Source: Solimonas terrae (GTDB taxonomy: Bacteria > Pseudomonadota > Gammaproteobacteria > Nevskiales > Nevskiaceae). Taken from it: a stretch of DNA of 64,000 nucleotides. The notes below the pieces were generated by a model that worked only from the letters and a program-made list of their open reading frames with translations, was not told the DNA's origin and searched no databases. Location of the stretch: positions 62,001 through 126,000 of the forward strand of contig NZ_JAAMOW010000003.1 of NCBI RefSeq assembly GCF_011067135.1, read 5' to 3'. Below, in pieces: positions 1 to 64,000 of the stretch. Numbering within the stretch: position 1 is the first letter of the stretch; each line of letters opens with the position of its first letter. The position numbers were made by a program, and so were the translations under genes.

Positions 1-359
1 CCCGCGGCGACTGGCGGCGCCAGGTCAGCGCCGAAACGGGCCTGCCGTTCAGTCGCGCGCGCGCCTTGTGGCGTCTCGAACACGAGGCGCGGACGCTGAG
101 CGAACTCGCCTGCGAAATGGGCACCGATGCGCCGGCGGCGACCGTCATCATCAACGACCTCGAGCGTCGCGGTCTGGTCGAGCGGCGGCCGCACCCGGAC
201 AATCGCCGCGCCAAGCTGGTGTCGCTGACGGCCGCGGGGCGCAAGCTGCTGGCGATCGTCAACCGCATCAGCGACCAGCCGCCTGCACCGATCGCTGCGC
301 TGCCGGCGGCTCAGCTCGCAAGCTTGCGCCGGGTTCTGGAAGCAGACGCGAAGCGATGA
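1..359 (+). CDS. MarR-family transcriptional regulator, 3' part
   Basis: The frame is open from the window edge to TGA at 357-359, so the N-terminus is missing. The visible 118 residues contain a winged-helix DNA-binding core: a helix ending in LWRLEHEARTLSELA, a recognition-helix region (APAATVIINDLERRGLVER) and a wing with the MarR-type basic signature DNRRAKLVSLTAAGR. A short C-terminal helix (LASLRRVLEAD) would belong to the dimerisation region. MarR proteins are usually about 140-160 residues, so roughly 30 are off-window. No ligand can be inferred. The next gene, an alpha/beta hydrolase on the same strand 219 bp away, is a possible target but nothing in the gap proves it. Confidence 0.8.
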   Translation, partial: RGDWRRQVSAETGLPFSRARALWRLEHEARTLSELACEMGTDAPAATVIINDLERRGLVERRPHPDNRRAKLVSLTAAGRKLLAIVNRISDQPPAPIAALPAAQLASLRRVLEADAKR

Positions 360-578
360 TCGGCGCCGGGCGACGCTTGCGTCGCGAGCGATCATGGCGC
401 ATTGCGAGTGCACGACGAGGGCCGGGCGCGGGCTGCGTCGCCGGCAAGCGGATTACAATCCCGGGTTCGCAGATGGCGCATCCGGTCGACTGATCCCGGA
501 TGAGGACGCCCCCGTCGGTCAGATCACGCCCCGGCAAGTGGCTCGGCACCAGCTGCAGGCGCCGCGCGGGCCCGGACG

Positions 579-1460
579 ATGTCAACGAAAACTCGAATGA
601 ATATCCAGACTGAAGTGCGCCGTTTCCCTGTGCCGGGCGGCATCGAAGTCGTGGCCGATGTCGGCGGCGACCCGTCGCGGCCGGCGGTCATCCTGATGCA
701 TGGCGGCGGGCAGACGCGTCATTCCTGGGGCGGCGCGATGCAGGAGCTGCTGCGGCGCGGCTATCAGGTACTCAATCTCGATGCGCGTGGACACGGCGAC
801 AGCGACTGGGCGCCCGATGCGGATTATTCGCTGCAGGCGATGGCCGGCGATCTGCGCGCGGTGATCGCGACGCTGTCGTCGCCGCCGGCGCTGGTCGGTG
901 CGTCGATGGGCGGCATCACCTCGCTGTATGCGGTCGGCAACGGCGAGCCGACGCTGGCCAGCGCGCTGGTGCTGGTCGATGTCGTGCCGCGCGTCGATGC
1001 CGCCGGCGGCAAGAAGATCGGCGATTTCATGCGCGCGCGGCCGGACGGCTTCGCGACGATCGAGGAAGCGGCGGACGCGGTCAGCGCCTACAACCCGCAT
1101 CGGCCGCGGCCGAAGGACATTTCCGGGCTGATGAAGAATCTGCGCCTGCGCGAGGACGGCCGCCTGCACTGGCACTGGGACCCGCGCTTCGTGAAGAACG
1201 AGGCGCGCGTCGAGCCGCCGCAGTTTGCCGAGGTTCTGCTCGACGCCGCCGATCGCGTGCGGATTCCGACGCTGCTGGTGCGCGGCATGCAGAGCGATAT
1301 CGTGTCCGAAGCCGGTGTCGCGGAATTCCGTCAGCGCCTGCCCGCGCTTGAGGTCTACGACGTGGTCGGTGCCGGCCACATGGTCGCCGGCGACCGCAAC
1401 GACGCGTTCAATGACGGCGTGATCGGCTTCCTGCAGAAGCATCTGCCGGGTTCCGTCTGA
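579..1460 (+). CDS. alpha/beta hydrolase
   Basis: 293 residues with a complete alpha/beta-hydrolase fold signature. The oxyanion region is LMHGGGQTRHSWGG near residue 40, the nucleophile elbow GASMGG has Ser109, an acidic candidate lies in RGMQSDIV near 250, and the catalytic His is in GAGHMVAG near 270. There is no signal peptide, so it is cytoplasmic. The substrate cannot be read from the sequence; small-ester or epoxide-type hydrolases of this size are common. An in-frame ATG at 597 is an alternative start, and neither ATG has a strong Shine-Dalgarno. It converges on pyruvate carboxylase, with repeat element copy A in the gap. Confidence 0.8.
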   Translation: MSTKTRMNIQTEVRRFPVPGGIEVVADVGGDPSRPAVILMHGGGQTRHSWGGAMQELLRRGYQVLNLDARGHGDSDWAPDADYSLQAMAGDLRAVIATLSSPPALVGASMGGITSLYAVGNGEPTLASALVLVDVVPRVDAAGGKKIGDFMRARPDGFATIEEAADAVSAYNPHRPRPKDISGLMKNLRLREDGRLHWHWDPRFVKNEARVEPPQFAEVLLDAADRVRIPTLLVRGMQSDIVSEAGVAEFRQRLPALEVYDVVGAGHMVAGDRNDAFNDGVIGFLQKHLPGSV

Positions 1461-1480
1461 GCGTCGGACAAGGCGCGCAA

Positions 1481-1619
1481 CGCCCGTGAAAAAGCCGTAG
1501 CGAGCGACGGGCGTTTGCGCGTCGCCGGAGCACGGCAGGCGCAGCGTACTCCGGTACGCCGGGATTGCCGGCACCCCCCGGCGCGCAAACGGCCGAGCGC
1601 GGCAGCCTGGTTCGCAAAC
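1481..1619 (-). repeat. GTAC-capped structured repeat, copy A
   Basis: Lies directly after the pyruvate carboxylase stop codon (1620-1622), read on the minus strand. Plus-strand landmarks: GTAGCGAGCG at 1497-1506; a 13-bp helix 1512-1524 with 1579-1591 (one G.U); CGGCA 1533-1537 with TGCCG 1566-1570; an apical GCGTAC 1544-1549 / GTACGC 1554-1559 closing a TCCG loop; then GCCGAGCGCGGCAGC at 1592-1606. The order of blocks is that of copies B and C, although helix sequences differ. An alternative hairpin CGCCCGT 1481-1487 / ACGGGCG 1507-1513 would compete with the 13-bp helix. This is the most diverged copy, and its outer stem is weak. Confidence 0.65.
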
Positions 1620-4600
1620 TCAGTCGCCGAGCACCACCAGCAGATCCTTGCCGTTCACCGTCACGCCCGAGGCGACGAGCACCTGCTTGATGCTCGCATC
1701 GCGCGGCGCGGCGATCACGGTTTCCATCTTCATCGCTTCCAGCGAAATCAGCGGGTCGCCCTTGCGCACGCTGTCGCCGACCTTGACCGCGACGCGTGAC
1801 ACCATGCCCGGCATCGGCGCGCCGATCTGGTTGGCATCGCCCTCGGCTGCCACCGGTCGCGCATGCGCCGCCTTGGCGCCGGCCTTGTCGATGCGCACCG
1901 CGCGTGGCTGGCCGTTGAGTTCGTAGAACAGCTTCTCGCTGTCGTCGGCGTCGGCGCGACCCTGCAGGCGGATCACCAGCGACTTGCCCTGGTCGATCTC
2001 GACCGCGATCTCTTCCTGCTCCTGCATGCCGTAGAAGAAGGTGGTGGTCGGCAGGCGCGAGACGTCGCCGTACTTCTTCACATGCTCGGCGTAATCCTGA
2101 TAGACCTTCGGATACATCAGCTGCGAGGCGAGATCGCGATCGGACAGTTCTTCGCCGATCGTCTGTTCGGCGGCCTTGCGCGCGGCGTCCAGATCGACCG
2201 GCGGCAGGCTCTTGCCGGGCCGTTCGCCGAGCGCGGGTTTGCCCTTGAGAATCCTGGTCTGCAGCGCCTTGGGCCAGCCGTCCGCGGGCAGGCCGAGATC
2301 ACCGCGGAACAGCTGCACGACCGACTCCGGAAAATCGATGGCCTTGTCCGGGTTCTCGACATCGGCCGGCGTCAGTTCGTTGGACACCATGAACAGCGCC
2401 ATGTCGCCGACCACCTTCGAACTCGGCGTGACCTTGACGATGTCGCCGAACAGGCGATTGACGTCGGCATAGGCCTTCGATACTTCACCCCAGCGGGCGT
2501 CGAGGCCGAGCGAGCGCGCCTGCTCGCGCAGGTTGGTGTACTGGCCGCCGGGCATTTCGTGACGATAGACGTCGGCGGTACCGGACCGGATGTCGGCCTC
2601 GAACGGCGCGTAGCGGCGCCGCACGTCCTCCCAGTAATCGGAAAGTTCCTGCAGCGCATCGAGATTGACGCCCGGATCGCGTTCACTGCCCGACAGGCTC
2701 GCGGCGATCGCGCCGAGGTTCGGCTGCGAGGTCAGGCCCGACATCGAGTCCAGTGCGCCGTCGACCGCATCGCAGCCGGCTTCGACCGCGGCGAGCACGC
2801 TGGCGGCGGCAATGCCGCTGGTGTCGTGCGTGTGGAAATGGATCGGCAGGCCGATCTCCTGCTTGAGCGCCCGCACCAGTTCGCGCGCCGCGCGCGGCTT
2901 GCAGACGCCGGCCATGTCCTTGATGCCGAGCACGTGCGCGCCGGCCTTTTCGAGGGCCTTGGCCATCGTCACGTAGTACTTCAGGTCGTACTTCGGACGT
3001 GTGGCATCGAACAGGTCGGCCGTGTAGCAGATCGTGCCTTCGCAGACCGCGCCGGCTTCGATCACGGCGTCCATCGCCACGCGCATGTTGTCGACCGCGT
3101 TCAGCGAATCGAACACGCGGAAGATGTCGATGCCGTTCTTCGCCGCCTGCTGCACGAAGAACTGCACGACGTTGTCGGCGTAGTTCGTGTAGCCGACCGC
3201 ATTGGCCGAGCGCAGCAGCATCTGGAACGGCACGTTCGGAATCGCCTGGCGCAGCTGCGCGAGACGGTCCCAGGGATCTTCCTTGAGGAAGCGCAGCGCG
3301 ACGTCGAAGGTCGCGCCGCCCCAGCATTCGATCGAGAACAGCTGCGAGGCCAGGCGCGCGTAGTACGGCGCGATCGGCGTCATGTCGGCAGTGCGCATGC
3401 GCGTGGCGAACAGCGACTGGTGCGCGTCGCGCATGGTCGTGTCGGTCAGCAGCACCCGTTGCTGATCCTTCATCCACTGCGCGAATCCGGACGGTCCGCG
3501 TTCGAGCAGGATGTCGCGCGTGCCGGGCGGCGGCGCCAGCGCCAGCTCCTTGCGCGGCAGTTTCGGCAGGCGTGGCGGCGGCAGCGGCAGCTTTGGCGGC
3601 TCGCGGCCCTTCATTTCCGGATTGCCGTTGACGGTGACTTCGCCGATGAAGCGCAGCAGCTTGGTCGCGCGGTCGCGGCGCGGCGTGAACACGAACAGTT
3701 CCGGCGTCGTGTCGATGAAGCGCGTGATGCACTCGCCGGACTTGAACTGCTCGTGATTGATGACGTTTTCGAGGAACGCCAGATTGGTCGACAGGCCACG
3801 GATGCGGAATTCGCGCAGGGCGCGATCCATGCGCGCGATCGCATCGCCGGTGGTCGGCGCCCAGGCCGTGACCTTGACCAGCAGCGAGTCGTAGTACGGC
3901 GTGACGACAGCGCCGCCGTAGGCCGTGCCGCCGTCGAGACGGATGCCGAAGCCGGCCGGGCTGCGGTAGGCGAGCAGGCGGCCGTAGTCCGGCGTGAAGC
4001 CGTTTTCCGGGTCTTCGGTGGTGACGCGGCATTGCAGGGCGTGACCATTGAGGCGCACCTGATCCTGCGACGGCAGCGCCGGAATATGGTCACGCGCCGC
4101 ATCGCCGATGCGCGCCCCTTCGGTGACGCGGATCTGCGCCTTGACGATGTCGACGCCGGTGACCTGCTCGGTCACCGTGTGCTCGACCTGGATGCGCGGA
4201 TTGACCTCGATGAAATAGAACGCGCCGGTGTCGGCATCCATCAGGAACTCGACGGTGCCGGCATGCGAGTAGTTGACCTGCCGGCACAGGCGCAACGCGG
4301 CGCCGCACAGCTCCTGGCGCTTGTCTTCCGTCAGATACGGCGCCGGCGCGCGTTCGACGACTTTCTGGTTGCGACGCTGCACCGAGCAGTCGCGCTCGAA
4401 CAGATGAATGAGATTGCCGTGCGTGTCGCCCAGCACCTGCACTTCGACGTGGCGTGCACGGCGCACCAGCTTTTCGACATAGACCTCGTCGTTGCCGAAC
4501 GCGGACTTGGCCTCGCTGCGCGCGCTGTTCATCTGCGTACCGAGTTCGGCTTCCGATTCGATCACGCGCATGCCGCGGCCGCCGCCGCCCCAGCTCGCCT

Positions 4601-5093
4601 TCATCATCACCGGATAGCCGATGTCGGCGACCAGCTTCTTGCAGGCTTCGAGTTCGTAGGGCAGTGCGGCCGATGCCGGCAGTACCGGGACCTGGGCGGC
4701 GATCGCCGCCTTGCGCGCCGCGACCTTGTCGCCGAGCGCGCGCAGCACCGCGGGCTTCGGGCCGATGAAACGGATGCCGGCTTCGGCGCAGGCATCGGCG
4801 AACGTCGGGTTCTCGGACAGGAAGCCGTAGCCCGGGTGGATCGCGTCGACCCCGGCCTCGAGCGCGATGCGGATGATGTCCGGGATGTCGAGATAGGCGG
4901 CGATCGGCTTCTGCCCGCGGCCGACCAGATAGCTTTCGTCGGCCTTGAAGCGGTGCAGGGCGAAACGGTCCTCGTGCGCGTAGATCGCCACCGTGCGAAT
5001 CCCCAGCTCCGCCGCTGCACGCATGACACGAATCGAAATCTCGCCGCGATTTGCGACCAGCAGTTTTCGGACGGGGGCGGGTGACGCGGTCAT
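1620..5093 (-). CDS. pyc: pyruvate carboxylase, single chain
   Basis: 1157 residues, the usual length for the single-chain biotin enzyme that makes oxaloacetate from pyruvate, bicarbonate and ATP (anaplerosis, cytoplasm). Order: biotin carboxylase domain at about 8-455 (LLVANRGEIS at its start, ATP-grasp glycine loop SWGGGGRGMRV near 170, FIEVNPRIQVEHTVTE near 300); carboxyltransferase domain at about 530-810 (TDTTMRDAHQSLFATRMRT); biotinyl carrier domain at the C-terminus with EAMKMET, whose Lys is biotinylated. The ATG at 5093 was chosen because AGGAG precedes it by about 7 nt; a longer frame to 5144 lacks this. Repeat copy A follows its stop. Confidence 0.97.
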   Translation of the reverse strand: MTASPAPVRKLLVANRGEISIRVMRAAAELGIRTVAIYAHEDRFALHRFKADESYLVGRGQKPIAAYLDIPDIIRIALEAGVDAIHPGYGFLSENPTFADACAEAGIRFIGPKPAVLRALGDKVAARKAAIAAQVPVLPASAALPYELEACKKLVADIGYPVMMKASWGGGGRGMRVIESEAELGTQMNSARSEAKSAFGNDEVYVEKLVRRARHVEVQVLGDTHGNLIHLFERDCSVQRRNQKVVERAPAPYLTEDKRQELCGAALRLCRQVNYSHAGTVEFLMDADTGAFYFIEVNPRIQVEHTVTEQVTGVDIVKAQIRVTEGARIGDAARDHIPALPSQDQVRLNGHALQCRVTTEDPENGFTPDYGRLLAYRSPAGFGIRLDGGTAYGGAVVTPYYDSLLVKVTAWAPTTGDAIARMDRALREFRIRGLSTNLAFLENVINHEQFKSGECITRFIDTTPELFVFTPRRDRATKLLRFIGEVTVNGNPEMKGREPPKLPLPPPRLPKLPRKELALAPPPGTRDILLERGPSGFAQWMKDQQRVLLTDTTMRDAHQSLFATRMRTADMTPIAPYYARLASQLFSIECWGGATFDVALRFLKEDPWDRLAQLRQAIPNVPFQMLLRSANAVGYTNYADNVVQFFVQQAAKNGIDIFRVFDSLNAVDNMRVAMDAVIEAGAVCEGTICYTADLFDATRPKYDLKYYVTMAKALEKAGAHVLGIKDMAGVCKPRAARELVRALKQEIGLPIHFHTHDTSGIAAASVLAAVEAGCDAVDGALDSMSGLTSQPNLGAIAASLSGSERDPGVNLDALQELSDYWEDVRRRYAPFEADIRSGTADVYRHEMPGGQYTNLREQARSLGLDARWGEVSKAYADVNRLFGDIVKVTPSSKVVGDMALFMVSNELTPADVENPDKAIDFPESVVQLFRGDLGLPADGWPKALQTRILKGKPALGERPGKSLPPVDLDAARKAAEQTIGEELSDRDLASQLMYPKVYQDYAEHVKKYGDVSRLPTTTFFYGMQEQEEIAVEIDQGKSLVIRLQGRADADDSEKLFYELNGQPRAVRIDKAGAKAAHARPVAAEGDANQIGAPMPGMVSRVAVKVGDSVRKGDPLISLEAMKMETVIAAPRDASIKQVLVASGVTVNGKDLLVVLGD

Positions 5094-5335
5094 CGTTTTC
5101 TCCTGTTTTCTGGTCCCAGCTCGCACGCACGAATCGCGCCGCACCGCGGTCCGCCGGCATTTGCGACGGGCAGCGGCAGGGCCGGCCAGGACTCGGGACG
5201 CGGATTCTAGCGTGCTCGCCGCGCACAGGGCCTGTTCAGCGGCGAGTCCGGTCTGCGGATCGCGTTCAGGGCGCAGACATGCGCCGGCTTATTAGATGCG
5301 GTCGACGCCCGCGATGGCGAGATGGAGGACAAAGG

Positions 5336-6223
5336 ATGAACGACACCTATGCATTCGAATCAGGCGGCGACCGCAAGCTCAAGGTCGTCATTCTCGGCGT
5401 GATCGTGGCGGGATTCGCGACCGGCGCCGTACTGCTGACGCGCCCGGCCAAGGGCGCCAAGCCGGCACCGGCTGCGCCGGCACAGACTGCGGCACCGGAA
5501 CCGGGCGCAACCGGTGCGGCGGCCGGCACGCCATCCGCGCCGCCGGCCGATGCAGCGGCGATGACGCCCACCGCGTCACCGTCGACGGCCCCGGCCGAGG
5601 TCAGCGACTCCGCGCCGGCGCCGAATGCCGCGACCGATGCGGCAGCCGCCACGGTGCCGACCGCCGGCGCGCCCGCCGATGAGCAGGGCAGCGCGGCGCT
5701 CGCCGATGCGTCGCCTTCCGCGGCCGCTGCCCCGGGCCGTGACGACGTCGCTGCCGCAACAGCGCCGAGCGCGGCACCGGCTGCACCGACTGCACCCATG
5801 ACGGACTCGGCCGCTGCGGCGTCGGCGCCGACGACCGCGACCGCTGCCGCCGCTGATTCGGCGCCGGCCGCGACGCCGGCTGCGCCCGCCGACAGCAACT
5901 CGACCGCGACCTTGGCCAGGAAGGCGGCCGACGCCGGCCCGTTCAAGGTCGAATACGTCGGGCAGGCGAGCCGACCGGACGCGCTGGCGTTCCGCTTCTC
6001 GCAGCGCGTGGCCGATGCCGATGACGCCGTCGATCACATCCACATCGTCAACGGTGCCGGCCAGGCCGTGCCCGGCATCTGGATCGCCGGCAGCAATTCG
6101 GATCTGCTGCTCTACCGGAACGTGGCGCCGGGCCAGTATCAGGTGCAGATCGATCCGGCTTTGCAGAGCGTGAGCGGTCGCACGCTGCAAGTGGCCTGGA
6201 GCGGCTCGGTTTCGGTCCAATAG
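5336..6223 (+). CDS. membrane-anchored protein with Ala/Pro-rich linker and C-terminal bMG1-like domain
   Basis: 295 residues. ATG follows a GGAGG-type site. A short charged N-terminus leads into one membrane segment (about 17-37, [18 protein letters not shown]). Residues 40-200 form an Ala/Pro/Thr-rich low-complexity linker. The last ~95 residues are compact: FKVEYVG, then LAFRFSQRV, a GQAVPGIW turn, [18 protein letters not shown] and [11 protein letters not shown]. That pattern resembles the first domain (bMG1) of bacterial alpha-2-macroglobulins, here without the rest of that ~1600-residue protein. I expect a periplasmic domain on a flexible tether. Function unknown; the family assignment rests on motif resemblance only. 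A terminator follows. Confidence 0.7.
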
Positions 6224-6260
6224 CCGCTGCGCATTGCCCTGGAGCCTGTCGACACTGAAT

Positions 6261-6286
6261 GGCGTCGCTGCGGCGGCGCCGTTTTT
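6261..6286 (+). terminator. Rho-independent terminator after the bMG1-like gene
   Basis: GGCGTCG / CGGCGCC can form a 7-bp stem (one T.G) with a CTGCGG loop, followed by GTTTTTG. It lies 38 nt after the stop at 6223 and before tex, so the two genes are probably separate units. Confidence 0.6.
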
Positions 6287-6431
6287 GTGCACGCCGGACG
6301 CTGCGCTGCAAGGCCGGCACGATTGCGGCACAATCCGCCGCCATCGCCTGCGCCCCTTGCGCTGCAGGCACGCACGACCGGTCAGGCGCACCGCGTCGAT
6401 CACCGATTCCACTCCGGGAAACACATCGCTC

Positions 6432-8744
6432 ATGTCCGCCCAGGCAGACGAAATCTCACGTCTCATTGCCGTTGAAATCGCCGCGCAGCCACGACAGGTC
6501 AGCGCTGCCGTCGCCCTGCTCGACGAAGGCGCGACCGTGCCGTTCATCGCACGCTACCGCAAGGAAATCACCGGCGGCCTCGACGACACGCAGCTGCGCA
6601 CGCTCGAGGAACGACTTGGCTATCTGCGGGAACTCGCGTCGCGGCGCGCGACCGTGCTGGAGTCGATACGCTCGCAGGGCAAGCTGAGCGACGCGCTGGA
6701 AGCGCAGATCGCCGCGGCGCTGACCAAGGCCGAACTGGAAGATCTGTATCTGCCGTACAAGCCCAGGCGCCGCACCCGTGCCGAGATCGCGCGCGAACGC
6801 GGACTCGGGCCGCTGGCCGAGGCTCTGCTCGACGATCGCGCGCTGATTCCGGCCGAGGCCGCGGCTGCGTACGTGCAGGGCGAGATCGGCGACGTCAAGG
6901 CCGCGCTCGAAGGCGCGCGCGACATCCTGATGGAGCGCTTCGCCGAGAACGCCGAGCTGCTCGGGCGTCTGCGTGCGCACATGAAGACGCATGCGGTGCT
7001 GCGTGCGAAAGTCGCCGAAGGCAAGCAGGAAGCCGGCGCCAAGTTTTCCGATTATTTCGATCATCACGAGCGCTGGGCGACCGTGCCCAGCCACCGGGCG
7101 CTGGCGATGCTGCGCGGTCGCAACGAGGAAGTGCTGACGCTGGAGATCGAGGTCGATGCCGACGATGTCTCGACGCTCAAGCCGGCCGAGAAAATGATCG
7201 CCGACGCCTATGCGATCCCGGCCGGCGGTGCGGCGGCCAATGCCTGGCTGCTCGATGTCGCCAAGTGGACCTGGCGCGTGAAGCTGTCGTTCAGCCTGGC
7301 GATGGACCTGATGATGGAGATGCGCGAGCGCGCCGAGGACGAGGCGATTCACGTGTTCGCGCGCAACCTCAAGGATCTGCTGCTCGCCGCGCCGGCCGGC
7401 TCGAAGGCGACGATGGGCCTCGATCCCGGCATCCGCACCGGCGTCAAGCTCGCGGTCGTCGATCACACCGGCAAGCTGGTCGACACGGCGACTGTCTATC
7501 CGTTCCAGCCGCGCAATGATCTGCGCGGCGCGCAGGCCGAGATCGCGCGCCTGATCGCGCAGCACCGGGTCGAGCTGATCGCGATCGGCAACGGCACCGC
7601 CAGCCGCGAAACCGACAAGCTGGTCGCCGATCTGCTGGCGAATCTCGCGCCGCCGAAGCCGATCAAGGTCGTCGTCAGCGAAGCCGGCGCGTCGGTCTAC
7701 TCGGCGTCGGCCACGGCTGCAGCCGAATTCCCGAATCTCGACGTGTCGCTGCGTGGCGCGGTGTCGATCGCCCGGCGCCTGCAGGACCCGCTCGCCGAGC
7801 TGGTGAAGATCGAACCCAGGGCGATCGGCGTCGGCCAGTATCAGCACGACGTCGACCAGTACCGGCTCGCGAAGATGCTCGATGCGGTGGTCGAGGACGC
7901 GGTCAACGCGGTCGGTGTCGATCTCAACACGGCGTCGGCGTCGTTGCTGGCGCGCGTGTCCGGCCTCGGTGGTTCGCTGGCCGAGGCGATCGTCGCGCAT
8001 CGCGATCAGGCCGGCGCGTTCAGGACTCGTCGCGAGCTGCTGGAAGTGGCGCGGCTCGGCCCCAAGACCTTCGAGCAGTGCGCGGGCTTCCTGCGCATCG
8101 GCAACGGCGACGAGCCGCTCGATGCCTCATCCGTGCATCCGGAGGCCTATGGCCTGGCCGCCAGGATCGTTGCCGCCTGCGGCCGCGATCTGCGCACGCT
8201 GATGGGCGACAGCAAGACCCTGCGCGCGCTCGATCCGCGCAAGTTCGTCGACGATCATTTCGGCCTGCCGACGGTGCGCGACATTCTCGTCGAGCTGGAA
8301 AAGCCGGGCCGCGATCCGCGCCCCGAGTTCCGGACCGCGACGTTCAACGACGATGTGCACGACATCAAGGACCTGAAGCCCGGCATGATGCTCGAAGGCA
8401 CGGTCACCAATGTCGCGGCGTTCGGCGCCTTCATCGACATCGGCGTCCATCAGGATGGCCTCGTGCACGTCTCGCGGCTCGCCGATCGTTACGTCAAGGA
8501 CCCGCACGATGTCGTGAAAGCGGGCGATGTCGTGAAGGTGCGCGTGGTCGACGTCGACGCCAAACGCAAGCGCATCGCGCTGTCGATGAAAAAGGACGAT
8601 GGCGATGCGGGCGTTCCGTCGTCGACCGCGCGCACGGCTGCCACCCATGCGCCGCGCAAGCCGGCGCCACAGAAGCCGCGGCCGGCCGCAGCGCCGCAGG
8701 GTTCGCTGGGCGCCGCCCTGTTCGACGCCCTGCAGCGCAAATAA
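6432..8744 (+). CDS. tex: S1-domain RNA-binding transcription accessory protein Tex
   Basis: 770 residues, the usual Tex length. The N-terminal helical region carries [17 protein letters not shown] near residue 40, a signature of the family. A YqgF-like RNase H fold follows near 330 ([17 protein letters not shown]). A helix-hairpin-helix segment lies near 500-560 ([20 protein letters not shown]). A C-terminal S1 domain at about 645-715 has [19 protein letters not shown]. The tail is Ala/Pro/Lys-rich. Tex binds nucleic acid and is linked to transcription fidelity; the exact role is not settled. ATG at 6432 aligns with the family N-terminus, though its Shine-Dalgarno is weak. It converges on the hemerythrin gene with a 21-bp gap. 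Confidence 0.95.
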
Positions 8745-8765
8745 ACCGGACGCCGCACTCGCGGC

Positions 8766-9209
8766 TCAGTCCCTGTGAAAGACCACCGGCTTGCCGCCGT
8801 AGACGCGCTTGCACATCCACGCCGACAGCGCGGAGTCGAGATAGGTCGCGTGGCCGGGGAACCAGTCGACCAGCGCCCGCGCCAGCGAGCGCGTCGCGTC
8901 GAAGGCGCGTGTGCCGGGTGAAGCGGACAGCAGCTCGCGGACCTCGAGTACCGATTTCATGACCGCCGCGTGTTCGTCGATGTGGCAGTCGGCGGCGGGA
9001 AAGCCGGTGCTCTGCATCCACTCCTTCTCTTCGTCGAAATGCGCTTCGGCGTGTGCGATGAACGCATCGAGGCGCGCCGCCAGTTCGGTGTCGCCGGCGC
9101 CGAGCAGCGCATCGACCTTTTCGACGAAGTCACGATGCGTGTCGTCCATGCGCTCGTAGCCGAGCTTGTATCTGTCGGTCCAGACGAAGGCCGACGCGGG
9201 CGAAGACAT
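8766..9209 (-). CDS. bacteriohemerythrin
   Basis: 147 residues forming one four-helix hemerythrin domain that binds O2 at a non-haem di-iron site. The iron ligands are visible in order: His25 (DDTHRDF), His57 with Glu61 (HFDEE), His76 and His80 (HIDEH), and His120 with Asp125 (HATYLD). No signal peptide or membrane segment is seen, so it is a soluble cytoplasmic oxygen carrier or sensor. The start at 9209 has AGGAA about 8 nt upstream; an in-frame extension to 9275 lacks support. It lies downstream of the TonB receptor gene on the same strand, separated by 53 bp, and may be co-transcribed. Confidence 0.9.
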   Translation of the reverse strand: MSSPASAFVWTDRYKLGYERMDDTHRDFVEKVDALLGAGDTELAARLDAFIAHAEAHFDEEKEWMQSTGFPAADCHIDEHAAVMKSVLEVRELLSASPGTRAFDATRSLARALVDWFPGHATYLDSALSAWMCKRVYGGKPVVFHRD

Positions 9210-9262
9210 GATGGCGTTCCTGCGGAGCGGGCGGGGATGTCGGGTGATCGAATCGGGGCGGC

Positions 9263-11398
9263 TCAGTACTTCCACTCGACGCCGAAGCCGGCCAGCACCG
9301 ACAGGCCGGGGCCTGGCTCGTAGTAGCGGCCATTGCCGTCGTTGACGATCACCGAGCCGACGTAGTCACGGTTCAGAACATTATCGAGATTGACGAAGGT
9401 GCGCACGCGCACGGTCGGCAGATCGAAGACATAGCCGCCGTCGAGGCCGGCGATCACGTACGACGGCGCCGATTCGCTGTTGCCGTCATTGACCGCGACG
9501 CGGCTCAGATAGCGAACGTCGGTGCCTGCGTGCCAGCCGCTGTCGCCGCCCCAGCGCAGGGCCGCGTACGCATTCGATTCGGCAATGCCCGGAATGCGGT
9601 TGCCGGCGGGGATGGTGGTGTTCAGGCTCGTGCACGGCATGCCCGAACAGGCCTGATAGTCCTCGCGCACCCGGGCATTGAGCAGCGTGTACGCCAGCTC
9701 GATGCGCCAGGACGCGGCGAGCTGGCTGCTCAGTTCGGCTTCCGCGCCTTGTCGGCGCGTGCGGCCGGCATTGCCGTAGGTCGTGCGGCCGCCGCTGTTG
9801 CTGAGCACGATCAGCTCGTGACGGGTTTCGGTGTCGAACACGGCGAGCTGCGCGCGCGTTGCCTTGCCGAGACGGAGCTTGGCACCGAGTTCGGCGTTGT
9901 TGCTGCGCGCCGCATCGAGATCGAAGTTCAGGCCGGCGCCATCCGGACGGTAGGCAAGCTCGGCGAAGGTGGGCGTCTCGAAGCCGCGGCCGTAGGCGGC
10001 GTACAGGTGCACATCCTCGCTGGCGCGATACATCAGTCCGGCGACCGGCGTGGTGGCGTCGTAGTGCGTCCGGCCGCTGTCGTCCGGGTTGCTGCTGGTG
10101 ACGTAGTGGTCGTCGGACTTGAACGCGATATGACTATGGCGCACGCCGAGCTGCGCGTCCCAGCGCTCGGCGAAACGCCAGCTGCCCTGCAGGTACTGAT
10201 CGAGGCTGTAGACCGTGTCGATCTCGTCGCGACGCTGCGCGCCACGCACGCCGAGTTCGGTGTCGCTGCCGTCGGTGACGAAATTCTCGTAGCCCTGGCG
10301 ATGCTGGCGCAGATCGTCGTAGCTCAGACCGGCGACCAGCGACCACGGCCGCTCGGCATTGCCGCCGCGGTACTGCCAGCGTGCCTCGCTGCCGCCATAG
10401 TCGGTGCCCAGATCGACGACACCGCCGGAATGCGTCGGGCTTTTCTGTGCGGCCGCCGGAATCGCGAGGAACTGGACGATGCCGCGCGATCCGTAATAGC
10501 CGATCAGTTCGGCGCTCTGGGCATCGCTGATGCGATGCGACCAGGTGATGCCGCCCTGGGTCTGCTCGGCGCGCTTGCGCGTGTTGAACTGTTCGGCCTG
10601 TGGCGCGGCCTGCTTCGGGCTGGCGTCGAACTGGGCGCGGGTCAGGCCGAGCGGATCGAGTGCTTCCGGCGAGCGGAAATCGTTGAGCACGAAGCTCAGT
10701 CGATCGGCGTCGCCGAGCTGCAGATCGAGCTTGCCGTTGAACGAGCGGCGCCTGGCGGCGCTGTGATCGCGAAAGCCCTCGGTCTGGAAGTTCGAGTACG
10801 CGAGGTTGTAGTCGGCGATGCCGAGCTTGCCCTGCGCGCCGAGATTTTCACGCCAGGTGTCGAAGCTGCCGCCGGCGAAGCCGCCGTAGACGCTGGCCGG
10901 GTCATGGCCGTCGGCGGTGAAAATGCGGATCACGCCGCCGGAGGAATTGCCGTACAGCGCCGAGAACGGCCCGCGCAGTACCTCGACGCGATCGGCGCTG
11001 GCGAGACTGAAATGCGAGATCTGCCCCTGGCCATCCGGCTGCGTCGCCGGAATGTCGTCGGTGAACAGGCGCACGCCGCGGATGCCGAAGCTCGAACGCG
11101 TGCCGAAGCCGCGCACCGAAATCTGCGTGTCCTGCGCATAGTTCTGCCGATCGCGCGCCGACAGGCCGGCGACCCCGGACAGACCTTCAGACAGGTTTAC
11201 CGCCAGCGTGTCGTCGTGGAAGCGATCGCCGTCGATCACGTCGATCGACGCCGGTACTTCGAAGCTCGATTCCGGCAGGCGGGTGGCGGTGACGACGACG
11301 GTGTCGGCATCGGTGCCGGTGTCGGCGTGGACGCCGAGCGGCGTCAGCAGCACGACGCCGAGGGCGACGCGCGCGAAGGCTGGGGTGATCGACGTCAC
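9263..11398 (-). CDS. TonB-dependent outer-membrane receptor
   Basis: 711 residues. An N-terminal signal peptide (about 1-26, hydrophobic VALGVVLLTPLG, cleavage near VHADTG) precedes a TonB-box-like TVVVTATRLPE. The plug domain is at about 50-160 (ISVRGFGTRSSFGIRG; DRVEVLRGPFSALYGNSSGG), followed by a beta-barrel to a C-terminal aromatic (VEWKY). It imports a ligand, probably an iron chelate, using TonB energy; the ligand is not deducible. The GTG at 11398 was preferred to an upstream start at 11443 because GAGGAG lies about 9 nt before it and the signal peptide then begins correctly. No Fur box was found upstream. Confidence 0.9.
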   Translation of the reverse strand: MTSITPAFARVALGVVLLTPLGVHADTGTDADTVVVTATRLPESSFEVPASIDVIDGDRFHDDTLAVNLSEGLSGVAGLSARDRQNYAQDTQISVRGFGTRSSFGIRGVRLFTDDIPATQPDGQGQISHFSLASADRVEVLRGPFSALYGNSSGGVIRIFTADGHDPASVYGGFAGGSFDTWRENLGAQGKLGIADYNLAYSNFQTEGFRDHSAARRRSFNGKLDLQLGDADRLSFVLNDFRSPEALDPLGLTRAQFDASPKQAAPQAEQFNTRKRAEQTQGGITWSHRISDAQSAELIGYYGSRGIVQFLAIPAAAQKSPTHSGGVVDLGTDYGGSEARWQYRGGNAERPWSLVAGLSYDDLRQHRQGYENFVTDGSDTELGVRGAQRRDEIDTVYSLDQYLQGSWRFAERWDAQLGVRHSHIAFKSDDHYVTSSNPDDSGRTHYDATTPVAGLMYRASEDVHLYAAYGRGFETPTFAELAYRPDGAGLNFDLDAARSNNAELGAKLRLGKATRAQLAVFDTETRHELIVLSNSGGRTTYGNAGRTRRQGAEAELSSQLAASWRIELAYTLLNARVREDYQACSGMPCTSLNTTIPAGNRIPGIAESNAYAALRWGGDSGWHAGTDVRYLSRVAVNDGNSESAPSYVIAGLDGGYVFDLPTVRVRTFVNLDNVLNRDYVGSVIVNDGNGRYYEPGPGLSVLAGFGVEWKY

Positions 11399-11467
11399 GG
11401 ACCGCAACTCCTCATGGTTCTGTTTTTTTCGCCGCGCGGGCATCGGCCGCGCGGATCGATGCCGCGA

Positions 11468-11740
11468 CTATTGCCCCGACAGGCTGCAACCCAGCTGCTT
11501 CAGGGTCTTCTGCACCGCCTTGCGCAAGGCCCGTTCCTCGGTCGTGGCCTGCGGATTGGCCGGCCAGGCATCGCCGAGATCGGCGGCGATCGTCGCGCGC
11601 AGCTGTTCGGCATTGCCCTGCTGGTCGAGCAGTGCGCGTACCGCGAGCGTGTTCGCCATTTCCGCACCGCGCAGTTCGATCAGCTGTTCTTCGATTTTCC
11701 GCACGAGACTGGCAATCGCCTGGGCTTCCTGCTTTTCCAC
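11468..11740 (-). CDS. small hypothetical protein
   Basis: 90 residues, mostly predicted amphipathic helix and charged (KIEEQLIELRGAEM; TTEERALRKAVQKTLKQLGC), with no signal peptide or membrane segment. The GTG start has GGAGA about 7 nt upstream, which supports translation. I do not recognise a family. It sits upstream of the TonB receptor on the same strand with a 69-bp gap, so the two could share a transcript. The sole Cys is near the C-terminus. Confidence 0.6.
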   Translation of the reverse strand: MEKQEAQAIASLVRKIEEQLIELRGAEMANTLAVRALLDQQGNAEQLRATIAADLGDAWPANPQATTEERALRKAVQKTLKQLGCSLSGQ

Positions 11741-11929
11741 GTCATTCTCCGCTGCACGTACCGCCGGGGGGTGCGCACTTTAGCGCCCGAAGCGGCATCG
11801 ATGCACGCCGCGTCCGGACGAGCCGGCGCACGACATGGCACTGCCATGCCGGCGGCGAGGCGAGGCCTTAGACTGGCGCCCGGTGGACACCTGTCGTCAC
11901 CGCCGGGACGCAAAGCACCTGCTTCGAAC

Positions 11930-12925
11930 ATGCTGCATACCCTCACTCCGGATTTGCTGGCAGCGCTGTTGGCCTGCCTGTGCGTGACGGCCGCATCGCT
12001 GGGCATGCCGGTGCCGACCCTGCCGGCGCTGATCTATGCCGGCAGCATGGCGGCACTCGCACCGCAAAGCGGTCTGGCGCTGGGCGCGCTCAGCTTCGGC
12101 GGGGCCGTGGCCGGTGGCCTGATCGGCGACAGCATCTGGTACGCCGCCGGTCGCCGCCACGGGTTCCGTGTATTGCGTCTGCTGTGCCGTCTGTCGCTGT
12201 CGCAGGACAGCTGCGTGCGACGCACCGAGAGCTTTTTTGCCAGGCGCGGCATCCGCATCCTGCTGGTCGCGCGGTTCGTGCCGGGTCTGTCGGTGGTGTC
12301 GGTGCCGATGTCCGGCGTCGCCGCAGTGCCGTTCAGCCGTTTCGCGCTGCATGATCTGTTCGGCGTGATGCTGTGGGTCGGGGCCGGGTTGCTGGCCGGT
12401 TATCTGTTCGCCGATCAGGTCGACGCCCTGCTGCTGATGCTGCAGCACTTCGGCCTGGGGCTGGGCGCCGCCGTCCTGCTGGTGCTGGCCGGCTTCATCG
12501 CCTATCGCTGGGTCCGTCGCCGTCGTCTGCTGCGGGCACTGGAGATGAGCCGCATCTCGACCGACGAGCTGTACGCGCTGATGTCGGCCGGCGCGGCGCC
12601 GATCGTGATCGATGTGCGCTCGCCCGAGGGCCGCGCGCAGGACCCGTGGCGGATTCCCGGCGCGCGCACGGTCGATCTCGATCGCCTCGAGCACGAGATC
12701 GAACAGCTGACGCGCAAGGCGCAGGTGGTGCTGTACTGCTCGTGCCCGAACGAGATTTCCGCGGCGGTCGTCGCCAAGCGCATGCGTGCGCTCGGCTTCA
12801 GCGATGTGCGCCCGCTGCTCGGCGGGCTCGATGCCTGGCGTGCCGCCGGCTGGGAACTGCAGCCGGTCGCCACCGTGCAGACCGACGACAGCCGGACCGT
12901 GATCGGCATCGCGGCGCACGACTGA
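11930..12925 (+). CDS. DedA-family membrane protein fused to a rhodanese domain
   Basis: 331 residues. Residues 1-190 are a DedA/VTT-type membrane domain: several hydrophobic segments plus GDSIWYAAGRRHG near 68 and FFARRGIRILLVARFVPGL near 105, the conserved arginine-rich loop of DedA proteins. A basic stretch (YRWVRRRRLLRALEMSR) leads to a rhodanese domain at about 210-310 (VIDVRSPEGRAQ) with active-loop cysteines in LYCSCPNE and a closing GGLDAWRAAGW. DedA proteins are linked to lipid-carrier flipping and membrane homeostasis; a rhodanese moves sulfane sulfur. What the fusion does is not known to me. The start has no obvious Shine-Dalgarno. Confidence 0.85.
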   Translation: MLHTLTPDLLAALLACLCVTAASLGMPVPTLPALIYAGSMAALAPQSGLALGALSFGGAVAGGLIGDSIWYAAGRRHGFRVLRLLCRLSLSQDSCVRRTESFFARRGIRILLVARFVPGLSVVSVPMSGVAAVPFSRFALHDLFGVMLWVGAGLLAGYLFADQVDALLLMLQHFGLGLGAAVLLVLAGFIAYRWVRRRRLLRALEMSRISTDELYALMSAGAAPIVIDVRSPEGRAQDPWRIPGARTVDLDRLEHEIEQLTRKAQVVLYCSCPNEISAAVVAKRMRALGFSDVRPLLGGLDAWRAAGWELQPVATVQTDDSRTVIGIAAHD

Positions 12926-12991
12926 AACGGCGGGGCACCGGCCGCGCCCTGAAGCGGCGCTCCGGATTTACAGGCGGCCGGATTTCGGGCA

Positions 12992-13007
12992 CTGTATAAA
13001 AAAACAG
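12992..13007 (+). promoter_or_regulatory. LexA (SOS) box
   Basis: CTGTATAAAAAAACAG is a 16-bp palindrome-like site with the CTGT...ACAG ends of the gammaproteobacterial SOS box. It lies 15 bp before the lexA start and would autoregulate lexA and the imuA-imuB-dnaE2 genes behind it. Confidence 0.85.
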
Positions 13008-13021
13008 TTATCGAGCCCGCC

Positions 13022-13663
13022 ATGGATGAATTGACCCCGCGACAAGCCGAAATCCTCGATTTCATCCTGCGCCATCGTGCCGAACACGGCGCGCCGCCGA
13101 CGCGGGCGGAAATCGTCACGGCGTTCGGATTCCGCTCGCCGACTGCGGCGGAAGATCATCTGCGCGCGCTGGCGCGCAAGGGTGCGATCGACCTGCGCGC
13201 GGGCGCGTCGCGCGGGATTCGCGTGCTGGCGGACGCGGCGAACGAAGCCATGCAGGCCGGTCCGCAGGACCGCATCCCGCTGATCGGGCGGGTCGCGGCC
13301 GGCATGCCGATGCTGGCGACCGAAAGCATCGAGGCGCATTACAAGCTTGATCGGCAGCTGTTCCATCCGGCGCCGGATTTCCTGCTGCGCGTGCAGGGCT
13401 GGTCGATGCGCGACGCCGGCATCCTGCCCGGCGATCTGCTCGCGGTGAAACGCACGCCGATCGCCGAGAACGGCCAGATCGTCGTCGCGCGGCTTGGCGA
13501 GGAGGTCACCGTCAAGCGCTTCGAGCGGCACGGCAGCCTCGTGCGGCTGCTGCCGGCGAATCCGGACTTCGCGCCGATCCGCATCGATCTCGAACGCCAG
13601 GAGCTGGTGATCGAAGGCCGCGCCGTCGGTCTGATCCGCGACGGCGGCTTCAGTCTCGCCTGA
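13022..13663 (+). CDS. lexA: LexA repressor (cassette-associated)
   Basis: 213 residues. The N-terminal winged helix (1-65) includes [20 protein letters not shown], the LexA recognition region. The C-terminal self-cleavage domain has its scissile bond at Ala93-Gly94 (RVAAGMPM), nucleophile Ser128 (GWSM) and general base Lys165 (VTVKRF). All are offset by exactly 9 from E. coli LexA, so self-cleavage should be intact. It represses SOS genes until RecA filaments promote cleavage. It heads lexA-imuA-imuB-dnaE2, the arrangement often called lexA2; whether a second lexA exists elsewhere cannot be told here. A clear SOS box precedes it. Confidence 0.95.
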
Positions 13664-13682
13664 GCCGGCGTGCGCGGTTTTC

Positions 13683-14297
13683 ATGAGCACGCGTGCCGAA
13701 TCCCTGCAGAGCCTGCTGCGCGATACGCGACTCTGGCGTGGCGCGACGCAGGCACCGCTGCGCGCGCAGGCCACCGGTCATGCACAGCTCGATGCCGCCT
13801 TGCCGGGCGGCGGCTGGCCGTGCGCGAGTCTCAGTGAAATCGTCTACGCCACTGCCGGTGTCGGCGAGCTGCAGCTGGCAATGCCGCTGGCCGCGCGCCT
13901 GACCCAGGGCAGGCGCCGACTCGCGCTGATTGCGCCGCCGCATCTGCCGTACGCGCCGGCGCTGCGCCAGTACGGCGTGGTGCTCGCGCAGCTCACGGTC
14001 ATCGAGACGATCAACGACAGCGATGCGTTGTGGGCCGCCGAAGAGTTGCTGCGCGCACGGGCCGGCGCCGTGCTGCTCTGGCAGGACGGCATCGACACCA
14101 TTGCCCAGCGGCGCCTGCAGCTCGCGGCCGAAACCGGCGATGGCATTGCCCTGGTCTATCGACGCCTGATGCGACACGACGCGAACTCGGTCGCGGCCCT
14201 GCGTCTGAAGATCGCACGGGTCGGCGGCGCCACGCAGATCGAAGTGCTGAAGTGTCGCGGCGCGCGACCGACGCGCACCTGCGCGCTCGATGCCTGA
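13683..14297 (+). CDS. imuA: ImuA, SOS mutagenesis accessory protein
   Basis: 204 residues. It is a RecA/SulA-like protein of the damage-inducible mutasome: LDAALPGGGWPCASLSEIV near 35 resembles the start of a RecA core, and residues 60-140 follow its alternating strand-helix pattern (LALIAPPHLPYAPAL; GAVLLWQDGIDT). In better-studied species ImuA and ImuB help DnaE2 copy across lesions. It starts 20 bp after lexA and ends 10 bp before imuB, so a single SOS-induced transcript is expected. The assignment rests largely on position between lexA and imuB. Confidence 0.88.
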   Translation: MSTRAESLQSLLRDTRLWRGATQAPLRAQATGHAQLDAALPGGGWPCASLSEIVYATAGVGELQLAMPLAARLTQGRRRLALIAPPHLPYAPALRQYGVVLAQLTVIETINDSDALWAAEELLRARAGAVLLWQDGIDTIAQRRLQLAAETGDGIALVYRRLMRHDANSVAALRLKIARVGGATQIEVLKCRGARPTRTCALDA

Positions 14298-14306
14298 GGG
14301 TGCGCC

Positions 14307-15710
14307 GTGTTGTGGCTCTGCCTGCATTTTCCGCGCTTGCCGGTCGAGGCGCTCGGCTTCGGCGATCCGCTCGATGTCGTCACCGATCAGCGCGGCGCCA
14401 GCCGCTGGCTGATCACCGCCGCGCCTGGTGCCGGCATCGGCACGCCGCTCGGTGCGGCGCTGTCGCTGCAACCGGGCTTGCGCGCCCACGCACGCAGCCA
14501 CAAGGCCGAGCAGGCGGCGCTGCAGCAGCTTGCGCACTGGATTTATCGCTACGGCAGTCCGGTCCATGCCGAGATGCGCGATCTCGCGGAAGTCGGCCGC
14601 GTGCCGCAGGCCTTGCTGTGGGTCGAGATCGCTGCGAGCCTGCGCCTGTTCGGCAGCTATCGCGCAATGCGCGAGCGCCTGCGTGGCGATCTCGCCGAGC
14701 TGCAGCAGCATGCGCAGCTGGCGGTGGCTCCGACACGCGCGGCGAGCGCGCTGTTCGCATGCCTGCAGGACGGCATCGCCATTCGCGAGCCGGCGCAGCT
14801 GCAGGACCGGCTCGCGGCCTGGCCGACGGCGGCCTTGCCGTGGCCGCGCGCGCAGCTCGATGCGCTGCAGGGTGTCGGTCTGCGCCGGATCGGCGATCTG
14901 CTGGCCGTGCCGCGCGCCGCGTTCGCACGCCGCTTCGGCGCTGCGCGCCTGCGCGAACTCGATCAGCTCTGCGGACGTGCCGCCGAACCCGGCGTGGCGA
15001 TCGTGCCGTCCACCGGATTCCGGCGGCGCTTCGATCTTGCCGCCGAGATCGAGCAGGTCGAGGCGCTGCTGTTTCCCTTGCGCCGGCTTGCGTTCGAACT
15101 GCAGGCCTGGCTGCGCGCGCGCGACGTCGGCCTGCGCGCGGTGCGGCTGCTCTGCCTGCACGCGCAGCAGCGCCGCTCGTCCTTCGTCCTGCGCTTCGGC
15201 GATGCACATCGCGATGGCTCGCGCATCTTCGACGCGCTGCGCGAGCGCCTGCTGCGTGCGCCGCTGGGCGCGGCGGTGCGCGCACTGGAACTGCGTGCCG
15301 AAGACATCGCCGAAACCGAGGTGCCGCAGACCGATCTGTTCGAGGCCGCCGATGCCGGCGGCGACTGGACGCGCGCGATCGAGCGTGTCGCAGCTCGGCT
15401 CGGCGAGTCGGCGCTGTGGACGCCGGCGATTCACGACGAATACCGTCCCGAGCGGGCCTGGCGACGTGCCGATGCGAATCTGCCGCTCGACGTTCCTCAC
15501 CGGCCGCGCCCGCTGTGGCTGCTGCGCAAGCCGCTGCCGCTGCCGACGCCGGACTTGCCGGATACACCGCCCGAGCGCATCGAAAGCGGCTGGTGGGATG
15601 ACGCCGATCAGCGTCGCGATTACCACGACATCGAATGGCAGCATGCGCGCGCCTGGGTTTACCGCGAGCGCGACAGCGAACGCTGGTTCCTGCACGGGCT
15701 GTGGGCGTGA
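14307..15710 (+). CDS. imuB: ImuB, Y-family polymerase-like protein
   Basis: 467 residues. The N-terminus LWLCLHFPRLPVEALG corresponds to the Y-family polymerase start, but the metal-binding Asp normally found there is absent (His-Phe-Pro-Arg instead), as expected for catalytically inactive ImuB. A helix-hairpin-helix stretch lies near 190 (LDALQGVGLRRIGDLLAVP). The C-terminal region is cassette-specific. ImuB is thought to act as the hub linking DnaE2 to the beta clamp. A GTG start was used. Its TGA (15708-15710) overlaps the proposed GTG start of dnaE2, indicating translational coupling. Confidence 0.92.
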   Translation: MLWLCLHFPRLPVEALGFGDPLDVVTDQRGASRWLITAAPGAGIGTPLGAALSLQPGLRAHARSHKAEQAALQQLAHWIYRYGSPVHAEMRDLAEVGRVPQALLWVEIAASLRLFGSYRAMRERLRGDLAELQQHAQLAVAPTRAASALFACLQDGIAIREPAQLQDRLAAWPTAALPWPRAQLDALQGVGLRRIGDLLAVPRAAFARRFGAARLRELDQLCGRAAEPGVAIVPSTGFRRRFDLAAEIEQVEALLFPLRRLAFELQAWLRARDVGLRAVRLLCLHAQQRRSSFVLRFGDAHRDGSRIFDALRERLLRAPLGAAVRALELRAEDIAETEVPQTDLFEAADAGGDWTRAIERVAARLGESALWTPAIHDEYRPERAWRRADANLPLDVPHRPRPLWLLRKPLPLPTPDLPDTPPERIESGWWDDADQRRDYHDIEWQHARAWVYRERDSERWFLHGLWA

Positions 15711-18700
15711 CGGCGCCGGATGACGCCCGCGCCCGAGCCGCGATCCGGCGCATGAATCCGGGCTACGCGGAACTGCATGCCGTCTCCGCGTTCAGCTTCC
15801 GGCGCGGTGCGTCGATGCCGCAGGAGCTGGTCGAGGCCGCGACTGCGCTCGGCTATCGCGCGCTGGCGCTGACCGACGAATGCTCGATGGCCGGCGCGGT
15901 GCGTGGCTACGAGCGGATACGAGACTATCGCGAATGCGCGCAGGCGCATGCCGAGTTGCTGGTCGGCTGCGAATGGAATCTCGATGACGGCCTGCGTTGC
16001 GTCGCGCTCTGCGAAGACCAGGCCGGTTACAGCGCCGTGTGCCGGACGATCACGCAGGCACGCCGCGCGACGGACAAGGGTGCGTACCGGCTGACGCGCG
16101 CCGACTTTGACGCGCCGCTGCCCGGCACCAGCCTGCTGTGGATACCGCGCGGCGTGAACGAACTCGACGAACTCGCCTGGCTGCGCGAGCGTTACGGTGG
16201 ACGCCTGTGGATCGCAGTCGAGCTGCATCGCGATGGTCGCGATGCCGGGCGACTCGCCGGCCTGCAGGAACTTTCCCGGCGTTTCGCGTTGCCGCTGGTC
16301 GCCAGCGGCGACGTGCACATGCACTGCGCTGCGCGCCGCGCGCTGCAGGACGTGATGGTCGCCCTGCGCCATCACCGCCCGGTCGAGCGCTGCGGCACGC
16401 GTCTGTTCCCGAATGGCGAGCGCCATCTGCGCACGCTCGCCGATCTGCAGTCGCTGTATCCGCACGCGCTGCTGGCCGAGAGCCTGCGCGTCGCCGAGCG
16501 CTGCGCCTTCCGCATCGAGCAGGTGCGCTACCGGTATCCGAAGGAAGTCGTCGGCGCCGGCCACACGCCCACCAGCTGGCTGCGACACCTGGTCGTGCAG
16601 CGCCTGCCGCGGCGCTGGCCGCACGGTTGTCCGCCAGCGATCCGCGCGACCATCGAGAAGGAGCTGGCGCTGATCGCCGAAAAGGAGCACGAGCCGTTTT
16701 TCCTGACGGTTTACGACATCGTCGAATACGCGCGCAGCCGCAACATCCTCTGCCAGGGCCGCGGCAGCGCGGCGAATTCGGTGGTCTGTTACGTGCTCGG
16801 CATCACCGAGGTCGATCCGGAACGCAACCAGCTGCTGTTCGAGCGTTTCATGTCGCGCGAGCGCGACGAGGAGCCGGATATCGATGTCGACTTCGAGCAC
16901 GAGCGGCGCGAGGAGGTGATCCAGTACGTGTTCGACAAATACGGCCGCGATCGCGCCGCGATTGCCGCGACCGTGATCGGCTATCGCACGCGTTCGGCGC
17001 TGCGCGATGTCGGCCGCGCGCTCGACATCGGCGAGGAGGTCGTCGATCGCGTCGCCAAGTCGCTGGCCTGGTGGGACGATCCGGACGAACTCGGCGAACG
17101 CTTGCGCGCGGTCGGTGTCGATCCGCAGCTGCCGCGCATCCGGCGCTGGCTGGCGCTCGCCGGCACCTTGATCGACGGCGGCTTCCCGCGCCATCTGTCG
17201 CAGCATGTCGGCGGCTTCGTGATTTCCGACGGACCGCTGCATGAGCTGGTGCCGGTCGAGAACGCGGCCATGCCGGATCGCACGATCATCCAGTGGGACA
17301 AGGATGATCTCGAAACCCTGGGGTTGCTGAAGGTCGACGTGCTCGCGCTCGGCATGCTCAGCGCGCTGCGCCGCATGCTCGAACAGCTGCACGCGTTCGG
17401 TGACGACGCCGTCAGTTACGAAAGCATCCGCGATCATGGCTGCGACGAAGACCCGGACACGCGGGCGACTTACGAGATGATCTGCCGCGCCGATACCGTC
17501 GGCGTGTTCCAGATCGAATCGCGCGCGCAGATGTCGATGCTGCCGCGGCTGCGCCCGAAGTCCATGTACGACCTTACCGTGCAGGTCGCGATCGTGCGGC
17601 CGGGACCGATCCAGGGCGGCATGGTGCATCCGTACCTGAAGCAGCGGCACAAGCCGCCGGAGACGATCGAATATCCGCTGGGTCCGGGCGATCCGATCCG
17701 CAGTGTGCTCGGCCGCACGTCCGGCGTGCCGATCTTCCAGGAGCAGGTCATGCAGATCGCGATGGTCGCGGCCGGCTTCACCGCGAGTCGTGCCGACGCC
17801 CTGCGCCGTGCGATGGCGGCGTGGAAGCGCAACGGCCACGTCGACCGGTTCCGCGAAGAGCTGACGGCCGGCATGAAATCACGCGGCTACAGCGACGAAT
17901 TCGCGGCGCGCATCTTCAGGCAGATCGAGGGGTTCGGTTCCTACGGCTTTCCGGAAAGCCACGCGGCGAGCTTCGCCCTGCTTGCATACAAGTCGGCGTG
18001 GCTGAAGCGGCACCGGCCGGCGGCATTTGTGTGCGGCCTGATCAATGCCCAGCCGATGGGGTTTTATCCGGTCTCGATGCTCGTCAGGGAAGCGCAGCGC
18101 AGCGGCGTCGACGTGCGCGCGGTCGATGTGCGGTACAGCCGCTGGGATTGCCATCTGGAACGCGACGCGCAAGGCCAGGCCGCGATCCGCCTCGGTCTGC
18201 GCCTGATCCGTGGCTTCAATGCCGAAGCGGCGCAGCGTCTCGAAGCCATGCGGTCGGCAGGCCCGTTCGCGACCATCGACGATCTTGCGCGCCGCGCCGC
18301 ATTGAGCGCGCGTGAACTCGATGTACTGGCCAGCGCCGACGCGCTGCAGGCGCTGGCCGGCCATCGCTTCCAGGCGCGCTGGCAGACCCGCGGGCATGCG
18401 CACTTGGGCGGCGTGCTGGCCGGGGCCGATCTGCCCGACGAGGCCGTTGCGCTTGCCGCACCAAGCGAAGGCGAGGACGTGCTGGCCGATTACCAGTCCA
18501 CGCACCTGAGTCTGCGCCGGCATCCGACGGCGCTGCTGCGGCCGCGCCTCGATCGCCATCGGGTACTGCCGAACGAGCGTCTGCGTGGAACCGCCGACGG
18601 CAGTCATGTGCGGGTCGGCGGCATCGTCATGTTCCGCCAGCGGCCGGGCTCGGCGAAGGGCACGATGTTCATCACGCTGGAGGACGACACCGGTATCGTC

Positions 18701-18898
18701 AATCTGATCGTGCGGCCGCCGCTGATCGAGGCGCAGCGCGAGGCGGTGGTCGGCGGCAGTTTCCTGCTGGCACGCGGCAGGCTGCAGAAACAGGGTTCGG
18801 ACGAGGACGGCTGGATCATTCATGTGATCGCCGAGGAATTCGCCGACCGCTCGCACTGGATCGCCAGGCTGCCGTACCTGTCGCGTGATTTCCACTGA
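15707..18898 (+). CDS. dnaE2: error-prone DNA polymerase DnaE2
   Basis: 1063 residues from GTG 15707 (GTGA overlap with imuB); ATG 15752 just before the conserved YAELHAVSAFSF is an equally plausible start (1048 residues). A PHP domain occupies about 20-250 (ALTDECSMAGAV). The C-family polymerase core follows, with NILCQGRGSAANSVVCYVLG near 350 and PDIDVDFEHERREEV near 390 carrying catalytic Asp residues. Helix-hairpin-helix and an OB-fold (TMFITLEDDTGIVNLIV near 985) lie C-terminally. This alternative alpha subunit performs damage-induced mutagenic synthesis with ImuA and ImuB. It is last in the SOS operon and ends 4 bp before a convergent gene. Confidence 0.96.
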   Translation: MTAPDDARARAAIRRMNPGYAELHAVSAFSFRRGASMPQELVEAATALGYRALALTDECSMAGAVRGYERIRDYRECAQAHAELLVGCEWNLDDGLRCVALCEDQAGYSAVCRTITQARRATDKGAYRLTRADFDAPLPGTSLLWIPRGVNELDELAWLRERYGGRLWIAVELHRDGRDAGRLAGLQELSRRFALPLVASGDVHMHCAARRALQDVMVALRHHRPVERCGTRLFPNGERHLRTLADLQSLYPHALLAESLRVAERCAFRIEQVRYRYPKEVVGAGHTPTSWLRHLVVQRLPRRWPHGCPPAIRATIEKELALIAEKEHEPFFLTVYDIVEYARSRNILCQGRGSAANSVVCYVLGITEVDPERNQLLFERFMSRERDEEPDIDVDFEHERREEVIQYVFDKYGRDRAAIAATVIGYRTRSALRDVGRALDIGEEVVDRVAKSLAWWDDPDELGERLRAVGVDPQLPRIRRWLALAGTLIDGGFPRHLSQHVGGFVISDGPLHELVPVENAAMPDRTIIQWDKDDLETLGLLKVDVLALGMLSALRRMLEQLHAFGDDAVSYESIRDHGCDEDPDTRATYEMICRADTVGVFQIESRAQMSMLPRLRPKSMYDLTVQVAIVRPGPIQGGMVHPYLKQRHKPPETIEYPLGPGDPIRSVLGRTSGVPIFQEQVMQIAMVAAGFTASRADALRRAMAAWKRNGHVDRFREELTAGMKSRGYSDEFAARIFRQIEGFGSYGFPESHAASFALLAYKSAWLKRHRPAAFVCGLINAQPMGFYPVSMLVREAQRSGVDVRAVDVRYSRWDCHLERDAQGQAAIRLGLRLIRGFNAEAAQRLEAMRSAGPFATIDDLARRAALSARELDVLASADALQALAGHRFQARWQTRGHAHLGGVLAGADLPDEAVALAAPSEGEDVLADYQSTHLSLRRHPTALLRPRLDRHRVLPNERLRGTADGSHVRVGGIVMFRQRPGSAKGTMFITLEDDTGIVNLIVRPPLIEAQREAVVGGSFLLARGRLQKQGSDEDGWIIHVIAEEFADRSHWIARLPYLSRDFH

Positions 18899-18902
18899 CC
18901 CC

Positions 18903-19268
18903 CTACAGCGCCAGATAGCCTCCCAGCATCAGGCCGGCGATGGCGACCAGCACCGCAATCACGATCGCCGCTTCGCTGCGGTACCCCGGTGGCAAGGCAT
19001 CACGCGGCAGGCTGCGCACATAGGCGCGATGCTGCCAGGCTCCGATCAGGATGGTGATGCTGCCGAGCAGCACCAGCGCGACACCGAGCGCGGCCGAAGG
19101 CCGGACCGCGCCGGGCAGGGTGATCGCAGCCGGATGATCGAGCGCGAACAGGCGCAGGACCAGGCCGAAGCGCTGGACGACGAAGCCGAGCGCGATGATC
19201 GTCAGGCCGGTGCGCAGCCATGCGAACAGGGTGCGCTCGGCGGCAAAGAACACGCGCGGATCGTTCAT
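18903..19268 (-). CDS. DUF202-family inner-membrane protein
   Basis: 121 residues. It begins MNDPRVFFAAERTLFAWLRTGLTII, the signature of DUF202 (YidH-type) proteins: a conserved ERT/WLRT motif leading into the first of three membrane segments (about 22-40, 58-78, 100-118). Function is unknown for the family. The start at 19268 was chosen from this signature; an in-frame extension to 19397 runs through non-family sequence. It diverges from the diguanylate cyclase gene, so the 162-bp gap must hold promoters for both, though I could not pick a convincing one. Confidence 0.85.
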   Translation of the reverse strand: MNDPRVFFAAERTLFAWLRTGLTIIALGFVVQRFGLVLRLFALDHPAAITLPGAVRPSAALGVALVLLGSITILIGAWQHRAYVRSLPRDALPPGYRSEAAIVIAVLVAIAGLMLGGYLAL

Positions 19269-19430
19269 CGCATGAGCATAGCCCGTCGGTATGGCGGTTG
19301 CCCCCCGGCGCGCGGACTGCCGCCTGGCGAACCGTTCGGCGTTATCCACAGGCCGTTGATCACTTCTGAGGATCGCAAGTGCGCGCGAGGTTCCCATAAT
19401 CGTTCATCGATCGGGCAGGGCGCGTTCATC

Positions 19431-20753
19431 ATGGCCAGCGAACTTTTCAGCAGCAGCGGATTCATCCCGCACGGCTATTGCCTGGCATGGGACCCGATGC
19501 TGGTGTTCGCCGAGGTCGGCGCCGACGCGCTGATCGCGCTGTCCTACTTCTCGATTCCTTTGGCGCTGATGGTGTTCATCCGGCGCAATCCCAGTCTGCA
19601 TTTCAACTGGGTGTTCATGATGTTCAGCACGTTCATCTTCGCCTGCGGCGCTGGCCATCTCATCGATATCGTCAACATCTGGCATCCGATCTACCGGATC
19701 GAGATTTCGGTGCGGATCATCACTGCGACCGCATCGATCCTGACCGCGGTCATGCTCTGGCCGATGCTGCCGAAAGCGACGGCGCTGCTGCGCTTCAATT
19801 CGGCGGCCGGCGACTCCCTGCGTCGCATCAACGAGGAACTGCAGCGCAGCCACGATGCGCTGGCGGAGAGCCACGAACGCTTTCGCCTGACTCTGGAGAA
19901 CGCGCCGATCGGTCTGGCAATCGTCGGGCTTGATGGCCGTTTCAAGGACGTCAACCCTGCGCTGCACGAGATGCTCGGCTATTCGGAGCGCGAGCTGCTC
20001 GGCATGACCTTCCAGGACATTACCCATCCGGACGACCTCGCCCGCGATATCGAATACGTCGAACAGCTGCTGCGCGGCGACCGCGACCGTTACCGGATGC
20101 AGAAGCGCTATTTTCATCGCTACGGACACACGATCTACATTCAGCTCGATGTCTCGATCCTGCGCACTTCGGACGGCAAGCCGCTGCATTTCATTTCGCA
20201 GATCCAGGACATCAGCGGCCGCATCGCACACGAGGAGGTGCTGCAGCATCGTGCCCTGACCGACGAGCTCACCGGCCTGCCCAACCGCCGCGCGTTTCTC
20301 GACGAAGCAGCGCGCATTCTCAATCGCACGCGGCGCTCGGGCGAGCCGGTCGCCGTGCTGATGATCGACCTCGATCGTTTCAAGTCGATCAACGATACCT
20401 ATGGCCACGCGGCCGGCGACCGCGCGTTGCGTGCGATGAAGGCGGTCGTCGAGCCGCGCCTGCGCGCCGGCGATCTGTTGACCCGTCTCGGCGGCGAGGA
20501 ATTCGGCGTACTGCTGCCAGCCACCGCGGAACCGGCCGCCCAGGAAATCGCCGAGCGCATTCGCTGCGCGATTGCCGACGCGACGCTGCGCAGCCACGAT
20601 GGCACAGCGATACACCTCACGGCATCGATCGGTCTGGCCGTCGTCGGCCCGGGCGAGTCGATCCACGATGCGCTCGGTCGCGCCGACGGCGCGATGTATT
20701 GCGCCAAACGTGACGGCCGCAATCGCCTGGTCGCCGCGCGCCAGATTGCATAA
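19431..20753 (+). CDS. diguanylate cyclase with ethylene-receptor-like membrane sensor and PAS domain
   Basis: 440 residues. Residues 25-125 form three membrane helices resembling the ethylene-binding domain of plant ETR1: Asp32, Tyr39, Ile42, Pro43, then CGAGH with Cys72 and His76 (equivalents of the Cu(I) ligands Cys65 and His69). Spacings Asp-Tyr 7, Tyr-Pro 4, Pro-Cys 29 and Cys-His 4 equal those I recall for ETR1. A short coiled coil (130-155) leads to a PAS domain (about 157-275, with a PAC-like ISQIQDIS) and a GGDEF domain (about 280-435) with active site GGEEF and an RAGD inhibitory site 5 residues before it. It should make c-di-GMP. The ligand is inferred. Confidence 0.88.
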   Translation: MASELFSSSGFIPHGYCLAWDPMLVFAEVGADALIALSYFSIPLALMVFIRRNPSLHFNWVFMMFSTFIFACGAGHLIDIVNIWHPIYRIEISVRIITATASILTAVMLWPMLPKATALLRFNSAAGDSLRRINEELQRSHDALAESHERFRLTLENAPIGLAIVGLDGRFKDVNPALHEMLGYSERELLGMTFQDITHPDDLARDIEYVEQLLRGDRDRYRMQKRYFHRYGHTIYIQLDVSILRTSDGKPLHFISQIQDISGRIAHEEVLQHRALTDELTGLPNRRAFLDEAARILNRTRRSGEPVAVLMIDLDRFKSINDTYGHAAGDRALRAMKAVVEPRLRAGDLLTRLGGEEFGVLLPATAEPAAQEIAERIRCAIADATLRSHDGTAIHLTASIGLAVVGPGESIHDALGRADGAMYCAKRDGRNRLVAARQIA

Positions 20754-20772
20754 ATCGCGGCGCAGGCGCACC

Positions 20773-20802
20773 GTGGTCCACTGCCTTGCGAGGCACGACC
20801 AC
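20773..20802 (+). other. interrupted hairpin in the leader of the YodC-like gene
   Basis: GTGGTC/GACCAC (6 bp) encloses TGCCT/AGGCA (5 bp) with an unequal bulge. It lies between the diguanylate cyclase stop (20753) and the small gene at 20814. There is no T-tract, so it is a weak terminator candidate; it could be a leader structure. Confidence 0.3.
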
Positions 20803-20813
20803 AGAGAACATCG

Positions 20814-21005
20814 ATGGAATCTCAATTCAAAGTAGGCGATATCGTCATCGATCGCGAAGGTGGTCTGCGCATGAAGATCGCCGCAGTCGACAAGGCGGCC
20901 GGCACCGTGCGCTGCACCTGGACGCGCGGCCCAGCCAAGCATTCGCGCAGCTTCGCGCCCGATGCGCTGATCATGCGCGCCGCGAAGGCAACGCCGGCGA
21001 AATAG
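20814..21005 (+). CDS. YodC-like (DUF2158) small protein
   Basis: 63 residues. FKVGDIVIDREGGLRMKIAA followed by VRCTWTRG matches the pattern of the DUF2158/YodC family, a small SH3-like fold that starts FKxGDxV and has a conserved Cys-x-Trp. An AGAGAA site lies about 6 nt before the ATG. No biochemical role is established for the family. It is the first of three short plus-strand genes and follows the diguanylate cyclase by 60 bp. Confidence 0.7.
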   Translation: MESQFKVGDIVIDREGGLRMKIAAVDKAAGTVRCTWTRGPAKHSRSFAPDALIMRAAKATPAK

Positions 21006-21086
21006 GGCGGCGATCTGCCTGTCGCCGCTTTGCCGCCGGACGCATTTGGGCGCAAACTGCCACTCCATTCGCTACCGAGTTTCGCC

Positions 21087-21320
21087 ATGCCGTTTCCCAC
21101 CGGCTGTAGCGATCACGATTTCAGTTTTCTCTACCAGCTGTTCAAGCAGCAATCTCCCAACAGGCCGTTCGCCGAAGACGAAGCGCGTCTGGTGAAGGCC
21201 GGCTGGCTGTGCCGCGATCACACCGGCGGCCTTGCCGTGACCGAGGAAGTGTCGCGGCATTTTCGTGCGGTATGGAAGCCCATCGTGCGCGACATGCCGT
21301 CGCGCGGCCCGTTCAACTGA
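21087..21320 (+). CDS. small hypothetical protein
   Basis: 77 residues (DHDFSFLYQLFKQQ near the N-terminus, VKAGWLCRDHTGGLAVTEEV in the middle). It is soluble, with no recognised motif; the middle could be a helix-turn-strand of a small winged fold, but that is a guess. The ATG at 21087 was preferred to an in-frame TTG at 21030. Coding is supported by length, a clean stop and position between two other small genes, but not by homology I can name. Confidence 0.5.
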   Translation: MPFPTGCSDHDFSFLYQLFKQQSPNRPFAEDEARLVKAGWLCRDHTGGLAVTEEVSRHFRAVWKPIVRDMPSRGPFN

Positions 21321-21356
21321 GCGTCGTCGGACGGGCCTCTTCAGGCCATCCAGTCA

Positions 21357-21563
21357 ATGTCGATGCGTTGCAGTGAATGTGCAGCTCTGGAACGGGACCA
21401 TTCCGGCCTCGTGCCGCATCGCAGTCTCGTCGAGACGGCACCCGGCAAGCGACAGGTCGATGCGACCACACGGAAGACGCGCGTGCAGTCGTTCATGTGT
21501 CTGGGTTGCGGTTCGCGCTGGCGTTTCGATCCGCAGCACGGCTGGCAGTCGCTGAGCGTCTGA
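21357..21563 (+). CDS. small zinc-ribbon-like protein
   Basis: 68 residues with two Cys pairs, CSEC at 5-8 and CLGC at 48-51, separated by a basic stretch (LVETAPGKRQVDATTRKTR). This spacing fits a single Zn ribbon as found in small Zn-ribbon domain proteins. A Trp and basic residue follow the second pair (GSRWRFD). Role unknown; nucleic-acid or protein contact is the usual guess. It is the last of the three small genes, and about 160 bp without a gene lie between it and tRNA-Met. Confidence 0.6.
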   Translation: MSMRCSECAALERDHSGLVPHRSLVETAPGKRQVDATTRKTRVQSFMCLGCGSRWRFDPQHGWQSLSV

Positions 21564-21725
21564 TTCGCCTCACCGGTTTTCGCAGCCAGCCGCGATGATG
21601 GGGAGGGCCGACGAGACGCATGTTGAAAAGGGAGCGCCTGGGGAGCATGTGCCGCCGACATGGCACAAATCCGGTACGGCAGACGAAGTGGCGAAAAAGT
21701 GACCTTCGCAACTCGTTGAGAAAGT

Positions 21726-21802
21726 TGGTGGTGATGAGTGGAATCGAACCACCGACCTCAGCATTATGAGTGCCGCGCTCTAACCGTCTGAGCTACATCA
21801 CC
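21726..21802 (-). tRNA. tRNA-Met (CAT)
   Basis: A 77-nt cloverleaf on the minus strand. The acceptor GGTGATG pairs with CATCACC, the discriminator is A and the 3' CCA is encoded (21726-21728). The anticodon loop is CTCATAA with CAT at plus-strand 21766-21768. The T-loop is TTCGATT. It reads as elongator tRNA-Met, since the acceptor starts with a normal G-C pair. It stands downstream of ychF and cfa on the same strand; Pseudomonas has a tRNA-Met near ychF too. Confidence 0.93.
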
Positions 21803-21853
21803 ACGTGGGGCGCGCATTGTAGGGAAAACGGCCGGGCGCGTCGAGAACCGCGT

Positions 21854-23047
21854 TCAGGGCGGCGCGTACAGATAGTCGCGGGTCAGCGGCAGGCGTTCGA
21901 GTTGCCGGGTCAGCTGCAGGTGAAAGACCGACAGTCCACCCCAGCGGAACGAGGCTTCGCTGGCGTGCAGGTAGAACTCCCACATGCGACAGAAGCGCTC
22001 GCCCAGCGTATCGGCAAAGTGCTGGCGCTCGGCCTGGAAACGGCGGGTCCAGTGCGCAAGTGTCTGTGCGTAGTGCAAGCGCCAGACTTCGAGATCGTTC
22101 AGCAGCAGGCCGCTTTTTTCGATCACGGCCAGGGTTTCCGATGCCGCCGGAATGTAGCCGCCGGGAAAGATGTATTTGCGGATCCACGCGTTGCCGGTGC
22201 CGGGTGGCGACAGCCGGCCGATGCTGTGGATCAGTGCGGTGCCGTCGGGCTTGAGCAGTTCGTGTACGCGCCGGAAGAAGGTCGGATACTGCGGACGGCC
22301 GACGTGCTCGAACATGCCGACGCTGACCACGGCGTCGAATGCGCCCTCTGTGTTGCGGTAGTCCTCGAGCCTGAATGCGATGCGATCGGCGAGGCCGAGC
22401 GTGTCGATGCTTTCCTGCGCGATCGCGAGCTGTTCGCTGGACAGCGTGATGCCGGTGACATGCACGCCGTGATGCTGCGCCAGGTGGATCGCCAGTCCGC
22501 CCCAGCCGCAACCGATGTCGAGCACGCGGGCACCGGGCTTCAAATCCAGCTTGCGGGCGATCAGTGCGCACTTGGCCTGCTGTGCTGCCTCCAGCGTCAG
22601 CTCCGGCTGCGCGAAGTAGGCGCAGGAATAAAACATGCCCTCGTCGAGGAAGCGCCGATAAAGGTCGGCGTCAAGGTTGTAGTGATGTTCGACGTTGTGC
22701 TGGCTGGCGAGCGGATTGTTGAGTTCCATCATCTGCGCCAGCAGTGCACGGACGCGACGGCCCTTCATGCGGTGTTCGAGGTTGTCCTCGAACTTCAGGC
22801 CGACCTCGAGCACGCGCAGCAGATCGCCATCGGCCGGTTCCCAGCCTTGATCCATGTAGGTCTCGCCGAATTTGAGCGACGGCCGGACGAGGATGTCGCG
22901 CAGCACGCTGGCGTCGCGCAGCAGCACCCTGGCGTGCGGCTCGCCGCGACCCAGGGTCCAGGTCTCGTCGCCGGCCACGAATTCCAGGGTGCCGCCGTCG
23001 AATCCGCGACCGATCGCGTCGAGCAGCAGCTGCATCGTGGATTTCAA
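21854..23047 (-). CDS. cfa: cyclopropane-fatty-acyl-phospholipid synthase
   Basis: 397 residues. The C-terminal SAM methyltransferase domain carries motif I VLDIGCGWGGLA (near 185). The N-terminal part has the family pattern FGETYMDQGWEP (near 60) and HYNLDADLYRRFLDEGMFYSCAYF (near 120-145), the latter with the Cfa signature around Tyr and Cys. FPGGYIPAASE lies near 290. It transfers a methylene from SAM to unsaturated acyl chains of membrane phospholipids. The start is uncertain: TTG 23047 has GGGAGG four nt before it; ATG 23035 is 12 nt inside; ATG 23110 extends it without a visible Shine-Dalgarno. The ychF terminator separates it from ychF. Confidence 0.93.
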   Translation of the reverse strand: MKSTMQLLLDAIGRGFDGGTLEFVAGDETWTLGRGEPHARVLLRDASVLRDILVRPSLKFGETYMDQGWEPADGDLLRVLEVGLKFEDNLEHRMKGRRVRALLAQMMELNNPLASQHNVEHHYNLDADLYRRFLDEGMFYSCAYFAQPELTLEAAQQAKCALIARKLDLKPGARVLDIGCGWGGLAIHLAQHHGVHVTGITLSSEQLAIAQESIDTLGLADRIAFRLEDYRNTEGAFDAVVSVGMFEHVGRPQYPTFFRRVHELLKPDGTALIHSIGRLSPPGTGNAWIRKYIFPGGYIPAASETLAVIEKSGLLLNDLEVWRLHYAQTLAHWTRRFQAERQHFADTLGERFCRMWEFYLHASEASFRWGGLSVFHLQLTRQLERLPLTRDYLYAPP

Positions 23048-23177
23048 AGAACCTCCCTCGAGCGCCTGCGCGCTTCCGTGTGCTTTCTCTGAATGTCCGG
23101 GCCCGTTCATGTGAACCGGAGCGCTCGCACCATAATACCGGCAGCTTGCGCGCAGCTGAGCGGCCAGGGGGCGCAAC

Positions 23178-23205
23178 GCAAAACGCCGGCGCGAGGCCGG
23201 CGTTT
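23178..23205 (-). terminator. Rho-independent terminator after ychF
   Basis: AAACGCCGGC (23181-23190) and GCCGGCGTTT (23196-23205) form a perfect 10-bp stem with a 5-nt loop. On the minus strand it is followed by a T-run, and it begins 20 nt after the ychF stop. Confidence 0.75.
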
Positions 23206-23225
23206 CGGGGCAGCGATGCCGCTGG

Positions 23226-24320
23226 TTACACGTTGAAGCGGAAGTGCATGACATCGCCTTCGTGAACGATGTATTCCTTGCCTTCCAGGCGCCACTTGCC
23301 GGCTTCCTTGGCGCCGGGTTCGCCCTTGTACTGGATATAGTCGGCGTAGGAGATGACCTCGGCGCGGATGAAGCCCTTCTCGAAATCCGTGTGGATCACG
23401 CCGGCCGCCTGCGGCGCGGTGGCGCCGACCTTGACCGTCCACGCGCGGACTTCCTGCACGCCGGCGGTGAAATAGGTCTGCAGGCCGAGCAGGGCGTAGG
23501 CGCCGCGAATGACGCGGTTGAGACCGGGTTCTTCGAGGCCCAGATCCTTGAGGAATTCGAGCTTGTCGGCCTCGTCGAGCAGCGCGATCTCGGCTTCGAT
23601 CGCCGCGCACACCGCGACCACCTGCGAGCCTTCGTTCGCCGCGTATTCCTTGACGCGCGTCAGATAGTCGTTGCCGTTCTTCAGTCCGGCCTCGTCGACA
23701 TTGGCGATGTACAGCGCCGGCTTGCCGGTGATCAGGTGCAGATCGCGCAGCTGCAGCTTTTCCTCGGGCTCCAGCGCCAGCGAGCGCGCCGGCTGGCCGC
23801 TGTCGAGATGCGCCTGCATGCGCTTGAGCAGCTCGTACCTGGCGAGCGCTTCCTTGTTGCCGGACTTGGCGGTCTTGGCGAGCCGCTCGGCAGCCTTGGT
23901 GACGCTGTCGAGATCGGCGAGGCCGAGCTCGGTGTTGATCACTTCGATGTCGCGGATCGGGTCGGTGCTGCCGGAGACGTGAATGACGTCCGGATCGTCG
24001 AAGCAGCGCGTGACGTGGGCGATCGCATCGGTTTCGCGGATGTGGCCGAGGAACTGGTTGCCGAGCCCTTCGCCCTTGGACGCACCGGCCACCAGGCCGG
24101 CGATGTCGACGAACTCGACCGCCGCCGGCAGGATGCGCTGCGGCTTGACGATCTCGGCCAGCGACTGCAGGCGGGCGTCCGGCACGCCGACCGCACCGAC
24201 GTTCGGCTCGATCGTGCAGAACGGATAGTTCTCCGCGGCGATCTGCTGCTTGGTCAGCGCGTTGAAGAGGGTCGACTTGCCGACGTTCGGCAGACCGACG
24301 ATGCCGCATTGAATGCCCAT
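23226..24320 (-). CDS. ychF: redox-regulated ATPase YchF (Obg-like)
   Basis: 364 residues, standard YchF length. G1 is [15 protein letters not shown] near the N-terminus, with the NxxE-type specificity loop (YIANVDEAG near 205) that favours ATP over GTP. The C-terminal TGS domain runs from about 280 with [13 protein letters not shown] and [11 protein letters not shown]. YchF binds ribosomes and is linked to redox stress. It starts 10 bp after pth and ends in a strong terminator, so it closes the block that begins with rplY or pth. The order rplY-pth-ychF is conserved in gammaproteobacteria. Confidence 0.97.
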
Positions 24321-24329
24321 GATGGTTCC

Positions 24330-24938
24330 TTACTTCAACGCCCCGCCGGACGGCGGAACGGGTTTGGTGTGCAGTTGTGTCACCGCGCGCTCCCAGCCGC
24401 GAGCCAGCCAGGTCTCGACGGCGCCGCCGGCGTCATCGAAGGCATCGAGAATCGCGGTCTCGTCGTTCTTGGTGGCGCGGCCGAGCACGTAATTGAGCAC
24501 GAGATTCTTGTCGCCGGGATGGCCGATGCCGATGCGCAGCCGCAGGTAGTCCGCGCCGAGCACCTTGTGGATGTCGCGCAGGCCGTTGTGGCCGCCGTGG
24601 CCGCCGCCGGCCTTGAGCCGCACGGTGCCGGCCGGCAGATCCAGCTCGTCGTGGGCGATCAGGATCGACGCCGGCGCGAGCTTGTAGAAAGCACTCAGCG
24701 CCTGCACGGCCTGACCGCTGCGATTCATGAAGGTCGACGGCTTGAGCAGCAGCACATCGCGGCCACCGAGACTGATGCGTGCGAGTTCGCCGTGGAATTT
24801 CGATTCCGTGCGGAACGACACGCCGGCGCCGGCCGCGAGCCCGTCAACGAACCAGAAGCCCGCGTTGTGACGCGTGCGCGCGTATTCGGCGCCGGGGTTG
24901 CCGAGGCCAACAATGGCGTGCAGATCGGAACTGGGCAT
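24330..24938 (-). CDS. pth: peptidyl-tRNA hydrolase
   Basis: 202 residues. GLGNPGAEYARTRHNAGFW (near 10-28) contains the catalytic His of HNAG and the N-terminal Asn. LKPSTFMNRSG (near 70) and HDELDLPAG (near 95, with a catalytic Asp) are further family signatures. The glycine-rich lid GGGHGGHNGLRD follows. It recycles tRNAs from prematurely released peptidyl-tRNA. The ATG at 24938 is used; an in-frame TTG at 24950 is possible. A terminator stands between it and rplY, so some transcription may start in that gap. Confidence 0.96.
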   Translation of the reverse strand: MPSSDLHAIVGLGNPGAEYARTRHNAGFWFVDGLAAGAGVSFRTESKFHGELARISLGGRDVLLLKPSTFMNRSGQAVQALSAFYKLAPASILIAHDELDLPAGTVRLKAGGGHGGHNGLRDIHKVLGADYLRLRIGIGHPGDKNLVLNYVLGRATKNDETAILDAFDDAGGAVETWLARGWERAVTQLHTKPVPPSGGALK

Positions 24939-24950
24939 GGTCGTGCTCAA

Positions 24951-24987
24951 AGAAAAACCGCTCGTCCCGGGAAGAGACGAGCGGTTT
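24951..24987 (-). terminator. Rho-independent terminator after rplY
   Basis: AAACCGCTCGTC (24955-24966) pairs perfectly with GACGAGCGGTTT (24976-24987), a 12-bp stem with a 9-nt loop. On the minus strand a T-rich run (TTTTTCTTT) follows. It is the best terminator in the window and lies between rplY and pth. Confidence 0.85.
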
Positions 24988-25036
24988 CAAGTCTGTGCCG
25001 CGGGTCGTGCGGATGCGCCGCACGCGGCTCAGGCTC

Positions 25037-25708
25037 TTACTTCTTCTTCTCGTCCTTCTTGGCGTCGGCAGCGGCCGGAGCGGCAGCGGCGTCAGCAGCC
25101 GGAGCGGCTTCGGCGGCTTCTTCTTCGATCGCACCGCGCGGCAGATGCACGGACGCGACCGACTGGTCGTTGTCGTGCTTGAGCTGCACCAGCGTGACGC
25201 CGGACGGCAGCTTGAGCTGCGAAAGGTGGACCGACTCGTTCACTTCGAGCGCCGACAGATCGACCTCGATGAACTCCGGCAAATCCTTCGGCAGGCACTC
25301 GACTTCGACCTGGTTGAGCTGATGCTCGACGATGCCGTTGCCGGTCTTGACGCCCGGCGCGATGTCACCGCCCTTGAAGTGCAGCGGCACATGCATGTGC
25401 AGCAGCTTGTCGGCAAGCACGCGCTGGAAGTCGGCGTGGATCGCGTAGCCGGTGACCGGATGACGCTGCAGGTCCTTGAGCACGATCTGCTCGCTGGAAT
25501 CGCCCATCTTCAGGGTCAGGATGTGCGAATAGAACGCTTCGATCTTCAGGTGCTTGAACAGCTCGTTGCCCGACACGCTGATCGCGGTCGGCTCATTGGT
25601 GCCACCGTAGACGATGGCCGGAACCTTGCCCTCGCGACGCAGGCGGCGGCTCGCACCCTTGCCCTGATCTGCGCGGGGTTCCGCGACAACAACAAAATTC
25701 TCTTTCAT
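25037..25708 (-). CDS. rplY: 50S ribosomal protein L25, long Ctc form
   Basis: 223 residues. The N-terminal L25 domain (1-95: GKGASRRLRREGKVPAIVYGG) binds 5S rRNA. A C-terminal beta domain (about 100-190: VPLHFKGGDIAPGVKTG; VECLPKDLPEFIEVDLSAL) marks the long Ctc/TL5 type rather than the short E. coli form. The tail (about 195-223) is Ala-rich and ends in KKDEKKK. GGAG precedes the ATG by 7 nt. In most relatives it directly follows prs; here a PHP-type lipoprotein gene and repeat copy B lie between them. Confidence 0.95.
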   Translation of the reverse strand: MKENFVVVAEPRADQGKGASRRLRREGKVPAIVYGGTNEPTAISVSGNELFKHLKIEAFYSHILTLKMGDSSEQIVLKDLQRHPVTGYAIHADFQRVLADKLLHMHVPLHFKGGDIAPGVKTGNGIVEHQLNQVEVECLPKDLPEFIEVDLSALEVNESVHLSQLKLPSGVTLVQLKHDNDQSVASVHLPRGAIEEEAAEAAPAADAAAAPAAADAKKDEKKK

Positions 25709-25772
25709 GGAAATACTCCGAAAAATCCGAAAAACAGCAGACCGCCGTCCGCGACCAGACGACGGGGCGCGG

Positions 25773-25778
25773 ATTGTA
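25773..25778 (-). promoter_or_regulatory. possible -10 element for rplY
   Basis: Read on the minus strand, TGTACAAT (TACAAT preceded by TG) lies about 65 nt before the rplY start in a T-rich patch of otherwise GC-rich DNA. No good -35 is visible at 17 nt. It is offered because the inserted upstream gene would otherwise separate rplY from the prs promoter. Confidence 0.35.
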
Positions 25779-25842
25779 CAGAAAGCCGGGCGAAAATGCT
25801 GCCGGGGCGGGGTTTTGCGCCGGGGCGGTGCGGGGCTCCCGA

Positions 25843-27519
25843 TCAGGGGCCTTTGAGGAAGATCGGGTTGCCGAGCGTGGTCCGTGACGTCAGATCGCGG
25901 GTCTCGATGCGCCAGAAGGTGCCGAGCGGACCTTCCGTTCCCGGCTGGCGCGTGGCGGTGATGGTGCTGGTGAACGGATCGCCGGTGATCGGCACGACGC
26001 GCACCGGCACCCCGTTTTCGATGTAGCTGAGCAGTTGGCCCTGACCGCCGGTGACGACGGTGCTCAGGGTGACCGGCTCGCCGGCGGCGACCGTCAGGGT
26101 GTCACCGAACATGCCGTGCCGACCGTCGGCGGTGGTGGCGGTGAACGTCAGTGCCGGGCTGCGATCGACGCCGCGCGTGCGCACGTAGACATGGCCGGCC
26201 TGCAGGCCTTCGCTCAGGGCCGCGCGCGACAGTTCACGGGCATAGACGGCGGTCGCGCTGCTGCCCCAGCCGGCGCGCTGGCGCTCGGCATCGGTGGCCT
26301 CGACGCCCTTGGAGTCCGAACCGCTGACGCCGGTGATCTTGTGGCCGGCGCGCAATTGCTTCTCCCAGAGCTGGATCGCGGTGGTCATGAACGGGTTCTC
26401 GATGGTCGGCTGCGACAGCGGCAGGCCCAGATCGGATGCCGTGGTCAGCACCGGGCCGTTGAGGATTTCCATGGTGTCGACCCGATCCCAGTCGATCTGG
26501 TCGCCGAGCTGGAAGTAGCAGCCGCGGCAGAAGTTCGAGAACAGCGGTGGCGGGAAGCTGGTCGGATGGTTGATCTGGAACAGCGCGCCGTCGGCTTTCA
26601 CCGCCTTCTGGATGTCGCCGATCCTGACGTCCTCGAAGCCGTGCCGGTACTCGGCCAGGTGCGGCGTTTCGCCGTGGCTCATGACGTGGCCGTAGTAGGT
26701 GATGATCTCGCGGCCCGGCCAGATGACGAGATCCGGATTGGCGCGCTGCACGGCGCCGAGCGTGCGCCAGTGCTCGGTGGTCACGTATTCGGTGACCATC
26801 AGGAAGTCGAGCTTCGCGGCCCGCGAACGTGCGACGAACTCGTCCCAGTCCGGCGCGTTCGGATTCGAGTGATAGGCGTGCATGTGCATGTCGCCGTAGT
26901 ACCAGCCGGGCGCGGCATTCGCGATGTGGGTCTTGTCGACCGGATCGTCGGCTGGTGTGCTGCCGCCGTCGCCGGCCTTGCATTCGATCTTCAACGTCCA
27001 GTCCGCGCCCTGCGGCGAAACCGCGCCGACCCCGAGATCCGCATACCAGACACCGGGTTCGATCTTGCCCGGCAGGTAGCCGCGCTCGGCGCTGTCCGCC
27101 TGCACGAAGATCGGTGACTGATTCTTGTCGATGCGGCCTTCGCGCGAACCGCTCCAGCCGCGAAAGCCCACGGCATCGCGATAGCCATGCTGGTCCCAGA
27201 GGCCGAGATCGAGCGTGGTGGCGACGAAGCCGCCGATCTCCGGCACCGACGACAGCGAGGGCTGGTGTTCGGTCCAGCCGTAGCTCATCTCGATGCGGCC
27301 GACGCCGGTGGCGACACGAAACGGATGCACGGAATAGGTCTTGGCGTCGGCCGGTGCGACGCTGCCGTCCAGCTCGATCGTCGCGCCGTCGGCGGCGCAG
27401 ACCGGAACGTCCCCTTCGTGCGGCGGCGCGGGATCGCTGATGGCCGGTGCGCCGCTTTCGCCGCAGGCGGCGAGCGACAGGCAGCACAGCGCCAGGATGC
27501 GAAGCTTCATCGTGCGCAT
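25843..27519 (-). CDS. lipoprotein with CehA/McbA-type PHP metallohydrolase domain
   Basis: 558 residues. Signal peptide with lipobox LSLAAC (Cys about 20), so it is membrane-anchored in the periplasm or outer membrane. A beta-rich N-terminal region (about 40-190) precedes a PHP-like domain starting WYYGDMHMHAYHS (HxH metal ligands), then FLMVTEYV, WPGREIITYYGHVMSHGE, FQINHPTSF and MEILNGP, all candidate metal ligands. CehA/McbA relatives hydrolyse carbamate or phosphoester-type bonds; the substrate here is unknown. ATG 27519 has GGGGGA at 6 nt. The frame stays open to 27660, but that extension is only repeat copy B read as protein. Confidence 0.85.
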   Translation of the reverse strand: MRTMKLRILALCCLSLAACGESGAPAISDPAPPHEGDVPVCAADGATIELDGSVAPADAKTYSVHPFRVATGVGRIEMSYGWTEHQPSLSSVPEIGGFVATTLDLGLWDQHGYRDAVGFRGWSGSREGRIDKNQSPIFVQADSAERGYLPGKIEPGVWYADLGVGAVSPQGADWTLKIECKAGDGGSTPADDPVDKTHIANAAPGWYYGDMHMHAYHSNPNAPDWDEFVARSRAAKLDFLMVTEYVTTEHWRTLGAVQRANPDLVIWPGREIITYYGHVMSHGETPHLAEYRHGFEDVRIGDIQKAVKADGALFQINHPTSFPPPLFSNFCRGCYFQLGDQIDWDRVDTMEILNGPVLTTASDLGLPLSQPTIENPFMTTAIQLWEKQLRAGHKITGVSGSDSKGVEATDAERQRAGWGSSATAVYARELSRAALSEGLQAGHVYVRTRGVDRSPALTFTATTADGRHGMFGDTLTVAAGEPVTLSTVVTGGQGQLLSYIENGVPVRVVPITGDPFTSTITATRQPGTEGPLGTFWRIETRDLTSRTTLGNPIFLKGP

Positions 27520-27568
27520 GATGCGTCCCCCACGCGTCATTGCGATGACTGGAGTGCCATTGGAAGCC

Positions 27569-27697
27569 GCTGCGTGGGCGTAGCGAGCGATGGCAGGTCG
27601 GGCGAGGACGGAGCGCAGAAGCCGCAGCGTACAAAAGTACGTGAGGACTTCGAGCACCACCCGCGCCCGAGATGCCGAGCGCAGCAGCCCACGCAGC
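27569..27697 (-). repeat. GTAC-capped structured repeat, copy B
   Basis: Begins 5 nt after the prs stop (27703-27705) on the minus strand. Outer helix GCTGCGTGGGC 27569-27579 with GCCCACGCAGC 27687-27697 (11/11 pairs). GTAGCGAGCG at 27580-27589. Second helix GGCA-GG-TCGGGC (27592-27603) with GCCCGA-GA-TGCC (27665-27676). Third helix GAAG 27618-27621 with CTTC 27648-27651. Apical CGTAC 27628-27632 / GTACG 27637-27641 closes an AAAA loop, flanked by CCGCAG and TGAGGA. Then CGAGCACC and CCGAGCGCAGCAGC. Compared with copy C, every helix differs in sequence but still pairs. Confidence 0.8.
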
Positions 27698-27702
27698 CGT
27701 TT

Positions 27703-28656
27703 CTAGTCGACGTACAGCGAGCTGACCGATTCTTCGGCCGAGATGCGACGGATCGTTTCGGCGAGCAGGCCACTGATCGACAGCTGGCGAATCTTCGGGC
27801 AGGCCGCGGCCGCGGCCGACAGCGGAATCGTGTCGGTGACGACCAGTTCGTCGAGTTCGGAATTGCTGATGTTGCTGATTGCCGGGCCCGACAGCACGGC
27901 GTGCGTGACATAGGCGACGACCTTGATCGCGCCTTCTTCCTTCAGGGCGGCGGCGGCCTTGCAAAGGGTGCCGGCGGTGTCGACGAGGTCGTCGACGACC
28001 ACGCAGGTGCGGCCGGACACGTCGCCGATGATGTTCATCACGCGCGACTCGTTCGGCTTCGGGCGGCGCTTGTCGATGATCGCCAGCTCGGCATCGTCGA
28101 GTCGCTTGGCGACCGCGCGGGCGCGCACCACGCCACCGACGTCGGGCGCGACGACGATCAGGTTCTCGTACTTGCGGCGCCAGATTTCGCCGAGCAGCAC
28201 CGGGCTGGCATAGACGTTGTCGACCGGGATATCGAAGAAGCCCTGGATCTGGTCGGCGTGCAGGTCGACCGTCAGCACGCGGTCGGCGCCGCATTCGCCG
28301 ATCATGTCGGCGACCACCTTGGCCGAGATCGGCACGCGCGCACTGCGCGGACGACGATCCTGGCGGGCATAGCCGAAGTAGGGGATGACGGCCGTGACGC
28401 GGCTTGCCGACGAGCGCTTCAGCGCGTCGAGCATCATCAGCAGTTCCATGATGTTGTCGTTGGTCGGCACGCAGGTCGGCTGCACGACGAACACGTCGCG
28501 GCCACGCACGTTGTCGAGAATCTCGATCTGGATCTCGCCATCCGAGAACTTGCCGACCATTGCCTGGCCGAGCGGCATCTTCAGATAGCCGGCGATGTCC
28601 TGCGAAAGTTTCGGGTTTGCGTTGCCCGAGAACAGCATCAACTTGTGATCGACCAT
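27703..28656 (-). CDS. prs: ribose-phosphate pyrophosphokinase
   Basis: 317 residues. Makes PRPP from ribose 5-phosphate and ATP. Visible signatures: [17 protein letters not shown] near 30; [10 protein letters not shown] near 95; [17 protein letters not shown] near 130; and the PRPP-binding loop [16 protein letters not shown] near 220. The length matches class I enzymes. The gene follows tRNA-Gln and precedes repeat copy B. In related genomes prs and rplY are adjacent; here they are about 2 kb apart. Confidence 0.97.
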
Positions 28657-28771
28657 GCGTGCGCCTGCGATTTCTCTCGTGGGTGCTGCGTAAAAATTCA
28701 GCGATCAGGTGCCGCGCTCGGTCGCGACGAAACCCGCACGGTCGGCAACTCCGCGCTTCGCGATGAAGAAT

Positions 28772-28846
28772 TGGTTGGGGCGGATGGATTCGAACCACCG
28801 ATTGGCAGGATCAAAACCTGCTGCCTTACCACTTGGCGACGCCCCA
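28772..28846 (-). tRNA. tRNA-Gln (TTG)
   Basis: A 75-nt cloverleaf on the minus strand. The acceptor TGGGGCG pairs with CGCCCCA, the discriminator is A, and CCA is encoded at 28772-28774. The anticodon stem-loop is GCAGG-TTTTGAT-CCTGC, giving anticodon TTG (Gln, CAA). The T-loop is TTCGAAT. It sits between ispE and prs as in Pseudomonas. Confidence 0.95.
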
Positions 28847-28944
28847 ACGACGTCCGGACCGGGCAGTCCGCGTCCGAACGGGCGCGCATTATATCGGATG
28901 CCCGCGTCCTGTCGGCCACCGCCTGTGCCAGTAGTGCGCATGGT

Positions 28945-29826
28945 TCAGGAGCGCGCGATGGCGTCGAGCAGCGGTGAGCGGTTGCGGCCCTGCGCGATGA
29001 AGTGCGGCCACGCCGACGGCAGCTGCGCGGCCAGTGCCTCGGCGTCGCTGCGCTGCGCAAATGCCGCGAACAGGGAGGCGCCGGTGCCGGACATGCGCGC
29101 CCGCGGTGTGCGTTCCCGCAGCCATGCGAGGGCTTCGCGCACCGCCGGATAGCGTGCGCAGGTGGCGGCTTCGCAGTCGTTGCGGCCGTGGCCGGCGATG
29201 AAATCGGCGAATTCGATCGGCTGGTGATCGCGCGTCAGTTCCGGCGCGCGGAAGATTTCCGCAGTGCTGACCGCGACCGGTGGCGTCACGACCAGGTAGT
29301 GCGGTTCGTCGATCACGACCGGGCGCAGGCGTTCGCCGACACCTTCACCCCAGGCGGCGAGTCCGCGCACGAACACCGGCACATCGGCGCCGAGGCTGAG
29401 GCCGATGCGGGCGATCTCGTCGTTCGGCAGGCCGAGATTCCACAGGCGATTGAGCGCAATCAGCGTGGTCGCCGCGTTGCTGGAGCCGCCGCCGAGACCG
29501 GCGCCGAGCGGAATGCGCTTTTCGACGCGGATGTCGGCGCCGAGATTGGCGCCCGAAGCGCGGCGGATCGCACGTGCCGCGCGTAACACCAGATCGTCCT
29601 GTTCGGCGAGGCCTTGCGGGGCGCCGCTGCGCGTGAACTCGCCGTCGCCACGCGGCACGAAGTACAGGGTGTCGTGCAGATCGATGAACTGGAACAGGGT
29701 CTGCAGCTCATGATAGCCGTCGGCGCGGCGGCCGGTGACATGCAGGAACAGATTGAGTTTGGCCGGCGCCGGCCACGCGAACGAGGCCGTGAACGGGCCT
29801 GCAGCCGGCATGGGAGTCTGGGTCAT
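28945..29826 (-). CDS. ispE: 4-diphosphocytidyl-2-C-methyl-D-erythritol kinase
   Basis: 293 residues, a GHMP kinase. The N-terminal strand APAKLNLFLHVTGRRADGYHEL (about 20-41) contains the conserved Lys-Leu-Asn and YHEL. The ATP loop is PLGAGLGGGSSNAAT near 105. Conserved C-terminal motif MSGTGASLFAAF near 250. It is step four of the MEP isoprenoid pathway (cytoplasm). ATG 29826 is the only start fitting family length. It lies 50 bp after lolB and is followed by tRNA-Gln and prs, the standard gammaproteobacterial order. Confidence 0.96.
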   Translation of the reverse strand: MTQTPMPAAGPFTASFAWPAPAKLNLFLHVTGRRADGYHELQTLFQFIDLHDTLYFVPRGDGEFTRSGAPQGLAEQDDLVLRAARAIRRASGANLGADIRVEKRIPLGAGLGGGSSNAATTLIALNRLWNLGLPNDEIARIGLSLGADVPVFVRGLAAWGEGVGERLRPVVIDEPHYLVVTPPVAVSTAEIFRAPELTRDHQPIEFADFIAGHGRNDCEAATCARYPAVREALAWLRERTPRARMSGTGASLFAAFAQRSDAEALAAQLPSAWPHFIAQGRNRSPLLDAIARS

Positions 29827-29876
29827 GGAAACGTCGTCACGGCGTACGCGCGCCGAAAACCGGGAAGGCGCGCAGT

Positions 29877-30509
29877 TTACGAGGACGGCGGGTGTCCGCG
29901 CGAGGTTTCGATGTCGTGCCACTCGTCGGCGATCAGCTTGAGCGTGATCTGCCCGTTCCTGGCTTCGAAGCGGCGCGGCAGATCCAGGTTCAGGACCTGC
30001 TGGTAATCGCCGTAGTTCAGGGTCCAGCCGTCCTGCGTCAGCGTCGCGAGGCGGCCCTGCGCATCGAGCTCGATCTGCGCCGCGGTGTCGGGCGCCGGCA
30101 GGCCGAGCACCCACCAGCGCAGACCATCGATCGGGAAGGTCCAGCCGGCGCGCTGCAGCAGCCAGGCCTGCGGATCGTTCGTGTGTTCGGTGCCGTCCTT
30201 GGTGCGGATCTCGACATCGTGCGGCGTGCCGTCGATCGCGACCGCGCCGGCGCCGAACGGCCCCGCGATGCGGATGTTGAAGTGGCCGTCTTCGAACTGC
30301 TGCCAGCGCAGATCGGCCTTGACGCCGAGGCGGGAGGCGGCGCGGCCGTTCAGTTCGAAGTGCGTGATCGCCGCCAGCTCGTCGCGATGCGCGCGCCAGC
30401 GCGCGTCGATCTGCGCCTGATCGACCGGCGCCGACGGCAGGTTCGCACAAGCGCTGCACAGGGCCAGCAGCGCGACTGCCGCGCCCCGAACGATGCGAAG
30501 ACGAATCAT
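29877..30509 (-). CDS. lolB: outer-membrane lipoprotein insertion protein LolB
   Basis: 210 residues with a lipoprotein signal peptide (VALLALCSAC, lipidated Cys21). The mature part fits the LolB fold: ITHFELNGRAASRLG, then LRWQQFEDGHFNIRIAGPFGAGAV, and GWTLNYGDYQQV near 175. LolB receives lipoproteins from LolA and inserts them in the outer membrane. It lies between the TPR gene and ispE, its usual place, with gaps of 85 and 50 bp; likely one transcript. Confidence 0.95.
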   Translation of the reverse strand: MIRLRIVRGAAVALLALCSACANLPSAPVDQAQIDARWRAHRDELAAITHFELNGRAASRLGVKADLRWQQFEDGHFNIRIAGPFGAGAVAIDGTPHDVEIRTKDGTEHTNDPQAWLLQRAGWTFPIDGLRWWVLGLPAPDTAAQIELDAQGRLATLTQDGWTLNYGDYQQVLNLDLPRRFEARNGQITLKLIADEWHDIETSRGHPPSS

Positions 30510-30594
30510 GGTGACGGTTTGCGTGCCGGGCGCATGCCGCTCAGTGCCTCGCGGCCCTCAAGACGTCGGACGCCGTCGAGGGTTGCACGAGCGC

Positions 30595-32328
30595 TCAACG
30601 TTCCAGGCGCTGCACGGTCTCCTTCAGCACCGGGTGGTCAGGGCTCTCGCTGAGCGCGTGGTTCCAGATGTCGCGCGCCTCGTCCTTGTGGCCCTGCGTC
30701 CACAGCACTTCACCGAGGTGCGCGGCGACTTCCGGGTCGGGGAAGTCGGCGAACGCGCGCTTCAGCAGCCGGCTGGCGAGATCGGTGTTGCCGCGCTTGT
30801 ATTCGACCCAGCCCATGCTGTCGATGATCGACGCGTCGTTCGGATCGAGGCTCAGCGCCTTGCCGATCAGCTCGTGTGCCTCGTCGAGACGATTGGTATG
30901 TTCGGCCAGCATGTAGCCGAGCGCGTTCAGCGAGCGGGCATCGTCCGGCTGTGCGGCGATCACGGTGCGCAGGTCCTTCTCGGCGTCGTCGATCTTGTCC
31001 ATGCGTTCGTAGACCAGCGAACGGCTGTACAGCAGATCGGCGTCGTTCGGCTGATCCTTCAATGCCGCGTTGAGCACCGCAAGGGCCTCGTCGTACTGCT
31101 GCGCGTCGAGCAGCAGCTCGGCTTCGGCGAGCGTGAAGCGCGGTGCGAACTGCGGGAAGTTGTCGCGCAGCGACTGCAGCTGCTGACGCGCGGCGTCGAG
31201 ATGACCGAGCTTGGCGAGCATCGCCGACTGGTGCAGCACGGCATCGATCACCTGGTTGCCGTGATCGACCCGGCCGTAGTACTGCAGCGCCGTCGCGTAG
31301 TCGCCCTTGAGTTCGTACAGCCGGCCGAGCTGGAAGGCCGCGTCCTCGCTGCGCTCGCCTTCGAGCAGCGGCTTCAGGTAGTTCTCGGCGGTGTCGTAAT
31401 CCTTGTCGTTGATCGCCATCACTGCCAGCGCGAACATCGCGTCGCTCTGGTTCGGCGTGTGCTTTAGGATCTTCTGCAGCTGCGCGCGCGCCGGTTCGCG
31501 CTGATTCGATTCGAGCAGCAGTTTGGCGTAGGCCAGCCGCATGTCGTCGGCCTTCGGATCCTTCTTCACCAGCTTGTCGACCGCCGCATCGGCTTCGTCG
31601 ATGCGGCCGAGCTTGGCCAGCACGCCGACTCGCAGCAGCTTCTCGTCGCGATCATCCGGCGCCATCTTCAGTGCCTGCTGCGAGGCGCTGTCGGCGATGT
31701 CGTCCTTGTTGAAGCGCAGTGCGACCAGCGTCACCGCATGCGGCGCGCCGACATTCTTCGGGTATTGCGCAGCGAGTTGCTGGATCACGCTCATCGCCGC
31801 GTCACCGTCTTCCGGCGACGCCTGGCTGAGGATCGACGCCGCGATGCGCAGGCCTTCGTCGATGCCGCCGGAGTGACCTTCGACGATCGCCTGGCACTGC
31901 GCGGTGGTCGTCGCCAGATCGTGGTGGCTGAGCGCGACGCGCGCGATCACTTCACGTGCGTCCATCGAGGTCGGATCGATCTGCAGCCAGCGCTGCGCTG
32001 CCTGCAGGGCCAGCGCTTCGTCGTGCGCGGCAATTGCCAGTGCCGTTGCGCGCTGGGCCAGATCGGCGTCGTCGACCGACTGCAAGGCGGCGACGAATTC
32101 GCGCGCCGCGATTTCCGGCTGGTGGCGGCCGGCCGCCATTTCGCCGGCCATCACATGGAACTGCGCTTCGGCGCCGGCCGAGCTTTCCGGTGCGCTGGCC
32201 GGGGCGTCGGCGTCCGTCGCGACCGGCGGCGTGGCGGCCTGCGGTGGCGGCTTGCCGGCGGCCAGTGCAGTGCCGGCGACAAGCAGCAGGCTGAGACCGG
32301 AATGGCGGATCAAGGGGAACAAGCGCAT
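30595..32328 (-). CDS. exported TPR-repeat protein of the hemA-lolB locus
   Basis: 577 residues with a signal peptide (LSLLLVAGTALAAG), an Ala/Pro linker to about 55, then tetratricopeptide repeats to the C-terminus (for example AALQYYGRVDHGNQ and ALNALGYMLAEHTNRLDEA, and GWVEYKRGNTDLASRLLKRA). It matches in place and architecture the TPR protein between hemA and lolB in Pseudomonas. TPRs mediate protein contacts; a cell-envelope role is likely but unproven. ATG 32328 was chosen because the signal peptide starts there; the open frame to 33630 is antisense to hemA and is not coding. Confidence 0.92.
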   Translation of the reverse strand: MRLFPLIRHSGLSLLLVAGTALAAGKPPPQAATPPVATDADAPASAPESSAGAEAQFHVMAGEMAAGRHQPEIAAREFVAALQSVDDADLAQRATALAIAAHDEALALQAAQRWLQIDPTSMDAREVIARVALSHHDLATTTAQCQAIVEGHSGGIDEGLRIAASILSQASPEDGDAAMSVIQQLAAQYPKNVGAPHAVTLVALRFNKDDIADSASQQALKMAPDDRDEKLLRVGVLAKLGRIDEADAAVDKLVKKDPKADDMRLAYAKLLLESNQREPARAQLQKILKHTPNQSDAMFALAVMAINDKDYDTAENYLKPLLEGERSEDAAFQLGRLYELKGDYATALQYYGRVDHGNQVIDAVLHQSAMLAKLGHLDAARQQLQSLRDNFPQFAPRFTLAEAELLLDAQQYDEALAVLNAALKDQPNDADLLYSRSLVYERMDKIDDAEKDLRTVIAAQPDDARSLNALGYMLAEHTNRLDEAHELIGKALSLDPNDASIIDSMGWVEYKRGNTDLASRLLKRAFADFPDPEVAAHLGEVLWTQGHKDEARDIWNHALSESPDHPVLKETVQRLER

Positions 32329-32466
32329 GGGAGCGGATCGGGCAGGCTGTGTATGAAAGACATTATGCGCGCAAGCAGGTTCCGCGTCGCCGCGGAGGGC
32401 CGTGCAGATGCCATGGCGCGGCCCTTGCTGGCGTAGAATAAGCACCAGTTTCAGCCCAGATAGCCA

Positions 32467-33729
32467 ATGGCCCTCGTCACGCTCGGTCTCAGCCATCATC
32501 GTGCGCCCGTGGAGGCGCGCGAACGGCTGGCCTTTACCGAGGCCGATCTGGCGGCCTCGCTGACGCGTCTGCGGGCGCTGCCCGGCATCGACGAGGCGGC
32601 GATCCTGTCGACCTGCAACCGCACCGAGATCATGACCGTCGCCGGTCTCGATTCGGAGCCCCGGCTGGTCGAATGGTGGCGCCGCGAGCGTCAGGCGCCG
32701 GAAGGCTATATCGAGAAATTCGCCTACACGCACCGCGATCTCGGCAGCATCACGCACAGCCTGCGGGTCGCGGCCGGCCTCGATTCGATGGTCGTCGGCG
32801 AGCCGCAGATCCTCGGCCAGATGAAGGATTCCTATGCGCTCGCCAGCGAAGTGAAGGCGATCGGCCCGGTCCTGTCGCGGCTGTTCCAGCATTCGTTCTC
32901 GGTCGCCAAGCTCGTGCGGTCGCAGACCCAGGTTGGTGCGCATCCGGTGTCGGTCGCCTACGCTGCCCTGCAGATGGCCAGGCGCATCTTTGCCGATCTC
33001 AAGGGCCAGACCGCGGTGCTGATCGGCGCCGGCGAAATGATCCGCCTGGTCGCGCAACACCTGCAACGTCACGGCGTCGGTCGCATCGTCGTCGCCAACC
33101 GCTCGCTGGAGCGGGCCGAACGCCTCGCGCGCGAAGTCCACGGCTACGCGATCAGCCTGCACGATCTGCACACCTACCTGCCCGATGCGGACATGGTGAT
33201 CGCGTCGACCGCGGCGCGCGACTTCGTGCTGCGCGGCGAGCAGATGGAACGCGCGGTGAAGTCGCGGCGTCGCAAGCCGGTGCTGATGATCGATCTGGCG
33301 GTGCCGCGCGACATCGACCCCCGGGTTGCCGCGCTCGAGGACATCTATCTCTACACGATCGACGATCTGCGCGCGGTGATCGCGGAGAATCTGAAGCTGC
33401 GCGAGGAAGCGGCGCGGCAGGCCGAACTGCTGATCACCACCCAGGCGCAGCAGTTCACGCGCTGGCTGGAAAGCCGTGATGCCGGCAACACGATCCGCAT
33501 GCTGCGTGCGCAGGCGCGCAGCAGCCGCGACGACGTGCTCGACAAGGCGCGTCGCAAGCTTGCCGCCGGCGAGCCGATCGAGGAGGTGCTCGGCTTCGTC
33601 GCCGACACGCTCAGCAACAAGATCCTGCACGCGCCCTCACAGGTGCTGCGCAAGGCCGATGCGGTCGAGCAGGCCATGCTGCTCAACACCGCGCGCAAGC
33701 TGTTCGATCTGCCCGACGACGAACCTTAG
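32467..33729 (+). CDS. hemA: glutamyl-tRNA reductase
   Basis: 420 residues. N-terminal catalytic domain with LSHHRAPVEARERLAF and AILSTCNRTE, in which Cys50 is the thioester nucleophile. VVGEPQILGQMKDSY near 105 is the substrate pocket. NADP-binding Rossmann domain near 175-300 (TAVLIGAGEMIRLVAQHL; MIDLAVPRDIDP). A C-terminal dimerisation helix follows. It starts tetrapyrrole synthesis from Glu-tRNA. It diverges from the TPR/lolB/ispE operon and is followed by prfA and prmC. Its stop is TAG. The 73 bp to the next ORF hold no clear terminator. Confidence 0.97.
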   Translation: MALVTLGLSHHRAPVEARERLAFTEADLAASLTRLRALPGIDEAAILSTCNRTEIMTVAGLDSEPRLVEWWRRERQAPEGYIEKFAYTHRDLGSITHSLRVAAGLDSMVVGEPQILGQMKDSYALASEVKAIGPVLSRLFQHSFSVAKLVRSQTQVGAHPVSVAYAALQMARRIFADLKGQTAVLIGAGEMIRLVAQHLQRHGVGRIVVANRSLERAERLAREVHGYAISLHDLHTYLPDADMVIASTAARDFVLRGEQMERAVKSRRRKPVLMIDLAVPRDIDPRVAALEDIYLYTIDDLRAVIAENLKLREEAARQAELLITTQAQQFTRWLESRDAGNTIRMLRAQARSSRDDVLDKARRKLAAGEPIEEVLGFVADTLSNKILHAPSQVLRKADAVEQAMLLNTARKLFDLPDDEP

Positions 33730-33802
33730 CGGCGTGGCCACTGGTGCGGCGCCCCGCAGCCCGCTTTCGTCCCGGCTGCGCATTCCCATATTTTTTGAAC
33801 TC

Positions 33803-33976
33803 ATGAAACAAAGTCTTCTTGCGAAGCTGGAAGCGATGGCCGAACGCCGCGAGGAGCGAACCGGGGCGGTAGCGGCTTGCCTGGGCTTGGCAAGCCGCCC
33901 GGTGAGCGCCCGCCGCGGTGCGGCGGGCCAGCTTCGGAGCGGCCGGTTGACGATCCACTCGATGACGCAAGCATGA
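33803..33976 (+). CDS. 57-codon leader ORF duplicating the prfA N-terminus
   Basis: ATG 33803 opens a frame whose first 18 residues ([18 protein letters not shown]) match prfA residues 1-18 at 16 positions, then continue into an Arg/Ala/Gly-rich 39-residue tail unlike RF1. Its TGA (33974-33976) overlaps the prfA ATG (33973) as ATGA. No Shine-Dalgarno is visible before either start, so reaching the end of this ORF could couple translation to prfA. It may be a broken duplicate left by an insertion, or a leader peptide. The first 10 residues look more like typical RF1 starts than those of the intact gene. Confidence 0.5.
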
Positions 33977-34025
33977 AAGCCTCTTTGCTGCAGAAACTGG
34001 AAGCGATGGCCGAACGCCGCGAGGA
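33827..34025 (+). repeat. prfA: direct repeat of prfA 5' coding sequence
   Basis: A 29-bp stretch at 33827-33855, running from CTGGAAGCG to GCGAGGA, is repeated without a mismatch at 33997-34025, offset 170 bp. The 24 bp before each copy are related but diverged (MKQSLLAK vs MKASLLQK). The unit is the start of prfA; between the copies lie two hairpins. Confidence 0.85.
33872..33928 (+). other. two perfect hairpins between leader ORF start and prfA
   Basis: Hairpin 1: GCGGCTTGCC 33872-33881 with GGCAAGCCGC 33889-33898, 10 bp, 7-nt loop. Hairpin 2: GCCCGCCGC 33908-33916 with GCGGCGGGC 33920-33928, 9 bp, 3-nt loop. Neither has a T-tract. They look like palindromic insertion sequence or a regulatory leader fold. 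Confidence 0.6.
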
Positions 34026-35055
34026 AGTCGCGCGCGAGCTCGGCGATGCGGGCGTGATCGCCGACAACGACAAGTTCCGGCGCCTGTCGCAGGAATACGC
34101 GCAACTCGGTCCGCTCGCCGAAAGCTATGTGGCCCATCGCGACGCGACGCGTGCGCTCGCCGATCTCGACGTCATGCAGCGTGATGCCGACGCCGACATC
34201 CGCGCGATGGCCGAGGCCGAATGGCCGGAAGTGCGCGCGCGCATCGAGGCGCTGGAAGCCGAGCTGCAGGGCTACCTGGTGCCCAAGGACCCGCTCGACA
34301 ACAACAACGTCTTTCTCGAAATCCGTGCCGGTACCGGCGGTGACGAGGCGGCGATCTTCGCCGGTGACCTGCATCGCATGTATTCGAAGTACGCCGAACT
34401 GCGCGGTTGGCAGGTCGAGGTCCTGTCGGCCAACGAGGGCGAACACGGCGGCTACAAGGAAATCATCTCGCGCGTGATCGGCTTCGGCGCGTACTCGCAG
34501 CTCAAGTACGAGTCCGGCGCGCATCGCGTGCAGCGCGTGCCGGAAACCGAGGCGCAAGGCCGCATCCATACGTCGGCGGCGACCGTCGCGGTGTTGCCGG
34601 AAGTCGAGGAATCGCAGATCACGATCAATCCGGCCGATCTGAAGTTCGATACCTTCCGCTCCAGCGGTGCCGGTGGTCAGCACGTCAACAAGACCGAGTC
34701 GGCGATCCGCGTCACGCACGTACCGACCGGTGTCGTCGTCGAATGTCAGGAAGAGCGGTCGCAGCACAAGAACCGCGCCAAGGCGCTGGCCCTGCTGCAG
34801 GCACGCCTGTCCGAGGCCGAGCGCGAGAAGAACGCCAGCAGCCGCGCCGCCGAGCGCAAGAAGCTGGTCGGTTCCGGCGATCGCTCCGAGCGCATCCGCA
34901 CCTACAATTTTCCGCAGGGCCGCGTGACCGATCACCGCATCAATCTGACGCTGTACCAGCTCGAACGCGTGATCGTCGGTGATCTCGATCCGGTGATCCA
35001 GCCGCTGCTCGCCGAGGCGCAGGCCGAAGCGCTCGCCGAACTGGGCGACGCGTGA
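33973..35055 (+). CDS. prfA: peptide chain release factor 1
   Basis: 360 residues, full length. The stop-reading tripeptide region is [15 protein letters not shown] (PxT motif PET, near 190). The catalytic loop is [15 protein letters not shown] with GGQ near 235, modified by PrmC. It terminates translation at UAA and UAG. The start at 33973 aligns with the family; the frame extends to 33877 but through non-homologous sequence. The start is overlapped by the leader ORF (ATGA) and the stop by prmC (GTGA), so this gene is translationally linked on both sides. Confidence 0.96.
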
Positions 35056-35879
35056 CCATCGGCGAGGCCCTGATGCAGACGCAGGCCGCGGTCGCGGCCG
35101 TCAGCGACAGTGCGCGCCTCGATGCCGAGCTGTTGCTGGGCCACGTGCTCGGCCTGTCGCGCACGCAGCTGCGGCTGCGACACGACCAGGCCCTGGATGA
35201 AACGCGCGGTCTGCGGCTCGCGACGTTGACCGAGCGGCGCTGCGGCGGCGAGCCAATCGCCTATCTGCTCGGCGCGCAGGGATTCTGGAGCCTCGATCTC
35301 GAAGTGAACGCCGCCGTGCTGGTGCCGCGGCCGGAGACTGAACTGCTGGTCGAATGGGCGCTCGAACGGCTGCCGGTCGGCGAGACGCGTCGCGTTGTCG
35401 ATCTCGGCACCGGCAGCGGCGCGATCGCACTGGCGATCGCCGTCGAACGTCCGCAGGTGCAGATCAGTGCCAGTGACATCAGCGCCGACGCGCTGGCGGT
35501 CGCGTGCCGCAACGCCGCGCGTGTTGCCGCCAGTGTCGATTTCCACGAAGGTCGCTGGTGGCAGCCATTCGCCGCCGCGCGCTTCGATCTGGTGGTATCG
35601 AATCCACCCTACATCGCGGCCGGCGATCCGCATCTGGCGGCGCTGGGCCACGAACCCGCGCTGGCACTCAGTGACGGCGCAGACGGCCTGCAGGCGCTGT
35701 GCGAGATCATCGCCGGCGCGCCGGCGCAGCTGCGGCCGAACGGCTGGCTGCTGCTCGAACACGGCCACGATCAGGGCGCCGCGGTGCGTGCGTTGCTGAG
35801 CGCGGCGGGCTTTGATTCCGTCAGCACGCGCCGCGATCTCGAAGCGCGCGAGCGGGTCAGCGGCGGGCGGTGGCGATGA
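35052..35879 (+). CDS. prmC: release-factor glutamine methyltransferase
   Basis: 275 residues. An N-terminal helical domain (1-75) precedes a SAM methyltransferase domain with [15 protein letters not shown] (near 95), [16 protein letters not shown] (near 115) and the catalytic NPPY motif ([11 protein letters not shown] near 180). It N5-methylates the Gln of the GGQ loop in RF1 and RF2. A GTG start overlaps the prfA stop as GTGA, and its own TGA overlaps the next ATG as ATGA. The prfA-prmC pair is the usual order. Confidence 0.95.
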
Positions 35880-36613
35880 GCGACTTCGCACGCTACAGCC
35901 GCCAGGTCGTCCTGCGCGAAGTCGGCGTCAATGGCCAGCAGCTTTTGCGCGATTCGACGGCGCTGGTGATCGGTCTCGGCGGACTCGGTGCGACGGCGGC
36001 CAGCCACCTTGCGGCGGCCGGCATCGGCCGCCTGCTGCTCTGCGATCGCGATCGTGTCGAGCTCGGCAATCTGCAGCGCCAGGTGTTGTACCGGCAGGGC
36101 GATGTCGGACGCGCCAAGACCGAGGCCGCACGCGCGCAACTCGCGGCGCTGAATCGCGATGTCGAGATCGAAACCTTCGATGCCGACGCTGGCCTGGCGG
36201 CGGTGCGCGATGCCGATATCGTGCTGGATTGCACCGACAACTTTCCCGCGCGTTACGCGATCAACCAGGCCTGTGTCGCGGCCCGTCGGCCGCTGGTGTC
36301 CGGCGCCGCGATTCGCTTCGAAGGTCAGCTCGCCGTATTCGACGGCGTCGGCGGTGCCTGCTATCGCTGTCTCTACGCCGACGACGGCGAGGCGGCGGAA
36401 ACCTGCGAGGAGGCCGGCATCCTCGGTCCGGTGGTCGCGACCATCGGCAGCCTGCAGGCACTCGCGGCGCTCAAATGGTTGCTTGGTCGGCGCGATGACG
36501 CCGGCAAGCTGCAGACCTGGGACGCGCTGCAGATGCAGTGGCGCGTTCACCGCATTCCCGCCGATCCGGATTGCCCGGTCTGCGGCGGCCCCCATCGTGG
36601 AGACAAGCAATGA
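35876..36613 (+). CDS. ThiF/MoeB/HesA-family adenylyltransferase
   Basis: 245 residues. Rossmann ATP site ALVIGLGGLGATAASHLAAAG near 30-50, then RDRVELGNLQRQVLY near 65, and DCTDNFPARYAINQAC near 125. Two zinc pairs are present: CYRC near 165 and CPVC near 238. An E1-like catalytic Cys may lie in AETCEEAGILGPVV (near 183). Such enzymes adenylate the C-terminal Gly of a ubiquitin-like sulfur carrier (MoaD or ThiS). No carrier gene is nearby. Translationally coupled to prmC upstream and to the JAMM-like gene downstream (ATGA overlaps). MoeB versus ThiF cannot be decided. Confidence 0.9.
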   Translation: MSDFARYSRQVVLREVGVNGQQLLRDSTALVIGLGGLGATAASHLAAAGIGRLLLCDRDRVELGNLQRQVLYRQGDVGRAKTEAARAQLAALNRDVEIETFDADAGLAAVRDADIVLDCTDNFPARYAINQACVAARRPLVSGAAIRFEGQLAVFDGVGGACYRCLYADDGEAAETCEEAGILGPVVATIGSLQALAALKWLLGRRDDAGKLQTWDALQMQWRVHRIPADPDCPVCGGPHRGDKQ

Positions 36614-36945
36614 CCGATGTTCTGGTGATGCCGCGCCATCTGGCGATTCGCATCCTGCACGAGGCGCAGATCGCGCAGCCCGAGTCGATCCGCGGCGTGG
36701 TCGCCGCGCGCGCCGGCGAACCCGCTGCCTTCCTGAAAAATCGCGATGCCGTTGCCGACGGCGATGCCTTGTGGGCGAACCTCTGGTCGCATCCGCAGGC
36801 CGAGGCGATACCGCTGACCAGCGAATTGCGCGACGGCTTGCTGAGTCTGGTGGTGTCGCTCAATACCAAGGGCGTACTGGAAATGCGGGCCTGGCGCCTG
36901 ATCGCCGGCACGGCGCAGGAACAGGTGCTGAAGATTCGCGATTGA
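36610..36945 (+). CDS. degenerate JAMM/M67-like protein
   Basis: 111 residues. Length and order of elements suggest an MPN/JAMM fold: VMPRHLAIRILHEAQIAQPES, then DALWANLWSHPQAEAIPLTSE, and SLVVSLNTKGVLEMRAWRL. The metalloprotease motif Glu...His-x-His-Pro...Ser...Asp looks lost: the first His of HSHP is replaced by Trp (WSHP), and the usual Glu before the central Gly is Ser. If the fold is right, it is probably catalytically dead. JAMM proteins often pair with ThiF/E1-like enzymes, which is the context here (ATGA overlap). This assignment is motif inference; an unrelated fold is possible. Confidence 0.5.
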   Translation: MTDVLVMPRHLAIRILHEAQIAQPESIRGVVAARAGEPAAFLKNRDAVADGDALWANLWSHPQAEAIPLTSELRDGLLSLVVSLNTKGVLEMRAWRLIAGTAQEQVLKIRD

Positions 36946-37043
36946 ACCTGGAGCTGTCGCGATCTGCCGACGCTCTGTTGTCGATTTCCCCCGCCCGCCG
37001 CGGACAGGGACGCCCTGTGGCGCCGGGCTTTTCGCGGCGCCCC

Positions 37044-37070
37044 ATCGGCCGGGCAGGATGACCGGCCGAT
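37044..37070 (+). other. perfect 9-bp hairpin after the prfA-prmC operon
   Basis: ATCGGCCGG 37044-37052 pairs with CCGGCCGAT 37062-37070, 9-nt loop, no T-tract. It lies 99 nt after the last gene of the operon; it could help end transcription. The remaining part of the 283-bp gap to the GST gene shows nothing I can name. Confidence 0.35.
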
Positions 37071-37228
37071 TCGTCATCGCGGCACGGATGCCGCGTCGAC
37101 GATCGTGCCGAACAAGAGCGCAAAGGCCTGCCAGGCCACTCGGCCGCTGCGTGCCTGCCGACGCGCCAGGCGCCGGGCAAGTAACGCGCAACACAGGCCT
37201 GGCGATCGTCGAACCGCTGCAGTTCGAC

Positions 37229-37852
37229 CTACGCGCGCGACACCGGCCAGGGATCGGCCCAGGCCGGAATCTTCATCAGGTCGTCGAGCCAGCGGACGAT
37301 GTTCGGAAACGTTTCGAGCGGCATTTCCGATGCGCGCCAATCGCAGGCCATCGACGCCAGCTGGAAGTCGGCGATCGTCAGCCTTTGACAGGCGACGTGG
37401 CTGCGGTCTTCGAGGTGTGCGTCGAGCACGGCCGCGAACTTGTGCAGCGATTTCACCTTGGGCTTGAGCGCTTCGCGATCGGGCGCGCCGATGCCGAAGG
37501 TCGACTTGACGATGTGCTCGAAATAGAACGGGCCGACTTCCTGCGCCCAGTGGCAGTCGTTCCACGACAGCCAGCGCAATACCTGGACCTGTTCGGCCGG
37601 TGTGTGCGCCGGCCACAGATCGGAGCCGGTCTTGATGCAGAGGTAGGCCATGATTGCCGAGGCTTCCCAGAGCACGGTGTCGTCGTCGACCAGGGTCGGC
37701 GCTTTCATGTTGGGATTGAGGGCGGCGTATTCCGGTGCCCGCAAGCCACCGGCCATCAGGTCGACTTCGATGCACTGCGCCTCGACGCCGAGATATTTGA
37801 TCAGCGCCAGCACGCGCCGCGGCGCCTGCGCCTTGATCCAGTAGATTTTCAT
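37229..37852 (-). CDS. glutathione S-transferase family protein
   Basis: 207 residues. Thioredoxin-like N-terminal domain (1-80: MKIYWIKAQAPRRVLALIKY; NPNMKAPTLVDDDTVLWEASAIMAYL) with the cis-Pro region and Glu-Ala-Ser glutathione-binding turn. The helical C-terminal domain (90-205) includes LTIADFQLASMACDWR near 160, the conserved hydrophobic staple Asp. Soluble. The specific class and substrate are not evident. It is encoded away from the release-factor operon and 75 bp from the next minus-strand gene upstream. Confidence 0.85.
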   Translation of the reverse strand: MKIYWIKAQAPRRVLALIKYLGVEAQCIEVDLMAGGLRAPEYAALNPNMKAPTLVDDDTVLWEASAIMAYLCIKTGSDLWPAHTPAEQVQVLRWLSWNDCHWAQEVGPFYFEHIVKSTFGIGAPDREALKPKVKSLHKFAAVLDAHLEDRSHVACQRLTIADFQLASMACDWRASEMPLETFPNIVRWLDDLMKIPAWADPWPVSRA

Positions 37853-37927
37853 TGCCGCACGTCTCCGCTTGTCAGGGATGCATGACCTGACGACGAACGA
37901 GCGTCGCCGAAATCGACAGGCTGTGGT

Positions 37928-38407
37928 TCAGGGCGCGTCCGGCGAACGTGCGCGACGCTGGCGCAGTGCGATGACGATGTGCAGCGCCAGTGCGGTGGCC
38001 GCGCCCAGCCCGATCAGCCAGTGCGCGGTTGCCGTCCAGTCGCGCAGGCGATCGCCGCCGCCGTAGTACAGCAGCAGGCCGCTCAGCAGCAGGAACGCGA
38101 CGCAGCCGAATACGCTGCCGCCGCTGTAGCGATGACGACGCTGGTGCCAGGCGCGGCGGATGTGGATCGGCCAGAGCACGCCGAAACCCCAGACTGCGGC
38201 CATCGCCAGCACGCCGTGCACGACCAGCCACCAGTGCTGCAGCCAGTGGTGTTCCGGTCCGAACTCTGCGGTGACGCGCACGAAGTGTTCGAAAACCAGC
38301 CACAGCATGCCGCTGGCGGTGACGCCGCCGGCGAGCAGGTAGACCCAGAGTTCGTAAGCCTTCGGCAGTCTCGCCGGCAGGCCGTGGTGTGCGGCGTTAC
38401 GGTTCAT
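37928..38407 (-). CDS. four-helix membrane protein, probably haem-b binding
   Basis: 159 residues with four hydrophobic segments (about 22-42, 55-75, 100-118, 128-148). Histidines lie in or next to them: FEHF, HHWLQHWWLVVHG, and TAHWLIGLGAATALALHI. Paired His in helices suggest haem b ligation as in small cytochrome-b or ferric-reductase-type membrane subunits. Neighbours upstream on the same strand are ApbE (10 bp) and the FMN-binding protein, so it may pass electrons from the quinol pool to the flavoprotein. I do not recognise a named family. Confidence 0.65.
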   Translation of the reverse strand: MNRNAAHHGLPARLPKAYELWVYLLAGGVTASGMLWLVFEHFVRVTAEFGPEHHWLQHWWLVVHGVLAMAAVWGFGVLWPIHIRRAWHQRRHRYSGGSVFGCVAFLLLSGLLLYYGGGDRLRDWTATAHWLIGLGAATALALHIVIALRQRRARSPDAP

Positions 38408-38416
38408 GGCCGCGCA

Positions 38417-39292
38417 TCATAGGGTGTCGGCCGGCACCGGCTCCACGGCGACGCCATCGTCGGTCGCCAGCTCGACGACGCGCGCGGCGCACTGATCGAG
38501 CAGTGCGGCGGCAGCCGGCCGTGCGGCCCAGACGATCTTGGTCAGGGCATCGGCATTCATGCAGCTGGCGGCGATGACGCTCACGCTGCCGCGCCGGCAT
38601 TGCGCACTTCGATCGCGACCGTCGCGCAGGGCGCGCGGCTGGAAGTAGTGGCCGCTTGTGGCGCAGGCGGCGTCGCGCAGGCGTACCACACGGGCGAGCC
38701 CGGTCGGCGCGCGCGGATCGCGCAGCGCGATGGTCTGTTCCTTGCCGAAGCAGGCGAGGTCGCCACCGGCATTGACGCAGGCGCTGCCGGCGCCGGCGGC
38801 GCGCAGCACGGCCAGGGCCTGATCGACGGCGTAGCCCTTGGCGATGCCGCCGAAGTCGAGCCACACGGCTTGCCTGAGGCGAACGTGCTGATCGGCCAGC
38901 AGCTCGACGACGCCGAAGTCGGTGTTCGCGTCCGGCGCGACCAGGCTCGCAGGCTCGGGCAGCAGGCCGTCACGTACCAGCGCTGCCGCGACGGCCGGAT
39001 CGAAAACGCCGCCGCTGCGCGTCCAGAAATCGCGCGAAGCGACGAGCACGTTCCACAGATCGGTGCCGACGCGTTGCGCGCCGTGCATGGCGCTGCGATG
39101 CAGCGTCTGCAGCTCGCTGTCCGGCCGGTGAAAGCTCAGTGCCTGTTCGACTTCTTCGATACGCGCATAGGCGGCGTCAATGGCGCCGGCGAGCGCGTCG
39201 TCGGCGAGGCCGCTGGCCTCGACGCGCACGAGGCAACCCATTGCCGGCCGCAGCCGGCGCAGCGCCGGCTCATCCCTGCAGGGCGACGGCAT
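38417..39292 (-). CDS. apbE: FAD:protein FMN transferase
   Basis: 291 residues. Family signatures: RPAMGCLVRVEA near 16, ARIEEVEQALSFHRPDSEL near 45, WLDFGGIAKGYAVDQAL near 145 and ACVNAGGDLACFG near 165; ATSGHYFQ near 210. ApbE cleaves FAD and attaches FMN to a Thr in target proteins; the obvious target is the FMN-binding protein just upstream, which it overlaps by 23 bp. No clear signal peptide is seen with the start used. A start at the internal ATG 39241 would lose conserved sequence only at the very N-terminus. Confidence 0.92.
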   Translation of the reverse strand: MPSPCRDEPALRRLRPAMGCLVRVEASGLADDALAGAIDAAYARIEEVEQALSFHRPDSELQTLHRSAMHGAQRVGTDLWNVLVASRDFWTRSGGVFDPAVAAALVRDGLLPEPASLVAPDANTDFGVVELLADQHVRLRQAVWLDFGGIAKGYAVDQALAVLRAAGAGSACVNAGGDLACFGKEQTIALRDPRAPTGLARVVRLRDAACATSGHYFQPRALRDGRDRSAQCRRGSVSVIAASCMNADALTKIVWAARPAAAALLDQCAARVVELATDDGVAVEPVPADTL

Positions 39293-39797
39293 GGGTGACC
39301 AGCAGACGACGGATGCCGTCGGTCAGGTGCGAGCAGGACAGGGTCGCGCCGGAAATGTTGCGGATATCGCTGCCGGTGACCGGCGGATGCGCGGCGTCCT
39401 TGCCGACGAACTGATCGCGCCAGCGCTCGTTGCGGACCTGGCCGCCGTAGCCTTCGCGGTATTCCATGATCTCGACCTTGCGCACGGCGCCGTCGGCGTT
39501 CAGTGCCAGCGCGTAGGTGATGAAGTCGTGCTTGCCGATCACGCGATCGATATAGAGCCAGCCGCCGTTCTCGGCCTGCCAGACGTGCGGGCGCGGATCG
39601 CTGACGCCGACGCCGGAGCGTTTGGCGATCTCGCTCATCTGCTCGTTGCTCAGCAGCAGCGGGATCGGGCTCAGCTTCACGCCCGGAAAAAGTGCCGCCT
39701 GTACCTGCTGCACGTCGAAATAGACCTCGGCATGGCAGGGCGCGCCGGCGAGCAGGGCGACGGGGGCGAGCCAGCGAAGATCAGGGCGTGAGTTCAT
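39270..39797 (-). CDS. exported FMN-binding protein, covalent flavin site
   Basis: 175 residues. Signal peptide (APVALLAGAPCHA, about 8-23). An FMN-binding domain follows, with the flavinylation motif DIRNISGATLS; Thr152 of SGAT is the expected attachment residue. This is the RnfG/NqrC-type domain of periplasmic electron carriers. It is translated with apbE (overlap), consistent with flavinylation by it. Partners may be the haem-b-like membrane protein downstream. GTAGCC-type repeat sequence and repeat copy C lie upstream, separating it from the peroxidase gene. Confidence 0.9.
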   Translation of the reverse strand: MNSRPDLRWLAPVALLAGAPCHAEVYFDVQQVQAALFPGVKLSPIPLLLSNEQMSEIAKRSGVGVSDPRPHVWQAENGGWLYIDRVIGKHDFITYALALNADGAVRKVEIMEYREGYGGQVRNERWRDQFVGKDAAHPPVTGSDIRNISGATLSCSHLTDGIRRLLVTHAVALQG

Positions 39798-39832
39798 GAA
39801 TGTCTAAGCGGTAAGAACGACGCCCTCATTTT

Positions 39833-39873
39833 GTAGCCTGGGCCAAGCGCAGCGTACCCCGGGGCATCGTGGC
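39833..39873. repeat. GTAGCC-type intergenic repeat (probable)
   Basis: GTAGCCTGGGCCAAGCGCAG followed by CGTACCCCGGGG resembles, from memory, the widespread gammaproteobacterial GTAGCC[C]GGAT...AGCGCAGCG...ATCCGGG repeats. CCTGGG and CCCCGGGG could pair imperfectly. It abuts copy C and fills the rest of the 279-bp gap. Only one copy is in the window. Confidence 0.4.
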
Positions 39874-39935
39874 ATCCGTCGACGCTGGGGTTCGCTGCGC
39901 TCGCCGCCAGCCTGCGGGCCGAAAAAGCGCGGAAG

Positions 39936-40076
39936 AAAAGCGTCGAAGAAGCGTCGCGAGCGAAGGCGGATTGTCCGAGGACGGAGCGGAGACGCCGCAG
40001 CGTACATTAGTACGTGAGGACGTCGAGCACCGCCCGCGGGCAAGCCGCCGAGCGCAGCAGCTTATTCGGCGCTTTT
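39936..40076 (-). repeat. GTAC-capped structured repeat, copy C
   Basis: Starts immediately after the peroxidase stop (40077-40079), minus strand. Outer helix 39936-39952 with 40060-40076: 17 positions, 15 Watson-Crick, one G.U, one G/A. GTCGCGAGCG 39953-39962. Second helix GGCGGATTGTCC 39965-39976 with GGGCAAGCCGCC 40038-40049. Third helix GACG 39991-39994 with CGTC 40021-40024. Apical CGTAC 40001-40005 / GTACG 40010-40014, loop ATTA, with the same CCGCAG and TGAGGA flanks as copy B. GAGCACC and CCGAGCGCAGCAG follow. The outer stem ends in a T-rich run on the minus strand. Confidence 0.8.
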
Positions 40077-41726
40077 CTAGTTGTAGTCCTCATCCAGCGA
40101 TCTCAGAAAGTCGGTCAGCGGCGTGACGTCGGCGTCGCCGATGTTGATGTCGGCGATCTTCGGATCGACGTTGCGCACGCTGCCGTTGCGCGCGGCGACC
40201 GAGTTGCGCTGGTAGAACAGGATCACGTCCTCGACTGTTGCCTCCCGGCCGGTGTGCAGATACGGCGCGGAATGACCGAGATCGCGCAGGCCCGGCGTCT
40301 TGAACGTCGCGATCGCGGCGTCGAGCATGGCCGCGTCGTCGTCGCAGGACGCCAGCGTCAGGCTGCTGCACAGCACGCTGTGCAGCGGTGCCTGCGACGA
40401 GGCGTAGTCGCCATTGGCGAACGTCACCCAGGCGCCGAGATCGGTGGCGAGCGCTTGTTCGGCGCGCGGCGCCTCACGGAACAGACCCTGATAGTCCGGA
40501 TGCGCCGGCGTCGCCGGCAGGTATGGCGCCGGATCGGCGTTGCGTTGCGCCAGAGTCGGGATGGCAAGTGCCGCGAAGCTGCCGGCGCCGTGCAGGGCGT
40601 CGTATTCGTCCTGGGTCGCGCCGGTGTTGTGCAGCCCGAAGTCGGTGAAGTCCGGCGGCATGTGGCAGGCCACGCAATCGGCCTTCGCCGGATCGAGGAA
40701 CAGGCGCAGGCCGGCGAGTTCGCTGTCGGCGAATTCGAATTTCTCGCCCGGGTGGAACTGGTAGCTGCGCGTGCCGTTCGGCACCAGCTTGAGTTTGCGG
40801 CCGTCGTTCAGTGCGGCGCGCAGGCGCGCGGCATAGTCGGCGGGCGACTCGCCTTCGTTCGGCGCGCGCGGCAGATCGTTGAGCTGCAGGAACAGATCGT
40901 AGGGCGAACCGTCGTTGAGCCCGGTTTTCGGATTGCGTGAAAATTCCAGTTGCCGCACATAGGCCGCCACCAGTTTGGCGACCGCGGCGACGATTTCATC
41001 ATCGCTCGCTGTCGTGACATCGATGCGGTAGGGCGCCGGCAGCCTGAATGCGACCGGCAGACTCGGATCGGTGCCGAGCAGTACGCGGCGATAGCTGCCG
41101 CCGCCGTCGATGGCCAACGCGCCAGTGCCGTTGTCTTCGCGAATCACCTTGGCGATGTGTGCGATTGCCTGCGCGTATTCGTCCGGCAGCCAGCCGTAGT
41201 TGCGGCCGGTCATGGTGCCGATCACGAGCTGTTCCAGCGACGTGAATTCGCCGTCGAAGTGGTAGAGCAGGGCATTGGCGCGCGGCAGCGAGGCATTGAC
41301 CAGCGCCGGCGAATTGCGCGCGGTGACAGTCGCGGTGTCGCCGCGGTCGGCACGCGACGGCACCGGGCTGCGCACGGCGAAGTCGGCATAGGTGCGCATG
41401 CCGTCGCCATCGGCGTGGATCGCGTCGTCGACCAGATGGCACTGGCGGCAGTTCATGGCCTCGCCCTTGAACGGGCCGGGGCGATTCCGGCCGTCGGCGG
41501 CGATCACCTCGTCCATCACCGGATCGCCCGGACGCAGCGCCGTGTTGGTGTCGATCGCGTGTGCGGCGAAGTATTGCGAGAAGCGCGTATCGAGAAACAG
41601 GCGCTCGCCCACGCCGACTTCGGCCGGATCGTCCTTCTGCGCCTGTTGCACGGCGCCCGAGCCGCCTTTCGAACACGCGACCAGACTCAGCGCCAGCAAC
41701 AGGCCAACGGCGGCATTGCGCATCAT
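40077..41726 (-). CDS. di-haem cytochrome c peroxidase-like lipoprotein
   Basis: 549 residues. Lipobox LSLVAC (Cys18) places it in the periplasm, membrane-anchored. Two c-type haem sites: CRQCH near 95 and CVACH near 350, the spacing of the CcpA/MauG superfamily. Asn-Ser-Pro (ARNSPALVNA near 140) and GLRDLGHSAPYLHTGREATVEDVI near 490 are typical of this group. It could reduce peroxide or oxidise a protein substrate; which is not decidable. Eight bp separate it from the porin gene upstream, so both probably share the Fur-box promoter. Repeat copy C begins right after its stop. Confidence 0.88.
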   Translation of the reverse strand: MMRNAAVGLLLALSLVACSKGGSGAVQQAQKDDPAEVGVGERLFLDTRFSQYFAAHAIDTNTALRPGDPVMDEVIAADGRNRPGPFKGEAMNCRQCHLVDDAIHADGDGMRTYADFAVRSPVPSRADRGDTATVTARNSPALVNASLPRANALLYHFDGEFTSLEQLVIGTMTGRNYGWLPDEYAQAIAHIAKVIREDNGTGALAIDGGGSYRRVLLGTDPSLPVAFRLPAPYRIDVTTASDDEIVAAVAKLVAAYVRQLEFSRNPKTGLNDGSPYDLFLQLNDLPRAPNEGESPADYAARLRAALNDGRKLKLVPNGTRSYQFHPGEKFEFADSELAGLRLFLDPAKADCVACHMPPDFTDFGLHNTGATQDEYDALHGAGSFAALAIPTLAQRNADPAPYLPATPAHPDYQGLFREAPRAEQALATDLGAWVTFANGDYASSQAPLHSVLCSSLTLASCDDDAAMLDAAIATFKTPGLRDLGHSAPYLHTGREATVEDVILFYQRNSVAARNGSVRNVDPKIADINIGDADVTPLTDFLRSLDEDYN

Positions 41727-41733
41727 CGCCGCC

Positions 41734-42942
41734 TCAGAACTGGTAGCCGAGGCCGAGATTCAGGCCGTCGAAGTCGGTGGCGCCGGACTGCCACTGCAGG
41801 TCGGCCTTGAGCACGACGTCGGGCACCAGCCAGTAATTGAGGCCGACATTGGTCTGATGCACGGCGGTCTTCGCCGCCAGCCCGCCGTTGTCCCAGACGT
41901 TGTAGCGCGCGAACACGCCGAGCGGCTGCAGGACGCGATAGCTGGCCTCGACGTAGCCGCCGTCCTGCTTGTCGCGGTTCAGTGCCTTGGGCGCGTCACC
42001 GGTCAGCATGAAGCGAGCGTACAGGGCGCGCAGTTCGGCGTCGCCGAACTGGTAGATGCCGTGCGCTTCGAAGAATTCGGCGTGACCGACATTGGCGATC
42101 GTGCCCTGGCCGCCATCGACCTGATACAGGCCGCTGACGCCGAGTTCCAGACCCGGGATGCCGCGATACAGCACGCGGCCGGTGTAGGCCGGCGAGTTGG
42201 CGGCGCCGACACCTTCCGGTGTCGCGTGCTCGGGCAGGAATTCCGAACCGGCGTCTTCGTTTTCGACGTGCAGGCCGCCGGTGAACGCGAAGTCGACGCT
42301 CAGGCCGTTGGCGAAGCTGGCGGTGGTAAGGAAGCCCTTGTCCGACCAGGTACTCGGCAGAATGAAGGTTTCGACCGGGTTGCGATCGACGCCGTAGAAG
42401 GTCGGCGGCTCGTGGTGTTCGTTGATGATGCCGACCGGCATCAGAAAGTAGCCGGCCTTGGTTTTCAGCCAGTCGGTCCAGTCGTGCTCGACCCAGACCT
42501 GTTCGGCCTCGACTTCGCCGCCTTCAGCGGTGCCGTCGGCGTTTTCGACGAACTGATGTGCAATCTCCAGTTCCGAACCGAAGCGCGTGTGCGCGTCGAA
42601 CTGATGGCCGAAGAACACCACGAAGCGTTCGACATCGGTGGTTTTCTGCGAATCGAGGTCGTTGAACACGATCTCGCCGTAGCCGCCGACACTGGTCGAC
42701 TGCTGATCGGCTGCGGTTTGGCTGGCGGCCGGCGTCGCGTTCGCCGGCGTATTGGCGACGGTGGCGCTGGCGGCGGCCGGCGGGTTCTGCGTGGCGATCT
42801 GCCGTTCCAGATTCTCGATGCGCTTCTGTTGCTCGGCGACGATGCGCTTGAGTTCGGCGATGTCGCTGTCGGTGTCCGCAAAGGCGGCGAACGGCAGCAG
42901 GGTGCTGCTGCAGATGGCAGCAGCGATCAGAGTCTTACGCAC
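41734..42942 (-). CDS. outer-membrane porin-like beta-barrel with N-terminal coiled coil
   Basis: 402 residues. Signal peptide (KTLIAAAICSSTLLPFAAFA). A coiled-coil heptad stretch (DIAELKRIVAEQQKRIENLE, about 25-48) and an Ala/Thr linker lead into a beta-barrel from about 85 to the C-terminal Phe (GLGLGYQF), as expected for BAM substrates. It resembles porins of the phosphate-selective/OprO-like group only in general form; the solute is unknown. GTG 42942 was chosen: GGGGAA lies about 7 nt upstream and the signal peptide then starts correctly; an ATG at 42993 would add an unlikely basic leader. A Fur-like box lies 53 bp upstream. Confidence 0.8.
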   Translation of the reverse strand: MRKTLIAAAICSSTLLPFAAFADTDSDIAELKRIVAEQQKRIENLERQIATQNPPAAASATVANTPANATPAASQTAADQQSTSVGGYGEIVFNDLDSQKTTDVERFVVFFGHQFDAHTRFGSELEIAHQFVENADGTAEGGEVEAEQVWVEHDWTDWLKTKAGYFLMPVGIINEHHEPPTFYGVDRNPVETFILPSTWSDKGFLTTASFANGLSVDFAFTGGLHVENEDAGSEFLPEHATPEGVGAANSPAYTGRVLYRGIPGLELGVSGLYQVDGGQGTIANVGHAEFFEAHGIYQFGDAELRALYARFMLTGDAPKALNRDKQDGGYVEASYRVLQPLGVFARYNVWDNGGLAAKTAVHQTNVGLNYWLVPDVVLKADLQWQSGATDFDGLNLGLGYQF

Positions 42943-42994
42943 GCGAGTTCCCCAGGGTGAGCGTTGTTGTCGTCGCGGCAATGCAATTGCCATC

Positions 42995-43013
42995 GATAAC
43001 GAGAAATATTACC
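42995..43013 (-). promoter_or_regulatory. Fur-box-like operator
   Basis: Read on the minus strand GGTAATATTTCTCGTTATC matches the 19-bp Fur consensus GATAATGATTATCATTATC at 14 positions. It sits in an AT-rich patch 53 bp before the porin start, so iron repression of porin and peroxidase, perhaps the whole cluster to 37.9 kb, is likely. One site only. Confidence 0.55.
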
Positions 43014-43093
43014 ACTACCAATCAAGAATGAAAGGCGTTGGTTATTTCCTGCTCAGGCACCGCGCCGCGTGCGGCCGGCGCCGGTATCGGGGT

Positions 43094-43819
43094 TCACCTG
43101 CTGTGGTGGTTGCGGAGCTCGCGCCGTTCGAGGCGCAGCAGGGCGGCGCTCAGGCGGTCGAGATGATGCGGACGCAGGTCGGTGAAGCGCAGACCGAGCC
43201 GCAGTGTGCGGCCACTGCCGGAGCGCGTCCGAACCTCCGCCTGTACCGGTACGCTGCTGCCTGGCAGTTCGATCAGCAGTTCGAGCTTGTCGCCGACCAT
43301 CAGCACGGGTGCGTCGTGGGCCGTGCCGCCGGCACCGAGCACCGAGACATCGGCAACTTCGAAACGGAAATGGGTCTGATCGAGGCGCGCGGTGCTGGCC
43401 GGCAGTTTCGACGCCGCCGGCACCGGCAGGCGCCGCGTGACGCGCCGTTCATGCAGGCGGATGCCGGTCGGGATGGCGATCGCCAGCGCCGGTGCGCCGT
43501 CGTGCAGCAGGCGGCCGATCACGGTGCTGTTGAAGTTCAGCTCGGCGCCGTCGAAGCGCGTGCGCAGATGCAGCAGGGTTCCGGGCACGGACAGCGATTC
43601 CGGCAGCGTGTCGATCACCACGCGCCGCAGCATGTGCTGGACCAGCAGCACCGTCGTCGCATGGGAATCTTCGTCACCGGCGCGGCGTACCGAGATCAGA
43701 CTGTTGAAGCGACACAGGCGCCGCAGCAGCGTGTCGATGCCGATGCTGTCGTCGACTTCGCGCGAACCGGACGGCGACGGCAGCTCGGACTCGGCGGATT
43801 CCGCGATGCGCGGACTCAT
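43094..43819 (-). CDS. ycgR: flagellar brake protein YcgR (PilZ domain)
   Basis: 241 residues. N-terminal YcgR domain (about 20-115), then a PilZ domain with the c-di-GMP motifs RxxxR (HERRVTRRLPV near 123-132) and D-x-S-x-x-G (VADVSVLGAGG near 158). With c-di-GMP bound, YcgR acts on the flagellar motor to slow swimming. ATG 43819 overlaps the flgN stop (ATGA), so it is the last gene of flgM-flgN-ycgR and shares their late-class control. Candidate source of its ligand in this window: the GGDEF protein at 19.4 kb. Confidence 0.93.
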   Translation of the reverse strand: MSPRIAESAESELPSPSGSREVDDSIGIDTLLRRLCRFNSLISVRRAGDEDSHATTVLLVQHMLRRVVIDTLPESLSVPGTLLHLRTRFDGAELNFNSTVIGRLLHDGAPALAIAIPTGIRLHERRVTRRLPVPAASKLPASTARLDQTHFRFEVADVSVLGAGGTAHDAPVLMVGDKLELLIELPGSSVPVQAEVRTRSGSGRTLRLGLRFTDLRPHHLDRLSAALLRLERRELRNHHSR

Positions 43820-44286
43820 GCGGCACCGAACTGGCGGGCGCTGAGACCGAGCGGCGCGTAGCCGCTGCGGCCATACAGCTCAGGTGTGCCGGCGGGTCGG
43901 AACGCCCGCAGGGTCTGCTTGAGTTGCGCTTCGCGGCTGCCGAGCAGGACGGCGTTGTCCTGATTGGCGGCGCGGCACTTTCCGGCCAGCTCCAGCAGCT
44001 CGTCCCAGAGTGCCGGCAGGCCGTTGCGCAGGCTGACGAACCAGCCGTCGAGACTGCCGGCGTGTGCGGCCTTGCGCAGCTGCAGCAGCGTATTGCCGAG
44101 CGTCTGCAGCAGGCCGGCGGCTTCCGATTTGCTCTGCGTGATCGTTTCCAGGCGGGCGACATCGGAGGCCATCAAGGCCTGACGTTCCTCCTGCATGATG
44201 CCGAGCAGCTTCTTCGCGCAGTCGCGCTGCGCCTGCAGGTTGGCTTGCAGCTGTTGCGCGATGTCCGGGTGGGCGAGTGCAGTCAT
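43816..44286 (-). CDS. flgN: FlgN, export chaperone for FlgK and FlgL
   Basis: 156 residues, almost wholly helical, with the FlgN pattern of long amphipathic helices (LLGIMQEERQALMASDVARL; SKSEAAGLLQTLGNTLLQL). It holds hook-filament junction proteins in the cytoplasm before export. Start ATG 44286 overlaps the flgM TGA (ATGA); its own stop overlaps ycgR. Sequence identity in this family is low, so position between flgM and ycgR carries much of the weight. Confidence 0.88.
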   Translation of the reverse strand: MTALAHPDIAQQLQANLQAQRDCAKKLLGIMQEERQALMASDVARLETITQSKSEAAGLLQTLGNTLLQLRKAAHAGSLDGWFVSLRNGLPALWDELLELAGKCRAANQDNAVLLGSREAQLKQTLRAFRPAGTPELYGRSGYAPLGLSARQFGAA

Positions 44287-44591
44287 CCGTAGAGCTCCCA
44301 TTCGCTTTTCATCATCCTGGCGGCAATCGCCTGCGGATCGATCCTGTAACTGCCGTTGGCCAGTTCGGCGCTGACGCCGGCCACGCGTGCCGGATCGACA
44401 CCGGACGCGGCACTGGCGGCGCTGGCGGTCTGCTGCAGGAGCTGGGCGTCGGCGGTGAGGCTCAGCGAATCGCCGGCCGGCGCGGCACCGGTCTTGGCGA
44501 GCTTGCCGTCGGCCTTGCCGGCAACGGGCGCCGACGTGCGCGTCAGAGACGCATAGCTGTCGACCGTGCCGCCATTGATCTTCGTCGTCAT
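44283..44591 (-). CDS. flgM: anti-sigma-28 factor FlgM
   Basis: 102 residues. Disordered N-terminal half (Ala/Thr/Gly-rich), then DSLSLTADAQLLQQ (near 41-54) and ASGVDPARVAGVSAELANGS with YRIDPQAIAARMMKSEWEL: the helices that bind sigma-28 (FliA). FlgM is exported once the hook is finished, freeing FliA. A sigma-28-type promoter lies about 30 bp upstream (44622-44648), so FlgM would limit its own transcription. First gene of flgM-flgN-ycgR; flgA lies 73 bp upstream on the same strand. Confidence 0.93.
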   Translation of the reverse strand: MTTKINGGTVDSYASLTRTSAPVAGKADGKLAKTGAAPAGDSLSLTADAQLLQQTASAASAASGVDPARVAGVSAELANGSYRIDPQAIAARMMKSEWELYG

Positions 44592-44621
44592 CGTCCTGCT
44601 CGAAAGTCCGGGTCTGCGAAC

Positions 44622-44648
44622 TTAGCGGCAGCGTCAGGCGGAACTTGA
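44622..44648 (-). promoter_or_regulatory. sigma-28 (FliA) promoter for flgM-flgN-ycgR
   Basis: On the minus strand TCAAGTTC-N11-GCCGCTAA; consensus is TAAAGTTT-N11-GCCGATAA (6/8 and 7/8). The spacing is exact. Expected transcript start about 7 nt downstream, leaving a leader of about 24 nt. Confidence 0.75.
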
Positions 44649-44664
44649 GGGCGATCGTCGCTTA

Positions 44665-45369
44665 TCACAGCTCGACGACACCAGGCGCGGTGATCGTGCC
44701 TTCGACGATGCGCCTGGAACTGCTGTTCTGGACGCGAATGCGGCTGCCCTTGCCGCCATCCGCCATCGCCTTGCCTTCGGCGCGGACCTCGATGCCGGCG
44801 GCGCGACCGATCAGCGTGACGAGGTCGCCGCGGCGTACGCAGCGTTCGGCCTCGACGTCGGCCGGCGAGACCGCCTGTCCGGCGCCGATCGGGCGGCTGA
44901 ACTCGCTGCCGACCAGGGTGGCGGCGTCGCTGACGAAACCGAACGGCAGCTGCGCGACATCGCGGGTCTCGCTGTGCAGGACGCTGGCGTCGACGCGCTC
45001 GCCGCGGCGTACCGCGCGCGTCAGGACCAGCACCGGGCGCAGATCGCGGACGCGGACCGGTACATAAAGTGTCCAGGCCTGCGGCGCCGGGCAACGCACC
45101 GTGACGCTGGTCGAAGCGCCGCGCGTGGCGCCCGGTTCGGCGACTGGCACCGCAGCGCAGGCGGGCAGGCGCAGGCGCGGGTCCATGGCGTCGGCACTGA
45201 CCTCGGCACTGGCTGGCAGGTTCTTCTTGACCGCCGCTTCGGCGACATCGCGAATGCGCGCGAGCGGCTCGATCGCCTCGTCGGCGCGGGCGCCGGCAAT
45301 CGGCAACGCATACAGCGCCGCCAGTACGGAGGCGGCAAGGGCGCGGCGGCGTCTGGAATGGTTCGACAT
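44665..45369 (-). CDS. flgA: FlgA, P-ring assembly chaperone
   Basis: 234 residues. Basic N-terminus and signal peptide (ALAASVLAALYALPIAGARA) for the periplasm. The SAF-like region includes LVLTRAVRRGERVDASVLHSE (near 120) and GQAVSPADVEAERCVRRGDLVTL (near 165), the FlgA/pilus-assembly pattern. It helps FlgI form the P ring. The ATG at 45369 is the only start that leaves the signal peptide intact. A sigma-54-type site ends 12 nt before that ATG, which would leave no leader. It diverges from cheV across 78 bp. Confidence 0.92.
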   Translation of the reverse strand: MSNHSRRRRALAASVLAALYALPIAGARADEAIEPLARIRDVAEAAVKKNLPASAEVSADAMDPRLRLPACAAVPVAEPGATRGASTSVTVRCPAPQAWTLYVPVRVRDLRPVLVLTRAVRRGERVDASVLHSETRDVAQLPFGFVSDAATLVGSEFSRPIGAGQAVSPADVEAERCVRRGDLVTLIGRAAGIEVRAEGKAMADGGKGSRIRVQNSSSRRIVEGTITAPGVVEL

Positions 45370-45380
45370 GCCCGAAGCAG

Positions 45381-45395
45381 GCAAGCGCCGTTCCA
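45381..45395 (-). promoter_or_regulatory. possible sigma-54 promoter for flgA
   Basis: Minus strand TGGAAC-N5-TTGC; consensus TGGCAC-N5-TTGC with the GG and GC dinucleotides and their spacing kept. With the last C at -12, the transcript would begin at about the A of the flgA ATG. Confidence 0.5.
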
Positions 45396-45414
45396 GCCCT
45401 GCGCACCGGGCTGC

Positions 45415-45441
45415 TCAAGTCGCGCGCGTGGCGGCCGATAG
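45415..45441 (+). promoter_or_regulatory. possible sigma-28 promoter for cheV
   Basis: TCAAGTCG-N11-GCCGATAG: -10 matches at 7/8, -35 at 5/8, spacing exact. The predicted start is within a base or two of the cheV ATG (45448), so the mRNA would be leaderless. Confidence 0.5.
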
Positions 45442-45447
45442 CGGTTC

Positions 45448-46383
45448 ATGGCGTACGGACTTCTCGAAAGCATCGACAGCAGCACCCGCCTGGCCGGACA
45501 CAACCGGCTTGCCCTGTTGCTGTTCCGGCTCGGCACGCGTCAGATTTTTGGCATCAACGTGTTCAAGGTCCAGGAAGTACTGAGCGTGCCGACGCTGACA
45601 CACATGCCGGGCGCGCATCCGCAAGTGCGCGGCGTGCTCAATTTGCGCGGCCGCGTGGTGCCGGTCATCGATCTGCGCAGCGCGATCGGCCTCTCTGATG
45701 ACGACAGCCTGCCGCCGCCGGCGCATCTGGTCGTCGCCGAGTTCAACCGCAGCGTGCAGGCGTTCCTGGTCGCCCAGGTCGAACGCATCGTGCATCTGGA
45801 CGTCGCCGAACTGAAGCCGCCGCCGGCTGCCGATACCGACGGCTATCTGACTGCGATCGCACGCTTCCAGAACCAGGACGTCGGCATCATCGACGTCGAG
45901 AAGGTGCTCGCCGAAATCCTCGGGGGACCGGTGGGGCTGTCGTCGCAGCTCAGCGACGCGATACAGCATCTCGATGCCGGTGGTCTCAAGGTGCTGGTCG
46001 TCGACGACTCGCGGGTCGCGCGCTCGCAGATCGAAGGCGTGCTCGATCAACTCGGTATTGCGACCCTGAGCGCCAAGGACGGTCAGGAAGCGCTGGATCT
46101 GCTGCGGGATCTGGCGGCAAAGGCACCGATCGACGAACAGTTGCTGATGGTGATCTCCGATGTCGAGATGCCGACGATGGACGGTTATCGACTGACGACG
46201 GAAATCCGTCACGACCCGGCGCTGCAGCATCTCTATGTGCTGTTGCACAGTTCGCTGTCCGGTGTCTTCAACACGGCAATGGTGGAAAAGGTCGGCGCCG
46301 ACCGTTTCATTGCCAAATTCAGTTCCGACGAACTCGCACAGGCCGTGATCGGCCGTCTTGAGAACCTGATCGCGACGCACTGA
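45448..46383 (+). CDS. cheV: chemotaxis coupling protein CheV
   Basis: 311 residues. CheW-like domain at about 18-165 (NRLALLLFRLGTRQIFGIN; VRGVLNLRGRVVPVIDLR) followed by a receiver domain at about 175-305 (VLVVDDSRVARSQIEGVLDQ with acidic pocket and phospho-acceptor Asp in VISDVEMPTMDGY, Lys in FIAKFSSDEL). It couples receptors to CheA and is tuned by phosphorylation. The start matches known CheV N-termini. Its place between flgA and flgB is the arrangement of Xanthomonas and Pseudomonas. Confidence 0.96.
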   Translation: MAYGLLESIDSSTRLAGHNRLALLLFRLGTRQIFGINVFKVQEVLSVPTLTHMPGAHPQVRGVLNLRGRVVPVIDLRSAIGLSDDDSLPPPAHLVVAEFNRSVQAFLVAQVERIVHLDVAELKPPPAADTDGYLTAIARFQNQDVGIIDVEKVLAEILGGPVGLSSQLSDAIQHLDAGGLKVLVVDDSRVARSQIEGVLDQLGIATLSAKDGQEALDLLRDLAAKAPIDEQLLMVISDVEMPTMDGYRLTTEIRHDPALQHLYVLLHSSLSGVFNTAMVEKVGADRFIAKFSSDELAQAVIGRLENLIATH

Positions 46384-46404
46384 TTCGCCGGAATCCGGGC
46401 TGTC

Positions 46405-46419
46405 TGGCACATGGCTTGC
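46405..46419 (+). promoter_or_regulatory. sigma-54 promoter for the flgB operon
   Basis: TGGCACATGGCTTGC is a perfect match to TGGCAC-N5-TTGC. Start expected near 46431, giving a 21-nt leader with GAGGA before the flgB ATG (46452). Confidence 0.85.
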
Positions 46420-46451
46420 CTCGGGGGGTCAGACCCACGAGGACATCGACG

Positions 46452-46817
46452 ATGGCCATCGACAACGCGACATTCGGCATCCAGGAGCAGGCGCTGCAAG
46501 TGCAGCGGCGGCGGCTGGAGCTGATCGCGGCCAACATCGCCAACGCCGATACCCCCGGTTTTCAGGCGCGCGATCTCGACTTCCGCAAGGTGCTCGAAAG
46601 CGTCCAGAACGCCGCGACCCCGGATGTCGTCGACAAGACCCTGGGTGACGCAAAGCCGCAATACCGCGTTGCGCTGCAGCCGGCGGTCGACGGCAACACC
46701 GTCGACGTGCAGGTCGAGCAGGGGCAGTTTGCCGACGCGACGCTGCGCTATCAGGCGAGCCTCAGTTTCCTCGACGGCCGCATCAAGAGCCTGATGACCG
46801 CGCTGAGCGGCCAGTAG
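46452..46817 (+). CDS. flgB: flagellar proximal rod protein FlgB
   Basis: 121 residues. The N-terminal rod signature RRRLELIAANIANADTPGFQARDLDF and a C-terminal helix (ASLSFLDGRIKSLMTALSG) that form the coiled rod core. No signal peptide, as it is exported by the flagellar type III system. ATG 46452 has GAGGA at about 7 nt. It is the first gene of flgBCD..., directly behind the sigma-54 site. Confidence 0.96.
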   Translation: MAIDNATFGIQEQALQVQRRRLELIAANIANADTPGFQARDLDFRKVLESVQNAATPDVVDKTLGDAKPQYRVALQPAVDGNTVDVQVEQGQFADATLRYQASLSFLDGRIKSLMTALSGQ

Positions 46818-46829
46818 GAGGACTGACGC

Positions 46830-47237
46830 ATGTCTTCATTCCGCATCTTCGACATTGCCGGCAGCGCGATGAGCGCGCAGTCGGCGCGACTCAATACGGT
46901 GGCCAGCAATCTCGCCAACGCCGACGCCGTATCCGGCAACCCGGACGACGTCTACAAGGCGCGTCTGCCGGTCTTCAAGACGATCAATGAGCCCGGCAGC
47001 CAGGACAGCGCCGGTGTGCAGGTACTCGGCATCGTCGAGAACCAGGCGGCGCCGCAGAAGCGCTACGAGCCCGGCAATCCGATCGCCGACAGCGACGGCT
47101 ATGTCTATGCGCCGAACGTCAACGTCGTCGAGGAGATGGTCAACATGATCTCCGCGTCGCGTTCCTATCAATCGAGTGTCGACGTGATGAACACCGCCAA
47201 GGATCTGGCGATGCGCACGCTGACGCTCGGCAAGTGA
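46830..47237 (+). CDS. flgC: flagellar rod protein FlgC
   Basis: 135 residues. N-terminal AGSAMSAQSARLNTVASNLANAD and the C-terminal rod/hook motif (NVNVVEEMVNMISASRSYQSSVDVMNTAK). Exported rod component next to FlgB. GAGGA precedes the ATG. Gaps of 12 and 7 bp to its neighbours support one transcript. Confidence 0.96.
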   Translation: MSSFRIFDIAGSAMSAQSARLNTVASNLANADAVSGNPDDVYKARLPVFKTINEPGSQDSAGVQVLGIVENQAAPQKRYEPGNPIADSDGYVYAPNVNVVEEMVNMISASRSYQSSVDVMNTAKDLAMRTLTLGK

Positions 47238-47244
47238 GATCGAG

Positions 47245-47919
47245 ATGAGCACCTCCGCGGTCGACAGCAGCAATCCCTACGCAGCGCTCGGTCTTGCCGT
47301 GAACAAGACCAGCGACAGCAAGAGCGGCAACGCGCTCGGCGAAGACGCGTTCCTCAAGCTGCTGACCACGCAGCTGCAGAATCAGAATCCGCTGAACCCG
47401 ACCGACAACACCGAGTTTCTCGGCCAGCTCGCGCAGATCAGCACGGTGTCCGGCGTGCAGTCGCTGAACGATTCGTTCGCGGCGCTTTCCAGTTCGCTGA
47501 CCTCGTCGCAGACCCTGCAGGCGGCGCAACTGGTCGGCCACAACGTGCTGGTGCCGAGCAGCGCCGGCTATCTGCCGGGCGGCGGCACGCTCGATGGCGC
47601 GGTGGTGCCCACCGGCAGCGGCACGGTCCAGGTCGATGTCGTCGACGCCAGCGGTCAGGTCGTACGTACGCTCGATCTGGGCCAGCAGTCGGCCGGTGTC
47701 GTCAAGTTCTCCTGGGACGGGACGGACTCGAAGGGCACGACGCTCGAACCCGGTACCTACAAGCTGCAGGCGCGCCTCACCCAGGGCGACACGCAGACCG
47801 CACTCGACACTTATGCATCCAGCACCGTACAGAGCGTACAGCTCGGCTCGGACGGCCTGACGCTCGATCTTCAAGGCATCGGGGCCTTCGCCCTGAGCGA
47901 CGTCGCGCAAATTCTCTGA
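47245..47919 (+). CDS. flgD: hook-cap protein FlgD
   Basis: 224 residues. N-terminal export/cap region LGEDAFLKLLTTQLQNQNPLNPTDNTEFLGQLAQIS near 33-68 is the FlgD signature. A beta-rich domain follows, with FSWDGTDSKGTTLEPGTYKLQA near 155-176 (FlgD Ig-like/Tudor part). It caps the growing hook and is lost at completion. It is followed by an unusual 139-bp gap before flgE. Confidence 0.96.
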   Translation: MSTSAVDSSNPYAALGLAVNKTSDSKSGNALGEDAFLKLLTTQLQNQNPLNPTDNTEFLGQLAQISTVSGVQSLNDSFAALSSSLTSSQTLQAAQLVGHNVLVPSSAGYLPGGGTLDGAVVPTGSGTVQVDVVDASGQVVRTLDLGQQSAGVVKFSWDGTDSKGTTLEPGTYKLQARLTQGDTQTALDTYASSTVQSVQLGSDGLTLDLQGIGAFALSDVAQIL

Positions 47920-47968
47920 CGGCCGAAAAATGACTGCTGTCATGCGCCCGGCTGCCCTCACCCCACCA

Positions 47969-48035
47969 CCCGCTCCGCGGGCGGTCCCCCCCTCTCCCAC
48001 GTCGTGGGCGAAGGACAGCGGACTCGCTGCGCGAG
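47969..48035 (+). repeat. three 5-3-5 mini-hairpins at 27-nt spacing between flgD and flgE
   Basis: CCCGC-TCC-GCGGG (47969-47981), CCCAC-GTC-GTGGG (47996-48008) and CTCGC-TGC-GCGAG (48023-48035): three perfect 13-nt hairpins whose starts are 27 nt apart. The CCCTCACCCC and CCTCTCCC stretches around them recall repeats common in xanthomonads. No T-tract follows. Confidence 0.5.
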
Positions 48036-48058
48036 ATTCACGCTAACGGAGTTCACTC

Positions 48059-49273
48059 ATGCCTTTTCAAATCGCGTTGTCCGGACTCAATGCGGCCTCG
48101 GCCGACCTGAACGTCACCGCCAACAACATCGCCAACGTCAACACCACCGGCTTCAAGTCGTCGCGCGCCGAGTTCGCCGATCTGTTTCCGATCTCCGCCT
48201 ACGGCCTGGCGTCGAACGCGACCGGCATCGGCGTGCGCACCGCGCGCGTCGCCCAGCAGCTGTCGCAGGGTTCGGTCAACACCACCGGCAACACGCTCGA
48301 TCTGGCGATTTCCGGCGAAGGCTATTTCACGCTGTCCGACAACGGTGCCACCGTCTACTCGCGTGCCGGTGCGTTCGGCACCGATGACCACGGCTATGTC
48401 GTGAACGCCGCCGGCCAGCGCCTGCAGGTGTTTCCGGCGACCGCCAACGGCAGCTTCGACACTGCGCAGCTCGGTGACCTGCAGCTGTCGAGCACCACCA
48501 ATCCGCCCAGGGCGAGCACGGCGATCAGCGCCAACATCAACCTGCCGTCGACCGATTCCGCACCGACGACCACGCCGTTCGACGCCAGCGATGCCAGCAG
48601 CTACAACCAGACCCGCTCGCTGACCGTCTACGACTCGCTCGGCACGGCGCATCAGGCGGCGATGTACTACGTCAAGGGCGCCGCCGCCAACAGCTGGGAT
48701 GTGCACGTGCAGGTCGACGGCAGCGATGTCGGCGGCGGCACGGTCACCTATTCGTCGAGCGGCGCGCTGCTGACACCGGCCGGCGGCGATCTGGCGCTCA
48801 ACAGCTACACGCCGGGCAACGGCGCGGCGGCGATGAACCTCAACCTCGACCTCGGCGATTCGACGCAGTACGGCGACACCTTCAGCCTCAATACCCTGAC
48901 CCAGGACGGCTACACGACCGGCTCGCTGACGACGGTGGAGATCACCGCCGAAGGCGTCGTCCAGGCGCGCTATACCAACGGCCAGGCCACGCCGCTCGGC
49001 CAGATCGCCCTGACGCGGTTCCCGAATCCGCAAGGTCTGCAGCAGCTCGGCAACTCGACCTGGGGCGAAACCTATGTCGCCGGTCAGCCGATCCGTGGCG
49101 CCGGCGACTCGCCGAATTTCGGCGGCATCCAGTCCGGTGCGCTCGAAGGTTCCAACGTCGATCTGACCGCACAGCTCGTCAACATGATCACCGCGCAGCG
49201 CAACTATCAGGCGAACGCGCAGATGATCTCGACCGCCGACCAGATCACGCAGACCATCATCAATCTCCGCTGA
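48059..49273 (+). CDS. flgE: flagellar hook protein FlgE
   Basis: 404 residues. N-terminal [28 protein letters not shown] shows the rod/hook motif. The domain LDLAISGEGYFTLSDN (near 82) and the C-terminal LEGSNVDLTAQLVNMITAQRNYQANAQMI are present. This length is typical of short-type hooks. Polymerises into the universal joint. Preceded by the mini-hairpin gap and followed by 149 bp containing nested inverted repeats. Confidence 0.96.
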   Translation: MPFQIALSGLNAASADLNVTANNIANVNTTGFKSSRAEFADLFPISAYGLASNATGIGVRTARVAQQLSQGSVNTTGNTLDLAISGEGYFTLSDNGATVYSRAGAFGTDDHGYVVNAAGQRLQVFPATANGSFDTAQLGDLQLSSTTNPPRASTAISANINLPSTDSAPTTTPFDASDASSYNQTRSLTVYDSLGTAHQAAMYYVKGAAANSWDVHVQVDGSDVGGGTVTYSSSGALLTPAGGDLALNSYTPGNGAAAMNLNLDLGDSTQYGDTFSLNTLTQDGYTTGSLTTVEITAEGVVQARYTNGQATPLGQIALTRFPNPQGLQQLGNSTWGETYVAGQPIRGAGDSPNFGGIQSGALEGSNVDLTAQLVNMITAQRNYQANAQMISTADQITQTIINLR

Positions 49274-49304
49274 TGGCTGCCGCGCTTGCCATGAGCGCCT
49301 TGCT

Positions 49305-49376
49305 CGTCGCAGCGAAGTCCTCGGGGGCTTCAGCCTGCTGCGGCTTCGCGATCGCTGGCATCTCGTCCTCGCGACG
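49305..49376. repeat. nested inverted repeats between flgE and flgF
   Basis: CGTCGC (49305-49310) with GCGACG (49371-49376), and GCGAAG (49312-49317) with CTTCGC (49344-49349), give a nested fold. No T-tract. Evidence is limited to these two 6-bp arms, which could be chance in GC-rich DNA. Confidence 0.35.
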
Positions 49377-49422
49377 CTTTCGGCGCCCCGGCGCGTCATC
49401 GGTCGAGCACTGAGGAACGTCC

Positions 49423-50166
49423 ATGGACCGCGCACTCTATGTTGCGATGACCGGCGCCAGCGAAACGCAGCGTCAGCAGGCGATCAACAACAACAATCTC
49501 GCGAATGCCTCGACCACGGGCTTTCGCGCCGAGTTGCTGGCCAGCGCCGCGCAGGCGGTGCAGGGGCCGGGGCTGCCGACGCGCGTCAATGCCGCGGCAC
49601 AAAGCCTGGGCTGGGACTCGCGCGGCGGCAACATCGAACAGACCGGACGCAATCTCGATGTCGCGTTCGGCGAGAACGCCTGGCTGGCGGTACAGGCGCC
49701 GGACGGCAGCGAGGCCTACACCAAGGCCGGCGATCTGCAGCTCGACGCCGGCGGTCAGCTGCGCACCGCCAGCGGCCTCGCCGTACTCGGTGACGGCGGC
49801 CCGCTGAGCTTGCCGCAATCCGCGACGACGCTGATCGGCGGCGACGGCACGATCAGCGTGCAGCCGCTCGGCAGCGGCACGGAAGCGCTTGCCAGTGTCG
49901 GCCGCCTGCGCGTCGTGCAGGCCACGCCGGATCAACTCGAACGCGGCGTCGACGGCCTGATGCGCGCCAAACCCGGGGTCACGCTCGATGCCGCCAGCGG
50001 CAAGGTCGTGATGAGCGGCGCGCTCGAATCCAGCAACGTCAACCTGCCCGAGACGATGGTCAACATGATCAGTCTGGCGCGGCAATTCGAATTGCAGACC
50101 AAGCTGATGAAAACCACCGAAGACAATGCCGCGGCGGCTTCGACGCTGACGCGCATGGGAAATTGA
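49423..50166 (+). CDS. flgF: flagellar rod protein FlgF
   Basis: 247 residues. N-terminal ALYVAMTGASETQRQQAINNNNLANASTTGFRAEL and C-terminal LESSNVNLPETMVNMISLARQFELQTKLMKT mark the rod/hook family; the middle has LDVAFGENAWLAVQAPDGSEAYTK. Its length separates it from FlgG. Proximal rod component. It is followed by the large palindromic repeat. Confidence 0.96.
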   Translation: MDRALYVAMTGASETQRQQAINNNNLANASTTGFRAELLASAAQAVQGPGLPTRVNAAAQSLGWDSRGGNIEQTGRNLDVAFGENAWLAVQAPDGSEAYTKAGDLQLDAGGQLRTASGLAVLGDGGPLSLPQSATTLIGGDGTISVQPLGSGTEALASVGRLRVVQATPDQLERGVDGLMRAKPGVTLDAASGKVVMSGALESSNVNLPETMVNMISLARQFELQTKLMKTTEDNAAAASTLTRMGN

Positions 50167-50179
50167 TCGGGCGCTTGAT

Positions 50180-50270
50180 CGCGGCTTGCGTCGCTCCTGC
50201 AAAAAACCGGCAGGCACGACTGCCGGCGCCAATCGTGGGCAGCAAACCTGCAGGAGCGACGCAAGTCGCG
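50180..50270. repeat. 22-bp inverted repeat with internal hairpin between flgF and flgG
   Basis: 50180-50201 pairs with 50249-50270 at all 22 positions (21 Watson-Crick, one G.T). Each arm carries GCTCCTGCA or its complement and CTTGCGTCGC. Inside, CCGGCAG 50207-50213 pairs with CTGCCGG 50220-50226. From memory, TGCAGGAGCGACGCAAGTCG-type palindromes are abundant in Xanthomonadaceae and Pseudomonas. The gap is 219 bp in a usually tight operon. Confidence 0.75.
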
Positions 50271-50385
50271 GCCGCTGCGATCACCTCGCAGCTTCCAGTC
50301 CGGCGCCGACATTCCGTCACCGTGGCGCTGGTCCGGAACCTGCAACGCTCCTGCCAAAGACGGAATTCCGTCGGAGGCCAGTACC

Positions 50386-51171
50386 ATGGATCAAGCACTC
50401 TGGGTCGCCAAGACCGGACTCGATGCGCAGCAGACGCGCATGACGGTCGTGTCGAACAATCTCGCCAACGTCAACACGACGGGCTTCAAGAAAGGCCGCG
50501 CCGCGTTCGAGGATCTGCTCTATCAGACCGTGCGTCAGCCCGGAGCGCAGACTTCGCAGCAGACACAGGCGCCGTCGGGCCTGATGCTCGGCACCGGCGT
50601 ACGCGTGGTCGCCACCGAAAAGAGCTTCACGCAAGGCAATCTCTCGCAGACCGGCAACGCGCTTGATGTGGCGATCGACGGTCGCGGCTTCTTCCAGGTG
50701 CAGATGCCGGACGGCACGCTGGCCTACACGCGCGACGGCACGTTCCAGCTCGACAGCCAGGGCCAGATCGTCACGTCCAGCGGCTACCCGCTGCAGCCGG
50801 GCATCCAGATTCCCAGCGGGGCGCAGAGCATCTCGATCAGCACCGACGGCATCGTCTCGGCGCAGATGAGCGGCACCGCGCAACCGCAGCAGGTCGGCCA
50901 GATCCTGACCGCCGACTTCATCAATCCCGCCGGCCTGCAACCGAAGGGCGAGAACCTCTACACGGAAACCGCGGCCAGCGGGTCGCCGCAGACCGCGGCG
51001 CCCGGCTCGAACGGCTTCGGCGCGCTGCAGCAGGGCTCGCTCGAAGGCTCCAACGTCAATGTCGTTGAAGAGCTGGTCAACATGATCGAGACGCAGCGCG
51101 CCTACGAGATGAACTCGAAGGCGATCTCGACCAGCGACCAGATGCTGCAGTACGTCACCCAGAACCTGTGA
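50386..51171 (+). CDS. flgG: flagellar distal rod protein FlgG
   Basis: 261 residues, the standard length. N-terminal [42 protein letters not shown], a middle [19 protein letters not shown], and C-terminal [29 protein letters not shown]. The distal rod is the last rod section before the hook. Its TGA overlaps a GTG that may start flgH. Confidence 0.97.
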
Positions 51172-51839
51172 GCCCGGTCATGCGCGTCCTGCCCGTACTG
51201 TTGTGCCTCTCGATCACCGCCTGCGCGAGCGCGCCTTCGCACAAGGACGTGGTCGTGCCGCCGGAGGCGGCCGCGGTACCGGCACCGGCCGGCGACGGCT
51301 CGATCTATTCCGCCGGCGCCGGCATGGCCTTGTTCGAAGACCAGAAGGCGCGGCGCGTCGGCGATCTGCTGACCGTGGTGCTGGTCGAGAAGACCGACGC
51401 CGAGAAGAAGGCCAATACCAGCACCGCCAAGAAGACCTCCGACGACATCGCCAACCCGACGCTGTTCGGCCGGCCGGTGAGCGTCAAGGGCACCGGCGTG
51501 CTCGGCTTCGATCTCGGCTCCGACCAGTCGTTCACCGGTGGTGGCGCGTCGACGCAGTCGAACACGCTGTCCGGCTCGGTGACGGTGATCGTCACGCGCG
51601 TGCTGCCGAACGGCAATCTCGTCGTGCGCGGCGAAAAGCAGCTGACCCTGAACCAGGGTTCCGAACACGTCGCGCTCGAGGGCATCGTCCGGCCGATCGA
51701 CATCGCTGCCAATGACAGTGTCACATCCGATCGTATCGCCAACGCGAAGATCAGCTACGCCGGCAACGGCGCGGTTGCCGATTCGAACGCAATGGGCTGG
51801 CTTGCGCGCTTCTTCAACTCCGTGCTGTTCCCGTTCTAG
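51168..51839 (+). CDS. flgH: flagellar L-ring protein FlgH
   Basis: 223 residues from GTG 51168 (GTGA overlap with flgG), or 219 from ATG 51180, which better fits a lipoprotein signal peptide ([14 protein letters not shown], lipobox ITAC). The FlgH core is [32 protein letters not shown], then [29 protein letters not shown] and [24 protein letters not shown]. It forms the outer-membrane bushing of the basal body. Confidence 0.96.
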
Positions 51840-51848
51840 GAGCGATCC

Positions 51849-52988
51849 ATGCGCTATCTCCTCATGCGTCGCCACGACCGCCACCTGCGGATCTGCCGCT
51901 GGTTGACGGCGCTGCTGTGCGTGTTCCCGAATCTTGCGCACGCGGAGCGCGTCAAGGACCTCGCATCGGTCGAAGGCGTGCGCAGCAATCCGCTGATCGG
52001 CTACGGTCTGGTCGTCGGTCTCGACGGCAGCGGCGACCAGACCACGCAGGCACCGTTCACGACGCAGAGCCTGAAGTCGATGCTCGCGCAGCTCGGCGTG
52101 ACCGTGCCGGCCAACGTCAATCCGCAGTTGAAGAACGTCGCGGCGGTTGCGATCAGTGCCGAGCTGCCGGCCTTCGCCAAGCCCGGACAGCAGATCGACG
52201 TCACCGTTTCGTCGCTCGGCAACGCCGGCTCGCTGCGCGGCGGCGCGCTGCTGATGGCGCCGCTCAAGGGTGCCGACGGACAGGTCTATGCGATCGCGCA
52301 AGGCAATGTCGTGGTCGGCGGTTTCGGTGTGTCGGGCAAGGACGGCTCGAGCGTGACCGTGAACGTGCCCAGTGCCGGCCGGATTCCGAACGGCGCGCAG
52401 GTCGAGCGCGTGGTCGCCAACTCGTTTGCGGCGTCGCCCGAGTTGCGTTTCGATCTCAACACCGCCGACTTCACGACGGCGGCACGCATGGCGCAGAGCA
52501 TCAACGCCGCGCTCGGCAGCGAGATGGCGCGTGCGCAGGACGCCGTCACGGTCAGCGTCATGGCCCCTGCCGACGCCAATCAGCGCGTTGCGTTCCTGTC
52601 GGTGGTCGAGAACATCGAAGTCGATCCCGGCGATGCCGCCGCCAAGGTCGTCATCAATTCGCGTACCGGCACGGTCGTCATCGGCAGCCGCGTGCGCGTG
52701 ATGCCGGCGGCCGTCTCGCACGGCTCGCTGGCGGTGACGATTTCCGAAAAGCCGCAGGTCAGTCAGCCGGGGCCGCTGTCGGAAGGCCAGACCGCGGTCG
52801 TGCAGCGGTCGCAGATCGAAGTCACGCAGGAAGGCGCCGGCCACATGTTCGTGTTCGACGCCGGCGTCAATCTCGACGACCTCGTCAAGGCCGTGAACCA
52901 GGTCGGCGCGGCGCCGGGCGACCTGGTCGCGATTCTGGAGGCTTTGAAGGAAGCGGGTGCCTTGCGGGCGGAGTTGGTGGTGATCTAG
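51849..52988 (+). CDS. flgI: flagellar P-ring protein FlgI
   Basis: 379 residues. Sec signal peptide ([17 protein letters not shown]). The mature protein begins with [29 protein letters not shown], the family signature; [16 protein letters not shown] and [22 protein letters not shown] follow, ending in [23 protein letters not shown]. It forms the periplasmic ring around the rod, aided by FlgA. AGGAG lies before the ATG. The 298-bp gap that follows is atypical. Confidence 0.97.
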
Positions 52989-53286
52989 TGGACGGCAATT
53001 TCGAGATCGGGCCTCTTGTTTCGCGCTGCGGCGCGAGGGACTGTTCTTTGCCTGCCCAAAGAAAAGTCATCAAAAGAAAGGATGCCTCAAGGGCCGCACC
53101 CCGCTACGCGGGGTTCCCTGCGCTGCTCACGTGCCCGGAAGCGTCGCCGACGCGGCGTCCTCGCCGCGGCGACGACCTGGAAAGAAAAGCAGCTCGTCCG
53201 ACAGGGCGAAAGCAAAGGCAGATTTGTCTCGCGACGCGATCAGCACGAGCGATGCACGAGCGTGAATCGCGCGCCGGAGCCTCGGC
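52989..53286. repeat. intergenic repeat-like filler between flgI and flgJ
   Basis: Contains TTCTTTGCCTGCCCAAAGAA (53044-53063, a perfect 7-bp hairpin) followed by AAAGTCATCAAAAGAAAGG, then CCGCACCCCGCTACGCGGGG. From memory such CTTTGCCTGCCCAAAGAAAAGT...CAAAAGAAAGG strings recur in xanthomonad and pseudomonad genomes as non-coding repeats. No ORF with coding character was found. Confidence 0.5.
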
Positions 53287-54210
53287 ATGAGCACACGCCC
53301 GACCGACGCCATCACCGACTTCAGCCAGTTCCAGGGCATGCGCCGGGGCGCGCGCAGCGGTGACGAGGCGACGATCCGCAAGGCCGCGCAGCAGTTCGAG
53401 GCGCTGCTGACGCAGCAGCTGTTCAAGAACATGCGCGCCGGGTCGCTTGGCGATGACGTCATGGGTGGCGGTCAGACCGGCTTCTATCAGGATCTGTTCG
53501 ATCAGCAGATGTCGGTGCATCTGTCCTCCGGCAAGGGCCTCGGGCTTGCCGACATGCTGGTCCGGCAGCTGCGCGGATCGAGCGCTGCGCAGCCTGGCGA
53601 CAGCGCGGCAACGACGCTGGAGGCCGCTGCAGCGAGCGGCAGCCATCACGCCTTCGCACTGCAGTCGCAAGCGAATGACGTGAGCGGCGCGAGTGCGACC
53701 GCAGGCAGTGCAGGCAAGACACCGGAAGCATTCGTGCAGGCGATCCTGCCGCACGCCGAGCGCGCTGCGCGCGAGCTCGGCGTGCCGGCGCGCGTGCTCG
53801 TGGCGCAGGCGGCACTGGAAACCGGCTGGGGCAAGCACGCGATCAAGGATGCGGACGGCAAGAGCAGTTTCAATTTCTTCGGCATCAAGTCGGACCGGCG
53901 CTGGCAGGGTGATGCGGTATCGACGACGACGACCGAATTCGTCGATGGCGAGGAGCAGCGGCAGCAGGCGGACTTCCGCAGCTACGACTCGGCCGGCGAG
54001 GCCTTCGACAATTACGTCGACTTCCTGAAATCGAATCCGCGCTACGCGCAGGCCCTGAACCATGGCGGCAGTGCGAGCCATTTCGTGCAGGGTCTGCAGA
54101 ACGCCGGCTACGCAACGGACCCGGCGTATGCGGACAAGATCATGAAAATCGCCAACGGGCCGACGATGCAGCTCGCGCTCGCCAGCGGCAGACGCAGTTA
54201 CGCGGTGTAA
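53287..54210 (+). CDS. flgJ: FlgJ, rod cap and peptidoglycan hydrolase
   Basis: 307 residues with two domains. The N-terminal rod-capping part (about 20-100) has KAAQQFEALLTQQLFKNMR and FYQDLFDQQMSVHLSSGKGLGLADML. The C-terminal glucosaminidase-type domain (about 155-305) has QAALETGWGKHAIKD with the catalytic Glu, then SFNFFGIKSDRRW and FRSYDSAGEAFDNYVDFL. It clears peptidoglycan and caps the growing rod. The bifunctional form is typical of this class. Confidence 0.96.
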   Translation: MSTRPTDAITDFSQFQGMRRGARSGDEATIRKAAQQFEALLTQQLFKNMRAGSLGDDVMGGGQTGFYQDLFDQQMSVHLSSGKGLGLADMLVRQLRGSSAAQPGDSAATTLEAAAASGSHHAFALQSQANDVSGASATAGSAGKTPEAFVQAILPHAERAARELGVPARVLVAQAALETGWGKHAIKDADGKSSFNFFGIKSDRRWQGDAVSTTTTEFVDGEEQRQQADFRSYDSAGEAFDNYVDFLKSNPRYAQALNHGGSASHFVQGLQNAGYATDPAYADKIMKIANGPTMQLALASGRRSYAV

Positions 54211-54222
54211 GGGAGCGGGACC

Positions 54223-56097
54223 ATGGCCGACATACTTTCCACCGGCAGTTCCGCGCTACTGGCCTACCAGACGGCGCTGAACACGACCAGCCACAACATC
54301 GCCAACGCCAATACCACCGGCTATTCGCGGCAACGCGTCGATCTCAGCGCCAAGCTGGCGCAGGGCAGCGGCAGCGGCTACGTCGGCACCGGCGTCGACG
54401 TCGCCAGCGTGCAGCGCATCACCGACGCGCTGGTCAATGCGCGGCTGCAGACCAGCAACTCGGCCTATTCGCGGATCGACACGTACTCGAACTACGCGGC
54501 GCAGATCGACACCCTGATGTCGGACAGCGGCACCAGCCTGTCGGCCCCCTTGCAGTCGTTCTTCGACGCCGCCAGTGCGCTGGCCAATTCGCCGACCTCG
54601 ACGGCCGCGCGCCAGAGCCTGCTCGGCAGCGCACAGACCCTGGGCAGCCGCGTGACGACGATGCAGTCGCAGCTCGATGGCATGAACAGCGACATCAACC
54701 AGTCGCTGGCGGCCACGGTGTCGACGATCAACGACGACACGCAGGCGCTTGCCAGACTCAACGAGCAGATCGTCAACGCCCAGTCGATGTACGGCGGCCA
54801 GCCGCCGAACGATCTGCTCGACCAGCGCGATCAGCTGGTCCAGAAGATCGCCGGCAACATCGGCATCAGTACTGCGCAACAGGACGACGGCAGTCTCAAT
54901 GTCTTCACCGCCAGCGGGCAGGCACTGGTCGTCGGCAAGCAGGCGACGGCGCTCGGCACGGCGCCGGATGCCTACGCCAGCGGCGCGCTCGACGTCACCT
55001 ACAAGGGCGCGGCGATCACCAGTCAGCTCAGCGGCGGCACGGTCGGCGGCCTGCTCGACGCGCGCCGCGAAGTGATCGATCCGGCGCGCAACGAGCTGGG
55101 CAAGCTGGCAGCCGGGATTGCCTCGGCAGTCAACACGCAGAACGCCGCCGGCGTCGATCTCGCCGGCAATCGCGGCGGTGATCTGCTGGTGATGCCGGCC
55201 GGCACCGCCTACGCCGCGTCCGCCAACAACGGCAACGCGGCGATGAGTGTGGCGATCACCGATGTCGGCGCACTCGATGGCAGCAACTATGTTCTCAAGT
55301 TCGACGGCACGGCCTGGTCGGCGACCGACGCCGGCAGCGGCGCGACTGTCGCGCTGAGCGGCAGCGGCGTTGCCGGCGATCCGCTGAAGCTCGGCGGCGT
55401 GGCGATCACGCTCGGCGGCAGTGCCCAGGCCGGCGACAAGTTCCTTGTGCAGCCGACTGCCGGTGCCGCGAGCCAGCTGAAGCTCGCGACCAGCGATGCC
55501 AGCCGCGTCGCAGCGGCATCCGCGGTCAGTGCGTCGGCCGCCAGCGGCAACAGCAGCGCTGTCGCGGCGATCAAGGTCAGCGACGGCAGCAACGCGGCGT
55601 TGACCGACCCGGTGACCATCACGTTCACTGGCGCGAACACCTACCAGATCAACGGCAGCGGCAGCTACGCCTACAACAGCGGCGACGCGATCAGCGTCAA
55701 CGGCTGGTCATTGAGCCTCGGCGGCACGGCGGCGGCCGGCGACAGCTTCACGATCAGGAAGACCGGTGCCAACAGCAGCGACAACAGCAATGCGCAGTCG
55801 CTGGCCCAGCTCGGCGGCAAGGGCCTGTTCGACGGCGGCCTCGAATCGATCAGCGCCGCGCAGTCTTCGCTGACCACGCAGGCAGCGACGCGTGCACAAC
55901 AGGCCAGTCTGGCGCTCGACGCGCAGACCACGGTCAAGACGCAGGCGGAAAGTGCGCGCGACTCGGTGTCGGGCGTCAATCTCGACGAGGAAGCCGCCGA
56001 CCTGCTGCGTTTCCAGCAGGCCTATCAGGCGGCGGCACAGGTGATCGCGACCGCCAACCAGATCTTCCAGTCACTGCTGCAGGCCACGCGAGGTTAG
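54223..56097 (+). CDS. flgK: hook-filament junction protein FlgK
   Basis: 624 residues. N-terminal LLAYQTALNTTSHNIANANTTGYSRQRVDL and C-terminal GVNLDEEAADLLRFQQAYQAAAQVIATANQIFQSLL form the HAP1 coiled-coil ends. The central region is repetitive and rich in Ala/Gly/Ser, hence the length. Exported with FlgN help. Starts 12 bp after flgJ and is followed by flgL at 4 bp. Confidence 0.96.
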   Translation: MADILSTGSSALLAYQTALNTTSHNIANANTTGYSRQRVDLSAKLAQGSGSGYVGTGVDVASVQRITDALVNARLQTSNSAYSRIDTYSNYAAQIDTLMSDSGTSLSAPLQSFFDAASALANSPTSTAARQSLLGSAQTLGSRVTTMQSQLDGMNSDINQSLAATVSTINDDTQALARLNEQIVNAQSMYGGQPPNDLLDQRDQLVQKIAGNIGISTAQQDDGSLNVFTASGQALVVGKQATALGTAPDAYASGALDVTYKGAAITSQLSGGTVGGLLDARREVIDPARNELGKLAAGIASAVNTQNAAGVDLAGNRGGDLLVMPAGTAYAASANNGNAAMSVAITDVGALDGSNYVLKFDGTAWSATDAGSGATVALSGSGVAGDPLKLGGVAITLGGSAQAGDKFLVQPTAGAASQLKLATSDASRVAAASAVSASAASGNSSAVAAIKVSDGSNAALTDPVTITFTGANTYQINGSGSYAYNSGDAISVNGWSLSLGGTAAAGDSFTIRKTGANSSDNSNAQSLAQLGGKGLFDGGLESISAAQSSLTTQAATRAQQASLALDAQTTVKTQAESARDSVSGVNLDEEAADLLRFQQAYQAAAQVIATANQIFQSLLQATRG

Positions 56098-56101
56098 TCC
56101 G

Positions 56102-57301
56102 ATGATCCGTTTCTCGACCGCTTGGAGCTATCAGCAAGGCGTGACGCAGATGCTGCGTCAGCAGGAAAAGATCGCGACCACGCAGAATCAGTTGAGCACC
56201 AACCAGAAATGGCAGACCGCCGCCGACGATCCGGCCGGCTGGGCGCAGGCGCAAGGCTACGATCAGCTGGTTTCGCAGACCGCACAGTACACGGCGGCGG
56301 CGCAGAGCGCGCAGCAGCGCCTGCAACTCGGCGAAGACACCATCGCCAGTGGCGTCGGTCTGCTGCAGCATGTGCGCGAACTCGTCGTGCAGGCGAATAC
56401 CGCGACGCAGTCGGCCGACACGCGCAAGACCATCGCCGATCAGCTCAGCGGCGTGCGCGATCAGCTGATGGCGCTGGCCAACACCAGCGACGGCCAGGGC
56501 CGTTACCTGTTCGGTGGCGCCGACGACGGCAGCACGCCGTTCTCCTGGAACGGCAGCAGCGCCGACTATCATGGCGACCAGACCACGGTGACCGCGCAGA
56601 TCGGCAGCCAGCGCACCGTTGCGCAGAACGATCCGGGCAGCAGCGTGTTCATGGGGCTGAAGACCGGCAATGGCAGCTTCGCGGTCAGCGCCGGCAGCGC
56701 CAATACCGGCAGCCTTGCGATCAGCAGTGCCGCGCTGAGCGACAGCGATGCCTGGGATGGCGGCAGCTACACGCTGCGTTTCACCGCCGCCGATCAATAC
56801 GAAATCGTCGATGCCTCGAACAACGTTTTGCAGAGCGGCAGCGCGGGCGACGGCAGCACGATCGATTTCCGCGGCGCGTCGCTGACGCTGACCGGGTCGG
56901 CCGCTGCCGGCGACAGCTTCGGCATTGCGCCGTCGTCGTCGCAGGACATGTTCGCGATGATCGACCAGCTCGCAAAACTGCTGACCCAGCCGCAGGACAC
57001 GCCAGCACAGCGCGCGCAGGTGCAGACCGCGCTGCAGCAGGGCCTCGGTACGCTGCAGACCGCCGAAAACCGGCTCGGCGATGTGCGCTCCGGCATCGGC
57101 ATCCGTCTCAATGCGATCGACGACTCGCTCGATGTGGCGGCGGCGCAGAGCGAGCATGCGACCGCGGCAGCTTCCACGCTGCGCGACACCGATTACGCCG
57201 ACGCGATCGGCAAGCTGCAGCTGCAGATGACCACGCTGCAGGCAGCACAACAGGTGTATACGAAGGTGCAGGGGCTGTCGCTGTTCGACTACCTGCGCTG
57301 A
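56102..57301 (+). CDS. flgL: hook-filament junction protein FlgL
   Basis: 399 residues. Flagellin-like N-terminal WSYQQGVTQMLRQQEKIATTQNQLSTNQKWQTAADDPAGW and C-terminal DTDYADAIGKLQLQMTTLQAAQQVYTKVQGLSLFDYL. It links FlgK to the filament. Its stop is 4 bp from the stop of a convergent pilus gene, with no terminator visible between them. Confidence 0.95.
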   Translation: MIRFSTAWSYQQGVTQMLRQQEKIATTQNQLSTNQKWQTAADDPAGWAQAQGYDQLVSQTAQYTAAAQSAQQRLQLGEDTIASGVGLLQHVRELVVQANTATQSADTRKTIADQLSGVRDQLMALANTSDGQGRYLFGGADDGSTPFSWNGSSADYHGDQTTVTAQIGSQRTVAQNDPGSSVFMGLKTGNGSFAVSAGSANTGSLAISSAALSDSDAWDGGSYTLRFTAADQYEIVDASNNVLQSGSAGDGSTIDFRGASLTLTGSAAAGDSFGIAPSSSQDMFAMIDQLAKLLTQPQDTPAQRAQVQTALQQGLGTLQTAENRLGDVRSGIGIRLNAIDDSLDVAAAQSEHATAAASTLRDTDYADAIGKLQLQMTTLQAAQQVYTKVQGLSLFDYLR

Positions 57302-57305
57302 GCGC

Positions 57306-58316
57306 TCAGTAGGTAACCGTCACCTTGACGGTATCGGTGTAGGTGCCGGCCTGCGGTGTGGTTTGTGCGGGCACCTTTCCGTAGACGGTGAACGACTGCT
57401 GCGCCGCATTGCCCGTGGCGCCGACGCGATCGACGTTCAGGGTGTTGCCCCAGCGCAGCGAGCGCGCGGCGTCGCTGTAGAGCTCGTAGGACAGATAGTC
57501 GCCGCTGCTGCTGCGGCGCATGCGTCGCGTCGTCCCGGAAGCGTTGATGCCGTTGTCGAGACCGATCTGGTAGGCGGTGGTGTTGGTGCATTGCGTGGTG
57601 ATCGTCGAGCTGGCGAGTGCCGCGCTGGTCAGCGGACCCTTGGAGCCGAAGTCGAGATCGGTGGTGCTGACCGTGCATTGCCTGGCGACGCTGGCGCTCG
57701 CCGTGAACGGAAAGCTGCCGTTGCTGGCGGTACCGCAGCTCGGGTAGGTGCCGGCGCTCAGCAGGGCAATGTTCGCCTGATAGGACAGCTTGGTTGCGGC
57801 GCCGGTGAAGGCATTGCTGTAGCTGCCGGGCACCAGCGAGGTCTGGCCGCCGGGAACGCGACCGTACACCGTCAGACTGCCGGTTTGCGCGCTGCCGTTG
57901 CCGAGGATCGGGAAGCTCATGGTGGCCTGCGCCGGGCTGCCCGCGCAGCCGCTGTCCGAGCCCCAGCTGTTCGCGTAGCTCGCGTCCTTGTAGATCTGGA
58001 ACTGCATGTTGCTGGTGCCGCTCTGCATCCGTCGCGGATTGCAGTTGCCACCGCCCTGCGCCCCACTCTCGATGTTGAAGCACATGCTGACGAAAGCCCC
58101 CGACAGGCCACCGACCAGGCAGTCGAGCAGGCCGCTGCAGTTGTAGGTGCAGCTGTAGTTGAGCGTCGCGTTGCTGGTGACGGCGCCACCGAACGGATCG
58201 ACCGCGCCGAAACTGATATCCGATTGCGACGCGCTGCAGGTCACCGACGATGCCTGCGCCTGATGCGCGGCGCACAGCAGCACGGCGGCAATCAGCAGGC
58301 GCAGGCTCAGCGGCAT
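57306..58316 (-). CDS. two-domain spore coat U (SCPU) protein, probable pilus tip subunit
   Basis: 336 residues. Signal peptide (LLIAAVLLCAAHQAQA). Two tandem SCPU-type immunoglobulin-like domains, about 22-185 and 190-336; each starts with a Cys-rich strand (VTCSASQSDISFGAVDPFGG; ARQCTVSTTDLDFGSKGPL) and ends with an alternating strand for donor-strand exchange (GTYTDTVKVTVTY). The two-domain layout is that of CsuE-type tip adhesins of archaic chaperone-usher pili. Last gene of the operon; its start overlaps the usher stop by 10 bp. Confidence 0.88.
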   Translation of the reverse strand: MPLSLRLLIAAVLLCAAHQAQASSVTCSASQSDISFGAVDPFGGAVTSNATLNYSCTYNCSGLLDCLVGGLSGAFVSMCFNIESGAQGGGNCNPRRMQSGTSNMQFQIYKDASYANSWGSDSGCAGSPAQATMSFPILGNGSAQTGSLTVYGRVPGGQTSLVPGSYSNAFTGAATKLSYQANIALLSAGTYPSCGTASNGSFPFTASASVARQCTVSTTDLDFGSKGPLTSAALASSTITTQCTNTTAYQIGLDNGINASGTTRRMRRSSSGDYLSYELYSDAARSLRWGNTLNVDRVGATGNAAQQSFTVYGKVPAQTTPQAGTYTDTVKVTVTY

Positions 58317-60697
58317 GACAGCTCCAGCTCGGGCAGTTCGCGCTTGTCGCGATCGAGTGTGAAGTTCGCGTGGCAGCGGGAGCCGTCCGGCGAGACGACG
58401 ACCACCGTGTTTCGCACGTCCAGATCCTCGAGGTAGGCCTGACCATCGTAACCGACGATGCCGCCGCCGCCGCGTGGGCGCTTGATCTGCACGTGGCTGC
58501 CGATCGGCAGCGGCCGGCCCTCGCCGTCGCGCAGGGTGACGAGCGCCGCGTGCGCGATCCGCAGCTTGAAGTCGACCCGCACCCCGCGCCCGGCGGCCGG
58601 CACGGCATCGAGACGCACGGTGTCGGTCTGGACCTGCGCGGGCAGGCCCAGGGTGTCGATCGAGATGCGGTTGGCCTGCCAGGGCCTGAGATCGGTCAGC
58701 AGGAAGTGGCCGCGGCCGTCGGTCGTGCCGATCGGCCGGTTCTCGATCGCCACAGGCACGCCGCCGATACCGTCGGTGCTGATCAGCGCGAACGCGTTGT
58801 CGATGCGCCGTGCGGCAAACAGGTCGCGATCCATGAACACGAGACTGCCTTCGAGCGAACCGTATTCCTGTGCGCTGCCGTCGAATTGACGGATGCCGGC
58901 GTCGAGCTGGCCCCAGTCCGCACGCCAGGCGATTTCGCCCTGGGCACTGTCGCCGTCATCGCCGTGCTGGGCGCGCACGTTCCAGCCGTGGCCGCCGTCG
59001 GGCGACAGCGGCTGCACGAGGCTGGCGCCGCTGCGCAGATCGTGGTCGTGCGCCTGCACGTCCAGACCGGCGGTCAGGTGCCGGTCGAACGACCAGCTCA
59101 GGCCGGCGTACAGCAGATCGTCGCTCGGCGTGTCGAGATCGCGCGAATAGCCGACATACAGCGACAGCTGCGACGCCGGATTCCAGCTGTATTGCAGGCT
59201 GGCATAGCGGAATCGGCTGTCGTCGTCGATCAGCCTCGTGTACGCGAGCGAGGCACTGCCGGCGGCGCCGAAGCCGAGACCGAATACGGCGCGATCGGTG
59301 GCCCGTGGCGGGGCGCGGCCGTCGCGGGTGGCCAGATCGCGATAGGCGCTGCTGGCCCGCACGCTCGACAGCTCGGTCGTGATGCGGCCGTTCGACCAGC
59401 TGTGACCGGCGGAAAACTGCCGGCCGCCGCGACCCTGCGCCCGGCTCAATGCCCCGGCACCGCTGATCACGCCAAGCTGCCCGACCCGTACCGCGAAGCC
59501 GCCGCCGGCGAGCGCCAGTCCCTCGCTGGCCTCGGCATGCGACTCGACGGTGATCCGGTTGCCGAGTCCGTAGCGCAGGCTGCCACTGGCGGCGGTGTGC
59601 GGATCGTAGGAGAACGACGCCAGGCCGTAGTCGCGCCGGACGAAGCCGAGATCGAGCGAATAGTCGAAGTAGCCTGCGCGCAACAGCTGCTGCGCCGAAT
59701 AGAAGTCGTAGTCGATGACGCTGCGGCGTCCGAGCGCGTCGGTGACGACCAGCTGCGCCGAGCCGGCCCCGTCGAGATGCGGCACGGCGTCGATGCGGAA
59801 TGGCCCTGGCTGCGCATCGGCGGAGAATTCGCGCAGGCCGTTGACGTACAGCTCCAGTGTCGACGGCAATGCCGCCTGCCCGAAGAAGGTCGGCAGCGGA
59901 AACGTGATGAGGCCCGGTTGCAGGCCGTAGTCGCGCCGCCACTGCAGGCCACCGAAACGCGTCGGGCGCGACCAGTTCAGCGCGCCCGAAATGAAGTCGC
60001 CGGCGCTCAGTGTCCACAGCTGTTCGGGCGACGACCAGCGGTATGTGGTATCGAGCCGGCGATAGGCAGCCGATTCGCCCTGCTCGTGCCAGGCCGACAG
60101 GGCGGTGCTGTCGAGCACGCCCCAGTCGCCGAAGGCCCGCCAGTCGGTGAATGCCGAGGCGTCGCGTTCGTGCTGGCCTGTGCTTGCGGCCAGCGCGTAG
60201 TTCAGCAGCGCGCCGTTGGCCACGTTTGCCGCGTGATAGTGATCGACGTCGGCGCTGAACTGCTGCGTCGGACGCTGCAGCTCGTCGGCATCCAGATCAA
60301 GCTGCTGCGACGGCGTGTCGATCCGGTAGTGCAGGCCGGCGATCGTGCCGAGATCGACGTAGGTGGCCGGTGGCAGGCCGCCGATGCCGGCATCGCGCAG
60401 ATTGTCGGACCAGGCGTAGTCGTGACCGTTGCCGCCGACCAGTACCTGCATCACGCGTGGCAGCAGCGCGCCGTTCACGCGCAATTCCAGATACAGCTCG
60501 CCGCTCGTGCCGGCCATGCCGGGGCCGCTGAGCAGCCCGAGCGAGAGTGGATCGTGCCCCGGCTCGCCGGGACCGGCAGCCAATGCCGCCGGCAGGCACG
60601 ACACCGCCACCAGCATCGCGAGCAGGCGCGACAGCGGGCGTGGCGGCGGGTTCGCGGAAATCTCAGGGCGTGGCGTCGTGCGCGCGAAGATCGACAC
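58307..60697 (-). CDS. archaic-type fimbrial outer-membrane usher
   Basis: 796 residues from GTG 60697, which overlaps the chaperone gene by 35 bp; ATG 60616 inside is an alternative. The signal peptide (LAMLVAVSCLPAALA) then begins about residue 25. Usher features: N-terminal ELYLELRVNGALLPR; barrel RRDYGLQPGLITFPLPTFFGQA; DFYSAQQLLRAGYFDYSLDLG; and C-terminal RPIGTTDGRGHFLLTDLRPWQANRISIDTLGLP. It is the pore for pilus assembly and its closest general type is CsuD. Confidence 0.9.
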   Translation of the reverse strand: MSIFARTTPRPEISANPPPRPLSRLLAMLVAVSCLPAALAAGPGEPGHDPLSLGLLSGPGMAGTSGELYLELRVNGALLPRVMQVLVGGNGHDYAWSDNLRDAGIGGLPPATYVDLGTIAGLHYRIDTPSQQLDLDADELQRPTQQFSADVDHYHAANVANGALLNYALAASTGQHERDASAFTDWRAFGDWGVLDSTALSAWHEQGESAAYRRLDTTYRWSSPEQLWTLSAGDFISGALNWSRPTRFGGLQWRRDYGLQPGLITFPLPTFFGQAALPSTLELYVNGLREFSADAQPGPFRIDAVPHLDGAGSAQLVVTDALGRRSVIDYDFYSAQQLLRAGYFDYSLDLGFVRRDYGLASFSYDPHTAASGSLRYGLGNRITVESHAEASEGLALAGGGFAVRVGQLGVISGAGALSRAQGRGGRQFSAGHSWSNGRITTELSSVRASSAYRDLATRDGRAPPRATDRAVFGLGFGAAGSASLAYTRLIDDDSRFRYASLQYSWNPASQLSLYVGYSRDLDTPSDDLLYAGLSWSFDRHLTAGLDVQAHDHDLRSGASLVQPLSPDGGHGWNVRAQHGDDGDSAQGEIAWRADWGQLDAGIRQFDGSAQEYGSLEGSLVFMDRDLFAARRIDNAFALISTDGIGGVPVAIENRPIGTTDGRGHFLLTDLRPWQANRISIDTLGLPAQVQTDTVRLDAVPAAGRGVRVDFKLRIAHAALVTLRDGEGRPLPIGSHVQIKRPRGGGGIVGYDGQAYLEDLDVRNTVVVVSPDGSRCHANFTLDRDKRELPELELSCR

Positions 60698-61400
60698 GGA
60701 TGGGCTCGCCGTTGATGCGTGCCTGCAGGATTTGCGCGTCGGCCGCTGCTTGCGCCGGCAGTTTCAGCGTCCAGCGTCGCAGCTGCCCGGCCAGGGCGTA
60801 GCCGAGCAGGCCGGGCTCCTGCATCAGGGTCTTGCCGTGTGCGTCGAGCAGTGCGAACGCGGAAACCTGGGCACGCGTGCCGCCGCGGTTGCGGGCTTCG
60901 AGCACGACCTGATCGTTGTCCTTGCGCAGATTCCACGACAGCTGCGCGGGCGTGCCGGCATCGCCGACGAAGACCGGAACCGAGAATTCCATGACGAAGC
61001 TCAGTCCGAGATTCTCGCCCCTGGAGGTGTCGGGCAGCTCGTTGACGAGAATGCGGTAGGCCTGCTCGCCGGCGGGATACGGCGTTGCGCGAATCACGCG
61101 CACCAGCTGCTGGCTGCCAGGCGCGATTTCGACCATGGGCGGGCTGACCACGAGTTCGCGCGTCGGCGTCAGCCGGTCTTCGCCATTTTCCTGCGTCCAG
61201 CGGAACACGCGAACCTGGCCGTGCAGGACGTGATCACCGGCATTGGTCAGCCACAGCGCGCGCGCCGGCGACCTGGCATCGAACTCGAGCAGAATCGGCG
61301 AAACGCCGAGGCCGCCGGCGCGCGCCGTCATCGACAGCAACAGCAGCAGGCCTGCAAGCAGCCCGGTGCCGATTCTCGCGCCGCCGGGCCGTGCGTGCAT
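60663..61400 (-). CDS. periplasmic pilus chaperone (PapD-like)
   Basis: 245 residues. Signal peptide (GLLAGLLLLLSMTARA). The Ig-like fold shows LGVSPILLEFDARSPARALWLTNAG, then WTQENGEDRLTPTRELVVSPPMVEIAPGSQQLVRVI and EQAYRILVNELP, with the basic residues that clamp subunit C-termini. Holds SCPU subunits for the usher, as CsuC does. ATG 61400 is used; a TTG at 61415 overlapping the SCPU stop as TTGA is an alternative. Overlap with the usher gene shows coupling. Confidence 0.9.
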   Translation of the reverse strand: MHARPGGARIGTGLLAGLLLLLSMTARAGGLGVSPILLEFDARSPARALWLTNAGDHVLHGQVRVFRWTQENGEDRLTPTRELVVSPPMVEIAPGSQQLVRVIRATPYPAGEQAYRILVNELPDTSRGENLGLSFVMEFSVPVFVGDAGTPAQLSWNLRKDNDQVVLEARNRGGTRAQVSAFALLDAHGKTLMQEPGLLGYALAGQLRRWTLKLPAQAAADAQILQARINGEPIRVDLRAHDATP

Positions 61401-61411
61401 GCCGTGGGTGC

Positions 61412-61900
61412 TCAATAGGTGAGGGTGACCGTCACAGTATCAGTGTAAGTGTCAGCCGGCGGCGTGGTCTGCGGCGGCACCCGGCCATAGACCGTGATGT
61501 TCTCGACGCTGCCGGTGCCGCTGCGCGTGACACCCGTGGTGTTGTCCCAGGTCGTGCCGCCGGCCGAGTCGCTGTAGAGATTGTAGGACACGTAGTTCGT
61601 GGCGCTGCTCTTCATGCGGCGGGTATTGACGTCGTTCGTCGTTCCCGCGTTGGCGCCGGCATTGAGCTTGACCGTGTACGGCGCACCGCTGGTGCAGGTG
61701 ATGTTGATCGTCGAAGTCTGGTCGATGTTGGCGGACAGCACGCCGCGCGAACCGAAGTCGAGATCGGATGCCGACAGGGCGATGCAGGCGTTGAGGATGA
61801 CGATGCGTGCCTGAAACGTCGTGGTCAGATCGGTGGCCGCCATCGCCGGCAGTGAAGCCGCGAGGCCCGCGCCGATGAGGGCTGTCTTGAAGGTGTTCAT
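61412..61900 (-). CDS. spore coat U (SCPU) domain protein, probable major pilin
   Basis: 162 residues. Signal peptide (IGAGLAASLPAMAA). One SCPU domain: LNACIALSASDLDFGSRGV, SYNLYSDSAGGTTWDN and a C-terminal donor-strand-type end (ADTYTDTVTVTLTY). Size and position as first gene fit the CsuA/B-type shaft subunit. The operon is SCPU, chaperone, usher, two-domain SCPU: shorter than the six-gene csu operon. It is read away from fliC and towards flgL. Confidence 0.88.
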   Translation of the reverse strand: MNTFKTALIGAGLAASLPAMAATDLTTTFQARIVILNACIALSASDLDFGSRGVLSANIDQTSTINITCTSGAPYTVKLNAGANAGTTNDVNTRRMKSSATNYVSYNLYSDSAGGTTWDNTTGVTRSGTGSVENITVYGRVPPQTTPPADTYTDTVTVTLTY

Positions 61901-62016
61901 GTCCGCGCTTCCGTTCGCCGCTTATTGGGCGAGACATCGTCGCAGCGCGGCGCCGCGAACGGTGGCAGATGCTTCCGGACGGCGGCGGCGGAAAGACGAA
62001 AGGCGAAGTACGGAAA

Positions 62017-62049
62017 CGCCTGACCGGCGCCACCGCCGCCGGTCAGGCG
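62017..62049 (-). terminator. terminator after glutathione peroxidase
   Basis: A 12-bp perfect stem: CGCCTGACCGGC 62017-62028 with GCCGGTCAGGCG 62038-62049, 9-nt loop. On the minus strand GTTTCC follows, a short T-run. It begins 24 nt after the gpx stop at 62073. Confidence 0.65.
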
Positions 62050-62072
62050 AAACGCTACCGCTGGTGCGCGCC

Positions 62073-62618
62073 TCAGTCCTGCAGTGCGCGCTCGACCGCA
62101 TCGAGCAGACGCGGATCGTCGCCGGCGACATCGGGCGCAAAGCGGGCGACGACCTTGCCGTCACGGCCGATCAGGAATTTCTCGAAGTTCCACAGCACGT
62201 CCGGCGGATTGCCGGTGTCGATGCCGTAACCCTTGAGCCGTTCGCGGAACGGACCGTCGCCGATCGCCGTCGGCTGGGCCTTCGTCAACTCGCCGTACAG
62301 CGGATGTCGATCCTCGCCGCGCACGGAGATCTTCGAGAACATCGGAAAGTGCACGTCGTACTTGGTCGTGCAGAAGTCGCTGATCTCGGTATCGCTGCCC
62401 GGCTCCTGTTCCTTGAAGTTGTTGGCCGGGAAGCCGAGCACTTCGAGACCCTTTTCCCGCTGCGCCTGGTAAAGCTTTTCCAGCCCTTCGTATTGCGGTG
62501 TCAGGCCGCACTTGGACGCGACGTTGACGACCAGCAGCACCTTGCCGCGAAAAGCCGAAAGGTCGCCGGCACTGCCGTCGATGCGTTTGAGGGGGATGTC
62601 GTAAAGAGCCTGCGTCAT
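62073..62618 (-). CDS. glutathione peroxidase
   Basis: 181 residues. Thioredoxin-like peroxidase with the peroxidatic Cys in VVNVASKCGLTPQYEGL (near 36), then the Gln and Trp of the catalytic tetrad in FPANNFKEQEPGSD (near 72) and LWNFEKFLIGRDGKVV (near 150). Cys in place of Sec, as usual for bacteria. Probably uses thioredoxin or glutathione to reduce peroxides. ATG 62618 has AGGA at about 7 nt. It lies between fliC (divergent) and the pilus operon. Confidence 0.94.
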   Translation of the reverse strand: MTQALYDIPLKRIDGSAGDLSAFRGKVLLVVNVASKCGLTPQYEGLEKLYQAQREKGLEVLGFPANNFKEQEPGSDTEISDFCTTKYDVHFPMFSKISVRGEDRHPLYGELTKAQPTAIGDGPFRERLKGYGIDTGNPPDVLWNFEKFLIGRDGKVVARFAPDVAGDDPRLLDAVERALQD

Positions 62619-62773
62619 GGTCTGGTCCTTGTGTCTTGCTGTCGTCGGGGGCCGCGCACGCTGCATCGGTGCGGCGGACATCTTATCGCCGCGCGCCTTT
62701 CCCGGCTGACAAGGGCAGATGCGACCGTTCGTGCGCTTCCGCTATGCCGTTCATCCCATGTAAGCCGATTCGC

Positions 62774-62800
62774 TCAAGTTTGTACGGCGGCATCCGATAA
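62774..62800 (+). promoter_or_regulatory. sigma-28 (FliA) promoter for fliC
   Basis: TCAAGTTT-N11-TCCGATAA, 7/8 in both elements with exact spacing. Expected start near 62807, leaving a leader of about 96 nt before fliC. Confidence 0.85.
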
Positions 62801-62902
62801 AGGACTCAGCAACGGCAATCCGCTCTCGGGCTGCTGAGGCAGGACCGAAAGCCGCAGTGGCGTCGGCCCGGACCCAAACCTTCCTCATCCAGGAGTGCAT
62901 CC

Positions 62903-64000
62903 ATGCAAGGTATCAACACCAACGTGATGTCACTGAACGCGCAGCGCAATCTGCAGTCGTCGCAGTCGTCACTCGCAACCTCGATCCAGCGTCTTTCGTC
63001 CGGCCTGCGCATCAACAGCGCCAAGGACGATGCCGCCGGCCTCGCCATCGCCAGCCGCTTCTCGAGCCAGATCAACGGCCTCAACCAGGCACAGCGCAAC
63101 GCCAACGACGGCATCTCGCTGGCGCAGACCGCCGACGGTGCACTGAGCTCGGTTTCCGACTCGCTGCAGCGCATCCGCGAACTGGCCGTGCAGTCGCGCA
63201 ACGCCACCAACTCCGACACCGACCGTGCCGCGCTGAACACCGAAGCGCAGGCCCTGAAGGCGGAAATCGATCGCGTCGCTTCGACGACATCGTTCAACGG
63301 CGTCAAGCTGCTCGACGGCAGCTTCAGCAACGCCGCGTTCCAGGTCGGTGCCAATGTCGGCGAGACGATCACGGTCAGCAGCATCGGCAACACCGGCAGC
63401 GCCACGCTCGGCTCGTACAGCCTCGCGCAGGTGACCGGCGCCGCGGCATCGACCTTCGGCGCGATCACCGCCGGCGATCTGACGATCAACGGTGTCTCGG
63501 TCGGCGCGATCGGTGCGGACACCAATTCGGCGAACCGTGCCAGCAGCGTCGCCGCCGCGATCAACGCGTACTCCTCGCAGACCGGCGTGTCCGCGACGAT
63601 CCTCGATTCGGCGCCGACGCAGGTCGTGCTGTCGAGCTCGACCGGCAATATCGTGGTCGGCGCTTCCGGCACCGCCACCGCCGCGTCGACCGGCCTGACA
63701 GCCGGAACGACCACCGCCACGACCAGCACCGGTTTCGCCGCGCTCGACCTCTCGTCGGTTGCCGGCGCTGACGATGCGATCAACGCGATGGATGCAGCCC
63801 TGGCCTCGGTCAACACGACCCGCGCCCAGCTCGGTGCGGTGCAGAACCGCTTCGAGTCGGTGGTCTCCAACCTCGCGACCACGACCGAGAATCTCTCGGC
63901 CGCCCGCTCGCGGATTCAGGACACCGACTACGCGGCTGAAACGGCGAACATGACCCGCGCGCAGATCCTGCAGCAGGCCGGTACCGCGATGTTGGCGCAG
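62903..64000 (+). CDS. fliC: flagellin FliC, 5' part
   Basis: 366 codons visible; the frame is open at the window edge. The N-terminal D0/D1 is canonical (INTNVMSLNAQRNLQSSQSS; LSSGLRINSAKDDAAGLAIA). The variable middle is about 170-280 and Thr/Ala/Ser-rich. C-terminal D1/D0 returns with SRIQDTDYAAETANMTRAQI and LQQAGTAMLAQ, so only about 15-20 residues should be missing. AGGAG lies about 7 nt before the ATG. It is preceded by a sigma-28 promoter and separated from flgL by the 5.6 kb minus-strand block. Confidence 0.96.
   Translation, partial: MQGINTNVMSLNAQRNLQSSQSSLATSIQRLSSGLRINSAKDDAAGLAIASRFSSQINGLNQAQRNANDGISLAQTADGALSSVSDSLQRIRELAVQSRNATNSDTDRAALNTEAQALKAEIDRVASTTSFNGVKLLDGSFSNAAFQVGANVGETITVSSIGNTGSATLGSYSLAQVTGAAASTFGAITAGDLTINGVSVGAIGADTNSANRASSVAAAINAYSSQTGVSATILDSAPTQVVLSSSTGNIVVGASGTATAASTGLTAGTTTATTSTGFAALDLSSVAGADDAINAMDAALASVNTTRAQLGAVQNRFESVVSNLATTTENLSAARSRIQDTDYAAETANMTRAQILQQAGTAMLAQ

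Follow-up and report, generated by a model that had tools for sequence, protein, structure and literature searches.

A palindromic repeat of Solimonas terrae that keeps its fold while its arms vary, probably a mobile MITE-like element

Three copies of a structured repeat stand beside stop codons in the window analyzed here, a 64,000-nucleotide stretch of the Solimonas terrae genome, and raise the question of what kind of element keeps its fold and its place next to genes while its sequence changes. The copies A, B, and C reported by the first-pass annotation are all present in the window at their positions, and the ordered blocks and arms that it named were correct when checked again. The exact core, GCAGCGTAC-N4-GTACG, starts at 1541 in A, 27624 in B, and 39997 in C. 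Allowing up to two mismatches, the window contains five core matches, one of which is the opposite strand of A and one of which lies elsewhere; five or more were obtained in 0 of 100 shuffles.

All three copies lie on the plus strand, and the neighboring stop codons on the minus strand. The inner fold of copy A spans 1497–1607 (core 1541–1558) and its outer stem is poor; the adjacent TGA (1620–1622) ends a pyruvate carboxylase reading frame (1620–5144). In copy B, the inner fold (27580–27689, core 27624–27641) is bounded by the outer-stem arms GCTGCGTGGGC (27569–27579) and GCCCACGCAGC (27687–27697), which pair in the fold, and the stem ends 5 nt from the TAG (27703–27705) of ribose-phosphate diphosphokinase (27703–28656). 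Copy C folds with a 17-nt outer stem, whose arms at 39936–39952 and 40060–40076 bound the inner fold (39953–40062, core 39997–40014). The right arm touches the TAG (40077–40079) of a 549-residue reading frame (40077–41726) that in part resembles MauG/di-haem peroxidases. The distal arms read CGGCA/TGCCG in A, GAAG/CTTC in B, and GACG/CGTC in C, and B and C are 84% identical across 111 nt. A covariance model built from 12 copies (R1, set A8), with B and C but not A in the training set, scored A at 71.2, B at 122.3, and C at 124.5 bits.

Running a covariance model on the organism's own genome, the check proposed by the first-pass annotation, returned 34 rows at E ≤ 0.01 and at least 33 independent places, the 34th row being the reverse strand of another. 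The figure of 33 is a lower bound because 150 first-look candidates were scored per genome. This genome holds 11 exact cores compared with 0 for the reversed pattern, and 17 cores at one mismatch compared with 4. The copies are numerous and short, and their folds have paired ends. Distribution within the genus is patchy: of 11 genomes, 2 carry the exact core and 7 have R1 matches. Comparison of filled and empty sites in the genus gave no empty site for any of the Solimonas copies. By eye, the sequences 3′ of prs in relatives appeared unrelated, and the 549-residue gene beside copy C gave short partial matches only, in 4 of 10 other genomes.

The element has the shape of a long rod ending in a CGTAC-N4(5)-GTACG tip. 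Between its helices lie small internal loops that are asymmetric, typically with GCA facing GA, and the loop next to the tip is identical in Solimonas, alphaproteobacteria, and Pseudomonas. The arm sequences vary while the fold persists. The Solimonas alignment shows change on both sides in 35 of 53 pairs, with 104 double-changed cells compared with 34.4 after shuffling (0 of 500) and 22–30 for slid structures. In the alphaproteobacterial alignment, 37 of 47 pairs changed on both sides, giving 365 double-changed cells compared with 119.6 for shuffled columns and 76–119 for slid structures, and orthologous Pseudomonas copies carry compensated changes as well. Compensated change well beyond the shuffled and slid controls supports the earlier proposal of selection on the fold. 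Wobble counts per strand, used as a guide to the selected strand, gave a mixed outcome. Alignment A5 contained 36 of 37 listed loci (L022 excluded), A6 contained 10 of 14 listed loci plus L141, and A7 contained 9 of 10, with L320 excluded since half of it is replaced. Copies L002 and L012 carry nested inserts and were left out of A6, as were L060 (another genus) and L144 (part missing).

Among the matches listed, the core was found again in Pseudomonas, enteric bacteria, and alpha- and deltaproteobacteria. The suggestion of related elements in other gammaproteobacteria was thereby borne out in Pseudomonas and enterics; the scoring there covered two candidates per genome. The conservation of the core in those loci follows from how they were selected, because they were picked with the exact core pattern. 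By pattern, one deltaproteobacterial MAG has 116 copies and two Pseudomonas genomes have 19 and 17, while the reversed pattern gave 0 in all three. Cross-group scoring with R1 covered 32 chosen loci. Five E. coli copies reached 67–78 bits even though R1 was built from Solimonas, and the match to a Streptomyces locus (L084), L085, and L126 extended barely beyond the core (20.8–24.8 bits).

At four E. coli sites, some strains carry the element and others lack it. Filled and empty sites differ by 146 nt at ucpA-cysP, 145 nt at pheM-pheS, 142 nt at pyrH-frr, and 146 nt at rlmKL-ycbX, and ucpA has an additional allele that is 133 nt shorter. Flanking repeats are AAG at ucpA, CTAAGA at ycbX, and probably TAA at pheS; pyrH-frr has no clean duplication. 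Because of these strain differences of 142–146 nt and the short flanking repeats, we regard the E. coli relatives as mobile and MITE-like, and among the roles named by the first-pass annotation the four filled and empty sites most strengthen that of a selfish palindrome. At the E. coli sites seen, the outer arms are part of the element and not of the target. Flanking repeats of at least 6 nt accompany 12 of 98 stop-codon copies, barely above the 6.6% expected by chance. One Pseudomonas copy (L154) is flanked by a 10-nt direct repeat.

Two alternatives concern the origin of the paired arms. Insertion into an existing palindromic target, with the outer stem being host sequence, is quite unlikely. 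It draws on one group of short ucpA alleles (ST2747), which retains an 11-nt palindrome, GAACCTGGTTC, present on both flanks of the filled site. The shorter O157 allele, however, fits a 3-nt AAG duplication, and for this reason we interpret the palindrome as a deletion remnant and judge a palindromic target duplication at ucpA to be the less likely account. The arms are also missing from the frr junction and from the pheS and ycbX sites where these are empty. Pairing stops short of coding sequence, a coding part being included in 12 of 98 copies compared with 8.8% expected by chance, and an outer stem derived from an inverted coding end was rejected on this basis. It is very unlikely that the pairing is kept up by mutation, with template switching in DNA palindromes copying one arm into the other. 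Block-like arm replacement in L349 and the long, nearly perfect outer stems would suit such a process, but it would erase the loops, and the GCA/GA loop next to the tip is the same in three groups.

Placement relative to genes was evaluated for all 33 places in the S. terrae genome using open frames of 100 codons and not curated genes. In one orientation, 29 of the 33 lie behind the stop codon of an open frame, compared with 12 of 33 in the mirror control and 10 of 168 at shifted positions, which agrees with the orientation bias first noticed in the window. The distance from the edge of the R1 model is 10–14 nt for 22 of these 29. In other species of the genus, 8 of 8 examined places share this register; they belong to a selection of 20 R1 places, of which 18 had a stop, examined with 70-codon frames. 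Loci found by pattern show the register in Solimonas (13 of 14), alphaproteobacteria (37 of 47), and Pseudomonas (29 of 37), where the mirror controls gave 2, 9, and 6 and the shifted controls 7–11%. Elsewhere it is mostly absent, at 1 of 11 enteric, 7 of 28 deltaproteobacterial, and 9 of 20 other loci. With a wider distance window the register is less sharp, at 98 of 157 copies compared with 55 mirrored. The per-group counts and this wider count share one set of 157 copies, from which same-sequence repeats and copies near locus ends were excluded.

A cis-acting RNA of the 3′ UTR, whose fold works in the upstream gene's mRNA through stability, translation termination, or RNase cleavage, is a rather unlikely explanation. 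The fixed distance and orientation after stops would arise because the fold acts in the mRNA, consistent with the register in the S. terrae genome (29 of 33) and likewise in alphaproteobacteria and Pseudomonas. Several Pseudomonas also retain orthologous copies, with compensated changes, behind one gene, which we take to be puuC. REP elements near stop codons influence translation. ERIC is reportedly cut by RNase E with a destabilizing effect (PMC2229807). Near the tip, A.C mismatches, corresponding to G.U in the mRNA, outnumber G.T (33/3 in Pseudomonas, 21/1 in deltaproteobacteria, 80/6 in enterics), in a crude count whose excess a few conserved columns may produce. Away from the tip and in the alphaproteobacterial alignment, however, core-strand G.T equals or exceeds A.C (100 versus 33 in alphaproteobacteria, and 63 versus 41 for the opposite-strand structure), a result that does not speak for the mRNA strand. 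Most enteric copies also lack the register (present in 1 of 11), and exact cores occur in 3 of the 41 genomes searched, the S. terrae genome counted, which therefore argues against a core function. An intrinsic transcription terminator, also raised by the first-pass annotation, found little support; it is most improbable and was mostly rejected. The hairpin is strong and sits directly behind stop codons, and a U-tract at the downstream edge has a somewhat higher share in the copies than in controls (6 of 98 versus 8 of 389), copy C being among the six (AAAAGCG.../...CGCTTTT). The tract is nevertheless missing in 92 of 98, and in the Pseudomonas loci L035 and L196 a separate terminator-like hairpin is visible by eye past the element.

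A mobile element of this kind calls attention to a helper gene, and none was found in the Y1_Tnp loci and the three inter-copy intervals examined. Within the genus, Y1_Tnp matches above 30 bits occur in only 2 of 11 genomes, the same pair that has the exact core. The core was absent from 12 of 12 fetched loci around Y1_Tnp genes, and RAYT was rejected as a helper on this result. A composite transposon in the deltaproteobacterial MAG was likewise rejected, as the reading frames of three inter-copy intervals, inspected by eye, include no obvious transposase.

Comparison with known families began with Rfam, which gave no match at the gathering threshold for the window elements and the 14 loci scanned; the best weak match on an element was sX9, at 31.4 bits compared with the 44 needed. 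For the scanned elements, the match to a named Rfam family that the first-pass annotation gave as a refuting outcome was not obtained. Among the papers listed from CC-licensed PMC texts, in which sequences within figures are not searchable, none describes the core or a cross-phylum family, and those listed for short sequence strings were all unrelated. REPs are small palindromes close to gene ends, with a GTAG head as a feature. This head differs from the tip of the element, and REP/RAYT is further set apart by the 0 of 12 Y1_Tnp loci with cores. Integron attC sites have conserved end boxes and a variable center; the element has the opposite layout, with a conserved center and variable ends, and attC was rejected. 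The E. coli copies are probably the old RSA/BEE95 repeats. RSA/BEE95 is 152 bp long and has 6 copies, and a 151-nt search located 6 places in E. coli K-12 BW25113. The E. coli copies have tip, loops, and fold in common with the Solimonas element. Unlike it, they often have a 5-nt tip loop, carry GGAG in place of GCAG near the tip, keep largely conserved inner arms, and lie mostly away from stop codons. The name RSA/BEE95 appears in a reference title of PMC3751351.

ERIC (IRU/RU-1) resembles the element in its rod fold, with a six-pair tip, GCTTAC-ATAA-GTAAGT, and a GA/GA loop beside it, and in being reported as mobile and intergenic. Membership in ERIC was rejected because R1 matched 0 of the 2 ERIC loci scored (L433 and L435; three fetched) at E ≤ 0.5. 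A TA target duplication is reported for ERIC (PMC2229807 and PMC2759123). YPAL/RU-2 resembles the element by its description, being a palindrome of ~168 bp with target duplications of 3–26 bp and targets at or beside dyad symmetry (PMC2229807). The R. rhipicephali copy (L061, R1 33.3 bits) is a palindrome of 100+ nt, as are the Rickettsia palindromic elements (RPE) of 105–146 bp (PMC2229807). The CIR repeats of Caulobacter and Brucella are alphaproteobacterial intergenic repeats of ~110 bp with GANTC and differ, by their description, in having two linker-joined arms instead of one rod (PMC2229807).

We conclude that the element is probably a MITE-like palindrome, mobile but non-autonomous, some 92–160 nt long and recognized by its fold. 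An enzyme acting in trans would read the folded shape, with its tip and internal loops, and not the arm sequence; with the fold rather than the arm sequence recognized, the arms may therefore drift or be exchanged while remaining paired. In some lineages, copies would insert at, or best survive in, a one-orientation position after stop codons, a placement that would leave the gene unbroken, and a secondary influence on the 3′ UTR is possible. A fold-addressed element, spanning several proteobacterial groups with the tip and GCA/GA loops fixed, the arms free, and a single orientation, is possible if doubtful; its helper would read the folded single strand and set it after stops, and the RSA-like copies of E. 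coli would form a relaxed branch within one superfamily.

Small palindromic repeats have so far been named separately, lineage by lineage. A common tip, common loops, and a single covariance model with matches in both Solimonas and E. coli suggest that several of them belong to one superfamily. The stop-codon register is sharply defined and can be tested: either insertion or survival is tied to gene ends, or the fold acts in mRNA. E. coli strains with filled and empty sites offer a laboratory system in which to test these readings.

The three elements that the first-pass annotation described in the window, copies A (1481-1619), B (27569-27697) and C (39936-40076), were checked in the sequence, and their coordinates, shared blocks and complementary arms were all as given. 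The exact core, GCAGCGTAC-N4-GTACG, starts at 1541, 27624 and 39997. Allowing as many as two mismatches raises the number of core matches in the window to five, which 0 of 100 shuffles reached. Each copy does follow a minus-strand stop codon, at 1620 for a pyruvate carboxylase reading frame (copy A), at 27703 for ribose-phosphate diphosphokinase (copy B) and at 40077 for a 549-residue protein that partly resembles MauG-like di-haem enzymes (copy C). Directly left of copy C, at 39840-39922, lies another GC-rich palindromic repeat, GCGCAGCGTACCCCGGGG...CCAGCCTGCGGGCC, which has the string CAGCGTAC in common with copy C and is without the GTAC-N4-GTAC tip.

Across the 4.42-Mb genome (G000) the exact core occurs 11 times, against 0 for a reversed-pattern control, and the one-mismatch core 17 times against 4. 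One relative of the genus carries the exact core three times, and the pattern search found none in the remaining nine; 3 of the 41 genomes searched carry it, G000 included. The covariance-model search proposed at the outset was run with R1, a model built from 12 copies (B and C among them, A not), at E ≤ 0.01. It returned at least 34 rows, representing at least 33 independent places, in G000 and matches in at least 7 of 11 genus genomes, which are lower bounds because R1 scored 150 candidates per genome. The new places include three (L416, L417 and L420) with a tip that is no longer GTAC, and a shorter, 92-nt form. This form (L425-L432) occurs in G000, G001, G003 and G010 with the tip CAGCCGTAC-N4-GTACGGCGAGC; two G000 copies have GTGC/GCAC in place of GTAC.

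Computed folds give a single long rod around the tip, less clean in copy A and locus L001. An asymmetric internal loop, consensus GC[GCA]GC facing GT[GA]GC on the opposite strand, adjoins the tip helix CGTAC/GTACG and is identical in Solimonas, alphaproteobacteria and Pseudomonas. The next loop outward in Solimonas is a second GCA/GA, and the computed structure has GA facing a single A in the outer loop; alphaproteobacteria have a GCA/GA loop further out with the strands swapped, and the outer loops of Pseudomonas are different. The arms between loops vary in sequence, and the fold is kept while they turn over. Pairs were counted on RNAalifold structures computed from the very alignments being scored, whose rows are related, so the exact covariation excess in the following counts is not a probability: both sides changed in 35 of 53 pairs in Solimonas (104 double-changed cells; shuffled mean 34.4, with 0 of 500 shuffles reaching 104; slid controls 22-30) and in 37 of 47 pairs in alphaproteobacteria (365 cells; shuffled 119.6; slid 76-119). 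The compensated arm change first seen in the window copies is thus borne out in both groups. Compensated change was also present in 8 of 36 pairs among nine orthologous copies behind one Pseudomonas gene, which we take to be puuC. Orthologous copies behind this gene occur in several Pseudomonas (L042, L050, L062, L076, L125, L331, L347, L349 and L352). At the same gene end, L325 and L327 have about the first 32 nt of the element left, and other species have different palindromic sequences. Six loci (L002, L012, L013, L014, L040 and L104) contain other palindrome-like inserts near the tip, seemingly nested, such as TTCGGCC...GGCTTGAGCCGAA in L012.

The position after stop codons was evaluated with open frames of at least 100 codons in G000, where a same-orientation frame ended -5 to +44 nt from the element's right edge at 29 of 33 places, 22 of these stops falling at +10 to +14 (mirror side, 12/33; shifted positions, 10/168). 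Other species of the genus showed this register at 8 of 8 places inspected (70-codon frames). For loci collected by the core pattern, a stop at +60 to +91 (70-codon frames) was found at 13 of 14 Solimonas loci (mirror 2), 37 of 47 alphaproteobacterial (9), 29 of 37 Pseudomonas (6), 9 of 20 from other groups (7), 7 of 28 from a deltaproteobacterial MAG (4) and 1 of 11 enteric (1), with shifted controls at 3.7-10.5%. A wider window weakened the contrast (98/157 versus 55 mirrored). The proposed orientation bias therefore holds in several lineages, namely Solimonas, including G000, alphaproteobacteria and Pseudomonas, but is mostly missing from enterics, the deltaproteobacterial MAG and the other groups, so that only some lineages show the register. 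TAG stops are common beside copies (raw counts 9/29 in G000 and 31/98 in a multi-group set), and TAG at the junction is often CTAG.

The gammaproteobacterial relatives suggested in the first-pass annotation do exist, with the core in Pseudomonas and R1 matches in E. coli, Providencia and Ewingella. The core pattern occurs in at least 115 stretches of the GTDB collection, spread over alpha-, gamma- and deltaproteobacteria plus a small number of other records, and in 8 viral contigs, with a highest copy number of 116 in one MAG. R1 scores, which have a head start from the core in pattern-selected loci, were 67-78 bits for the five E. coli copies given, 77 for Providencia, 82 for Ewingella, 96 for P. 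delhiensis, 33-61 for other Pseudomonas, 49 for a Legionellaceae MAG, 35-41 for four alphaproteobacterial loci, 37 for Desulfovibrio, 33 for Rickettsia, 32 for the delta MAG and 23 for Rikenellaceae; matches in Streptomyces (20.8 bits) and in L085 and L126 (21-25 bits) span little beyond the core. R1 also found a second Pseudomonas borbori element (L101, 4890-4999; 61 bits), outside that locus's exact-core matches. One copy in Providencia vermicola (L133, 4902-5013) sits between a tRNA and the 23S gene, within the 16S-23S rRNA spacer. An E. coli copy is matched at E ≤ 1e-8 in 127 of 295 Enterobacteriaceae genomes, and 5375 of 5426 E. coli genomes have a match, at a median of five places. The E. 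coli copies are presumably RSA or BEE95 repeats. No Rfam family, a match to which would have counted against the first-pass proposal, reached threshold on the window elements or 14 loci scanned. ERIC resembles the element in rod and tip, yet two ERIC loci tested had no R1 match.

The E. coli relatives are present or absent between strains at four sites, in line with the selfish-palindrome option of the first-pass annotation. Filled and empty alleles differ by 146 nt at ucpA-cysP (133 for one allele), 145 at pheM-pheS, 142 at pyrH-frr and 146 at rlmKL-ycbX. Among the genomes with a match, at least 80% of the query was covered in 4749 of 5375 for pheM-pheS, 3480 of 5374 for pyrH-frr and 4154 of 5375 for rlmKL-ycbX. 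Alignment, against the O157 allele for ucpA, places AAG on both sides of the ucpA element, a CTAAGA repeat at ycbX and probably TAA, with a 2-nt difference, at pheS, and gave no clean flanking repeat at frr. A Pseudomonas copy (L154) has a 10-nt direct repeat on its flanks that spans the stop codon; among 98 copies flanking repeats were near chance (12/98 versus 6.6%). The outer arms vary by copy (AACTTGGTTCA/TGAACTTAGTT at ucpA, GTCTGGTTAT/ATAATCCAGAC at frr) and were missing from the empty sites at pheS and ycbX and from the frr junction, and are therefore part of the element. The 133-nt ucpA allele retains 13 extra nt, including an 11-nt palindrome, which we read as what a deletion left behind, the alternative being a palindromic target.

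Termination, another option raised initially, does not account for most copies as intrinsic terminators, with U-tracts at 6 of 98 edges, copy C among them, versus 8 of 389 controls. The core was found in none of 12 Y1-transposase loci. Wobble counts were mixed as to which strand is selected. On the core strand, the alphaproteobacterial alignment gave G.T 100 versus A.C 33 with that strand's own structure (29 columns versus 6) and 63 versus 41 with the structure taken from the opposite strand (17 versus 9, not significant); Solimonas gave 30 versus 17, not significant. A cruder count over 210 copies was 392 versus 344 overall. Near the tip this count gave A.C above G.T (33/3 in Pseudomonas, 21/1 in delta and 80/6 in enteric copies), an excess that a few conserved columns may produce; further out G.T was in excess or about equal.

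Collectively, the results are read most economically as small non-autonomous mobile palindromes that form one superfamily and are recognised through their fold; recognition of the folded strand would take place in trans. The stop-codon register may reflect targeting, survival or a 3'-UTR function.
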